A DNA stretch of 64,000 nt from Physcia stellaris (taxonomy: Eukaryota > Ascomycota > Lecanoromycetes > Caliciales > Physciaceae): the NCBI GenBank assembly GCA_018902385.1, contig JABSSW010000044.1, positions 1 to 64,000 of the forward strand. Direction: 5' to 3'. The notes under the pieces are model-generated. The model ran no database searches. It was not told the origin of the DNA and was given only the letters and a program-made list of their open reading frames with translations. Both the position numbers and the translations under genes were made by a program. Below are positions 1-64,000 of the stretch, piece after piece. Position 1 is the stretch's first letter. Each line of letters begins with the position of its first letter.

Positions 1-3000
1 AAACAAATGACATAAAAAATTCGTTGTTTTTTATCAAAATTTTTTCTCGCAAGTTTGCAGGTCGACATTGTCACGTCAAAATTCGCTGAAAAAAAAATAT
101 CATTTTGTTTGTCATTTTTTTTTTTGTTTTTGTTTTGTTCGAAAAAATTCGAATTTTTTTTGTTTCGTTTTTCGATTTTCGCGTCGTTTTTTTTTTGATT
201 TTTTTCGTTTTCGTTTCGTTTGCGTTTGTTTCGTTTGTTGATTTGTTGTTTACATCGCAAACAAATTCGTTTGTTGTCGCGTTTGTTTTTGCGTCGATTT
301 CGATTTCAATCAAATCGCGTAATCAATAATAAACAAAATTTCTCGTTAACGCGACGACAATTAACATAACGCAATCGAAATCGATTTGATTGTTGTAATG
401 TGAATTTTGATTGATAAATTTATTGACGCGTCACATTTACATTTTCGTGTTTTTTTCTGATTTAATAATCGCATGATTTTGTTTGTTGTTGCGGTTTTTT
501 TTCGTTGAATATTGAATTTTGTTTTTTGTTATGACGTGTTGTTTTGTTGTTTGTTTGTTGTATACAAATTCAGGCATATAATCAAAAACAATTCACAATA
601 TTATTTTATTACGGCGCTTTTGCGTCGCAATTATTATTATTTTTGTTTTTTGAATCGTTCACGTTTTTTCAATTTTAAAAATTGACGTGTTTGTTTTTTT
701 GCTGAAAATTTTTCGCTCGATTTCGTTTTGAATTTGTTCGTTTTTCGACGTTTTGCAATTTTTTCAAATTTGCGTAATTCGCGCGCATTTTCGAATTTGA
801 CAATTGCGTTTTTCGTATTTTCGAAATGTTTCATTAATTTTCACGAATTTTCATATGACGATAAATTTATTCATGCAATAAAATATTCAAATTGATTTTT
901 TAATGCGTTTGTTTAACATTTGCGATATTTTATTTTTTTTTTTTCGTTTTTCATTAATATCGGATTGCGATTTTGAATTTGCGTCGTCACGATTATATCA
1001 AAATTGAATAAAAAAACATGAAACACAAAATGTATAAATTTATATTATTTAAACAAATCAAATTCGTAAATTTGCGTATTTATTTTTTGACAATTTCGAA
1101 AAAATTCAATTGTTTATGATCAATTTTTTTTTGAAACGTAATGTGCGTATATTTATATCACGCAACAACATTTTTTTTTCAAATTCAAAAATTTTCATTA
1201 TATGATTTTCATTATAATATTTGATTTGTTGTTCGAAAATCATTTTTCACAAATTCATTAAAGCTGCTTCCGATTGTTTCGCAACGTTTTTGTTTTGTTT
1301 GTTGCAAATGTTTTTTTTTTTTGAAAATTGTTCACAAAATCGTTGTTTAAAATCGCAACGTATTTTAAACAAAATTTTTGAAAAATTTGATCAATGTTTG
1401 AATATTTATTATTATTGTAAACAAATTGTGTCATAAATAACAATTTTGATCAATTATTTTGTTTGAAATTGCAATACACGCGCAAATAATGTTCGAACAT
1501 AATATTTTGTTTTTTTGTTTGTTCATTTGTTTGTAAATGAAAAACAATATTAAATTTACGTTTCGTTTTCAAATTTCAACACAAAATAAATCAAAAATTG
1601 TTTGTGAAAAAAAAAATTTTTATTCGAAATAATGTTACGTATTATTTCATGACGACATACGAATTCGTCATAACAAATTCGCAAAATTTATCGCGTTTAA
1701 CGTTTTTGCGATTATTATGTACGTTGCGTATTTCGTCAATTTGTTTATCAATATTAATATCAAATCGTTAATTTTTTCAATATAAAATTTTTTAACAAAA
1801 AACATATTCGTAATGAAATTCATTTATAATTGTATCGAATGATTGTTTTTTTTTTTTTTCGACGAAATGTTATTATATCGTCATAAAATTTATGCTCGAT
1901 AAATTCCGCATTCGTTGATAATTTGAACAAATACGTACATAATTTGTTATTTTTTTCGATCATGTTTCAAATCAAAATATTTGCGTCGATAACATTTTTG
2001 ATTTTTGTTCGCGCAAAATGTTCAACATTTGAATCGTCATAATTTATTCAAAAATTTTTTGTTTTGTAACGAAATTCAAACACATAAATTTTGAAATCAC
2101 GACGAAAATTCATTTTTTCGTTAATTTCATTTCGAAAATTCGTTTTGTTTGTTTGAAATTTTGACGTCATTGTTTGTCAATAACAAAACGTTTTTTTGTT
2201 GTAATTTGAATAATCACGCAATTATTTCTTTTCGAATTTTGTCAAATAAAATTTTTTCGATTTCAAATAAATTTGACAAAAATCGAAATGCGACAATGTT
2301 TAAAATTTTGCAAACACATTTATCGAGAATTTTTTCATTCGAAACAATATTTCGAATATTTGTCGTAACAATATTACGTAATCGCGTTGTCGATGTTGAA
2401 ATTTGATTGAAATCAAATACACGTTAATCGTTTTGCAAATCAAATTGATAATTTTGAACGAAATTTGTTTCAAAAATAAAAAAAAATTTATCGTTATTTT
2501 TAACGTTATTTTCGATTTCATAAAATCAAATTGTTTTTCGATTTGACGCGTTCGCAAAATTCATGTTTTGTTTTTGCGATAAATTTTTTTTGAAAATCAA
2601 ACGTAATTATTTTTGAAAAGTTCAACGAATTTGTTTCGCATTAAAAAGTAAATTTGATTTGATTGTCATAATTTATCGAAAATTGTTGTGATCAAAAATA
2701 ACGCGAATAAAATTTTGTTATTTTGCAAATAATGTTTTCGAATTTTAAAAATCAAACATTATCGTTTCAATTTTTGTCACGATTGTTTTCAATTAATTTT
2801 AAAAATTTTCTTGAAATCGAAATCGAAATCAAATTTTGTTTTGATCGTTTTTGTTTTTTGATTGTCAACACATTATTTTTTCATGATTAAAAACATCAAT
2901 TTTCATGCGTTTTTTTTTTTCAATCATAATGCGTAAAAATAAAAACAATCGTCGAATTAAAAACGAACGTTCAAAACGCAATTTTAATTTTTTTGTTATA

Positions 3001-6000
3001 ACAAATGAAAAACGATTTTTTTTCGACGATTAAATCGCGTCAAATTTTTAAATGATATTACGATTTGCGAAATTTTTTTAAAAAAAAATTTATAAAATTC
3101 AACAAAATTTAAAAAAATCATAATATTTTTCGTCGTTTTCGAATTCAAATCAATCGACGATTGCATTTTTACGCGAACGTTTTTTTCAATAACATTGCGA
3201 GTTCAACAACGAAATTTAAAAAATTGATTTTTTTTTTTTCAATTCTCGCATTTTTTCAATTTGACATACAAACGATAACGTAATAACGTTTTAAACATCA
3301 AACGAACATGAAAATTTGTTTGACGATATTTTGAAATAAATCAGCATATCATTCAAATACATCACGCAAAAACGTCAATGTACATTTAATCGCTTTAAAA
3401 TTAAATTGAAAAATAACAAAAACGTTAACAAAATCGAAAAAAATAATTTTATTCGTATTGTTTATAACGAATACGAAAACAATTTTTCATTCATTCAAAA
3501 CTTAAATTCGAATTTTACGATACGCATTTCGAATGCTTATTTTGACGAAACGTTTAATATTTTTGAAACGTTTTAACGTTTCAAACAATAACGACAATGA
3601 ATAATGAATTTTTGATCGTGATTTCATCGAATTTTCGATAATTCATCGTGATAAACGCAAAATTGTCATTTAATTTTTTGACAAACAACACAAATATTTT
3701 CATCAATGAAATACGTTGAAAAAACGAATTCATTTTTTCGTCAACGCGTTTTCGAAATAATTGCGTATAATTAAATAATTTAATTATTAAATATTGTATA
3801 TAAATTCAAACGCGAATTTTTGTCGATTGTCAAAATAAACAACATATTCGATTTGATTTTGAAAATTCAAATTGTTCGACAACGTTTTGAAAAATTTCGC
3901 TATTATATCATTAAAATAATATCAAAAGAAGTCGTTGAATCGATTTCATTTGTAACGCATTAAACGAACATTCATTTCGTTTTCGATTGTGATAATTTTG
4001 CGTTAAAAACATTTGATATAATTTTTCAACAATCAAACGATCGATAATTTTAAAAATGACAATCATAATTAAATCAACGAATTTTTAAACAAAAATTTTA
4101 TCGAAATTTTTATCATAAAGAATTTTCATAATTATCATCGACGACGAACATATTTTTAACGACGATTATGTTAACGAATGTCAAAATCGACAACATTCAC
4201 TTTGAAAATATTCAAAATAAATGTCGAATTTCGCATGTCAATCGTTCAAAAATTAACATTTTGTTTTGCATGTTTTTCATTATTTCAATCATGATACGCA
4301 CGTTTTCATAATATTTTACATTGAATCACACGATCGTTAACAAATTTTATACGTTGCTTAAAAATGAATTTTTTGAAATTCAAACAATTGCATTTGTTTA
4401 ACAAAATTTGTAATATAAATTTGGATTTCAACATCAAAATCAATCAAACAAATAATTGAAATTTGTTTGTTTGATACGTATAATAAAAATTGATAACGTA
4501 ATTATCAAACACGAAATTTTCGTTTTAAATTCATTTTTTCAATGTTTCAACGATCAAACATCAAAATCGTTTTTTTCGACGAAAAATTTTGAAATAATGT
4601 TTTTTTTGAATTTCGATAATTTTCGACACAAAATAATTTCGCGAATTTTGTGATTCGATTCCATATTTAAAAATGCCGTTGTTTTTGAATTTTGAAAAAT
4701 GCGAAATTGTGATTTTGATTTTGATTTTTTTTTTTTTGATGATTTTGTTGCGATTTCGTAAAAAAAATTTGATTGTTTTTTTGGAACGTTGTCAATTTCA
4801 AAAAATTCGGACATTATACGAAATTTTTTTGTTTTTATTTTTGTCGTCAAAATTGTCATTTTTTGATTTTTTTTGATTATTTAAAAATTTATTTTGTTTT
4901 GTTTTATATTGTTCGACGATTTATTTAACGTATTATCGTCGATTTTGAATTTGACGCCATTTTGAAAAATTAACGATTAATTTGAAAAAAATCGATTTTA
5001 CGTCACGCAATTTTACATTATTTTTTTGAATTTTGAATTTTGATCAACAATTTTTTTTTTATCGACATTGAAATTGACGTTTATTTTTGTTTTACAATTC
5101 GATTAAATATCGACGATTTCTCGAACAATGTTTTGTCGAAACAATTTTTTCGACATTTTCAATAACGAAATAATCGTTTATGACACGAATTATCGAATTG
5201 TTAAACAACGTTAACAAATAATTTTTATATTGTTTTTTATGTTTGTTTTTCAATAACATCAACATAATTACGTTATTCATTTTTTTTGTCGTTATCAAAA
5301 ACGACGCCGATCAATTTGTTTTCATATTTTTTGTTTGAAAATTTGCGTTTTTCGAAAACGATATATTTTTAATCACGCAATCAATTTTTCAAATTGTTTT
5401 AATTTTTATATTTTTCGAAAAAAATTTTTAATTGTTCGTTTTTTGATATGCGAAAACGAATTTTTATATTGATAAAAAATAATCGACGACGACGACGATT
5501 TCGATAAAAACGTTTCGTTTACTTAATGATCAAAAAAATTGAATCATTAAATTTTGATTCAATTTTCAACATTTTCGAAATTTTTATTTGTTTGAAAAAT
5601 CACGTTTGAATCGACAACAACAAACACAACGAAATTAATGTTATTTGACGACAACGAAACAAAATCATTTTTTCGTTGTGTTTCATTTTGATTAAAATAA
5701 ATAACAAATTTGTTTAATCGAAAATTGATCAACATTTGAAAATCAAAATTCGAAAATTGAAATTAAATTGAAACGTTTTTCGAATATTCAAAATCGATAA
5801 AATCGAGCATAAATTTTTTTGAAATTCGAACAATTTCAATAACTCGATTGATAAAAATCGAATAAAAAAATTTTCTGTTTTTTTTTTTTGTGATTGTCAA
5901 TAGAATCGAATCACGAATTTGTTCGAACGTTTCAAAAACGACGACGAAACGTTTTTGTCAATCAACATTTTTAATCGAACAATTTTCGAAAAACAATTTA

Positions 6001-9000
6001 AAATTATAAAAATTAAGCATTTGATTAAATTGCAATAATAATATTAATTGTTATAATAAATTTAAACACATAATAAAATTAATTGTTAAAATGAAAAAAA
6101 TTCGTAAAAATTTGAATATATAAACACGAAATGCGACAGTTAAATTTTAAATGTTTTAGCGTCAAGAAATTTCGATTGATTTCTTTGTCTCGTTACAAAT
6201 CGTCGAAAAAAAATATTAACGATTTTGTTTTTAATTACACGAAAATTGTATTCGTAATTCGAATTTTGAAAATTTTCGAAATTTTGAATTCGAAACGACG
6301 ATTAATATTATTCAAAAATTTTTTTAAATGTATTATCGTTTTCATTTTTCGAACGAATTTATGATAATTTTTGCATTTCGATAAACAAATTATCGCATTA
6401 ATCAAACGTTTGTTTGATAATTTTAAATAATTAATTGATTTTGAATGTATTAATCAAATTTAACGATATCATCAAATTATTAAAACGATTCAAATATTGT
6501 TCGAAAATTTCATTTTATTTTTGAATTTTATAAAAAATTTGTTTTCGAAAAATTTATTATATACATTATTCATTTTATCGAAATTATCGCACACGTTTTT
6601 CAAATTGTTTATTAATTTTTTAATGAATTTATACGAATATGCGTTATCATAATCGACACGATGTTCAATGATATTTCAAATCAATTTTTACAACGAATTT
6701 CGTGCGTAATAAATTTTATTTTTTTCGTTAAAAAATTGTCATAAATTTGATTCGAATTTGATTTTTAAATGAATTTTTCATTGTTTTTATTCGTCATGAT
6801 TTTCATAAAAATTGAAAATATTTTGATATTTAATTTTTGTTCGTATTGAATACGAAATATCAACAAATGTTTTTTTGAAAATGTTGATTTATGAAAACGT
6901 TCGAAAATTCGTTTTTGAAAAATTATAATTGATTTTTCGCAAAAAATTTTAAATAACAATTCGATAAAATTTTTTTCATGTCGAAAATTTTGACGTTTAA
7001 ATTTTTTACGAATATTTTTTAATCAAAATCATCAATGAAATTTTTTGACGTGTTTGTTTATTAATAAAATTTAAAATTTTTTTTTTCAAAATTGTTTTAT
7101 TCAATCGAAAAATTTTTATTTTTCGATTAATTTATTTTTTCGAATTCGATATTGATTTCGACAACGTTTCATTCGAACAATTTTTATTTTTTGATAAATT
7201 AAATTTTTGTCGACAATTTAAAACAACAATTGATTTTTCGTTTGAATTAATCGAAATTGAAAATCAAAAATTTTTGAATTTGAACGATGTTTTGTCGTTT
7301 TTGTTTTTTCAATTGAATATTTGTTTTCGCATATTTTTGTTGAATTTTTTGTTTCAATTTTTTTATCAAATTCATTTCATCAAAAACATAAAAATATTTT
7401 GCATTCAATTAATTGATCGATCGACAACGTTTTTTTAAATTTTAATGTTTTTCATTACAAATGAAATTGAATTTGACATTTTTGTCAACAAATTTAAAAT
7501 ATAAATTTATCGTTTTTTTTTTGCGATAATAATTTTTTGATTCGAAAATTCGAATTCGATAATAATGCGTCGATAAATTGTTTGTGTCGAAATCGACGTC
7601 GAATTTTGATGATCGAAAATGTAATTTGAAAATTATTTTTTCGTGTCGACGTATAAAAATTTTCGAATGCGATTTTTGTGAATTTTCATTTTTTTCATTT
7701 TTTTCGATTTTGAATCAAATATGTCGTGTTTCAACAACGAATTCGAAAAATCAAAAATTTTCATTTATAAATTTTTTTGAATGATTTGATTTTGAATGTT
7801 TAAAATTTTTTTCATACAATTCAATCGAATATGAAAATTGATTTTTTAAAAAATTAATTTGATTGTTCGAAAAAAATTTTGATATTCGATAAAAAAATCT
7901 TTTTTTAACAAAAAAATTTGAATAATGAATAAATTTTCAAATTCGATTGAAACGATTTCGATTCAACATGTTAACAACAATATGTTTTGTAAATATTTTC
8001 AAATTTTGATTTCGAATGAATAAAAAAATTTAAACGAATTAATTTAAATATGAAATTTTTTGAATTTTGATTTTTGAAATATGTAATAAAATTCGAATTT
8101 TGAAAATTTTCGAAAATTAAAAAAAAATGTTTAAAAATTCGAAACGTTGTTTGAATAATAAATATGTATAATTTGACATTTCGAAATAAATATTTCGAAA
8201 TGTTTGAATGATAAATAAAATGTGATTTTTGATGAATTGTAAAAAATGTAACACGAATTTCAACATTATGTTTCATCGTTCACGTGCAAAAATTGAAAAT
8301 TTTTTTTTCGTCGTTTTATTTGTATATCGAACACGATGTTTTCGATGAAAATTTTTTTTTTTCGTTTTGATATTAATTTTTCAAAATGAATATTATATTG
8401 ATATTTTCAATCGTAATTTTCAATTCACGATATTTTCGTCAAAATTGAATAACATTCGAAAAATTATTATTGTGTCATAAAATTACAATTTTCGATTCAC
8501 GATATTTTTGTCAAAATCGAATAATTTCGAAAGTTATATATTACATTGATATTTTCAGTCGTAATTTTCAATTCACGATATTTTCGTTCGAATTGAATAA
8601 TTAATTAATGAAAATTCTTTTTCGCGTTTTGAAATTTTATTTTTTCAAACTGAAATAAACGATTGTTACAATGCGTCGAGATCGTTTTCGTTATACGCAA
8701 AAATTGAATATTTTTATACATAAATATACAATCACGATTGTTTTTGAAATCGTTTTCAAATAAATGATTCGCATCGACGATAAATATTGCGTATTGAAAT
8801 CGTTCGAATATCATCAATACGAAATTGACGAATAATTATATTTTCTGAATAATCGTCAAATTGTCAAATAAATGAATAGTTAATATTGTGTCAGAAAATC
8901 GTCGCATGTAATTAATTGTATTGAAATTGACGAAAATATTAATTATGCAACGATATTAATTACATGTTGAAAAATTTTTTTATTTGCGATAATCATTCGA

Positions 9001-9886
9001 TTAATCGTTTCGATGATTTCGCAAACTCGTTCAATTCGAACTTGACAGAAATTCGAAATCAAAATCATCACAATAAGCGACGACGACGTCAAAACGTTAC
9101 ATATAAAAAACAATCATCAAAACACGAATTAAACGAAATATATTGAATTTCAATAAAATGATTACAAAACTTTTAATAAAAAAATAAAAGAATTTATGAC
9201 ATTTTGTCAGAATTTTTCATGATTTTGATGAGAAATTCGACAAACTAACGACATTTTCTGAATTCAACACAGATTTTACGAAATCGACGATAATAATGAA
9301 AATAATAAATTATTTTATCTCGTCGTAACTATTAACAACTAGAAATAAATCAAAAAATTGATTGCAAAATTTAAAATTGTAAAAATTTAAATTTAATTCT
9401 TTTCGAAAATCGCGTTTCATTGATTTTAAATAAAATTACGTGCATCAATAATGAGAAAAATAACGTTATTTTGATTGAAAACGCATTAATCAACGATAAT
9501 CGAAATAAATTTTGTCATCGTTTCGTATTATTGTTCATTTTCAGATTGCGTGTTCGTTCGAACATGATCATTGAATGTTAAATACGTATTGTATATCAAT
9601 CAACGTAATGAATGATAATTCAAAACGTTTCACTAATATGATAAAATAATGAAAACATTCAGAAATTAAAACGTTTTAAAATTCGAATTTTTCAAATTTT
9701 TCGTTTTTTTTTTTTTGACTTTAGAAAAGAAAATAATTAACACAATGACAAAAAATCAAAATCGAAATTCGATAAAATCATATAATCGAATGCAATGTTT
9801 TTGTTGTAAATTGTGTGAATTATGATTATCTAAAAAAATTTTACAGACGATTTTGTAAAAATCGAACGTCAAACATATAAAATTTA
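1..9886. other. AT-rich hypermutated block without genes
   Basis: I see no gene here. The sequence is long T and A runs; T runs end in CG or CA. CpT, CpC, ApG and GpG are nearly absent (2,401-2,700: 14 CpA, 15 CpG, 0 CpT, 0 CpC, 2 ApG). Short open stretches exist, for example 4,554-4,859 (-) and 71-313 (-), rich in K, N, F and I. They look like by-products of composition or remains of mutated coding DNA; none shows a domain I recognise. The block continues past the left edge of the window. Confidence 0.85.
8420..8600. repeat. Three short direct repeats in AT-rich DNA
   Basis: A ~33-bp sequence around the core ATTCACGATATTTT occurs three times, starting near 8,420, 8,491 and 8,568, with 70-78 bp periodicity. 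Copies differ by a few bases. No coding role is visible. Confidence 0.6.
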
Positions 9887-10120
9887 AACTGATCGCGACG
9901 AATCAAAAATTTGAAAAAATCAAAAATTTGATTCGAAAATCGAATCAAATTTGAAATGTAAAATTTGAAATTTGTTTTGACGTCAAATTCAAATTTTTGA
10001 TTTTAATGTCAAATTTAAATTCAAATCGACATATTCGATTTGAAATTTGTTTTGACGTCAAATCAAATTTTTTTTTTGAATTTGAAATTTGATTTGAAAA
10101 ATTTGATTTGATTTGAAATA
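9887..10120 (+). repeat. Left terminal segment of the inverted repeat
   Basis: Low-complexity sequence of alternating TTTGA/TCAAA words. It is mirrored at 27,830-28,058, and a third related stretch lies inside the right half at about 22,217-22,430. The internal copy marks the place where the second right-hand tandem unit breaks off, so it may be the end of a separate shorter copy. Confidence 0.7.
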
Positions 10121-10271
10121 TTATTTATAAAAAATAATAAAAATAGATTTTTTTTTACAAATTTTATTGAAAAGAAAAAAATATTGAAAAAAATTTTAAA
10201 CATGAATAATGAATAATGAATTTTGATAATGCAATTTAAAAAAAAAATTGATTATTATTCACAAACAAATG

Positions 10272-13200
10272 ATAATGTATGATAATAATATATTTTCGTT
10301 ATTTAATTAAATTAAAAATCGAACATTATGAAATTTGTATCGTTCGTATTTTCGTTATTTTCGAATTCGTTTTCGTTATCAAAATTTTTTACGTTTTTTT
10401 TTTCGTTATCGTCGTCGTTTTTTGCATTTTTTTTTTTTGATCGCATTGAAAAATTCGATTTTAATATTTCGATTTTTCGCATTGTGCGAAAAAACAAAAT
10501 TTTTAATTGTTTTTTCGCATTTTTTTTATCGTGTCAACAAAATTCGTTGTTTTCAATGCGCGAATTTTTTTATTATTATAAAAAACGCGTTGTGCGATCA
10601 ATTTCGTTATTGAATACAAATATTTTTTTATTGCGTTTTGCGTTCGTTCAATGTTTTTATCGTTTTGAAATTAAAATGAATTATCAATGAAATTAACAAA
10701 TTTTAATATTTAATATTTATTGATTATTGCGAAAATTCGAAATTAATTGTTTGATGTATGATTTCGATTGCATTTTTTTGATATCGTTTTGTCGTGTTTG
10801 TTCGTCGAATTTTTTTGTTTTGTTGATAAATTTCATTTTTCAAAAAACACGTTAAAAATTAATTAAAAATCGCAATTTTTATATGCATTATTCGATTGCA
10901 TTATCATGATTGTCGTTTTCAATACGAACATCGAACATTTTTTTTATCATTTTTTTTTTCAAAATTTTACGATTTTTTTCATCAAATTCAAATCAAACAA
11001 CAATTTTTATCAAATTTTTTTGAATTTGAACACAACGACATTATCGACATTTTGTGTTTTGTAAAATTTGATTTGAATTTTCGATCAATTTTTTTTTTTT
11101 CGCGATTAACGACATTTTTTGAATTCGTCGAATAAATTTTAACAAATATAAATTGTGCGAATTCGAACATTTTGAAAATAAATATCAACACGATAATGCG
11201 ACAAAATAATGCATCATTTTTGAACAATGTTCAAAACGTACGTCGAATATAAATCAATATCAATTAATCGATAAAATTGAAAACAAATTTGTGATTGAAT
11301 TTATCAACAAACGTGTTGCGATAAACAATTGAATCATATTTGAAAACGAAAAATGAATCAAATTTGAAAATTCAAATTAATATTTATTCGTCAAATTTGT
11401 GAATTTGTGTGCAATAAAATTGATTAACATCGATAATGCGATATGATCATGCATTCAATTTTGAAACGAAAAATAACGAATATTACACACGAAAATAATC
11501 AAATTTAACAAATGATTTATCAATATCGAAAAAAAAAAAATTGAAAATGTTGTAAAAAATCGATCGAAAATTGTCGACACGCGATTTTTGCGTTTATCGA
11601 AAAAATTTAAACGTCGAAATTAAAAAACAATATTTCGATGCAAAAAATTTAATCAAACATTCAACACGATCGCATCGATATTTTTGCAACGTTTGCAAAT
11701 AATGCAAATTTGTATCGCGAAAAAATGAATTTATTAATTAATGAATAACAATCGTTTTATCGCATGTTTAATTTTGTAATCAATGACAATTTTATTAAAT
11801 ATTCATTTGTAACAACAATAAATAATTAAAATAATGCACGAAAATAATGCATAAATTAACAAAATTTAAAATATTTCGACGTTCATTCAAAACTTAAAAA
11901 TTGAAAAAGAAATTTTTCAAAAAATTTTCGTGTTCAAAAATTCGTGAATTTTGTTTTTCAAAACGTTCAATCAACAATTGTTATTGTTATAACAATGAAT
12001 GAAAACGATGAAAATATTGTTGAAAATATTTCAACGAAAAATATAAATATTGATAAAAATGATAATGCAAAAAAATAATGCACAAATTAACAAATAATAA
12101 AACGTTTTGTTGAAAAAATTGAAATGTTTGTCGCGTTTTCGATCAATATTTCGTCGATCAATTGAAACATTTTTGCGAACGTTGTTAAAAAATTTAAATC
12201 GACAAACGTTGTTGAAATGTTTGTTGAATTTGTTAATGATAAAAAATTTGAAAAAACGCGAAATAATAAAATCGTTGATATTAATAATTTTAATAATTTT
12301 TCGTTTTGTAAATCGAATAATGCATAACGATAATGCATAAATTAACAAATCATCGCAATTGTTGAAAATGAAAACATTTCAAAAAAATTCGCAATAACAA
12401 CATTTCAAATGTTTGAAAATCGAAAAAATGTCGAAAACGATGACACGAATGAAAAAATATTTGATAAAAATGAAAATTCAAATGCGAACAAATTCGATAA
12501 TAATAATATTGTAATTATTTATATTGAATTCGAAAAAAATAATCAAATTTTAAATAAATCGAATAATGCGTCAAAATAATGCACAAATTCACAAATCGAA
12601 ACACGCGTTATGAAAAAAACAAATCGACAAATGAATAATGACATTGATGTGAACAAAAACAAAACGTCGATCAAAAAATTATTACAATTGAACATGATCG
12701 CGTTCAAATTTTTCGCGTTCAAATTTTTGCGTTCAAATTTTTTGCGTCGAAATTTTTCGCGTTCAAATTTGTCAATAAATCGAACAAAAAATCAATCGCA
12801 AAACGTTTGAATTTCATTAAAAAAAAAAAAAAAAATCGCGAACAAATCGATAATGCATTCAAATCATACGTTATCGAATATTGATTAACACATCAATAAA
12901 AACACAAACGAACAAAATTCGAAATGATCGTATTGCGCGAAATCAAACGTTTTCAAAAAACGATGAATTTTTAATTGCAAAAAAATCGTTCGCGAAATTT
13001 GTAAAAAAATGATACAAAACATAAAAAAAATGTCAAAATTCAAACATCGATTTTTGAAATTTTGCAAAAAAATATCGAAACGTTTGTCACAAAAATGTTT
13101 GAAAATAAATCAAATGTATTATTTTTGCGCATTATTTTGATAATTAATTTTTATAAAATAATTTATGAAAAAACGATTTATACGAAACGAATAATTTTTC

Positions 13201-13371
13201 AAATGAAAAATATTCATTTTGTTCGAAAAATTTTGAAAATGTTTGTGAATAACAATGTCACAATCATTTAAACACAATGTTATTTTTGTTGTATAATTAA
13301 TTTACATAATTTGAATTCGTGTTTGAATTGTTTTTTATATCAATATTTTTCATGCGTGAATTGAATATTAA
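10272..13371 (+). repeat. Tandem unit L1 (about 3.1 kb)
   Basis: First of two direct units in the left arm. Landmark doublets recur in unit L2 at offsets of 3,068-3,118 bp (10,884/13,995; 11,193/14,306; 11,433/14,543; 11,831/14,944; 12,062/15,154; 12,317/15,385; 12,563/15,632; 12,850/15,960; 13,115/16,233). The unit has a minus-strand ORF block at its left (10.31-11.23 kb) and K/N-rich plus-strand open segments of about 200 bp between doublets at its right, so its contents are divergently arranged. Confidence 0.8.
10312..10700 (-). pseudogene. Element ORF copy 1 (K/N/D-rich, unknown)
   Basis: One of four copies of an ORF with the order: helix-like segment containing KLIAQRVF, then KIRALKTTNF, an RKT-rich stretch, SHNxKNRNI, an acidic NDDDDEK tract and a C-terminal MFDF followed by a doublet. 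Family unknown; no capsid, polymerase, integrase or transposase motif is visible. This copy is broken. Confidence 0.5.
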
Positions 13372-13399
13372 ATGATAATGCATAATGATAATGCATTTT

Positions 13400-13790
13400 C
13401 GTTATTTAATCAATTTAAAAATCGAACATTATGAAATTTTTATCGTTCGTATTTTCGTTGTTTTCGAATTCGTTTTCGTCATCGAATTTTTTCACGTTGT
13501 TTTTTTTTTCGTTATCGTCGTCGTTTTTTGCATTTTTTTTATCGCATTGAAAAAATCGATTTTAATATTTCGATTTTTCGCATTGTGCGAAAAAACAAAA
13601 TTATTAATTGTTTTTCGCATTTTTTATCGCGTTAACAAAATTCGTCGTTTTCAATGCGCGAATTTTTATATCGTCATAAAAAACGCGTTGCGCAATCAAT
13701 TTCATCATTAAATACAAATATTTTTTTATTGCGTTTTGCACGCGTTCAATGTCGTTATCGTTTTGCATTTAAAATGAATCATTAATGAAA
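13400..13790 (-). pseudogene. Element ORF copy 2
   Basis: Second copy, at the left end of unit L2, in the same position relative to the unit boundary as copy 1. It is broken. Identity unknown. Confidence 0.5.
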
Positions 13791-15197
13791 TCAACAAATT
13801 TTGACAAATTTTGACATTGAAAATTCATCGATTGTTGCGCAAATTCGAAATTTGTTGTTCGACGTATAATTTCGATTGCATTTTTTTTTGCATCGTTTTG
13901 TCGTGTTTGTTCGTCGAATTTTTTTTTATTTTGTTAATAAATTTCATTTTTCAAAAAACACGTTAAAAATTAATTAAAAATCGCAATTTTTATATGTATT
14001 ATTCGATTGCATTATCATGATTGTCGTTTTCAATACGTGTATCGAACATTTTTTTTTATCATTTTTTTTCAAAATTTTGCGATTTTTTTTATCAAATTCA
14101 AATCAAACAACAATTTTTATCAAATTTTTTTTGAATTTGAACACAACGACATTGTCGACATTTTGTGTTTTGTAAAATTTGATTTGAATTTTCGATTAAT
14201 GTTTTTTTTTTTTCGCAATTAATGACATTTTTTGAATTTGTGAAATAAATTTTAACAAATGTAAATTGTGCGAATTCGAACATTTTGAATGTAAATATCA
14301 ACACGATAATGCGACAAAATAAATCATTTTTGAACAATATTCAAAACGTACGTCGAATATAAATCAATACGAAATAATTGACAAAATTGAAAACAAATTT
14401 GTGATTGAAATTATTAACAAACGTTATGCGATAAACAATTGAATTATATTTGAAAACGAAAAAAAAAACAAACGTGAAAATACAAAATAATATTTAATCG
14501 TCAAATTTGAAAATTTATTTGCAATAAAATTGATTAACATCGATAATGCGATATGATAATGTATACAATTTTAAAATATTCACAACGTAAATGATGAAAC
14601 GAAAAATAACGAATATTACACAAAAAAATAATCAAATATGCGAAATGATTTATCAATATCGAAAAAAAAAAATTGAAAATGTTATAAAAAATCGATCGAA
14701 AATTGTCGACACGCGATTGTTGCGTTTATCGAAAAAATTTAAACGTCGAAATTAAAAACAATATTTCGATACAAAACATTTAATCAAACATTCAACACGA
14801 TCGCATCAATATTTTTGCAACGTTTGCAAATAAAACAAATTTGAATCGCAATAAAATGAATTTATTGATTGTTGAACAAATTTCGATAAAACGCATCGAC
14901 AATTTTATTGAATATTCATTTGTGACAATAATAAATAAATAAAATAATGCATGAAAATAATACGTTGATTAACATTAATTAAAACATTTCAATTTATATT
15001 TTAAATTACAAAAATTGAATCATGTTTTTTCAAAACATCGATGTCATCAATTTATAAATTAATTTTTAAATGTTGTCGATTTTCAAACAAACATTGAAAA
15101 TAACGAAAATAATATTGATGATAATTCGAAAATGTTCAAAACACGAATAAATAATAATGCATGAAAATAATGCATAAATTAACAATTTTCAAAACGT

Positions 15198-15395
15198 ATG
15201 TTCGCGAAAATTGATTTGTTTGTTTCGTTTATGACGAATATTCAATCGTTCAAATTTAATGTTTTGAAAAACGTAATGCGAAATTTAAAACGACAATCGA
15301 TACGAAATTTGAAAAAACGAAAAATGATGAAATTATTGATGTCGATAATAATATCAATAATAATATTTTTTTTTGATAAATCAAATAATGCATGA
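15198..15395 (+). pseudogene. K/N-rich open segment between doublets
   Basis: Open segment beginning MFAKIDLFVSF and ending DKSNNA, the last residues being encoded by the doublet itself. Its inverted partner is 22,592-22,795 (-). Related segments are 12,107-12,340 (+) with partner 25,652-25,885 (-). Several such ~200-bp segments each end in [S/D]NNA or NDNA in phase with the doublet, as if they were exons or modules separated by it. Confidence 0.4.
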
Positions 15396-15549
15396 AAATA
15401 ATGCATAAATTAACAAATTATAACAATTGTTAAAAATACGAAAATTTCAAAAAATTCGCAATGAAAACGATTCAAAAATTTGAAAATCAAAAAAATGTCG
15501 AAAACAATATTTCGAATAAAAAAAAATTTGATGAAAATGAAAATTTGAA

Positions 15550-18500
15550 TGATCAAATCAATTCGAAGTTAATAATTTTGACGATAATGAAACGAATGAC
15601 GATAACGATATTCGAATTTTGAATAAATCGAATAATGCGTCAAAATTTTGACAAATTAACAAATCGAAAAACGTCGCATTCAAAAAAAACAAATCGACGA
15701 ATAAATAATGACATTGATGTGAACAAAAACAAAACGTCAATCAAAAAATCACAAAAATTGATTTTTATCGCGTTCAAATTTTCATCGTTCAAATTTATTG
15801 CGTTCAAATTTATTGCGTTCAATTTTTTGCGTTAATTTTTTGCGTTCAAATTTTTTGCGTTCAAATTTTGTTCAAATTTTTTTAAATTTGATCAATCGAA
15901 CAAAAATCAATCGCAAAACGTTTGAAATATTTTAATTAAAAAAAATGATAAACAAATCGATAATGCATTCAAATCATTACGTTATCGAATATTGATTAAC
16001 ATTTTCATCAATAAAAACACAAACGAACAAAATTCGAAATGATTGTGCATTGCGCGAAATTAAACGTTTTCAAAAATCATTGAATTATTAATTGCAAAAA
16101 AATCGTTCGCGAAATTTATGAAAAAAATGATGCAAAACATAAAAAAAATGTCAAAATTCAAATATCGATTTTTGAAATTTTGCAAAAAAATATCGAAACG
16201 TTTGTTACAAAAATGTTTGAAAATAAATCAAATGCATTATTTTTGCGCATTATTTTGATAATTAATTTTTATGAAATAATTATCAAAAAACGATTCACGA
16301 AACGAATAATTTTTCAAATGAAAAATATTCATTTTGTTCGAAAAATTTTGAAAATGTTTATGAACAAAACGTCACAATCATTTAAACACAACGTTAATTT
16401 TGTTGAATAATTAATTTACATAATTTAAATTCGCGTTTGAATTTTGTTTTTCAAATCGATATTTGTTATGAATGAAATGAAAATTGAATCGATTAACATT
16501 TAAAAAACGCGAAATGTCAAATTATGTATATATTTGACGATTTTGTTGTCGAATTATCATCAAAATCATATAAAACGAAAACAAAATTTTTGTCAAATAT
16601 GACGTAACAAAATATTATCAATTTTCATGCAAAATGTTTTATAATTGATTTCGATTTATAACAATATTTAAATGAAATAATAATAATATAATAAATGATT
16701 TTTGTCAATTTTGAACAATACATTATATCATTATTTTTCATTTTAATTTTTGAATTGTTAAAATTTTATTTATGTTTTTCAAATAACGCAATATAAATAT
16801 GAATTTTAATTTTTGCATTAAATTATTCGTGCAACAAAATATTAAATATCGAATTATTCGAATATTTAATTTTTCAAAAAATCAAAAATCATCATAAATA
16901 AAACAAAACAAATATTTATAATAAAAATTTGTTTTTTGATAAAGTTGAAATTCATTTTCGATAATTGAAAACAAATAATTTTAATACATTATATATCAAA
17001 ATAAAAAATAAATAAAAAATATCGATTTAAAAAAACAAAAAAAAATAAAATATTATTCGATTAATTTCATATATAAATCAAAACAATACGATTTGATATG
17101 TTATTTCAAATATATCATATATGTTTGTATAAATCATTTAAATAAATTAAATTATTAAAACATATATTATTTATATTACAATTATAAATTTATAATTATA
17201 TTATTATTTTATTATATTTTATATTTTCATATGATTAATAAAATGACAATTTTGTAATTTTATAATAATTTATATATAATATAATATTGATGTTTAAAAT
17301 TGTCAATTAAAATATTATTTAACAAAAAATTCGTTTTTATTGTGATTATTATATTTCGAAAATTTTATTAATTGTTTAAATTATTGATTATGTTAATATT
17401 TTAATTTCAAATTTGTATTTTGAAAAATCAAATATTTCAGATATCATATATATGTTTGAATTTGAATTGAAAAAACGTTTATTTATGACAATTGAATTTC
17501 AAATTTTTAATTTTAAAAATGTATTTCAACGATTAAATTTTAATTTTTTTCAAAATTCGAATATAATTAACAAATCAATATTCGTTTTGAAAATTTCAAT
17601 TGATTGAATTTTCAATGAAAAATTTAAATTAATTTCTATATACGAATTAACATGTTCAATAATGTTTTTTAATTAATTTAATATTTTTGTTTTGAACAAT
17701 TATTCGTTTTGCATGAAAATAATTAATTTTGTTAACAATTAATAAATATCAATAAAATTAAACGTTTTCAAAATTCGAACAATTAAAAAAATATTTATTT
17801 TCGAATATAACAATAATTTAAATTTCGATTGTTTTTTTGTAATCAATTTTCAACGATTTTGTTTGAATTCGCATTTCGACATTTTGATCAATTATTTCAA
17901 ACAAAATTTTCGAATCATTCGTTGAAATGACAATTTTGATATCATAAAATCAAATCGATTTTTGATATTTTCGAATTTTTTAAAAACGTTCAATCGCGTT
18001 TTGTTTTTAATTCAATAAAAATCAATTTGTGCGAATTAAATGCATTATCAATATGCATTATTTTTTTTAATTTCGATTTTTTGTTCGAAACATTATTCGA
18101 AACAATTTTACGCGAAATTTCAAAAACGATCAAATCGATTTGAAATTTTTTTTGTTAAATCATTCAAATTTTTTTTTTTTTGCGCGAATCGATTTTTTTT
18201 TTCAACATCATTTTCACGATTTTTATTTCGTGAATTTTTAATTCGTTTATTCACGATTTTTTTCGCGAATTATTATTGATTTGAAATTGATCAATTCGTT
18301 TTTGAATCGTTAAAAATGCGACGATGTTTTCGTTCAACAATATCGTTAAATTTCGATATTTTTCGCGATTTTCGATCGAAACATTATCAATATTTTTTTC
18401 GAAATTTTCAACAAACGAATTGATTTTTTCATTTTTTTGTTTTCGACATCATTCAAAAATTTCGTAATCATGATATTTAAAAAATCATTTTTCAATTTTT

Positions 18501-21500
18501 AATCGTCAAATATATTATTATCAAACATTATTTCGATTCATTTTATCGATGAATTTTTCGAAATTTTCAACAAACGAATTGATTTTTTTTTTTTTTTGTT
18601 TTTGATATCGTTCAAAAACATCAATGATCATTGTATTGAAAAAAATCAATTATTAATTTTTAATCGTTGAATGCATTATTATTAAATATTATTTTGATTT
18701 ATGTTATCGATATTTTTTTTTGTTTTTTGTTCGTGTCATTCAATTCAAATTTTAAACATTTTTTCAAAATCGAAAAATCGATATCAATTTCGTTTTTCAT
18801 GAATGTTTCATCGTTTCGCGAATTGAAATTTTCAATTTCGAAAATGTTTGAATTTTGAAAATGTTTTGATAAATTTGTCGTTGAAAAATATTTTCGAACA
18901 AATTTTGTTGTATTATCAATAATATATTCAAACAATAAAATGAAAAATACAAATTTTCAAATTTTATAAAATTCATGTTTGTTTGCGTTACGAAATAATT
19001 TATCAAAAAATTATTAATAATAAATTAATTAAAATATTAAAATGAAAATTGAAAAAAAAAAAAAAAAAAAAAAATCAACGTTTATACGATTCGAAAATTA
19101 AATTTTGCAATTATATGCGATTATGCGCAATTTAATTAATATTTTCGATGTTTTGATTGAATGCAAATAATTTATGCATTATTTGTTTGCATTATCGATA
19201 ATTATTGCAAATTTCATTTCAAATCGTTTATTATTAAATTTTGAAATCATAAAACGAAACATTTTTTTTATTGAACGACGAAAAACATTTTTTATTACAA
19301 TTTCATTATTTTCGTTTTTTTATCGTTTTATTAAATTTCAAATTTTCGAAATAACATTTTTAAATTTTACATTTATCGTTCGATTATAATATTTGATTAT
19401 TATCGTTTTTTCAATCGTTTTTTGATTCAACATTGTTCGATCATATTTACAAATTCGACGTGTCAAATTGAAAATTCGTTTCATTTTTATCGATGAAACA
19501 AAACAAAACAAAATATTTTTCGTTATTCGAATTAATCGAAAAAAATTCGAAACATTATCGTTTCAATATTGTCAATTAAATTTTTTTTCATGATTGATAT
19601 AAAAAAATAACGTTCGATTTCGTTTTGTGATTGTTTCGATTTTCGATTCGATTGCAAAATCGAATTAATAAAAAAATTTATTATTTTGTTAAATTGAATT
19701 TCAATGCATTATTTTGATGCATTATTTTTTTATCGAACGATTAAAAATAACGCGTTAAAAATTATTATATATTTTGTCATTATAATGATTTCGATAATAA
19801 TTAAAAATCGTTTACGAACGTTATTGATATACGTATGTTTTTTTTTTATGATTTTTTCGAAATTGTCATTTTCATTTCAAATTTCATAAATCGATAATTT
19901 GTTGATTGAATTTAAAATATTAACAAAATCGTATATCAATTTATCATTTTTTTTTGTTGTCGCATAATATTTGAAAAATTTTTGAATAATTTTCGCACAA
20001 ACAATCAAAATTAATAATTTGTCGAAATATTGATTTTGTCGTATCGTTTCATTGAAATAATTCAAATGATCGTATAAAAAATTGAAAATTTTAAATTCAA
20101 TTTGCACATTAATGTTCGTGATTCGTGAAACAATCAACGTGATTTCGTAAAATGTTTTTAACATGTTTTCGAAAAATAAAATTTGATTTCAATTATCATC
20201 AAATATTCGAATTTTGACAATTTTGACATTGTTGCGATTTTTTTGAATTCATTTATCAACGAATCGTCGAAATTGATAAACACGTCGTATCATAAAATAA
20301 CAAAAATTTCAACGAATTTTGACATTTTGTTTCAATTTTCGAAAACGTTTAATTTTTGTTTTTTTTTGTAATTTCACAAACGAATTTTTCGTTGCGAAAA
20401 AAAATTGATAACAATCGTCAAAACGCGAATTTGATTATTTTGTTAACGAATGCATTATTTTTTTGCATTATCGAATTGATTTATTTTTTTGACGATTTTT
20501 GACATTTTTGTATTTTGTTCGATGTCATCGATTTGATCATTTTTCAAATTTTGAATAACATTATCGTTAATAATTTCGATTTCAATCGAATTGATAAAAT
20601 TTTGTGCGATTAAATTGCACATATGAATTAAACAATTCATGAAATTTTGATTCACATTTCAATTAATGTTCATTTCAATCATCGTTAAATTCAATAATTG
20701 TTTGAAAATGCGATTATTGAATGCATTATCAATCGTGATCGTCATTAATTTTTTTGTTATTTCATAAAATTTTAATATTGACAACAAAAAATTTAACATT
20801 TTTTTTTCGTCATGACAAACATTTAACGAAACAAAATCGATAAATTTTTTTTGATATTGAAAATTAATATTCATTCAATATATTATCACATTTAAATAAA
20901 CGATTTTTTGTTGATTGAATTAAACATTTAACGAAATAAAAATTCGATCAATATTTTTCAATTCGTTTTTCAATTGATCACGAATTTTTTCATAATTTTT
21001 CGTTACAAATTGATTTAATTTGATACGATATAATAATTTCAAAATGAATCGATTTATTTTTAAACATATTCGAAAATGTTCGTTTTCGATCGTTCGATAA
21101 AAAAAATCACAAACAATAAAAATTTTAATTAAATGTTTTAAAAAAATTTTCGTCGAATGTTGCACGAAAATCGAATTTGTTTTTTTTTAATAAAAATAAA
21201 TAAATGTATTATTAATATGCATTATTCAACAAATTTACATTAATATTTTCGAAAAATTCGATTATTTTTGAAAATCAAACGACATTGTTCGATTTTTTTT
21301 TTCAATTTTAAAACGATGTTTTGCGATTTTCAAATGTTTGTTTATAACGTTAATGTCGTTATTTGCGTTTGACGAATGTTGTTAAATTTTATAACATGTT
21401 TTACAAACAATCATTGATGTTTCGTCAAATATTTTCGTTATTTGAACAAATTTTTGTCAACATGAAACAATTTTATTTTTTTTGTTCGATCAATATAAAT

Positions 21501-22430
21501 TATTGTATTTTGTTTGAATTTTATTCAAAATATTTTCATCAAAATTGATTTGTTTTCATTATTTTAAAAAAGCATTCGAATTTTTTTTTTCAAAATACAT
21601 ATTTTTTATTGTTATGAAAATTAAAATCAAAATGTTTTGTTCGAAATTTTTTCGTCAATTTGATTATTTGATTTTGACGATTATTAAAAATTGAAATTAT
21701 CGATGATTGAAAATTGCGATGATTATCAAAAATTGAAATGATTGATTGTTGAAAATTGTCAATTGACATTTCGTCATCGTCGTTCATGATGAATGAATTT
21801 TCATGATTTTGAAATGAAAACGAAAAAAAATTCGAAAACAAATCGAAATTCGACATTTTATTTGACATTTGAATAAATAATAAAAATAATGCAAAATGAT
21901 AATGCAATTTGAAACATTATTTGTTTATAACACGAAATCAAATTTTAAAATAATGCACAAAAATAATGCAAATATCGATAATTGCAATCGTTCGATGAAT
22001 TTTTTGAATCAAAAAATAATATATTTCAAAGAATAATAAATTATTGAAAAAAATTGATAATAATTCGATTTTCGAATACAAAATAATATTATGATTATCA
22101 CGTTTGATTTATATGAAATAATGCAAAAAAAAATTCGAAAATTTTTTTTTGAAAAAAAAACATTTATAATTAATATCAAAAATATTGAAATAATGTAATA
22201 CGTCATGCGATAAAAATTAAAATTTTTGACGAATCAAATCAAATTCGACATCGAAATTTGAAATTTGATTCAAATTCAAATCAAATTTTGACATTTTGAT
22301 TTGAAATTGATTCAAATTCAAATTTTTTAACGTGTCAAAATTTGAATTTGATTCAAATTCAAATTCAAATCGAAATTTTCGATTTGCAAATCGAATCAAA
22401 TCGATACATTCGAACTTGAAACTTGATTCG
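15550..22430. other. Unpaired middle of the inverted repeat
   Basis: AT-rich sequence not mirrored across the centre (~18.99 kb). It holds ten doublets, mostly in reverse orientation (18,041 to 21,205), spaced 530-1,130 bp apart. The part at 16.5-17.9 kb is the most A/T-extreme and holds none. I see no coding sequence that I recognise. Confidence 0.6.
18395..18715. repeat. Two tandem copies of a ~159-bp repeat
   Basis: The words TCGAAATTTTCAACAAACGA and the following T-rich stretch start near 18,395 and recur near 18,554. The copies continue with similar sequence to about 18,715, where a TGCATTATTAT related to the doublet appears. Confidence 0.6.
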
Positions 22431-22591
22431 ACGATCAATTTATTTTCATTTTGATCAAGTTTTTTTTTATTCGAAATATTGTTTTCGACATTTTTTTGAT
22501 TTTCAGATTTTTGAATCGTTTTCATTGCGAATTTTTTTGAAATTTTCGTATTTTTAACAATTGTTATAATTTGTTAATTTATGCATTATTT

Positions 22592-22795
22592 TCATGCATT
22601 ATTTGATTTATCAAAAAAAAAATTATTATTATTATTGATATTATTATTGACATCAATGATTTTATCATTTTTCGTTTTTTCAAATATCGTATCGATTGTC
22701 GTTTTAAATATTCGTATTACGTTTTTCAAAACATTAAATTTGAACGATTGAATATTCGTCATAAACGAAACAAACAAATCAATTTTCGCGAACAT
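22592..22795 (-). pseudogene. Inverted partner of the 15.2-kb segment
   Basis: Same start (MFAKIDLFVSF) and same end (DKSNNA) as 15,198-15,395. The reading frames diverge in the middle, so at least one of the two has shifted. Confidence 0.4.
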
Positions 22796-24219
22796 AAATT
22801 TTGAAAATTGTTAATTTATGCATTATTTTTATGCATTATTATTTATTCGTGTTTTGAACATTTTTCGAATTATCATCAATATTATTTTCGTTATTTTCAA
22901 TGTTTGTTTGAAAATCGACAACATTTAAAAATTGATTTATGAAATTGATAACATCGATATCATTTGATGAAAACATGATTCAATTTTTGTAATTTAAATA
23001 TAAATTGAAATGTTTTAATTAATGTTAATCAACGTATTATTTTTATGCATTATTTTATTTATTTATTATTGTCACAAATGAATATTCAATAAAATTGTCG
23101 ATACGTTTTATCGAAATTTGTTCAACAATCAATAAATTCATTTTATTGCGATTCAAATTTGTTTTATTTGCAAACGTTGCAAAAATATTGATGCGATCGT
23201 GTTAAATATTTGATTAAATATTTTGTATCGAAATATTGTTTTTGATTTCGACGTTTAAATTTTTTCGATAAACGTAACAATCACGTGTCGACAATTTTCG
23301 ATCGATTTTTTATAACATTTTTAATTTTTTTTTTTCGATATTGATAAATCATTTCGCATATTCGATTTTTTTTTTTTGTAATATTCGTTATTTTTCGTTT
23401 CATCATTTACGTTGTGAATATTTTAAAATTGTATACATTATCATATCGCATTATCGATATTAATCAATTTTATTACAAATAAATTTTCAAATTTGACGAT
23501 TAAATATTATTTTGTATTTTCACGTTTTTTTTTTTTCGTTTTTAAATATAATTCAATTGTTTATCGCATAACGTTTGTTAATGATTTTAATTACAAATTT
23601 GTTTTCAATTTTGTCGATCATTTCGTATTGATTCATATTCGACGTACGTTTTGAACATTGTTCAATGATAATTATTATTTTGTCGCATTATCGTGTTGAT
23701 ATTTACATTCAAAATGTTTGAATTCGCACAATTTACATTTGTTAAAATTTATTCGACGAATTCAAAAATATCGTTAATCGCGAAAAAAAAAACATTGATC
23801 GAATATTCAAATCAAATTGTACAAAACACAAAATGTCGACAATTGTGTTCAAATTCAAAAAAATTTGATAAAAATTGTTGTTTGATTTGAATTTGATAAA
23901 AAAATCGCAAAATTTTGAAAAAAAATAATAAAAAAAAAATGTTCGATGCACGTATTGAAAACGACAATCATAATAATGCAATCGAATAATGCATATAAAA
24001 ATTGCGATTTTTAATTAATTTTTAACGTGTTTTTTGAAAAATGAAATTTATCAACAAAATAAAAAAAAATTCGACGAACAAACACGACAAAACGATACAA
24101 AAAAAAATGCAATCGAAATTATACGTCGAACAACAAATTTCGAATTTGCGCAACAATCGATGAATTTTCAATGTCAAAATTTGTCAAAATTTGTTGATTT
24201 CATTAATAATTCATTTTAA

Positions 24220-24570
24220 ATGCAAAACGATGACGACATTGAACGCGTGCAAAACGCAATAAAAAAATATTTGTATTCAATGATAAAATTGATTGCGCAA
24301 CGCGTTTTTTATAACGATATAAAAATTCGCGCATTGAAAACGACGAATTTTGTTGACGCGATAAAAAAAATGCGAAAAACAATTAATGATTTTGTTTTTT
24401 CGCACAATACGAAAAATCGAAATATTAAAATCGATTTTTTCAATGCGATCAAAAAAAAAAATGCAAAAAACGACGACGATGACGAAAAAAAAACAACGTG
24501 AAAAAATTCGATAACGAAAACGAATTCGAAAACAACGAAAATACGAACGATAAAAATTTCATAATGTTCG
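24220..24570 (+). pseudogene. Element ORF copy 3
   Basis: Inverted partner of copy 2. It has one of the longest open stretches of the set (24,220-24,501, 93 residues), beginning MQNDDDIERVQNAIKKYLYS. A further open segment lies just upstream (24,034-24,219, K/N/Q-rich). The mixed charge pattern, unlike the poly-F/poly-K look of random frames in this DNA, is why I think this strand was once coding. Confidence 0.5.
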
Positions 24571-24597
24571 ATTTTTAAATTGATTAAATAACGAAAA

Positions 24598-27500
24598 TGC
24601 ATTATCATTATGCATTATCATTTAATTTTCAATTCACGCATGACAAATATTGATATAAAAAACAATTCAAACACGAATTCAAATTATGTAAATTAATTAT
24701 TCAACAAAAATAACATTGTGTTTAAATGATTGAAACATTGTTATTTCACAAACATTTTCAAAATTTTTCGAACAAAATGAATATTTTTCATTTGAACAAT
24801 CATTCGTTTCGCATGAATCGTTTTACATTAATTATTTCATAAAAATTAATCAACAAAATAATGCGCAAAAATAATGCATTTGATTTATTTTTAAACATTT
24901 TTGTAACAAACGTTTCGATATTTTTTTGCAAAATTTCAAAAATCGATGTTTGAATTTTGACATTTTTTTTTATGTTTTGTATCATTTTTTTCACAAATTT
25001 CGCGAACGATTTTTTTGCAATTAAAAATTCAATCGTTTTTTAAAAACGTTTAATTTCGCGCAATGCGATTATTTCGAATTTTGTTCGTTTGTATTTTTAT
25101 TGATGTGTTAATCAATATTCGATAACGTATAATTTGAATACATTATCGATTTGTTCGTTATTTTTTTTTAATCAATGATTTCAAACGTTTTGCGATTGAT
25201 TTTTTGTTCGATTTATTGACAAATTTAAACGCAAAAAATTTCGACGCAAAAAATTTAAACGCAAAAAATTTGAACGCGAAAAATTTGAACGCGAATATGT
25301 TCATTTTTAATTGTTTTGTGATCGACGTTTTGTTTTTGTTTACATTAATGTTATTATTCATTTGTCGATTTGTTTTTTTTATAATGCGTGTTTCGATTTG
25401 TGAATTTGTGCATTATTTTGACGCATTATTCGATTTATTTGAAATTTGATTATCATTTTCGAATTCAATATGAATAATAACAATATCATGAATATCGAAT
25501 TTGTGAACAATTTTGATTTCATTTTTATCAAATATTTTTTCATTCGATTTATCGTTTTCGACATTTTTTCGATTTTCAAACATTTGAAATGTTGATATTT
25601 CGAATTTTTTTTAAATGTTTTCATTTTCAGCAATTGCGATGATTTGTTAATTTATGCATTATCGTCATGCATTATTCGATTTACAAAACGAGAAATCATT
25701 ATGATTATTAATATCAACGATTTCATCATTTCGCGTTTTTTCAAATTTTTTATCATTAGCAAACTCAATAAACATTTCAACAACGATTTTCGATTTAAGT
25801 TTTCGAACAACGTTCGCAAAAACGTTTCAATTGATCGACGAAATATTGATTGAAAACGAAACAAACAATGCAATTTTTTCAACAAAACGTTTTATCATTT
25901 GTTAATTTATGCATTATTTTTTTGCATTATCATTTTTATCAATGTTTACATTTTTCGTTGAAATATCATCAGCAATATTTTCATCGTTTTCATTCATCGT
26001 CATAGCAATAGCAATTGTTGATTGAACGTTTTGAAAATTTTTAAATTTTGAATGAACGTCGAAATATTTTAAATTTCGTTAATTTATGCATTATTTTCAT
26101 GCATTATTTTATTTATTTAATGTTGTTACAAATGAAAATTTAATAAAAATGTCATTGATTACAAAATTAAACATGCGATGAATCGATTGTTGTTTATCAA
26201 TCAATAAATTCATTTTTTCGCGATATAAATTTGCATTATTTGCAAACGTTGCGAAAATATCGATACGATCGTGTTGAATGTTTAATTAAATTTTTGCATC
26301 GAAATATTGTTTTTAATTTCGACGTTTAAATTTTTCGATAAACGCAACAATCGCGTGTCGACAATTTTCGATCGATTTTTTATAACATTTTCAAATTTTT
26401 TTTTTCGATATTGATAAATCATTTGTCAAATTTGATTATTTTCGTGTATAATATTCGTTATTTTTCGTTTTAAAATTGAATGCATGATCATATCGCATTA
26501 TCGATGTTAATCAATTTCATCGAAACACAAATTCACAGATTTGACGAATAAACATTAATTTGAATTTTCAAATTTGATTCATTTTCGTTTTCAAATATGA
26601 TTCAATTGTTTATCGCAACACGTTTGTTGACGAATTCAATCACAAATTTGTTTTCAATTTTATCGATTAATTGATATTGATTTATATTCGACGTACGTTT
26701 TGAACATTGTTCAAAAATGATGCATTTTTTGTCGCATTATCGTGTTGATATTTACATTCAAAATGTTCGAATTTGCACAATTTATATTTGTTAAAATTTA
26801 TTCGACGAATTCAAAAATGTCGTTAATCGCGAAAAAAAAAAAATTGATCGAAAATTCAAATCAAATTTTACAAAACACAAAATGTCGACAATGTCGTTGT
26901 GTTCAAATTCAAAAAAATTTGATGAAAATTATTGTTTGATTTGAATTTGATGAAAAAATCGCAAAATTATGAAAAAAAATGATAAAAAAAAAAAATGCTC
27001 GATGCTCGTATTGAAAACGACAATCATGATAATGCAATCGAGTAATGCATATAAAAATTGCGATTTTTAATTAGTTTTTAGCGTGTTTTTTGAAAAATGA
27101 ATTTTATCGACAAAACAAAAAAAAATTCGACGAACAAATACGACAAAACGATGTCAAAAAAAATGCAATCGAAATCATACGTCAAACAATTAATTTCGAA
27201 TTTTCGTAACAATCAATGAATATTGAATATCAAAATTTGTTGATTTCATTAATGATTCATTTTAATTTCAAAACGATGAAAACATTGAACGAACGCAAAA
27301 CGCAATAAAAAAATATTTGTATTCAATGACGAAATTGATCGCGCAACGCGTTTTTTATGATAATATGAAAATTCGCGCATTGAAAACGACGAATTTTGTT
27401 AACGCGATAAAAAAAATGCGAAAAACAATTAAAAATTTTGCATTTTCGCACAATGCGAAAAATCGAAATATTAAAATCGAATTTTTCAATGCGATTAAAA

Positions 27501-27666
27501 AAAAAAAATGCAAAAAACGACGACGATGACGAAAAAAAAAACAACGTAAAAAATTTCGATGACGAAAACGAATTCGAAAATAACGAAAATACGAACGATA
27601 AAAATTTCATAATGTTCGATTTTTAATTTGATTAAATAACGAAAATGCATTATCATGATGCATTAT
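24598..27666 (-). repeat. Tandem unit R1 (inverted)
   Basis: Inverted counterpart of L1, full length. It keeps slightly more unmutated sites than L1: at 27,042 the 8-mer reads GTAATGCA, which suggests that the initial A of the common form came from G. Confidence 0.8.
27240..27626 (+). pseudogene. Element ORF copy 4
   Basis: Inverted partner of copy 1, ending in the same NENTNDKNFIMFDF tail at 27,626, immediately before the doublet at 27,646. It is broken. Family unknown. Confidence 0.5.
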
Positions 27667-28060
27667 CATTTGTTTGTGAATAATGATCAATTTTTTTTTT
27701 TTTCAAATTGCATTATCAAAATTCATTATTCATTATTCATGTTTAAAATTTCTTGTAATATTTTATTTTTTTCAATAAAATCTGTAAAAATAAAATTTAT
27801 TTTTATTATTTTTTATCAATAATATTTCAAATCAAATCAAGTTTTTCAAATCAAGTTTCAAATTTAAAAAAAAAATTTGATTTGACGTCAAAACAAAGTT
27901 TCAAATCGAATATGTCGATTTGAATTTGAACTTGACATTAAAATCAAAAATTTGAATTTGACGTCAAAACAAATTTCAAACTTTACATTTCAAACTTGAT
28001 TCGATTTTTTCGAATCAAATTCTTGATTTTTTCAAGTTTTGATTCGACGCGATCAGTCTA

Positions 28061-29060
28061 TTTATCAATTTGAATTATTTGAAACAATGCGAATTTATGA
28101 TGTATTTTATTGTTGACTTTTGCGCAAAAGTTTTTGTGATTTTTCGAAAATCAAATTAACGAATCATTCGATTTCGTTGTAATCAACGAAAATTTCGAAT
28201 AAAAAATGAACGATGTTTTAAAATTTCGATTTTATTACGATCGTTTTCAATATCGCGTCAATTGATCAAATTGATCGCATAATCGAATTTGATATTACGT
28301 CGATAACGATGAATTCGATAATGTTCGTGACGTGATAAATGATTATTATCGAATTCATTTTATCGTCGCAAATTCGAAATCATTCAAAATTATTTTTTTC
28401 ATTTTTCAAATCGATGATCAAAATTCATTTGCGAATCGTCGTCGTTTTCGAAAAAAAATTGTCGTTTTGACATTCATCGAAATTACGTTCGATTAAAATT
28501 TGAAAATTTCAATTGAATTTGAATTCATTTTGATTTCATTCGTTCGTTTCAAAATTTTTTTTTTCAATTTCAAATTTCATTATCATCGTTTCGACGTTGT
28601 TTACAATCAGAATTTACGTCGCATGAAAAATTGAATCGTGTCAAAAACATTTTCAAAAACTGTTGTTCGATTTTATTGAACTGTGAATTGATGCAACATA
28701 TTGAAAAAATCGAAAAATGATGATCGTGAAAATTTCGAATTTTGAATTCGTTCAAAACAATCGACAACGTTTTCGTTTCGAATCAACGACGAATCGTCGA
28801 GACGACGTTCGCGAAAAAAAAATAATGTTACGAACATGTTTGACAAATAAATCAAATAAATGTTTGACAAATAGATTTGACAAATAAATAATTGATATAA
28901 TATAATCGAACAACGAATTATGTTTTAATTTTACGTCGAAATTAACGTGATTTGAAATTTGACGTCGTACATTGTTTGCAATTTCAACATTTTGTATTTA
29001 TTTATTTTTGCAAACTTATTGTTTTCGTCTAGTTAGTCAATAATACGTCTATTCAAACAC
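28061..29060. other. AT-rich stretch with an LTR-like start
   Basis: No gene seen. At 28,826 the sequence TGTTACGAACATGTTT follows a purine-rich run (GCGAAAAAAAAATAA). The same terminus and the same kind of purine run occur at the downstream LTR of the element ending at 33,795. This may be the start of a related solo or truncated LTR with a little of the adjoining internal region (about 28.57-28.83 kb); its other end is not clear. Confidence 0.3.
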
Positions 29061-30719
29061 GATTTATGATATTGAAAATCGAAATCATCGAATTCAAAAC
29101 ATTCGATCAAATATATCGAATCGATGAAATATTGAACGTCAAACAGAAATTCATCGATAAAATACGCAATTAATCAATTTTTCAAAACGTTATCGCAATA
29201 CGAAATTTTCTAAAAACAATACAATTTACGAAACGTTGAATACGAAATTTCGATGAATTTCAAAAATCATTTCAACGTTTTTGCGACAATAAGATCGAAT
29301 GACGATGATCAAAATCAAAAAATTTGTCGTTTCAAATATTGAAACAATTGTGTTTTAACGTAATGAACATGTTCGATTATGATTTTTCGTTGTTTTGCGA
29401 AACATACACAAACGCATCGACATATGATGAAAATATTTACATTCGTCAATTGCAAAAAGATGAAATGAAATTTATTTTTTATGATTGCATTGCATTCAAT
29501 ATCACGCAACGCAATTACGATACGTACAAACGAAAATTGTATATCATAATTCATTTCATCAAAAATACGAACACATTTTTGACTTTTTGAAACGCAATAC
29601 GATATACACGAATCATAAATTTTTGATGAGTTTCATCAACGTTCAAAAACACGAAAATATATATGTTCGTTGAACAAACAAATTTCGAAATCATAATATT
29701 CAAATCAAATATATCGAAAATAAGAAAAATCAAATGATCGACGATTTTTCACGTGTAATTTTCAACGATAAAGACTTCGAATCGAATCAATTGATCAAAA
29801 ATCTGTACAAGAAAATCAAAAATCACAAAAACGACATTCAATGATTCTGAAAAATCGACAAAGAAAATATCGTGATATTTTGAAGCAATTATCGATCGAA
29901 AATGAAAAGCGAAAAATCGAAAAATATGATGAAAAATTCATAATCAAAATCGAATAAACGTCTTTTTATGTGAAAAAACAAAATTTTGAAATTTGTTTTA
30001 TCGAATCAAATCATGATGATTGTTCTCGTTTTCAAACAATTGTACGAACATTTCAATTGAGCGAAATAATCGATGTTCGATCAGATTACATTCAAAAAAA
30101 ATGATATTCAAATATTTACGACTATTACGCAAAACAGAAAACTTCAACAAATGCGAACAAGATCGCAATGATTGCATTCAAACGTAAAATAAATAAATAT
30201 CGATGAGACGAGATTTTCGAACGATTATTGCATCAGAACAACGACAAATGAAATATTTGCATTATGAAGAAAAAAATGACATTTTTGTTGCAAAAATCAC
30301 ATGACGAAATCGATTATTTCTCGTCAAATATCATATTCAATCGAATCAAAAATCAAATTTTTTGATTTTTCATGATTTCGAATATCAAATCATACATACA
30401 AGAATGTTTATTTTGCGCAAAATGAATCATCGTTGATCGACACGTATTTTTGTCATTTATTCAAATTTATCAATTTTACGATTTTTTCGATATCGATTTC
30501 ATGAATTGATTCACGTTTTCGAAACATGAATTCAAGAATATTTGCAACATAATAAATTATTTTTCGAACGATTTATTTTCATATTCAACAATGAATACGA
30601 AAATCTCAGACGTGAAACAGTCATTCGAATATCATAAATTCAGTAATTATTTTTTGTTCGTCGCAATGTATTGAAACGCAAATATCGCATTCAAATCGAA
30701 CGAAATGCAAAAAATGTTT

Positions 30720-30895
30720 TGTTACGAGCGTGTCTCGAAAACATTGCTGATCGCAAAACTGAAAAAAACACGTAATTAGAATCTTGATATTCGCAAACTT
30801 TACATCAGACATTTCGATTTTCATTTGTACATTTTTTCTTTTTAATTTTAGAATTTTCGTTTAATGAATATCGACTATCATGCACGGCTGTAACA
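30720..30895 (+). repeat. Upstream LTR of the zinc-finger element
   Basis: 176 bp, TGTTACGA...CTGTAACA. About a dozen transitions and small length changes separate it from the downstream copy. Confidence 0.85.
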
Positions 30896-31109
30896 TTATT
30901 CTAAAATTCCACTCCTATTCAATGAGGGGCGTGTACTTGTTGTATACGTTTTTTTAATCATCAATGATCGTCAGAAAGACAACACGAATTGAATAGCACA
31001 TCAATAACATTTTATCGAATCAATTAATCAAGATTCAAATATTTGATTTATCAATTGCAAAATCAATTGTTCATCAGTACGATTTTATTCAGCAGATCGT
31101 ACAATTTCA

Positions 31110-31445
31110 ATGATCGTTTTTTTATCATTTGCTCGACATATTTATTTCTTCGATAATTGCACGAGTCAAAACATTTATCTATTTACTCGACAATTTTTTC
31201 AACGATTGCACGAGTATTTTACTCATTACAGTTCGAGAACGATTTTGAAATACACGCGTTTACAAATCAAACAATCGCGTTCTTTTCGCTTTCGTTTGAA
31301 ACGATTTTTGATTGTTTCGTTCGCATTTCATTCATCTTATTTGCTCGACAATTTCTTTCAGAATTTGCACGAGCATCTCCATTACAGCTCGAGATATTTG
31401 ACGAAAACATACGCGTTTGCACGTCAAATCGACGCGTTTTTTTCT
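31110..31445 (+). repeat. Imperfect internal duplication in the zinc-finger element
   Basis: A segment running CTCGACAATTT...TTGCACGAG...TTACAG.TCGAGA occurs at about 31,185 and again at about 31,345. Both copies read in an open plus-strand frame (RQF/DNF...LHE...HYSSR), so this looks like a duplicated protein module upstream of the fingers. Confidence 0.5.
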
Positions 31446-33624
31446 TTTTCGTTCAGAAAATTTCAATTTCAATTCGCTCGTCATGAAACTTTTTATTTTC
31501 GCGATTTTTACAGATGATACGATTTCGATTTCTTTTTCGTTGAAATCGTTATTCACATACGAAAAACGATTAGCGAGTTTGTTAATCATTCGATTTTATT
31601 TCAGCGCAACACGTCGTTTTTATTTCAAAACAATCATGATCGTCGTTGATTTTTCAAAAAAAAACAATTCAACAAATTCGAATGTTATGAAATGTTTGAT
31701 TTGTTTTTTGAAATTATACACGAGATATTACACTTTCAAATCGTTGAAAAAACATTTTCGAAACGTATCACATTGTTCGTTCGCTCAACAATTTCAGCAA
31801 AAAATCGAATCGAAAAAAATCGCTGAGTCGAAAAATATTGTTGAAAAGTCGAAAATCGAATTTTTTTTTGTTTTCGTTTTTTTCGTCAAATTTCTGAGCA
31901 CATACGAGAACAAATTAACGAGTTTAAACAAATGACGTAACGTTGATTCAAAGAATGTTTTAATCGTCGTCGAATTCAATGACACTGATATTTGTTACAA
32001 GACACAATGTGTTCATTGCTCGATAGAAATATTCGACGTTGATCGCGAAAAAAAATCGCTAAAATATCATTTTCGACAATCATTTGAATGCTCGTTCGTT
32101 TTACAATTCGAAACGACAAAATTCGAAATTTCAAAAACTATAATCGATGCTTCGAAATTCACTTTTGTTGTTGCAAATATCGATTTTTTCGATTTCATTT
32201 TTCTGTGCGATATTCAGAAATTTGATTTACATCACGAAACGATAAGTTTTTGTCGACATTTGCAGAATATTCGAATCAATTATCGCGAAGTCGATTTGAT
32301 TCAATTGTTTCACATTTGTTTTCGTGATTTTGCATTGATTTGATATAAACAACAACGCGAAAACGAAAACGAAATCGTCAAGAAAAATTTAAGCGAGTGA
32401 TTAGAAATTTTGATCAATGCATTTTCATCGAAATCTTTTGCGAAATTTTCGATTCAGATTTTTGTTTCGTTTGTTTTTTTTTCATCGCAATATCATTCGT
32501 GTTTGAATTGTTTCGCGTTCTTTTCGTTATTGACTCGGTTATTGCAACATAATCAATCAGAAATCGTTTGCAAAAAGATCGTTTGCAAGCACTGCGAAAG
32601 AGTTTTTGATTCAAAGAATAAATTTCACGAGCACATCCGTCAACATCATGCAACGAAAAAGATGAATAAATTCGTTTCGAGACGAAACTTCAATAAAAAA
32701 AAATAAAATTTCATCAACAATTTCAACAATTTCAACAACAATTTCATCAAAAACAACAACAAATTTTTCGATATCTAAATCAATCACATTCTCAGAACGA
32801 TCGAGAAATTCATCTATTTCGTTCGTCATTTTTGCAACAATTGCATCATTTATTTTTTCATCTATTTCGCTCGAAGCATTTACAACAATGTTTCGAAAAT
32901 CAATCATTACACGAATGCGTTCGCGTTTTTCATTATTTACATTTAAACGCATACTAAAGCGTGTGAAGATTGCATCAACAACGTATTCGTTTATTTTTTC
33001 AGCAACATTTACATCAAGATTTCGAAAATCGATTTCGAAATTTCATTTTACAATTCATGATTTTCATCGCATGTTTGTTAAAAAGTTCAAATCATTTGAT
33101 TTGCAACAACATCAAAATCGTCGATTTTTTTCGCAAAAATTTGACGTTCGTTCATTTATTACTTATCAATTTCACATTATCGTTTATTTTTTGTTTGCAA
33201 TCAATCAAAAGACATCGATTAATCAAAATTTGAAAAACTCGAATTCGAAAAATTTTCAGCAACATACGTTCGCGAAATCGATATCGTTTTGTCGTTTTGT
33301 TTCGACTTTGTCAAAAAAATCGATCTTTTCGTTATACAAAAAGTCAAACATTTTTTACATTTCGTTGCAATCAAGATTTTCATTTTTGCAATCAAGATTT
33401 TCATCAAAATTTTCATTTTGATTTTTTTTTACATTTTCGTCGTTTTTTCGATTTTCGTTTTCAGATTTTCACGTTTGTTGCATTTGTTTCGATCGTTTCA
33501 ATTTTCGCAATGATTTGTTCGAATATCGACGTCTCGATCAACGATATTTCTTGAATCGTCGATCGATTGAAAAGATATGAAAGAAATAGTCATTTCGAGA
33601 CGAAATTTGCAGAGAAAAAAATAG

Positions 33625-33795
33625 TGTTACGAACGTGTTTCGAAAACATCGTCGCAAAACTGAAAAAACACGTGATTAGAATTTTGACACTCGCAAATTT
33701 TACATCAGACATTTCGATTTTCATCTGTACATCTTTTCTTTCTAGTTTTAGAATTTTCGTTTAATGAATATCGACTATCATGCACGACTGTAACA
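33625..33795 (+). repeat. Downstream LTR of the zinc-finger element
   Basis: 171 bp, preceded by a polypurine tract and followed by the TGTTT target duplication. The pair pins the ends of the element exactly. Confidence 0.85.
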
Positions 33796-34450
33796 TGTTT
33801 GACGAATTAGAAATCATTTGTATCATCGTTTTCAATCAATCGCATAAATCATTGAAAATGATAAAACGAAATAATAAAACACTTCGAACGATGATGAACA
33901 AAAGAACATTTTCAAATGAAAATTTTATCGATATTTTGAAAAAAATTGCATCAACATGCAACGAACGTTATGTGAAACATTTGAATTACATTTCGAATCA
34001 AATATTACATGATATCGAATTTCGTGATTCAACGATTGTACGATCAATCAAAACGACAATGTTATTTGATAAAATAATTCTTTTTATTGTCGAAAAAATG
34101 TTATCGTATGTATGAAATCACATGATTAAACGAAAACAAATACATCAAAACGTAATTCAACGCACGCGAAAATCAAAACAACGAATGAAAATTCGTTACG
34201 ATAAAAAGTCAACGTCAAGATGTTTACTTTTGATCAATACGTTTTTTATTGAATATCAATTCAATTTTCGCTAAAAATATTTTTCGTTGACGAAAATCAT
34301 TTGTCATTGCAAATAAAACGAACGAACACAATTTCAATTACAAATTTTTGAAAATGAACGACAATAAAACATCAAATCAATTTCATGACGATCATTTACG
34401 ATTTTTTTGCACGCGAAAAATATTTACGATCATTCAACGAACAAAATTTT

Positions 34451-35095
34451 TCGATGTTTCGAAATTTTCGACGAATCAAAAAGAAAATTATGCGAACGAT
34501 AAATCAAAAACAACAAATCAATAAATCGTTCGAACAATGAATTCAATACAATTCGAATTCGATTAATCATCGTTAACGAAATCGATCAAAATTTCATACA
34601 AATCAGAATTACGTCATCGATATTTTGCAAAATTTAAAAACGTTCGAAATCGAAAATTTCGAAACAAAATACGATTTCGACATTTCGAATTTGCGAATCA
34701 AACATATGCATGTGAAAATCAATTGACAATATTCAGTTTTTATTTTTTTGTTTTCAGAATTTTTTCATTCATTCACTAATAGATTTTTTGTTTGTTCAGT
34801 CAAAATTCAATTCATTTGATTCAAGATTTGATGTCAAAACTATTAAAAATATGAATTTGTTATTTGCATGTTTCTAAAAACGATTCGAAAATGATGTTGA
34901 AAACAACATCTTGTTATGCGAAAAAGTTGTTAAAAAAAGAAACGAGAAAATTGATAATTGATCGATAAACGAAACGTTACGTGACGCATTTTAATTGTTT
35001 AACAATAATATTACTAAAAAATCGCTCGTAACACATCTGCAAATAAAGCATAACAAACATTCTCAGAATCATTCGATCAGATTCACGTTACACTT
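34451..35095. other. Tail of the AT-rich block
   Basis: No gene seen. GTAACA at 35,028-35,033 could be the end of an LTR of the outer Ty3/gypsy fossil, but I could not place its start. Base composition changes sharply to ordinary mixed sequence at about 35,095. Confidence 0.4.
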
Positions 35096-35266
35096 CTTAC
35101 TAGTGACCTATTCTGCAGCCCCTACGTATTGCTAGGAATTCCATTTTCTCGGAAGATAGGCCCGAATCCGCCGAGGCGCCGGAACGCCACGGATATACGG
35201 CCCGAGACAGCCAGGGTCCAAGGGGCACATCTCCATCCCCACACTTTGCGCAACACGCACATTTCA

Positions 35267-35957
35267 ATGTCCACCACCCTACCCTCCATTGCCTTCCCTG
35301 GACTTGCCCTAGGACCTACTTCAAAGTACACGCCCGGTCCTGGAACGCATATTCAAGCTGCCCAGATCTGTGCCTCCTTGTCTGGTGCGCCTTCACTCGA
35401 CAGCAGCACGAAGCCCCCCACCATCTCCATCCCACGTTTATTACCGCCGTCGACCAGCTCGAATGTACCCTCAAGCAATGTCTCCAATAGAAATACTCTG
35501 CCTAGGGTAGGCAGCATCGTACTAGGGAAAGTCACGAGGTGCATGATCAGACAAGTCAATGTTGCCATATTAGTTGTCGACGACCAGGTTTGCGCCGATG
35601 AATGGTCCGGAGTCGTCAGACGGGAGGACGTGAGGGCGACAGAGAAAGAGAAGGTCGTCATCGGTGAAGGCTTTAGAGTAGGTGACCTCATTCGAGGTGA
35701 GGTGGTAAGTCAGGCTCTTGGATTTCTTTTGCCTGATTTGTAGGAGCTCTTTTAGGGCAAAGGGAAGAAACTGATTGCAGGCATAGATAAGTCTTGGCGA
35801 TCAAACGAACTACTATCTCACCACTGCTCGCAATGAGCTAGGCGTGATCATGGCCAAGAGTGAGGCGGGTAACACCATGTACCCCATCAGCTGGAAGGAG
35901 TTCAAGGATCCAATGACAGGAGAAACAGAAAGCAGAAAAGTGGCGAAGCCCTTCTGA
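35267..35957 (+). CDS. Exosome complex component CSL4
   Basis: RNA-binding cap subunit of the nuclear/cytoplasmic RNA exosome, which channels RNA to the Rrp44/Rrp6 nucleases. Exons 35,267-35,704 and 35,787-35,957 (GTAAGT donor, CATAG acceptor) give 202 residues, close to the short animal/fungal form. The N-terminal domain has the family pattern ([20 protein letters not shown]), and the S1 fold begins at [10 protein letters not shown] (about residues 88-155) and continues across the intron as [19 protein letters not shown]. The C-terminal [16 protein letters not shown] is the conserved tail. I start at 35,267 because it matches the family N-terminus; the frame is open further up to about 35,129, but that part looks like leader. 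The start is only ~170 bp from the AT-rich block. Confidence 0.92.
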
Positions 35958-36712
35958 TGCGACGAGGGCCGAAGGGCTGCTTAGTTTGTCACTGCACAGC
36001 ATACTGGCTGCCTCTTTCATCCAGCGATCGGTGCATTCAGGTCAGCAAGACGGCCAGGGTTTCGATTAAATTCGTAATTTGGATGTCGAAAGCCCGGCCC
36101 TCAATGCTATTTGGAAACTCAATCGTATGGATAGAGGTCAAACGGCATGTCCGAAAATGCAGATTGTCTGGCGAATCAGACTCATGTTCAGGGAGCTGGC
36201 CCGAGCCCAACTTTCACATGGCTGCATATCGCTTCACGGCCTCCCTGTGTCTCCTGAACCACGCTCCTGATATCAAGAGTATCGAGAGTTGCAAAGAGAG
36301 GCTTCGCGAGGATTTCGCACGGAATTTCCTCTGTTCTCGAATAGGAAACCATCAGGCTTGTCAAGCGGTTCAGAAATTATGGCCACACTGCGCTCCCTTC
36401 ATTCGAGTTCTTCGCCTTCCTCTTCAAACTACCTTCTCATAAAGGTTTCTACCCTCCTTTCACTATTTACTGTCAGAACATACCATGTCCGACAGGTTTA
36501 TTTTGACGGAGGGAGATTGACACCATCGCTTGATAAATAATAAATGACCAAATGCATGGATACTGTGGCCTGTTCGGTGCCCAGCATCGGCCATAGCGGT
36601 GGGATATCCTTTCGATAATACAGTTCACTAAATACCTTCAAATGCTCTCAAACTTCACTCGACGTCATCCAATGCTTCAGTGCACACGTCGCGACAGCAT
36701 CAAATTACGCGC
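35958..36712. other. Intergenic, between convergent CSL4 and mL38
   Basis: No supportable gene. An open stretch at 35,957-36,442 starts just after the CSL4 stop and lacks a convincing domain or composition. Confidence 0.6.
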
Positions 36713-38087
36713 CTACGTCTTCCTATACCCCCTATATCTCGCCCCATCCTTCTTCTTAAACGGCAATTTCTCAGGCTTCTTCCTCATAAACTCGACATTT
36801 GCCCCCTCGATCCCAGCCTTCTCCATCACTCCCGCCGTGCCCTCATCCCATATACTCCTGAACAGTGCCACTCCCACAGGCTGCAGCTTGAAACGATCTG
36901 TGAAAGCCCGGAGACTGAATCCATCCCTTTTCGACTTCATCACTTTGCCGTGATCCAGCGGCTGGCCGTCGCGATGCTGCAGCACAAACACCGACAGTCG
37001 ATGATACGGCGAGCCTTTCTGCGCGTAGGGCGGAAGCCAGGGTAGCACAAGCTGGGAATCCCCTTCTTTGAATTTCGCGAGCGGCAAGGAAGTCGCCGTG
37101 GGTGCGACGGGGATGTTGATAGCAAGGAAATGACATCGGGAGTCGAAGCCATCGGTTTCCTGGTTCGGGACATCTGCATCCACAACCACGACACTGACGA
37201 GCCTGGGTCCTCTGTCGAAGACTTGGACACTCAACCGCACTGGTTCGGCGCTCATGCGCGAGTCCACGAAGGCGCCGGGCTGGATGTTGTGTCTTCCGAA
37301 GGCGAGGGTGACTTCGGCGACGGGGTCGATGTGGGGCAGGAGGTCGGGGACGACGTGCATCTGGGTGATGCGTTGCATTTGGACTTTGCGGCGGTATTGG
37401 CGCCATTGTTTGTCGGCGAGATGGCGATAGATGGGGCGTTTCATGTCTCCTGTTAGAGAGCTATCGTTAGCTTTCATAATCCTCTTGAATTCCCCCTGAT
37501 CAAACCAAGAAGACTTGCAGAACAAAGTGAAAAGACGAAAACATACCCATCCCATCCTCAAATCTCTTCTTAACAAGCGGATCATTGATATCCGCCAGGA
37601 TCTTCAGCTCCTCGAGGTACTTTTGCATCGCGACCAGCTTCCCCTTCTTGCTCGCCTCCCCTCCAAGCTTCTCAATCGGCGTCTCCTGCACTTTCTTGAT
37701 CCTCTTCCTCTCCTCTTCGATCTGCACCAGCTTTTTCTCGCGGTCTGCAGCAAGGATCTTGCGCGCTTCCTGGAAACATTGGTACGGCAGTTGCTCGAAG
37801 GGGATGTTGGAGGTGCTTTGGAGGGCGGCGCGGCGGCGGCGAGAACCAATGGGGGTGCGACCGGTAGCGGCGAGGAGGTGTTCTTCTTTGCGGGTAGTTA
37901 TGAGGTAAGGAATTAGTTTTGAAGGGTCAGGGGGAGGTGGAGGTGACGAGCTGGACGTGGTCTCGAGAGAGGCTTCATCGTGTCGGGATACTGTGGTGGA
38001 GAAGGAGAGTGAGAGGAATTGGCTCTGATTCCGTGGATTTCTTAGACATCGAGCTGCTGGACGAATAATATAGATTGGTAGTGCCAT
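36713..38087 (-). CDS. Mitochondrial large-subunit ribosomal protein mL38 (PEBP fold)
   Basis: Mitochondrion-specific protein of the large mitoribosomal subunit (yeast MRPL35 family). Exons 37,547-38,087 and 36,713-37,449, joined by a 97-nt intron (GTATGT...CTAACAG), give 425 residues. The N-terminus MALPIYIIRPAARCLRNPRN is a typical basic import presequence ending near residue 30-35. A charged helical region follows (ADREKKLVQIEEERKRIKKV). The second exon carries the phosphatidylethanolamine-binding-protein fold, with the strand pattern RGPRLVSVVVVDADVPN and ...SPYHRLSVFVLQHRDGQ (about residues 260-345). The frame is open 54 codons upstream, but the ATG at 38,087 gives the import signal. It is divergent from uL4m, with only 160 bp between start codons. 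Confidence 0.9.
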
Positions 38088-38247
38088 GGTCGTGGAAAAA
38101 TCTAGCTTTTCAGACGAGAAGACATTCACGGACTCGAAGTCCCGTCGAACGTCGATTGAAGATCTCCGAAAAAGCTTGGCGCGAATCTCCATCTGAATGT
38201 TCGGCGACCATTCCTTCTCCTTCTCCATCAGAACCAACGCACAAACC
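38088..38247. promoter_or_regulatory. Shared bidirectional promoter of two mitoribosomal genes
   Basis: 160 bp between the start codons of mL38 (-) and uL4m (+). Both products are built into the same large mitoribosomal subunit, so co-expression from this gap is likely. I did not identify a specific factor site. Confidence 0.6.
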
Positions 38248-39246
38248 ATGGCCTCTCAAAGCTTACGGTGCTCCATGCGGAGCATCAGAATAGCAGCTCC
38301 TAGCCCCATTCCCACCAGGGATCCATTAACGGTACATCTCCACCCACCAAACCTCACCCACCAACCACTGACTCAAATCCCAGCAATGCCTCCAACCCCA
38401 TCTATCCCGCCCAATGGCCACCGAAACCTCTCTCCCCACCACCTCCCCATCGAATCTAACCACCTCCCTCTCCACCCCCCAGTAACCACCTCCTCACCCC
38501 TCCTCCTCCCCACCCGCCGCCCACCACCACCCCCCTCCACAGTCCTCACAACAATCTACTCCTTCCCGCACCTCGAACCCCTCCGCTTCGCCACCTACCC
38601 ATCCACACACCTCCACCTGCCCCTCCGAAAAGACATCCTCCACCGCGCCGTGATCTTCGAAGGCGACGCCACGCGCCAAGGCACCGCCTCCACGAAATGG
38701 CGCGACGACGTGCACGGCTCCGGCCGGAAGATCCGGCCGCAGAAGGGCACCGGAAAGGCTCGGCTGGGCGACCGGAAGAGCCCGATGCTGAGGGGCGGAG
38801 GCGTGGCGCATGGCCCGCACCCGCGCGACTTCAGCACCAAGCTGCCGCGCAAGATCTATGATCTGGCGTGGCGGACGGCGCTGTCGTATCGGTATCGGAA
38901 GGGGGAGCTGGTTATTGTGCAGAAGTGTCGGGATGCGGATGTTGAGGAGTATGATTTTGAGGAGATTATGAATGTTAATCGGTGGGGGAGGGGGGATGGG
39001 CGGAGCTTGATTGTGACGAGGGATCGGTTGCCGGGGTTGATGGCGGCGATGACGGAGAGGCCGAAAGATGGGAGGGTTAAGGACGGGGTGGGGAAGCATG
39101 GGAAGGTGGTACAGGAGGATGAGGTGGATGTTAAGGATTTGTTGACGTTGGGGAGGGTGATTATTGAGAAGAGGGCGTTGGACTCGCTACTACGGGAGCA
39201 TGAGAGCGATATAGTGAAGGAAGTGGCCAAGGCGACATATAATTGA
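38248..39246 (+). CDS. Mitochondrial ribosomal protein uL4m
   Basis: Large-subunit mitoribosomal protein of the universal uL4 family (yeast Yml6), which lines the exit tunnel and binds 21S rRNA. Read as one exon, it gives 332 residues. The conserved core runs from about residue 134: RAVIFEGDATRQGTAST, KIRPQKGTGKARLGDRKSP, RGGGVAHGPHPRDFS, then YDLAWRTALSYRYRKGEL. The N-terminus has a short basic Ser/Arg-rich presequence. Residues ~29-100 are very Pro/His-rich and the frame there is uncertain: a GT...AG stretch of 52 nt (38,332-38,383) looks like an intron but is not a multiple of three. Codons are unusually C-rich in the 5' third and G-rich at third positions towards the 3' end. Confidence 0.88.
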   Translation: MASQSLRCSMRSIRIAAPSPIPTRDPLTVHLHPPNLTHQPLTQIPAMPPTPSIPPNGHRNLSPHHLPIESNHLPLHPPVTTSSPLLLPTRRPPPPPSTVLTTIYSFPHLEPLRFATYPSTHLHLPLRKDILHRAVIFEGDATRQGTASTKWRDDVHGSGRKIRPQKGTGKARLGDRKSPMLRGGGVAHGPHPRDFSTKLPRKIYDLAWRTALSYRYRKGELVIVQKCRDADVEEYDFEEIMNVNRWGRGDGRSLIVTRDRLPGLMAAMTERPKDGRVKDGVGKHGKVVQEDEVDVKDLLTLGRVIIEKRALDSLLREHESDIVKEVAKATYN

Positions 39247-39702
39247 CCATGAATCGCTGTGAGAGTACAGAGAACATTTCTTCACGATAATCCGCTGTTT
39301 TCTTGTCGCTTGAGTCAGAGACAGGAAGCTGTAACAGTCTCCAAAAGCCTTCGACGTCCGACGTTCATTACTATGCTACTCATACACGTGCTCAGAAACA
39401 ATGACTGTGTCAATACTTGACAAATGTTGCCACTGGCTAAGACTGAGTCCTGATGTTCGATGATGTTCCCTCTTGTACCGAAGGCCCTATTATATCGTAA
39501 ACTGATGGCGCCTACAAAAGCCTGATTATACCCTCCTAGCCGGTGTGCCTTCGGGGTCTTCCTGACACCCGCACGACTCTGGCACCGTGTATGCAGATTA
39601 GACCTCCTGGACGCCTTGCATTCCGAATGATTCAACAAGGAGAACATGTTGCCGGTCCCCAAGGGTGTTCGACCTATTTGTTTTTTCCCTTCTCTTGACA
39701 CT
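39247..39702. other. Intergenic, between convergent uL4m and vac8
   Basis: 456 bp holding both 3' ends. No gene seen. Confidence 0.7.
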
Positions 39703-41751
39703 TCAGCCTTCGACCAGCGTTTGCTTTCCACTAGTTGGTGGAGCAGTGCGGTCTGAGCTGCTGTCCAGAAGCTCTAGAGACCGTCGAGCCAGAGCTACGA
39801 CTTCACCTTCTCCATCCTCGCCCTCCTCATCATCAGAAGCAAGTTCTTTATCTCCAATATCCCGTATCATCTTAATGATGTCTTCAGCCTTTGAAATGAG
39901 ATCAATCAGCTTTTTATCTTCGGACTCTAAGAGCTGGAGTAAGGTCCATATAGCAATGTGCTGGAATGTCGGATCACCGCTGGCTAAGAACCGATTCATG
40001 TAGCCATGGATGCCACCATTCGGTTCTGTCCAGTCTTTGATGAAGATGGAATAGTCCCCAACTGCTCAAGGTCAGCAGAGGTTATTATTGTGAGATGATC
40101 TTATACCTTTCGACGACAAATTGCCCAATGCTGCGGCACTATTGCCCTGTACCTCAATAGAGTCTGAGTCGGTCAGAGGGATCAAAACGTCAAACACTCC
40201 AAGATTCAGCAAGTGCGTCTTGAGCTCGTCGCTCAAGGCAAGGACCGCAATAGCAGCCGTCATTTCGGACTGGACGCTCAGTGGCACCTTGAGAACAAGC
40301 TCTTTGCACTTCTGCACAGCCCCAGCCTCCAGCACTAATTGCTTGTTGCGATCTGAACTTGCAGCAAGGTTGCGAAGAGTCGATATGGCATGGCATTGGA
40401 TCTCTTCGTTATCTGTAGAGCCAAGCAGTTCAACCAATGGTTTGAGGAATCCAGCCTCAATAATAGGCGACTCGTTCATGGGATGTATTGAGATGTTGCG
40501 AATACAAGCGACAGCGGAAAGGATCAAGGGTAGGTAAGAGGATTGTAGTAATCGTAACAACGGTGGCAAGCCTTTCGCTCGAACAATTTCGAGCTGGTAC
40601 TTTTCATCGGAGGCAAGATTCCGCAGAGCTAATGCGGCTTGGCATTGTACTTTGGGAGAAGGTTGATCTTGTTGTCGGTTCGGACTTGCATCCATAAGAT
40701 TCACAAGCGACTGAACGAGGCGGGATTCTGTCTGAGCTAATCTCTTTCTGTTCCCTGCATCGACAGCAATGTTGCTGAGGGCGGTCGTGCAGTAATATTG
40801 CACATCCACGTCAGGCGATGAAAGCAGCTGAACAAGTACTGGGATAGCCCCAGCATTGACTAGCTGCTGGCGATTCTCGTCTACGATGAGTTAGCTTGTA
40901 GCTTGGAATAAACTGCTGCGATACGTCAATCACCTGAATGTGTCATATTCAACAGAGCTCCTGTGGCATTGCGCTGAACTCGCATGTCCTTCGATTTGGC
41001 AAGCTTTGTTAGAGGGGTGAGAGCTCCGGACCTTGCTATTCTGGCCTTGTTTTCTTCATGAGTTGCTAGATTGGTGATGCAACCAACAGCGTTGCATTGT
41101 ACCTCGACATTCTGAGAATTCATCTGCTTGATCAAGGGCGCTAGACCTCCAAGCTTGACGATCGCGACCTTGTTCTCGGCTGCCAGACCCATCAGCAACG
41201 TCGGAAGAGCGTAGAGGTCTCCACAGACGTACTATTAACAGCAAGATTGCCTAAAGCCGCACTTGCAGCTCGCTGGACCTCGATATCTGGACTTTGGAGT
41301 AGGAATAGGATTGGTTCGAGCGTGGCGCGGTCCACCTCACGTACATCTGGTTTGAAAGATCAGCTGCCTATATCTCTCTGTTTCTGTAAATTGTATACCT
41401 CGCTCGGTAATCTCCGCGAAGGTTAAGCTTGCACTTCGCTGAAGGTCTACATTCTCCGAATAAACCAAGATGCTGAGTGCCTGCAACGGCTGACCGGTGA
41501 AGAAGTCGGTCTCTCCCCGCTGGCGATTGTTAGATCGAGAGGACGATTCCAGGATCAAAATTGTGACAAGCGTACATTTTCAAGGTATTGAAGCAAATCG
41601 GCAACGGCTTCCCGCTCGGTGTCTGCTAATGCTGGCTCGTAAAGACCATCACGAGGACGACCCAAGATACCTTGGGATGGCGTCAGCTCAACGCATGTGA
41701 AAATATGCTTTGGGAGCACAAACCTCTACAGCATGAGACGCAGGCACCCAT
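39703..41751 (-). CDS. Vac8, vacuolar armadillo-repeat protein
   Basis: Palmitoylated, myristoylated vacuole-membrane protein used in vacuole inheritance, fusion, nucleus-vacuole contact and selective autophagy. Seven exons: 41,724-41,751; 41,576-41,670; 41,399-41,519; 41,233-41,346; 40,934-41,179; 40,107-40,880; 39,703-40,061. They total 1,737 nt, in frame, 578 residues, the normal family length. Exon 1 is only 28 nt and encodes MGACVSCCR: Gly2 for N-myristoylation, and Cys4, Cys7 and Cys8 for palmitoylation. Next come [22 protein letters not shown] and about eleven ARM repeats (for example [20 protein letters not shown], then [17 protein letters not shown]). The C-terminus is acidic ([12 protein letters not shown]) and ends in the [10 protein letters not shown] helix. 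Introns are 45-56 nt with standard signals. Confidence 0.95.
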
Positions 41752-42864
41752 GCTTCAGCTTCGGTGCCAAAGGGCACCGTAAGCCTCTGGCAACAGCACT
41801 TGGTAGCCACAGATTTTCCGATTGTTCTACTCGAATCCGGGGAAGCTACGCAAGCATTGGGTATGAGTACGTATGGGCAGGTGGCATGAGATGCCGGGGT
41901 GAGAAGGATTGATGTTGAAAGACGCCCAAATTATCATGTGGTCAGAGTACTTTACTCCACGAATTAACAGCAATGATCCCTGCTCCCTCGGCGGCGATCG
42001 CGCTAATCCGAATCGGTGCTACCATCCTGTCCATTATCATAACATCAGCTCGTCCCTGCCAATGTAATTCTTTCTTTGACAACCTGCTACTATCAACGTA
42101 CTGTACCTTCCTAGCTTTGACCGGATTTGAGAATGTAACAGATTGCATCTTTCTGCACAGTCAGAATTTCACAAACAAGTCTACAGCTACAGTGCACGTA
42201 TGACGTGGAACACCCCTTCGCCATGTAACCAGCGACTCCCCTGGTCTTCTCAAAGGATATTGGCGACCGCAACGCACGAAAATTTATGCTCACAAACAGA
42301 TGCAGTAGAGGATAAATACACCAGTTTGCCTTTTTGCACGAAGACTACAAGCAAAGCCATTGGATTTATGTTCTCAACGGAGAGATTCAAAGTATGAATA
42401 ATCTTGTCTTTGACTCCTCGAACTGTGCATCTTGCATCGCCGCAGGCAGCCGTAAGGCAAACTTCTTGAGCCGGCGACAGCAAACATCAGGCGTTTCCTT
42501 ACATTCTCGGAGTGGTAGTGTCCTACATTAGGCAGTCATAGTTGCTGGCTAGTCTGATTTTCCGGGGTAGTTGCGATGTGGAGCGGTTGCTTAAATGTAT
42601 GAGTATGGCGTATGCCCATCCTCAACGGTTTCAGCTGTAGCCGCGTGGCTGGTCACTGGCTAGATCCCTGTCACGCTACTTGAGTAATCCTCAGCCTTGT
42701 GGATTCACTCCCATCTGGTGACACCGGCTTCTGTCAGTCTACGTGGTACTTACTATAGAGCGGGGATCTCACACTCCTCGTTCTCTTCCTACTCCATTTC
42801 GTATCAATTGTTGTTGACCCTCAGAGAACAACAACATCGTTGAAAGACCAATCAAACGTTCGAT
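41752..42864. other. Intergenic, divergent promoter region
   Basis: 1.1 kb between the vac8 start (-) and the vWA gene start (+). Small open frames on both strands show no domain and overlap one another. Presumably both promoters and 5' leaders lie here. Confidence 0.6.
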
Positions 42865-45262
42865 ATGGGGGTGAGTGCAGCAGATTCGACCCCGCTGGTC
42901 GCCCCGCCATCACTGGAACATGGCCGTGTTCGACGACGATGATTCCGCTATTGCTGGCACTGACACTTGTGTAGTTTGCTGATAAGCTCGCTGCCGCTGG
43001 AGTCCAAGGGGGGGCTTATGGCGCTCCGCCTCCGCAAGTGCAGAAGCCTGCTGCCTACGTAATAAGACTCTTTTCCTTCGTTGTGGAAAGCACGAGGTAC
43101 TCAGTGTTGAACTAACAGCCTGCAGCCTGGTCAAGCGCAATATCAGGCCTACCCCGGAACTCCCGTAAGCTTCTTTCACTTTTCTTTTTCTTTCCTTTGT
43201 AGACCAATCCTTTTCCCTGCTGGCCTCTGGAACTGCTTCCAATTGTTATGGATCGCCAATACCCGCACTATTCCCATCCGAGAAACGGTAACCCACCATA
43301 TCCTTCCTCTTCTTCATCCTCACAAGCTCCACAGTCTTCAGGTAATGGCTACTCCGCTCAACCAGCATCTGGGTATCCGCCACCTCCACCTCGATCTCCT
43401 CAACCGTTCGTGCATCAGCCCTCGATGAGCCAGCCGCAATCACCTTATGCCCAGCAAGGATACAGTCAGCCAGCTTACAACAGAACCCCACCTCCACCTC
43501 CAACAAACTATAACGGCTTTCCTTCCAATCAGAGCTACCCTCAGCAGCAAGCGAACCAACCTGTGTTCCAGGGCTCTTACTCACAGAGTCAAAGCTACGG
43601 ATACGTTCGTGCATCTCATTGACTGCAAGAAATTTCTTGAGAAGGAAATTGACCTTCTTTCATTGTAGGGCCAACCTGGACAACAGCCCCAGCAACAACC
43701 GTATCCAGGACATACCGCGTACCCACCCCAACAGCCATCCGGTGGACAGCAGTATGGCGCGCCCGCACCTACGCAAGCCAATCCTCAGCAGGTTGAGGCT
43801 TACAAGCAGATGTACTATACCATGATTCGAGAGAGAAACTTGCAAGGCTTCTACCCACCGGGGCATCCAAAATTAGACCTTTACGCCAATCGCGCACCTG
43901 CACAGGTCGACCAACTCTGCGCACGATGGCGAATTCCCCCTGAGATTGGCCGGGATGTTGCAAGGTTGGCTTTGTTTGACATAATATTATTCATCGGTGA
44001 GTGTTTTCTCCTCTTCATCGGTACTAGCTCTGATTCGCGAAAAGATGACAGTGGATCCATAAGGTTCTTTGAACGTATCGAAGATCTGAAAGTTATACTG
44101 GCTCGTCTACTCTTTGCAGTCATGCTCTTCGATGATGATGGAATCTCCGTTCGACTCATGAACATGGAAAAAGATCCAACATGGAACGAGGTCACTGGGA
44201 AACCAAATCCAAATGTGAAAATGGACAATATCAAAACAGAACAAGAGGTTGAAACACTCGTGTCAAATATCCACTTCTCGGGCATGACACCTTTGGGAAC
44301 TATGTTGAAGAAGAGAGTGCTTGAGCCCATGGTCATTGCAAAAGCCTTTCATAACGATCTTTCAAAGCCTGTAATGATCATAACTATCACGGACGGCAAA
44401 CCAAATGAAAAAGATCCAAACGCCCTCTATGGTGCGGTTAGCTCTGCATCATCAGAACTTGCTAATACTCGATACGGTGCCGGTGCAGTTGCCTTTCAAT
44501 TTGCACAGGTTGGAAACGAGAAGGAGGCGACTGATTTCCTGGACGAACTTGACAAGGACCCAAAGATTGGCCACTTGATCGATTGTACATCAAGTAAGTT
44601 CATTATCTCGATGCATAAACAGCTTCTCACCTAACCTCTCAATAGACTATGAAAGAGAACAACAACAGATGGCCAATTCTAATCCTCCTGTTGATCTAAC
44701 CCCACAACTTTGGGTGAGTGACGGTCAGCCAAATTTTATTATGGGCTTCTGACTTGTCTAGCTCGTTAAATTATTGATGGGCGCGATCGACTCGTCTTAT
44801 GATAGGAAAGACGAGCAAAATTCTCGTCCTTCGGGGGTATCACAGTATGGCGCACCTCAGCAAGGTCAACATGGCGTTGCGGGGTATGGCCCAAATTATA
44901 GCTACCAGCCTCAACAACATCAGCAGGGTTATGGGCAACAGGGCTATGGACAACCTCAGCAGCAGGGATATGGCCAGCAAAGTCATCAACAGCAGCCATA
45001 TGGTCAGGCAGCACCGCAAGGGTACGGACAGCAACCTCCTCAGCAAGGATACGGACCTCCTCAGCAAGGGTACGGACAACAGCCTCCTCAGCAGGGATAC
45101 GGACAGCAGCCTCCTCAGCAGGGCTACGGACAGCAACCTCCTCAGCAGGGCTACGGACAACATCCTCCGCAGCAAGGATATGGACAACAACCCCAACATG
45201 GTGGATATGCTCAACCACAACCTGGTTATGGAGCACCGCCGCCTCCAAATTATGCACGCTGA
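42865..45262 (+). CDS. von Willebrand A-domain protein with Q/P/Y/G-rich tails
   Basis: Eight exons: 42,865-42,870; 42,975-43,058; 43,126-43,164; 43,203-43,604; 43,669-43,996; 44,045-44,593; 44,646-44,713; 44,762-45,262. They total 1,977 nt, 658 residues. Exon 1 encodes only Met-Gly; the product begins [21 protein letters not shown] Pro/Gln/Ser/Tyr-rich N-terminal region (~residues 30-220) precedes a helical segment ([20 protein letters not shown]) and a vWA domain (~residues 270-465) with the metal-site motif DDSGS followed by acidic FDDDG and, later, [11 protein letters not shown]. The C-terminus is a tandem QGYGQQPPQ array (about 45,020-45,200). This is a fungal protein of unknown role; vWA plus low-complexity tails suggests a scaffold or condensate protein. 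The 38-nt intron before exon 4 is short for fungi, so that junction is the least certain. Confidence 0.8.
45020..45200 (+). repeat. Coding tandem repeat, QGYGQQPPQ unit
   Basis: 27-bp imperfect repeats, with variant units, in the last exon of the vWA gene. CAA and CAG codons alternate and several units are nearly identical, so recent unit-number change is likely. Confidence 0.8.
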
Positions 45263-45699
45263 ACCAATGGAAAGCCGTGGCTGCTGAACGTACGATTCCG
45301 AACATTCAGGCTTTGCTCGAGCTCTAAGCGAGTGCTCGCAGTGGAACAATGGAACTCCTGATTGAATGCCTGCGTTTTGTGCGCTTTACCTCGATCCATG
45401 AAGTATTGATTAGATTTGCGGAAATGACGTGTATCTTCCTACAACGCGCTGGCCTGTCTTTCGTATTCGCAATGATATAGTAGTTCTGCGCGGTGATCTC
45501 AGTACCTACAGATGCCGAACTATATGTCTACAGATAAGCTCGTAATATTATGGTCACCCCGGGTAAGGCTTTCTTGATTTTGAAGGCAGGTGAGTGTCAG
45601 TCAACTACGGATACTACTCACGATTTCCGCGATGCTCATATGTGCTATGCACGACAGCAGGTTTAGTACATATTTGACCGAGTGCCCTAGCATGGACCC

Positions 45700-46200
45700 G
45701 TGCCATTTTGGTGACCTACTCCACTTCATCAGACCTGCCAGAGGTACGACGCATTTCCAACTCAACAGCAACAGCCAGGCCACAGCCAGCAGCCGTCGTA
45801 TGGAAATTAGCAACGTTACGGGCAATAGCAACCGCAGCAAGGATATGGGCAACATCCCACCTATTCTCCACAACAGCAACAGCCACTTTATCGCCAACAG
45901 CCGCAGTATGCTCAACAGCAAAGATATGGCCAACGACCTCCTTGTCAAGGTCACGGGCCATCAACAGCTACAGAAGCAGAGCTACAGACAAAGCGCCCCA
46001 GCAAGGCAATTATCCACCGCCACGGCCAAACTACCACTGACTCTCAAAGATAGCGTGTTTTTCAACTATGACGGTAATGTGCCAATTGCAAAAGAGGTTG
46101 AGTCAATTATCCTGGTAAAAATTACGAGTATGTTACCCCTGAACTACGCAGCAGAAGGCTGTGAGGTTCTATATGTCAGACAGCAAACCCGATGAGTGTT
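45700..46200 (+). pseudogene. Decayed Q/Y-rich coding remnant next to the vWA gene
   Basis: In the plus frame reading YDAFPTQQQQPGHSQQPSYG and later QGYGQHPTYSPQQQQPLYRQ, the region has the same Gln/Tyr/Gly/Pro style as the vWA protein's tails, but is interrupted by TAG codons where CAG is expected (near 45,813 and 45,831). Other frames through the same DNA look like shadows. A following open stretch (46,040-46,195) is not recognisable. It is probably a partial duplicate of the neighbouring gene's tail or of another Q-rich gene. No start or conserved domain is visible. Confidence 0.4.
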
Positions 46201-47225
46201 TCAAACCGTACTTCATTCCAAAACTACTCATTCTCATTGGACAGCGCGACCATTTCCAGCAGGGTTACGGTGTGAAGCAAAATCTGGGGTAAGCCAGTTC
46301 CTTGCATCTTAAATGTCCACCAAACTTCTATCATCGAAGGAGCGATATACTAAGAATAAGCCTATGCTAAAGCACACACAAGATGATGAAGTTTCAAGCT
46401 AGATCAGAGCTAGATTGAGTATGAGTATATCTCTGTTGTTCTCGTATACTTCGGTTATTCCTGACACTCTAAAATTCCATCCTTAAGCTATGGTCCGCAG
46501 CGATCGACTCTATTAGCCCTTTCAAGAATTTCGAAGATACATGTACGAGGTAGGTAATGTTGTTCACAAACTACGAACAAGAGTGCTTGAATAAGGTCCG
46601 ATTATTCTCAGTGCCTATCGGTGATCAAGGAAACCCTCTAGCTACAGCGACCAAAGGATTAAATCCAGTGAATCAAGCACGATAGCAGTCATTGACTGCA
46701 CGAAAGCGACGAGAAAGCCTTAATGGTTATCAGACATCAAAACTCTAGTATATCTCATGTAGCATCGATGAAGGGTTGAAAGTCCAACCAGACATCCTCG
46801 AGGCTACAGGTATTACGAGGAGACAAGAGTAGACAACGTCGGAGAATGTCTTTCCGAGCTGGGACGCAAAGTGGAATCTGCATGCATCATGCACGTTCTT
46901 CTCATTACATTGCAAGGTGCGGGAACCTACTCCGTGTGGCACAGTGCCGGTTCGTTCCATTGGTTCTCGCTACCACACCCTCATGCAGCCCTCGAAAAGA
47001 CCAATAACAGCCGTTACGCAACCGCGGGGATGGCCAGCTGGATGCATTTGCGCTACTGAAGACGGAGATACGCAGCTGAGGGAGGCCAAAGGAACATGCT
47101 TCGGCTTCGAGTGAGCTCAACCCATCTTTGTCCTTTCCTGTACATGTGAAATTGGCTTGATCGCGAGTGCCTCACTACCAGGGATACTATGTACCGTTCG
47201 TTGAGTCCCGTATCGACCCTTGACC
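46201..47225. other. Intergenic
   Basis: About 1 kb. Short overlapping open frames on both strands, none with domain features. Probably the promoter of the gene at 47,226. Confidence 0.6.
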
Positions 47226-49405
47226 ATGGCACTGTCGAGCCAATTCTCGCTGTCAGTTGAGCTTACGAGGCTGATACCTTTCGCTCCTCTTGCAAGGGCC
47301 ACTACCAAAGGATTTCTAGACCTACTTCGAGAGCTTCAGAGCTCCGGTGTCGATGTGGTTACAGAAGAAGACTTGTCCCTCATCTTCGGACGCAATAGGA
47401 TCGACCCAAATTTTGAACGCACATTTCGCACCGCTGTCCGGCAGTCTGTCATCCATCAAGTGCAAGGCATTGCCGAACTTGTACTGGAAGCCGGAGCTGG
47501 CCCTACTGTCAGAAGAAGTCTGAAAGAGCCCATCTACTTTAGCACCATCGTGCAATTAAGCCTTCTTACATGGACCCACGAACTCACGAGCCTAGCAAGG
47601 TCACTAGCGCAGACATTAGAACGCCGTGCGAGAGAGTCTGAGAAATATGAAAGACCCCCTAGATATGATCCTTTGAAAGGAACACTAAGAGCCGTCCGCG
47701 AACAAACTAGCGGATTCATGTGGGAATTAATCTTATCCGCAGTTAATACTAAGCTTGCTGATATCATCGGCCATATCAATTTCTACGAGGCACGCCCAAT
47801 ACCCCTACCTGTTTTCCAGGTGCTCCTGGACGGGTTTACGGCTGTGCAACATTTGCCCGAGACAACCCTCCTTCGGATCAAAACACTGACAGGAATACCC
47901 ACTATCGTGGTGTGGGCACACCATGTTCTAGGCCTTTCCGTCGTTGTCGAATCCCATAGCTGCAAGATTAAATTTGGCGAAGAGGTGGAATCGGTGTACA
48001 TCATTTGTGATCTGGATCCCTCCACTTCACCGACAGCTGCTCTTCTCAACGAGACAAATGATCTTCTATTCCAAGTCTCGGATTCAAGCGATGATGCAAT
48101 TTTGGAACCGGCATGTCGGCACTCCGTTCTAGGTTACGGGCTCAGGATCCTTGAATATGATAGGTACTCGACCGATGTCAGGAAAGGCCTGATCGACGTA
48201 GTCCTTCACTCTTGCCTAGCGCTTGTTCACAGCGAACACACAGCTAACGCAACGACTTTGGACCCTTGCTATCGTGGAAGCACTATCTACCCCACTGATA
48301 GGAGGCTTCTGGTAATTTCAAAGCTACTATTCCCAGGCCATGAAGACCAATTAGACCAGGCATATGATTCCTCAGAGCATCCTTGTCTCGCTGGATCGAA
48401 TTGGGCTATGGATCTTCTGCCGCCTGTTTTTGTTAGCTATCTACAGGAACATAAATATAGGCTTGGATTGATGGAGATAACGCTCCGATTGTCATACTTA
48501 TTACTAATTCTGTCCGTGACCGAAAACATCGAGAGTTTGCCGGCGTTTTCAATTGAATATGATTACTTAAGAAAAGAGTTGTGGGAAAACTTTCATTTAC
48601 CGAATGCACATGAGGCTTTCGAGGCTATGACGCGTTTAATTCTAGGCCGAGATCCCCATATTCCTGGCTTCGAGAAAGCTGCAGTAATCAGCGCCTGGGG
48701 ATGGAGCATCTGTACGAGTTCAATCATCGGAGACGATCCAAGCCAATTTCGTCCTGGCCTAGCTGTTTTCAAGGCGTTCCGATGAGAGAAGGGGAACGAA
48801 AACGCCTGATACTAGATATTTTTGAAATACAGTTTTATCGATACCAGGAGGATGAAAAGGAGGCACTACGCAAATATGAAGCTACCGCAAGACCAGGCGA
48901 TAGCGTTGTTTTGGGCAGCTGCACACGGCCAGAGAAGACAAGGTATTTCATTGGTGTTTCAGATAATGCCTTCGAAGTAGCAAAGATTTACGTATGTCGC
49001 TCCCGTCAAGATCCTACAGCTTTCGCAGAGTTACGTTTGGGGTTTCGGTCTATGCAGGAAATATGTTGGAGGGTGATCCATCTCCCTGCCTGCGACCATC
49101 CGGCTCGCCTGGGCCAGAACGTGATATTACCTCCAGATACAAGGGCCTTTTACGGCTTCGATAAACCCTCAATTCCTAGGCCATTCAAAGGTCCCCCAGG
49201 ATTCCAGCCCGAAGGTCCTATCGATAACGGCACAGTGCATATCGCTCTTGTAGCTGGCGACACCTCTGCGCGGTGGCTCATGCTTTGCCAGCATTCAGAC
49301 ATTTTCCCAGTGGAATTATTACGAACCGCAGATTGCTGCTTCGAATGTGCCATTGATATAGCCCTTAAGCACAAACAAGGTCGGCATGTATGTTTGGTGC
49401 TATGA
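47226..49405 (+). CDS. Fungal protein of unknown function, single frameshift
   Basis: An intronless gene of 2,180 nt that needs two frames: 47,226-48,785, then the frame open from 48,701 to 49,405. The switch falls at about 48,773, where VFKAFR would read VFKGVPMREGERKRLI with one more G. 2,181 nt would give 726 residues. The N-terminus (MALSSQFSLSVELTRLIPFAPLA) and the middle (LRAVREQTSGFMWELILSAV; ISAWGWSICTSSIIGDDPSQ) resemble large fungus-only proteins of unknown role that I know only by pattern. The C-terminal third has a hydrophobic stretch (LSYLLLILSV) and Cys residues (TADCCFECAIDIALKHKQG). No catalytic motif is seen. The single lost base may be a true mutation or a homopolymer error. 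The start is the ATG at 47,226. Confidence 0.65.
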
Positions 49406-49532
49406 GTGTGGACGGGCGATGGATTTTCAAAAGGCGCAGTAGCTCTCTGTAGTTGAGCGCCCACCTGGGCTGGCCCTGAGTAAGCCCTGGCTTTCTTGTA
49501 TTCTTAGATTGCTGAAAGCTGCTGAGGGCAAA

Positions 49533-49688
49533 ATGGAAGGTAGCGGAGGACCCGTCACTGATGATCCGGTGGCCGCGAACTCGCGCCTGTTCCCTGCGGA
49601 ACTTGATTCTGTGATCGATGCCTATACGCCTGAGATTTCGACGAGTGTGGAGGAATGTACGGTGTATTTTGTGACTAGCTCGACATGA
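49533..49688 (+). CDS. Small acidic ORF, unknown
   Basis: 51 codons from an ATG, with the frame open a little upstream (LLKAAEGKMEGSGG). The product is acidic with a well-mixed composition (PVAANSRLFPAELDSVIDAY, then TPEISTSVEECTVYFVTSS). It reads like a real last exon or micro-protein more than a shadow frame. It is not recognised. It could be the 3' exon of a gene whose other exons I could not find, or a remnant. Confidence 0.35.
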   Translation: MEGSGGPVTDDPVAANSRLFPAELDSVIDAYTPEISTSVEECTVYFVTSST

Positions 49689-49967
49689 TATCGCCGACGG
49701 GTCGAGAGCGGTCTATAACAAGATAAGAATCCAGTCAAACTACGGGAAGGAATCCCAGATTCATCGCGGTAGGAGTTCAAAAGGGCCCACTATCAGCTTT
49801 TAAAGATTCTTGTACATCTCTCGAACATGGGTGACCGTGTCTTCACTCAGGAATCTCATTCACAACTTCTATAAACTATCCAGTATGTCCAATTTTCGCC
49901 TTTCCTTTCCTCCCCGCTCCACACAAACAATATAGCACCTCCAGATCGAGCCCCCACCCTATCCTCC

Positions 49968-50632
49968 CTAATCCCCCCTCCGCCCCCTCTTAGTAACCAC
50001 TCCCCACGGATACCGCATGCTCTGCAACTCAACCCCCTGTTCCCTGTTGCCCGGGCCGCCCCCGTCCTGAGGCGTGGTGCCGAAATTCCGTTTCCACCAG
50101 TTATCAACCCTGGTCTGTCGACGCCGACGCCTGTTGATGAGACTCTAGTTAGCGTTTCCATTTGTGGCTTCAACATAAAATCCGATAGAGAATAAAAAAA
50201 TCCAACCCCCTCTCTCCACCCAAAAATAAGAAGAAGAAAAAATATAAAGCAGGGAATCAAACCGGATACCTCCCTCCCCTCCCAAACTCCAAAGAACAAG
50301 CAGCTAAACCCCCAACGCTGGAACCCACACCCCCTCTCTCCCCCAACAAACAAAAAACCCAAAAGAAAGAAAAGAAAAATAAAAAAAACTCACGCCCTCC
50401 TCCCCCTCCGCTCGACCCAGCCCCAAAGACTCCAAATCAGCATCCCAACGATCAGGAAGCCGGCGATGGCGCCCGTGATGATGCCGAACCAGATCGCGAC
50501 GCCGTAGCCGCGGTTGCTGGGGTAGAGGCCTGAGGTTTTGGGGTTGTCTGGTGGTGGTGAGGTTGTAGATGTTGTAGAGGGGGGGGATGGGGAGGGGGAG
50601 GAGAGGGTGGTGCTGAGGTGCGGGAATGACAT
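49968..50632 (-). CDS. Small single-pass membrane protein
   Basis: Exons 50,394-50,632 and 49,968-50,130, intron 263 nt (GTGAGT...CAACAG); 402 nt, 133 residues. The N-terminal ~45 residues are Ser/Thr/Pro-rich (LSSPSPSPPSTTSTTSPPP), followed by a Gly-containing transmembrane helix (GVAIWFGIITGAIAGFLIVG, ~residues 47-70). A strongly basic stop-transfer tail (VERRGRRARRRRQTRVDNWW) and a Gly/Gln-rich end follow. This suggests type I topology with a short glycosylatable outside and a basic cytoplasmic tail; there is no separate signal peptide. Family not recognised. The intron is longer than its neighbours', but both sites are canonical and the frame closes exactly. Confidence 0.6.
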
Positions 50633-51378
50633 TTCTTGGTTGGTTGGCTTTGGTTGGTGTTGGGTCGTGAGGATGAGGATGATGGGTGTGGGTGTGGTTG
50701 ATGAGCTTGGAGCTCTGGAGTTCGATCTGTGGAAAGGGGGGGTTTGGGAGCTGGTATTGTGTTGTGTTAAAGACCAATTTGTGTTGATGTCCAAGACCGA
50801 GGCTGGTGATGTTGCTGGTTTCAGGTTTGGGGACGTGGTGATTCACTTCTTATGTGGGTTTGATGGGATTCGTGTCGACGTTATCATGGAAACTCCAAGG
50901 TCTAGATCGGGTAAGGATTTTGTTGATTGGAGATGATCTGAATGATGATGTGATTGGTTTTCCATCCCCCTTAGATAGGGAAACAGAATTTATGGTCTGT
51001 GTCTATGACAATGCTATTAGGAAGCATAATTGACAGGTCCATTCTAAGATCTGTAATTGAATCCTACCTTCAGGAGAATAAAGAAGTACAACGAAAGAAG
51101 ATATGAGAAATAGAATTCAATATGAAAGACACTGATGACGCTACAAATCGAAAGAAAACATAGCAGATCGATAGTCTGAGATTGTAAACAGGATAGTTGT
51201 GGACATGTTGCCAGCAACTGTGAGAAGCCATGACGATGAATCAGCAGTAGCTGCACGTAGTCAAATTAAGTAAGGATAGCCCTTCCCTTCTCACCTCTCA
51301 ATTTTAACTCAACCATCAGTACCATCGTACACGAAGCCCAAAAAACCATGTCGAAGAGAATAAGAACGACAAGCCCCC
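50633..51378. other. Intergenic
   Basis: About 750 bp. The first part is G-rich on the plus strand opposite a Pro/Thr-type shadow. No gene seen. Confidence 0.55.
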
Positions 51379-51775
51379 TCACTGAGGAACCATCTCCCAC
51401 AGCCTATCAGTCTTATCTAAAACCACCTGTGCTCTCTCCCTCAACCTCGCGCCATATGCCATGAACGCCGCGTACTGCATCACAGCCATCTGATGTCCGG
51501 TTTCAGGACGCATCAACAGCGCGAGATACCGAGGGTGGAATTGGATGGTAGTCCAGAGAGGATCCCAACCTAGGTTCTGGCCGATCATACGTATACCAGC
51601 ATCGTCGTTGTTCTGGAGCGACCAGTCTAGCCAGTCGAGCATCGTGTTCATGTGGATTTCCGCGGCATCGGGCTCTTCCGCGTGCGGCTCGGGGTTTGCT
51701 GGTATGTCTCGTTCATGCTGATTATTGCCTCCGGCAGGGTCGCCTCCAGGTTGATGATTGCGGATACCTCTGCTT
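51379..51775 (-). CDS. Partial gene of unknown function (last exon)
   Basis: The minus frame is open from just inside an acceptor-like AAGCAG near 51,776 to a stop at 51,379. The 5' part is Pro/Asn/Glu-rich (GGDPAGGNNQHERDIPANPE), followed by a helical C-terminus (MNTMLDWLDWSLQNNDDAGI; FHPRYLALLMRPETGHQMAV; ARLRERAQVVLDKTDRLWEM). An in-frame stop lies just upstream of the acceptor, so at least one 5' exon must exist; a GTGAGT donor near 51,806 is a candidate, but I could not extend the frame to a start. Starting at the internal ATG (51,651) would give 90 residues. Not recognised. Confidence 0.45.
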
Positions 51776-54700
51776 CAAGTCAGTCAAGGCTCGTAGTATC
51801 CACTCACGGATTGGCCTTTCAAGGGCTAGAATGGATACGGAGGCATACAAACCTCAAGTTCGCAACAAGGCGAGTAAATAAATTCATGATGTAGCGTATC
51901 AATCTCCCTTTTCTATCAATACTTCTCGTGGCTTTCTGGCGAAAATCTATGATGAATGGAAAGGGAGCGACTTTGGAGTAAGTGTATAGGAGATTTCTCT
52001 GCGTGAGAGCTGCGAAGAGTGAACCGGATGAAGAGTGATTGTGAAATATATAGACCCATTGCCACGAATGTTTGCAGTAACTGCAAACAAGTGCTCTCAA
52101 ACATGATTCGCAGATTGTGTAGGGTGCAGCATCGTTGTTCTGGTAGATCTAACAAATATATCCATGACAAAGTCACTGAAATGATTTTTCATATGAGATG
52201 ATCTCAACATGATAATCCACAGTTCATCATTCGCCGATGGAAGCACTTGTCAGGCAAGCTAGGAATAACCAAGTCTCAATATTGTGTGCTGTTTTTCAAT
52301 TGTCAGTGTCTCTCGTAGATGAGATGATGATCGAGAAAGGGTTTCACAAGATATGAGGGCCGTAGTGACGAAAAATGCCAATCGATCTGTTGAGTTGGGA
52401 GATGGTACAGCCCAACCTACGAGGATATTGTTACTACCAAAAGATGGTTTAGAGCCTCGTCATCGTGCGCTGAATGACCCTGGTAAATTGGAGCGTCGAT
52501 ATCTCCATTTTGTAGCTTTGTATTGGCTCTGCATTGTGGGCTGATACACTCTACCCTCAATTGTTCCGGGACCGGAACGAAAGTTTCTGCTGTTGAATTT
52601 TTGGTCGTTTACAGTTGGCTGGCGGTGAGCATACAGTACTAGAACCCATCTTACTGTTCCACAGCAGGGACAACCGCTGATAAGGTAATGGCAACTGCTG
52701 GGGTTTCAGAGAACCACGTGATACGAATATATTCTTCTGGGAGTATTCTTTTGCCCCAGATATGATACCCAAGACTCTATGGGGGAAAGCTGGAATCTCT
52801 TTATGGTTTCCTCACGGTCAATTGATACCTTACTTCTTTTCTCGACTCACACTAACTTTACTTGACTGTTCGTCTATACAGAATGACTTTAAAGACCTTT
52901 CCCAGTCCATTAGCTGCTTGCTTAGAGAACGTGACCTAGCATAATCATCAACGTTAAGACAAGGCTTTTTGGGCTTATGTACCATGCACCTGTCAAAACC
53001 GTAAATTGCTGTTAGCTGTCGGTGTGTCGTGAATCCATTGGACATGGGCTGGTCTGGGGAGAAGCGGAATGCGCATATACGGCTTTGAACTGCGAAGCCG
53101 GCATCCTGTTGCTATGGAGGGTGACTATCGAGCCCGACAGTCACCGCTCGATGAAAGATAGGAGACGCGCCTATGCAGTTTCTGAAAGTATATATGCACT
53201 AAGGCACTGCTTATAAAGTTCGATGTAGAGACTGCAGCGTTTCTTGGGTAGAGGTGGACGTGGCTCACGGAGAGTAGATTATTTGGAGGGCATATATGAT
53301 TTGAAACAGGGAGTGCCGACGATAGGAAGAGAACACACTGACAGATGCTGATGAACGCCAGTCGCGAATGAGTGCAATTGGCGAGAGTGAGGCGGAGGAT
53401 GATCGACGCTGCATGCAGCTGCTTTCGGAAATGGCAAGAGAAGGCGAAAAAAGACTAACGGCAAGCCGCCAAACCGTCTCAAGCGAGTGCAGCCAGAAGT
53501 GCCAGACCAAGCAAAAAGACCTCCGACGGAGCCCGCCATCATACTAGCGCCGATCCCCCATGTGGCTACTCGCCCCAGCCGTGCCCAGCTCTTTGGTAGC
53601 GACAGTCGTAGTGGATGGCACGAGCACGCACATACAGCCTGCAACCACCTGCACCTGTATCCGAGAGAATAGAGTTCTTCGAAGGCTTGCATATGTGTTC
53701 GCCGCCTGCACATTGATCCCAATCATTGACTTTGAATGTCATCCTTGTCGCGAAGAGCCTGAACGCTCTGTCGCTGATTCGATCAAGCCCAGATTGAAGG
53801 GGAAAAGCCATATTGACCCAACAACGCTACCACAACCCAACGGTTCTAGGTCAACGAGTGATATTATCGAACAGCCTAAGGTAGAGTAGGTGGATACTGC
53901 AACCCTTCTCGGCCGGTAGGAGAGGCATATGATCAGCGCATGTCAAGCGATCACGATCACGATCCAGGCGAGAACCGACCTGCCGGGGCTGCTGCTTGGT
54001 TTGAAGCCTATCATTGTTGCAAATCAGGGTCCTGTCTTAAGTTGCATAGCGTGTTTCCTTTCATCGTGTGCGCATCTGTAATCGGGATCCTTTCAAATCC
54101 ATCATCAATTGCCGGCTCGCGCGGAGCATGACTGTATGACAAACGACACTCTGCCTTTATGCATTGTTCTCGTCTTTCCCTCTGCGGATTAGCCCATGTT
54201 CCACAGGGATCGACTCAAGAATATAAAGTCAATTACCACCGCTCAATATAGACTTCAAATCAGGTACTGGGATCTACACGACCCCAGTCTGACAGGATTC
54301 TTTCGCCCCTCATGCATCAATTAATATCAGGTTGACATTGATGTCGTCTCGGTAGCGAGGTTTCTTTGGTGAACAGAACATACCCTTCATCCTTGGGATT
54401 CACTTCTGAAAGTCCAGCAGCATGCTATGTCTCGAGCAAAGTCTTGTGGAGGCGCAGTTGAGTCATGTCTTCACCCGACCCGGCTCAGAGCTTGAGGGTA
54501 CCAATATGAACTAAATAAGCGTTGAGACGGACACTCACTTTAGCCCGCTTTTGTGTGGCTTTCTTCCTATTGGCCATTAATCGCCAGGTTCTCCGCATGC
54601 TCCATGATCCTGGGAAACCTGGGGCCCGAACGGTCAGACATATGGCATATGGAGCCTATTTGATACCTCCTCCCCTCCTCATCACTGGAAGTAATTCTCC

Positions 54701-54796
54701 GATCTTCCTGGTCTCATGTGGAACCATTTCTTCACCAAGCCCACACTTTCGTCCTGTCCCAGAAACGAAGCCATACTATTCACAAGAGGGTAGCAA
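51776..54796. other. Gene-poor 3-kb stretch
   Basis: I see no gene I can support. Several 60-150 codon frames overlap on opposite strands around 53.26-53.89 kb, without domains, signal sequences or splice structure. Base composition is ordinary and there is no sign of the CpY depletion found left of 35 kb. Confidence 0.5.
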
Positions 54797-54797
54797 C

Positions 54798-55589
54798 ATG
54801 ATATTCGAACCTCAAACTATGCTTTCCAAGGGCACCTACGAGAAAGCTACCCAAAGACCGGCACTTATACAGTCATCCTCAAGTCCAATCTCACCAATGA
54901 GTCCAGAATCAGACGTGCACTATCCACTGCGAAAGCGTTCAAGAGTGGTGGCCGATGTTGATAGTGATAACTCAGGCACCAGGCAGCGCAAGAAACGTCG
55001 TCTGCGGCGTGACCTGACCACATCTAGGCTTAGCAGGCCATATGCAACACCACCAACCCACATCATCAGTCGGAATGCTGTGAAGCTTGGTGTATGGACC
55101 GGTCGCAGGTACATTGGACGGAATGTTTATCGAAAGGCCGCCATCTTGAATTCGATACGGAGGGACAGAGGAAACGCTTTTGCCGAAGAGCGACTTGAGT
55201 CTCCCAAAGCAGTGCCCCTAAGAGCGATACATGAGCTTGTGGACCCAGATATAGACGCAATTGAGAAAACATTGTGCCCAGGCATCACCACCAGCAAGCT
55301 TCCTTCCGAGCAAGAGACCGGCGTGCTCCATCCTGCAGCATCTTCAGCAGCAACGAATTACGACATATTCGACGACGAAGATAGCGATCCAGACGAAGAC
55401 GGGATACATGTTAATAATCTTGAAGAATCAGATTCTGAGGAAGATGGATCAGGGTCTGAGGACGATGAATCAGACCAGCTGTTCCCACTCAGTTATATCT
55501 CAATTAAGCACACTGATGACCCCTCAGCTAAAGAGGATGGCACGTTGGACCTTACTTGCCAACAGGGCCGCTCGTTGATGGGCGGATAA
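54798..55589 (+). CDS. Probable nuclear protein with basic and acidic regions, unknown function
   Basis: From the ATG at 54,798 the product has 263 residues. Order: a Ser/Pro-rich N-terminus; a bipartite basic region (PLRKRSRVVAD...QRKKRRLRRDL); a conserved-looking core (TTSRLSRPYATPPTHIISRN, then GRNVYRKAAILNSIRRD); and an acidic C-terminal third (DDEDSDPDEDGIH, EESDSEEDGSGSEDDESD). The basic tracts suggest nuclear import and the acidic tail a histone- or chromatin-handling or pre-ribosomal role; this is inference. I have seen similar cores in uncharacterised fungal proteins. The frame is open upstream to 54,522, with other ATGs at 54,597 and 54,639, but that part is hydrophobic and unlike the rest, so it is probably leader or contains an intron. 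Confidence 0.55.
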   Translation: MIFEPQTMLSKGTYEKATQRPALIQSSSSPISPMSPESDVHYPLRKRSRVVADVDSDNSGTRQRKKRRLRRDLTTSRLSRPYATPPTHIISRNAVKLGVWTGRRYIGRNVYRKAAILNSIRRDRGNAFAEERLESPKAVPLRAIHELVDPDIDAIEKTLCPGITTSKLPSEQETGVLHPAASSAATNYDIFDDEDSDPDEDGIHVNNLEESDSEEDGSGSEDDESDQLFPLSYISIKHTDDPSAKEDGTLDLTCQQGRSLMGG

Positions 55590-55763
55590 AAAGACAATGT
55601 CCTGTGTTTGGTCGGTGATCTCGTCAACGGAGTTACATGTGGAAGAGCAGCAATCACTTTGATTGGATTTTAGCGAGGTCGTTGTTGCATTGCCGATGGA
55701 ATGAATAAATGAGATACCCCTATGGACTTTACTGCTGTAAATCTCCATCAAACACAGTTCTCT

Positions 55764-56399
55764 TCAGCTGGATATCCGAGCCCGGTCAGCTGCAATTTGA
55801 CACATGGCCTGCCACAACTGTCAAAGAGCGCATGCTTCATGGTATACTCGTGCCTCTTACCTTGATAGCCTCTAAGCGTTCAAGATGAGCATCACCTCGC
55901 TCGATACGCTGTGTCATATCTTGTTTGATAACGTTTCGCGCTCTGCCATTGACAAAGACCCTATGACATGATTGAGTGATTTTCTGGTGGCAACTTTCTC
56001 TGAAAGACTGGCGCACACGTATCTCAACCCTGGAAACTTCTTCTCGTAAAGGGCATTCAACTCAGACAAGCTCATGCCGTCATCCCCACTCTCCGCATGC
56101 AAGTGTGACTGTTCAATGCTGCTTTGAACGCTCTCGGCAGTGTCGCCAAGTCGTGGATGGGCTGCAAGTATGCTGTCAAGCCATTTAGAATCAGAGGTAG
56201 ATGTTGATTCTGCTAGGTCTGTGAGCTGAACACCGATGCTGTTGATCAGCTCATCATAGTTCTGGAAGCTTTTGTCACCGAGAAGCTCTACTGAGAGCGT
56301 GTGGAGTGGCACACAAGGCTCAAAGAGACGATCAAGGATGGCAGCCCGCTCATCCGCGGTGAGCGATGGAACAGTTGAAATAGACGGTAGCGTATCCAT
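55764..56399 (-). CDS. OHCU decarboxylase (uric acid breakdown)
   Basis: 2-oxo-4-hydroxy-4-carboxy-5-ureidoimidazoline decarboxylase, the last step from urate to S-allantoin, usually peroxisomal or cytosolic. Exons 56,017-56,399; 55,861-55,960; 55,764-55,808 (introns 56 and 52 nt, canonical) give 528 nt, 175 residues, normal length. Family marks: LDRLFEPCVPLHTLS, SFQNYDELINSIGVQL, then LDSILAAHPRLGD with the HPRLG active-site motif, and FPGLRYV|VFVNGRARNVI, where the intron splits the conserved strand. The end is LEAIK|AMCQIAADRARI. I see no clear C-terminal peroxisome signal (ends ISS). It is divergent from the ADF-H/PH gene. Confidence 0.88.
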
Positions 56400-56897
56400 A
56401 TCGTTCAATGAGTAAAGTAATATCTTGTATATCACCTTCCTCGCTGTATCATAAGATATGATGTAGGTAGCTCGGACAGAATGCACGCTATGGGCGCGTA
56501 TGTGATGTGCAAAGAAGCGACAGGTCGTGAGGGGTCAGACTTGCCGTGATGTTTCATCAGGGTCCGCGTAGGAACTTTTGAGCAGCATATGATAATTTTA
56601 GTCCGAGTGGCCCACGGATTGCTTCTTCAGGAGCGGCACAATCAGATAACAACATATCCTTCTCGAATGCAGCTTTCTGCTCTCTGAGCACTCAGTCGGA
56701 TGCCGAGAGAAATGTCAAGCTCTGCCCAGGATCCGAAGCTAGAACTAATTATCTAACCGCGTTCATCAAAACGCGCTTTGCCCCTGAACCTACATAGTAT
56801 TTTTTTATAGTTTCGAGGTTCAATAGGCGACAGCATCTCGATCGAAGAGGCACAGCTCCACAACGCCTGGTGAAGGAGGATTTCATGCCGGCAAGCT
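56400..56897. promoter_or_regulatory. Divergent promoter region
   Basis: 498 bp between the OHCU decarboxylase start (-) and the ADF-H/PH gene start (+). No specific site identified. Confidence 0.4.
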
Positions 56898-59800
56898 ATG
56901 TCACTCAATGGCCTGGACGCCACAGATGTCAACGAGGCCTATCTCGCTGCTCTGGGCGAGGGCGGAGGGTGGTAAGACATGGCTCATCTGAGATTACCAA
57001 CTTTGCTGATTCTATAGGTTTCTGCTTCAATATACCAGCCGTGCCGAGGTAGGCTTGCTGAAGAAGGGTAGCGGAGGTCTCCAAGAGGTGAAGGACACAG
57101 TGGTCCAGTACATTGAGCAATCGCCCCTCTATGGTTTTGTACAGTACCGCAGGAGGAAGGTGCTACTCAAGTATGTACCAGAGGGAACCTCAAGACTTCT
57201 CCAGGGTAGGGACCATTCCGATCGGAGCAAAACGAATCAGGCATGCTGATCAGGATGGAACAGCTCGTCTAGCTGTGCACTTCCAGTCTGTCACAGAGAA
57301 GTTTTCACCTCACGATACTATTTTCTCCTTTACCGCCGCTTCTGAATTAGTTGACCCCGCCCTCTCTGCTGCCTGTTCACTACATACTGCGCCGGCCTCG
57401 ATTAAGTCTTCCACCTCCTTACGACAGAAAGGTTTAGCAGGGATCACAGAAGATGCAGGCGAGAATCAGACAATCGTGTCGCCAGATGCTAGCACGGAAC
57501 AAGGAGCCGCAAAAATTTCGGGTGTTAAAGAAAGTTCTACGGGCCTTGATGGACGGGAAGGTACTCCTTCTCCACCTGTTGAACAAAGATCATCGCCAGC
57601 GCCATCGTCTAAAACGGTCTGGAATACGGACAAAGCTTTACCGCCAACTCCAGATTCTCCCAATGAGGATGAACGACCCAAGAGAAGTGTTGATCATGAT
57701 GAATTCCTAATGAGGTCTAGTTTTGAAGGGCGTCACTCATCCCAGTCAGCACGACCAACAACCAGAGAAGGTTACAACTCTTACGAATACAAGCCAAAGG
57801 TGAAGCTGGGCCCGCGTCCTTCGCTCGACTCAAACGGCGGGGTTTTTAGTTCAGATCCAGCATCTCGAACGTATGATCCACGGCCAGTTGCGACGCTCCC
57901 AGCCAGTGTTCGCCTGCCTTCACGCAAGGTCGTGCCACCCAAGCCTATCCCTCCACCAAAACAGACGCCACCTGCCCTGTCGCAAAGTGCAGGCTCACAA
58001 TCTACTGTGATGCATACTGTTACTTCGGGTAGCGGCTCAGTAATTTCTAATGGTACTGTGGTCCCTCAAAGACACACTTCAAAGCTTATAAACACAATGC
58101 CAATACGCTCAGCTGGCACAGAATCAAAGATGCCTGCAATGACGCCAGAGAAGAAGAGGTTAATGAAAGCTTTGGAACTTCGTCAAAAGCAACTAGCAGC
58201 ACAGAAGAGAGATCCACGTCCTGAATCGGAAGGTATACCTATTCAAGTGGAGCAAATGACGGCCTCCAAGCCCCACCAAGATGATGAATTAATACGATAT
58301 CCAGTAGAAGCTGCAGAGGCTCTCGAGGATCCGATAGCCTTCCAAACTGTGCTGATTGACAACGACTTGGGTGTGGTTCATATAGGGAATGGACATGTTG
58401 CGCAGCGTAACTCGGCCAAATTGGATATATCGCCCATTTCTGCCCCAGAAGCCTCTGATGGGCCGTCTACGCAAGCGTCCTCCGTATCGGAGGATGGATC
58501 CCTCTGCAATGAGAAGCAAGCGAATCACCAGACAGAGCCGAGGCTGGAGGGTCCTGGCGCGACCGATGAGGATCCATTGTCGCAGGGATTGGATAATGCA
58601 GATGATGATTTCACAAAAGCTCTCACTCAAATGCAAGGTGATTGTGGTCCAGGGCGGAAGGAACTTGATGCCGCTACAGAGCCCCAAAGTGATCCTACAG
58701 CTCAGCACGAAGACGTGCCTCATCCTCAAGAGCGTGCATCTGCTCAGGAAGACCCGGGTCCAAGCAACCACGACGCCAAGCGCGAAGGCCTGACCTTAAC
58801 ACCAAAGGCCGGATTTCTCATTGAAGACCTAGGCAACAGTTTTGATAACTCCCCGTCTGGTCAACGAGCCGTAGGGATGCTTCCGTCCGTAATCTTGGAA
58901 AGTGCGGACGGGAAAGCTGATGATCCATCTCCAGAAAATCAGCACGCTTCATCGAGGCAAACGAACGAAGAAAAAGACTCGATAAACCCACATGAAGTGC
59001 CACTGCCCCCAATTACTGAAGATGAAGAAATTCGATTGAGCCCGGAGCGAGCATCAACGACCGGTTGCGAGGCCTCCACTGAGCGTGGCACCCAACATTC
59101 TCCTCCAACAGGGAGTCACCATAGAGAAGAAGACGATCAACTTATACAAGCGGAAGCGTCAGCTGAGACAAGACCTTTGTCGTTGGACACCGCTGGCAAT
59201 AGGCATGGCGTCCGGCAGAACAGGAGACATGGCCTTGTAGAACCGGTGCGAAGGATATCGAGTGGGGAGAACTCGGACGACCAATACCTTTCAGACGATT
59301 CTTTTATGGAAGAGCTCAAAAGTGCCACTGTACAAGAAGCTAAGCCGGTTTCTGTCTCTAAATCTCCTATCACGCCTGTGTTCCCTCGCTCGGAATTATC
59401 AGAAAGTAAGGCCCCTCGAAGCGTCTCCACTCCATTACAAACGGACATCACCAAGAACATCGAAGTCAATGCTGAATCATCTACACACCTATCTCCTCGA
59501 TCCGTTTCACTTTCCAAGACTCGATCGGTCAGCCCCTCAAACGATTCACCTCCAATGCTAGGCAAAGTCGGAGTCTCGTCAGGAATATCGCAACGTATCA
59601 AAGCTCTCGAGAAACTGCAAAGCAGACCCACAAGTCCCTCATCTCAGCTATCTTCTCCCGCCGCCGCAACGTCTCCTTTTGCTACTCTAGGGTCTCGCAA
59701 GTCATCTCTTCGGAGCCATCCAGGTACCTCTGACCGTCCAAATACTCGCCAAGCTTTGTTATTGCCAACACCGATAACATGTCCCACCACTAATTTTGAA

Positions 59801-60765
59801 GTCGCACACCCTAAACCCTATAATCAGTTTGTCAGTGTCAAGGTAGCTAGTAAGCCAGGCAAGTCACGACCAGAGTCTATCTCAGTGACCGCAAGGATAG
59901 TCAGGGATGAGCGGAATCAGACTCCCGAAGTACCTCGCGATGCATCGCAGCCTCGCGTCATGGACCTCCACCATAGTCCCCTGAAAGTAGAGCATAAGCC
60001 CGCCGCGGATGTCAAGTCTTCGTCTTCCAAAAAACCTACAATGAAACGTCACTCCACGGCTCCTTCTGTCTCTTCAAATAGTACTGATCATAGAAGTGAG
60101 CCAGTGACAAGCTCAAAACGCGAATCATTGGCTAGCGCGTCAAATGGCAGTCGACGAGGTAGTGACACCGAATTACCACGCTCAGTAAGCGAGCTATCAC
60201 TGAGCGGCATCAACTGTGGAGATGGAGTGAAAGAAGAGAAGAAGGAGTCTAGAAAAAGTCGATTGCTAAAACGGATGTCAAACAGCATGGCCGCCTCTCG
60301 TCGCAGTATTGCGACCGCTTTGAGTCCACCTCCTGTACGGGAAGAGTCCATTGCGGAGCAAAACGAGCCTATGCACGAGATGCCTTCCGCCACGGTTGAG
60401 ATTGGTGATGTCAATATACAATTTCCGGACACGTTGGTAAGTTTATTGCATTCAGTCATAGACCTTCTGCTAATCTCCTCAAAAAGCTCTGGAAACGCCG
60501 GTATATGGCCATCGACGCTCAAGGGACCTTGGTCTTATCTCCCTCGAAAGCTGACAGTAATTCTCGAGTGGTCACCAAACGATTCTCTCTCACCGAGTTC
60601 TTCCCCCCCTATATACCGGACCAAGATCGTCAGGAAATGCCCAACAGTGTGAATCTCGATTTCAGAGATGGCAGCACACTTCAATGCGCCTGTGAAAACT
60701 TGGCCGGTCAAGCACAGGTTCTTGGAGTCCTAACGCAAGCACACCATCTTTCTCACAGCAAGTAA
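56898..60765 (+). CDS. ADF-H plus PH domain protein with a long disordered linker
   Basis: Exons 56,898-56,971; 57,018-57,205; 57,264-60,436; 60,487-60,765, total 3,714 nt, 1,237 residues. The N-terminus (MSLNGLDATDVNEAYLAALG, then GGWFLLQYTSRAEVGLL, QSPLYGFVQYRRRKVLLKYV, PEGTSRLLQARLAVHFQSV) is an actin-depolymerising-factor homology fold of the drebrin/coactosin kind (~1-125). About 950 residues of Ser/Pro/Glu-rich disordered sequence follow, with PxxP stretches (RKVVPPKPIPPPKQTPPALS) fit to bind SH3 domains. Near the C-terminus, FPDTLLWKRRYMAIDAQGTL through DGSTLQCACENLAGQAQVLG is a PH domain (~1,140-1,230). Likely a cortical actin/membrane adaptor, in the manner of Abp1/Aim21-type patch proteins. 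The end is uncertain: GTAATT at 60,762 could be a donor to an exon 60,814-60,955 (PSSVMFVLPEGSLKYDGTIV) instead of the stop at 60,763. Confidence 0.82.
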
Positions 60766-60813
60766 TTATGATACAAAGCCAGCGAATTTGCATGATACCC
60801 TTATTTCTTACAG

Positions 60814-61327
60814 ATTGGCTTTACCATCTTCGGTAATGTTTGTACTTCCAGAGGGAAGCTTAAAATATGACGGTACGATTGTACGGGAATACTGGCAATG
60901 TGGAGCTCTCCAGTTCGACCTCCACATCCAGGAGGACTTGGACATGGGTCGCTGACCAAGTATATGCCAGGATATCGTCTGTGAGGAGGTGGATATACAT
61001 TGTAAATAAAACATTTCGTCGTGAATATCCCCGACGAGCGATCAGCAGCGGGTGAGAAGTGCTGCGATTGAAAGCACAGCTCTTTGCAGAGTACATATTG
61101 TATAATTGCCTCTTCTTCTCATTTTCAACTCGAATCTCGATCCTGACAGCTATCTGGGACTTGCACAATACTATCCTATCAAACCAATCCTTGCTGCATA
61201 CCTCGATCAACTCAAAGGCTTGCGGCATGTGCAAATCATCACAGCCGCGCGAGATTGTATTTCAGTAGTCTTTGACTGCAATACAAATGTAGGGAGTACG
61301 AGTAGATTGCTCTCGGGGCTCGTCTAA
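60814..61327 (+). other. Unresolved coding-like sequence after the ADF-H/PH gene
   Basis: Several protein-like open segments follow each other: 60,814-60,955 in phase with a possible donor at 60,762, 60,867-61,055 in another frame, and 61,151-61,327 (YLGLAQYYPIKPILAAYLDQ, ending at a stop). The last two could be joined by a GTGAGA donor near 61,050 and a CTGACAG acceptor near 61,150. I could not decide whether these are extra 3' exons or a small separate gene, and I do not recognise the product. Confidence 0.3.
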
Positions 61328-61436
61328 CGCTGGCAGCCCTAGGGGTTGAAGCGAAGATATGTACTCGTATCTCCGACGGTCTTGACCGCAATCCTACATG
61401 TAATTGCTCACTCAGTTCAAAATCATTTCGAAGTCA

Positions 61437-62654
61437 ATGCCGTTCCCTCAGCCTCTGATCCGACCGCGTCTGGCCCGTAGTTTGGGAAATCGCTGTCCTT
61501 GTTCCCCTCGGTCCTACAGCACGCCGAGGACAATCCTCTCATCCTCCGCCGAAATCCAATCCGCAGAAGCCTACTGCTCGAACCTTCTACAGTAACCCCT
61601 CCTCGTTCTTTATCTCCCACATACTTTGCATCACTGAACACTAACGAAGGAAGTACGACTCTCCCTCCTCCACGCTCCGCGCCTTCATCCCGCCCCATGC
61701 CCAGCCCGCGTACCTCGCCATCCGAGCCTTCAATCTCGAGATTGCGCGCATAGCAGACACCGTTTCCACCCCGCATGTCGGCGCCCTGCGCCTCCAATTC
61801 TGGCGCGACAACATCAACGCCGCCTTCGCGGGGCGACCCCCAAGCAACCGGTCTCCATCCTCTTAGCCCACGTCCTCAACGACCTCTCAGCAACGGCGCA
61901 AGGCGGCAAGCCAGCGTTGTCGAAATCATGGTTCCTGAGAGTTATTGATGCGCGGGAAAAGTACTTGAATAATGCACCATATCCCGATCTAGTGGCGCTG
62001 GAAGCCTATGCCGAGAACACCTACTCTACGCTTCTGTACCTGACGTTGCAGGCGCTGCCACTACATTCTCTGGTGTTGGATCATCTGGCGTCGCATATTG
62101 GGAAGGCCAGCGGGATCATTGCTGTTCTGCGAGGCTTGCCTTTGCTGGCCTTTCCGCCGCCGCCGAACCATCATAGTAATTCCGCCGGGCTGAGTCCGGG
62201 TGTGGAGATGCAGAGGAGTGGGAGTAGGCAGGGCGCGGTCACGCTGCCGCTGGATGTCATGGCGGAGGTGGGTTTGAGGGAAGAGGATGTCTTCCGCAAG
62301 GGGGCAGAGGCGGAAGGGTTGAGGGATGCTGTGTTCAAGGTTGCGACGAGGGCGAGCGATCATCTGATTACGGCGCGGTCGATGCTGAGGCAGCTACAGA
62401 AGGGAGAGGATTTTGATCATGCCTTTGAGGGGGAAGTCGAAGAAGAGAGGCAGGATTACGGAGAAGAAGGGGATGGGAAGGGTAAGAGCGAGGTGGAGAA
62501 GGGGTTTGGGGTACTGATGCCGGCTGTGAGCGCGGATCTGTGGTTGAAGAAGTTGGAGAAGCTTGATTTTGACATCTTCCGGGTAGAGCTAAGGAGAAGG
62601 GAGTGGAAGTTGCCATGGAAGGCTTATTGGGCGTACACGAGGCAAAAATTCTGA
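61437..62654 (+). CDS. NDUFAF6-like complex I assembly factor, single frameshift
   Basis: Mitochondrial protein of the squalene/phytoene synthase superfamily, thought to act in assembling the ND1 region of respiratory complex I. Exon 1 is 61,437-61,591: a basic, Ser/Arg-rich import signal (MPFPQPLIRPRLARSLGNRC), then AEIQSAEAYCSNLLQ. After a 58-nt intron, exon 2 (61,650-62,654) gives KYDSPSSTLRAFIPPHAQPA, ALRLQFWRDNINAAFAG and, in the next frame, SILLAHVLNDLSATAQGGKP, WFLRVIDAREKYLNN, LALQALPLHS-type helices and the C-terminal PWKAYWAYTRQ. The frame changes in a GGGG run at about 61,830-61,833, where one more G would restore AFAGATPKQPVSILL. Total 1,160 nt, one short of 387 codons. It may be a real lesion or a homopolymer error. 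Confidence 0.78.
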
Positions 62655-63204
62655 CTTATGTGCTAGAGACCTATCAGGGCGGATAAATACCTACGCGAAA
62701 GGATCAAGAACGTGAGACACTTCATCCTTTTCGACACCCCACTGCACCGGACAATATATCTTTGTTGTACCGATTTGGTCTGTCTGTTCAGGAAGACTCT
62801 TTCTAGGGTTTGCTTCTGATCTCGCGAACTACAGACAAATAACATGCACATGCTATCAAAGCTGAGCGTTCACTGGGGTCAAAGAGAGCGGTCAACCTCC
62901 TCATGGATGAGGCCCTGAATCGACCATTTCCTAGGCTGGAACACTCTTTGATCTTTTGTCTGATCTTGTTGCAGAAGATGCAAGATCCCGTAGTGGCAAA
63001 CCTTCACCTCCTCACTTAGAGCCTGGTTTATTCTTCATTGTTGTTGGGGGAAGGTTTCTCAAATGTTGAAGAATGTTCTAAGGACTTACATGAAGCTGCT
63101 ATTCAATCTGGGAGACATCTCTTTATCTCAACTAGACTTATAAGGTAGCGGCATAGCCAGCAAGTAGACCCAGTCAACGATCCAACAATCCAATAGCTAA
63201 CAAA
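62655..63204. other. Intergenic
   Basis: 550 bp. The 3' flank of the NDUFAF6-like gene and the probable promoter of the next gene. No other gene seen. Confidence 0.6.
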
Positions 63205-64000
63205 ATGGCAGCTATCCATAAGCAAGACGTTCTCTTCTTACTTTTCATCACACTGTCTGCCATCTCCTGGTTGCACTTTAGACGAAAGCTAGATCTAGAC
63301 GCACCACAAATTATCATCATGGGCTACGTTCTCACGATTGCTTGGTCGTTCCTGGCTTGCCTAATCGTTCTCTTTCGTTGCGAGCCCAACATCCGGCATT
63401 GGATTATCATGAGACGTACGATTGACTCTAGCGACCCGGTTATTTGCAAGAAGATTCTAGATGGCACCATCTTCGACAGTCCGCTCGGTAGAAACCAGTT
63501 TACTCTTACGGAGTCTCGAGCCAGACCTAATCAGAGACTCGTCCGGGCATTTGGCATCGACAATGGCTTCACAACAACGGAAGAAACTTGGGCGTCAAAA
63601 TTCAAGTCTAAGGCATCTGATAAGCTGCGGAAGCAGCAAAGCAGTATGGGGTGGGAGTACATGTCAGGTACAGCCAACGACCTCATACTTCGGAGACTTC
63701 AGGCTATCCCAACGCATGGAGACCACATTTCATTGAACGCGCTCATCCAATCATTAACACTACTAAGCTCCATCGAGCTTGTCTCCTTCCATGATCCCCG
63801 ACAAATGGACGATGATGTGATCTTAGATATTGCTTCATGTATCAATGAGCTTTGGGTACACTCGAAACAAGTCCAGGCAGACTGCACACAAGGATTGCAA
63901 CGCCTGGATCAAGCCTTGAACCAAGCTCAACTCGATGACAGCCATGATCCTCGTAAGAACGCACTTAATTACCTACTCCCAGCTTGCGAGACGCTTTGGC
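63205..64000 (+). CDS. Probable cytochrome P450, N-terminal part (cut by window end)
   Basis: Open from the ATG at 63,205 to the edge of the window (265 codons, no stop). Two hydrophobic N-terminal segments (VLFLLFITLSAISWLHF; GYVLTIAWSFLACLIVLF) suggest membrane anchoring. The region DSPLGRNQFTLTESRARPNQ, then RLVRAFGIDNGFTTTEETWA, and the late NALNYLLPACETLW look like the substrate-recognition and I-helix surroundings of a fungal P450 family. The heme-binding Cys motif would lie beyond the window, so the call rests on pattern alone. It is intronless so far. Confidence 0.45.
   Translation, partial: MAAIHKQDVLFLLFITLSAISWLHFRRKLDLDAPQIIIMGYVLTIAWSFLACLIVLFRCEPNIRHWIIMRRTIDSSDPVICKKILDGTIFDSPLGRNQFTLTESRARPNQRLVRAFGIDNGFTTTEETWASKFKSKASDKLRKQQSSMGWEYMSGTANDLILRRLQAIPTHGDHISLNALIQSLTLLSSIELVSFHDPRQMDDDVILDIASCINELWVHSKQVQADCTQGLQRLDQALNQAQLDDSHDPRKNALNYLLPACETLW

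Follow-up and report, generated by a model that had tools for sequence, protein, structure and literature searches.

Which process removes cytosine in front of a pyrimidine and leaves it in front of a purine? This question is raised by the window analyzed here, a stretch of 64,000 nt from the lichen fungus Physcia stellaris (GCA_018902385.1, JABSSW010000044.1). For positions 1 to 28,060 a sequence-only reading had proposed a process resembling repeat-induced point mutation (RIP) with a reversed neighbour preference, in which CpT and CpC are exhausted and CpA is kept.

Extent of the depleted block and its link to repeats

Both hand counts of that reading were reproduced exactly (12,001-12,300: 24 C, consisting of 15 CpG and 9 CpA; 2,401-2,700: 29 C, consisting of 15 CpG and 14 CpA, with 2 ApG), and the rule is indeed obeyed on both strands. 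Within 1-28,060 we counted 14 CC+GG and 118 CT+AG, compared with 679 and 2,407 expected from base composition, next to 3,202 CA+TG and a value of 2,840 for twice CG. The depletion is present throughout the proposed range, but the end point had to be corrected, as the block continues to about 35,090 with some CpT left; position 28,060 is the terminus of an inverted repeat and not of the depleted block. The block as a whole contains 0.3 CC and 4.8 CT per kb of strand; the genic half has 60.9 and 67.4, respectively, and CA and CG are about equally frequent in both. In the part from 30,001 onwards CC is almost absent and about 30-50% of CT remains in many 500-bp bins. The boundary to normal DNA is sharp, within about 100 bases, and CC/GG are back from 35,107. 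The direct repeat in the less mutated element is perhaps an LTR end.

Table 1. Features of the 64,000-nt window
Feature	Position	Strand	Basis or relation
AT-rich block, CpC/CpT depleted on both strands, GC ~23%	1..35090	.	dinucleotide counts
Longest run with no CC or GG at all (25.6 kb)	5308..30886	.	count
Longest run with CC, GG, CT and AG all absent (complete saturation)	17637..21571	.	count
Large inverted repeat, left arm	9885..15544	+	93% identical to 28060-22442
Large inverted repeat, right arm	22442..28060	-	pairs with 9885..15544
Tandem dimer (~3.1-kb units), unit 1	10267..13373	+	82% like unit 2
Tandem dimer, unit 2	13370..16489	+	related copies of at least 1 kb on 19 contigs of the genome
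Short direct repeat, copy 1, in less mutated repeated element	30696..30896	+	86% identical to 33595-33796
Short direct repeat, copy 2	33595..33796	+	
Less mutated repeated DNA	30001..35090	.	relatives elsewhere in the genome
Normal DNA, GC ~50%, dinucleotides undepleted	35107..64000	.	

The depletion tracks repeats. The 3.1-kb unit has 63 matches in the genome and the less mutated element 78, compared with one for the genic control. All 20 scattered interior 1-kb samples, whose positions were picked by hand and distributed over contigs, show normal dinucleotides, and the single-copy control stretch 36700-39900 is unique in the genome and of normal composition. Single-copy DNA is thus spared, and the scarcity of CpT/CpC in single-copy DNA, named beforehand as an outcome contrary to the proposal, was not seen in these samples or in the control. 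The 10-kb samples are biased, with 11 of 20 located at contig starts. When bins were classified as normal, mild or severe, 15 of 264 fell into no class, and the CC contrast among the classes is circular because they were defined partly by the CC number.

Mutations in aligned copies

Seven mutated Ty3/gypsy copies were aligned to an unmutated copy, and an unmutated sibling (L028) served as control. In all seven copies the share of sites changed from C to T was 77-98% at CpC, 44-98% at CpT, 4-14% at CpA and 2-5% at CpG; the control showed 3-5% in every dinucleotide class. C:G to T:A transitions are therefore concentrated in repeated DNA, and CpA, the second contrary outcome named beforehand, is not the main loss in repeats. 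Clean triplets of the two least mutated copies revealed that 78-88% of NCC and 39-54% of NCT were mutated with any 5' base, versus 3-6% of NCA and 1-4% of NCG. The choice of target is set by the 3' neighbour, the 5' base having little effect, and the order is CpC first, CpT next, CpA weak and late, with CpG spared. The claim of exhausted CpT/CpC and retained CpA accordingly holds overall, with the refinement that CpC precedes CpT and that CpA is weakly hit in the most mutated copies.

The gypsy copies form a ladder of stages, and their mutations are partly shared and partly private. Two related copies, 95% alike, are still unmutated; therefore the process is not fully efficient. One of the seven mutated copies (L029), selected post hoc, contains single-strand tracts: in reference positions 880-1160 CpC was mutated at 18 of 20 sites on one strand and at 0 of 13 on the other, and in 2430-3200 at 66 of 74 and 9 of 50, respectively. 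A simulated saturation of the unmutated copy at CpY, which leads to a GC content of 24-26%, reproduces the values of GC, CA and CG found in old copies; simulated CpA saturation did not yield these values. Viral contigs were searched for proteins related to that of the gypsy element, and no match was obtained.

A mutated rDNA relict agrees with the gypsy copies. Compared with the Rfam consensus, 47 of 57 CpC, 32 of 65 CpT, 2 of 64 CpA and 4 of 57 CpG sites were mutated in 15 of 18 alignment blocks, the three omitted blocks being (almost) without conserved consensus letters or mostly gaps. This count supersedes a first one from 7 of 18 blocks (CpC 35/43, CpT 17/38, CpA 1/41, CpG 2/29). Between already saturated copies (51 of 72 pairs after removal of 21 self-pairs of L020, with alignments below 250 bases excluded) the C/T differences amount to 2,076 at CpA, 1,667 at CpG, 894 at CpT and 36 at CpC. 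The prevalence of CpA and CpG is expected once the CpY sites have been consumed; the differences also show further slow change at CpA.

The target rule alters the coding outcome, as Trp codons become TGA and Gln codons are mostly kept. The seven mutated gypsy copies contain 73 new stops (63 TGA, 10 TAA, 0 TAG), and 61 of 70 Trp codons were converted to TGA. Genome-wide matches to RVT_1 contain 250 TGA, 33 TAA and 3 TAG (150 of 527 candidates scored).

We also calculated RIPper-type indices, with thresholds for RIP of at least 1.1 for the product index, at most 0.9 for the substrate index and above 0 for the composite index. None of the 69 windows of 1-35,000 and none of 141 AT-rich 1-kb bins was positive, and the block reached a product index of 0.47 and a substrate index of 1.54. 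The lack of the CpA preference, which is the usual mark of RIP, and the negative standard indices count against a reading as RIP.

Candidate agents and alternative explanations

We nevertheless consider it very probable that the block results from RIP with a changed target rule, a known process in a new form. The DNA itself shows which sites are targeted and in what order, the dependence on the 3' neighbour, the association with repeats, the single-strand tracts of one copy and the TGA stops. Repeated DNA would be attacked on one strand per round and C converted to T wherever a pyrimidine follows, first and near completion at CpC, then at CpT; CpA would be hit late and weakly and CpG left alone. 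Successive rounds over both strands would leave C only before A or G. The agent may be a C5-methyltransferase of the Masc1/RID type, either canonical RID or its paralogue RID2, whose action would be methylation, or a blocked form of it, with subsequent deamination, presumably in the sexual phase by analogy with Neurospora.

A search for RID- and DIM-2-type genes, suggested by the sequence-only reading, was successful. The genome contains three methyltransferase genes, a RID-like gene with the motifs PPCQ/EQT, a second RID-like gene (RID2) with PPCQ/EET and a DIM-2-like gene. The public annotation lists canonical RID (P0121) with 932 aa, and the paralogue has an open frame of 515 aa once two GT-AG introns are removed, so that a RID/Masc1-type gene is present and open. 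For a protein tree 109 sequences were hand-picked from the available proteins and 108 were placed. The exchange SDAHT for SPAHT in motif IV was considered as a peculiarity of Physcia; it is present in most RID-like proteins listed, including those of Usnea and Teloschistales, and therefore not special to Physcia.

A more far-reaching idea, which we regard as possible but somewhat doubtful, is that the Masc1/RID family evolved a pyrimidine-reading mutator, either the EET-type paralogue, seen in lichen metagenomes, or a lichen RID whose motif IV loop is altered. A whole lichen group would then possess such RIP, with stops almost only of the TGA type, CpA and CpG untouched and CpA-based indices blind to it. 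If true, the stated rule of CpA preference would be a product of the method used to search for RIP.

Among the alternatives, slow decay is unlikely. Heterochromatic DIM-2-type methylation of CpT/CpC would be followed, in the course of many generations, by spontaneous deamination of 5-methylcytosine, with no dedicated mutator. The DIM-2-like gene, the heterochromatin-like look of the mutated blocks and the CpT preference of DIM-2 given in the available part of a 2026 review (PMC13297926) are in line with it. However, 77-98% of CpC was lost in copies with merely 42-66 other substitutions per 3.2 kb, CpC and not CpT was lost first, and tracts in which one strand is fully mutated and the other intact do not fit slow decay of both strands.

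The single-strand tracts of L029 and eight dCMP-deaminase-type (PF00383) matches in the genome could also suggest an AID/APOBEC-like cytidine deaminase acting on single-stranded DNA. APOBEC-type enzymes read the 5' neighbour, and the triplet counts, in which the 3' base decides whatever N is, make this very improbable. A search for APOBEC_N gave no match in the genome and none in the control genomes either.

Even less credible is an artefact of sequencing or assembly such as modified cytosines called as T in Nanopore reads. The assembly is based on Nanopore and Illumina data according to the accessible text of its report (PMC7513301), and Illumina coverage of AT-rich DNA may be thin. The staged ladder of copies and the rule on both strands argue against it, as do L029 and L030, which have sites in common (phi 0.76 at CpT) but are unlike in single-strand tracts; the published GC content of 43.3% is consistent with a large AT-rich share. 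Compositional drift towards AT, AT-biased gene conversion or decay of methylated CpG, all unrelated to RIP, would fit an AT-rich block, but we give them hardly any weight, since in most 2-kb bins of 1-30 kb CpG is retained at 4-5 times the level expected from composition and nearly all substitutions are C-to-T at CpY.

Comparison with known systems

The process seen in P. stellaris shares with RIP of Neurospora crassa (RID, partly DIM-2) the transition C:G to T:A in repeats with single-copy genes spared, sharp borders of AT-rich blocks and the presence of RID and DIM-2 homologues. In large RIP regions of Neurospora CpA is removed, with a product index of 1.59 and a substrate index of 0.44 in the portion of the source at hand (PMC6714961), whereas P. 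stellaris largely keeps CpA and loses CpC first. Indices based on TpA/CpA thus overlook strong RIP. Methylation without mutation, as in MIP of Ascobolus, does not apply, as mutations are present in the sequence, nor does a Masc2-type loss of CpG, with 2-5% mutated in the gypsy copies and 4/57 in the rDNA.

For Magnaporthe oryzae, Botrytis cinerea and Sclerotinia sclerotiorum a CpT-leaning RIP with CpT and CpA together was reported (Amselem et al. 2015, PMC4352252); the signatures described in the sections available are CpA, CpT and CpG, and CpC is absent from them. Physcia is similar in that CpT is a main transposon signature and a RID-class gene is present, but CpC is the leading target and CpA almost escapes. 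Cladonia rangiformis, a lichen fungus and also a Lecanoromycete, resembles it by strong RIP, bimodal GC, sharp borders and RID and DIM-2 homologues, as far as the accessible text shows, which gives no dinucleotide context (PMC12542154); its targets are probably wider, because the lower of its GC peaks, at about 16%, is less than pure CpY saturation yields. The hypermutation in the basidiomycete Rhizoctonia solani AG8 is likewise C-to-T with a 3'-neighbour bias, but there CpG is preferred according to the available excerpt (PMC4014442), and in Physcia it is spared.

A 2025 screen of more than 1000 fungal genomes states, in the part available, that a preference for CpA is common to RIP-like defences (PMC12543289). 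The genome of P. stellaris is a clear counter-example, and therefore the target rule of RIP can be reversed. Target choice is a property able to evolve, and Physcia offers natural material for locating the residues by which RID-type enzymes read the neighbouring base.

Extent of the depleted block and its spread in the genome

A recount of the window sequence reproduced exactly both hand counts (12,001-12,300 and 2,401-2,700) of the sequence-only reading, which had proposed C-to-T hypermutation at CpY (C before C or T) in positions 1-28,060. In this interval CC and GG together occur 14 times, with 679 expected from base composition, and CT and AG 118 times, with 2,407 expected; CA, TG and CG are abundant. 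The depletion does not end at 28,060, the limit given there; the block runs on to about 35,090. In its final 5 kb CpC is nearly absent and CpT is partly retained. CC and GG are present again from 35,107 onward, and the border is therefore sharp. The window is the beginning of a 417-kb contig (C44) in an assembly of 43.97 Mb and 147 contigs.

Among 20 sampled 10-kb stretches of the assembly, 11 of them contig starts, 13 contained depleted bins and 7 contained none. These bins frequently lack CC altogether (0 per 2.5 kb), and their CA and CG counts match those of normal DNA. All 20 interior 1-kb samples from various contigs were normal, without the CpT/CpC scarcity in single-copy DNA that would speak against the proposed hypermutation. 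For Physcia stellaris, a lichen fungus of the Caliciales (Lecanoromycetes), a genome of 46.57 Mb with 43.32% GC was published, based on Nanopore and Illumina sequencing of an ascospore-derived culture (PMC7513301); the accessible portions of that paper mention neither RIP nor "AT-rich". By an estimate from the published GC content and the two levels measured in the genome, about 49% and 25%, the process would affect roughly one quarter of the assembly.

The block contains a repeat unit of roughly 3.1 kb that is saturated and often forms a tandem dimer. Matches of at least 1 kb are located on 19 contigs, mostly in a single cluster each, and our guess is a once-per-chromosome element, e.g. a centromere core. 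At the start of C10, short overlapping direct and inverted self-similarities look like tandem repeats.

Locations of the 3.1-kb unit and of other loci described in the text
Feature	Contig	Positions
3.1-kb unit	C44 (window)	9885-28060
3.1-kb unit	C2	1-3440
3.1-kb unit	C4	168973-175123
3.1-kb unit	C6	443151-449328
3.1-kb unit	C16	245429-251579
3.1-kb unit	C31	537823-543949
3.1-kb unit	C47	368303-374472
3.1-kb unit	C65	168227-174389
3.1-kb unit	C72	180670-186971
Self-similarities (L020, C10:1-10000)	C10	about 1-1024 and 1825-3236
Gypsy, unmutated reference (L026)	C12	58800-62000
Gypsy, unmutated sibling (L028)	C5	1165010-1168209
rDNA relict (L006)	C41	40000-49999
dCMP-deaminase-type match	C64	178666-179121

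Target rule in aligned copies

A Ty3/gypsy element that carries RT, RNase H and integrase domains is present in unmutated form on C12, and the genome holds 40 or more other matches to it (69-95% identity). Eight matches were fetched for alignment with the C12 copy, seven mutated and one sibling, which is 95% alike and, as the C12 copy, unmutated by the process. The alignment by 3' neighbour bore out the CpY target: C was changed to T in 77-98% of CpC (77, 87, 93, 96, 98, 98, 97%) and 44-98% of CpT (44, 50, 76, 81, 88, 98, 95%) versus 4-14% of CpA (4, 4, 5, 6, 6, 14, 13%); the values for CpG were 2, 3, 2, 3, 3, 4 and 5%. The sibling showed 5% at CpC, 4% at CpT and 3% each at CpA and CpG. The mutated copies carry 42-66 other substitutions per 3.2 kb. 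The base 5' of the C had little effect: the two copies with the fewest mutations showed 78-88% at ACC, CCC, GCC and TCC and 39-54% at NCT.

The two most mutated copies showed changes at CpA in 23% of CAT and 17% of CAC, versus 8% before A and 10% before G. Between saturated copies, C/T differences at CpA and CpG outnumber those at CpT in absolute numbers, which is expected once the CpY sites are exhausted. The slow change at CpA is real; CpT and CpC are lost and CpA is largely kept, as had been claimed, but CpA is not wholly unaffected. The two gypsy copies that escaped mutation also weigh against the reading.

A relict rDNA unit, which matches SSU, 5.8S and LSU and has been mutated by the same rule, provided an independent test. 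Among conserved consensus cytosines, counted on both strands in 15 of 18 alignment blocks, T had replaced C in 47/57 CpC, 32/65 CpT, 2/64 CpA and 4/57 CpG. No second 5.8S passed the search among the 39 of 2,644 candidates scored.

Under CpA-directed RIP, Gln codons are expected to become TAA and TAG. The seven mutated gypsy copies carry 73 new stops (63 TGA, 10 TAA, 0 TAG); Trp codons became TGA in 61 of 70 cases and Gln codons became stops in 8 of 251. Stops in the reverse-transcriptase matches of the genome (150 scored of 527 candidates) comprised 250 TGA, 33 TAA and 3 TAG. CpY saturation simulated on the unmutated gypsy copy gave GC 0.26, CA 63 and CG 68 per kb and TA/AT 0.31, near the composition of the old copies (GC 0.245-0.252, CA 58-59 and CG 64 per kb, TA/AT 0.39-0.40). 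Simulated CpA saturation, with TA/AT 2.04 and CpA absent, was unlike them and was rejected.

Two of the mutated gypsy copies, L029 and L030, have most mutated sites in common (phi 0.76 at CpT) and therefore are descendants of one mutated copy or have exchanged sequence. In two tracts of L029, picked post hoc after inspection, CpC was mutated in 18/20 cases on one strand versus 0/13 on the other (reference 880-1160) and in 66/74 versus 9/50 (2430-3200); in L030 the second strand is also mutated there (12/13 and 40/50). This pattern suggests that the mutator may work on a single strand and nearly use up CpC per pass.

Methyltransferase genes and comparison with known RIP

The RID/DIM-2 type methyltransferase genes considered in the sequence-only reading were present: a profile search detected three DNA_methylase genes (the one on C5 as two matches), a DIM-2-like gene, a RID orthologue and a second RID-like gene. 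The first combines DNA_methylase and DUF7893 domains, and we label it DIM-2-like by motifs and architecture. The RID orthologue has the motifs PPCQ and EQT, and its best match is Physcia stellaris G7Y79_00005g016670 (99% identity). The second RID-like gene has PPCQ and EET, with a 515-aa frame that is open after removing two GT-AG introns. In a tree of 108 proteins its product falls in a 31-member group (support 94/99), whose sole named member is a Heterodermia protein and which is separate from the group containing Physcia and Heterodermia RID. This gene would be a natural candidate for the new target specificity.

Motif IV reads SDAHT in most RID-like proteins of the list P0121-P0237, many from lichens, and SPAHT in Xylona, Aspergillus and others; in a HMMER alignment of the Physcia paralogue with M.HhaI the variable place lies opposite the Ile following PCQAFS. 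A dCMP-deaminase-type match on C64 contains four TGA, which may be due to introns or may mark a duplicate gene that has been mutated.

By the published RIPper limits (product at least 1.1, substrate at most 0.9, composite above 0; from the accessible text of PMC6714961), none of the 69 windows in positions 1-35,000 and none of the 141 AT-rich 1-kb bins was positive, with a mean product of 0.47 and substrate of 1.54. The RIP leanings described for fungi are CpA, CpT and CpG in the accessible text of PMC2621366, PMC4014442, PMC5555474, PMC7882544, PMC12542154, PMC9907504, PMC5602860, PMC8959702, PMC13297926, PMC6714961, PMC4352252, PMC11969663, PMC12543289 and PMC7513301. A CpC-led, CpA-sparing case was not found in the accessible portions of this open literature. 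Taken together, the hypermutation is real, strong and unusual; functionally the process is very probably RIP, with a target rule that we did not encounter in the literature surveyed.
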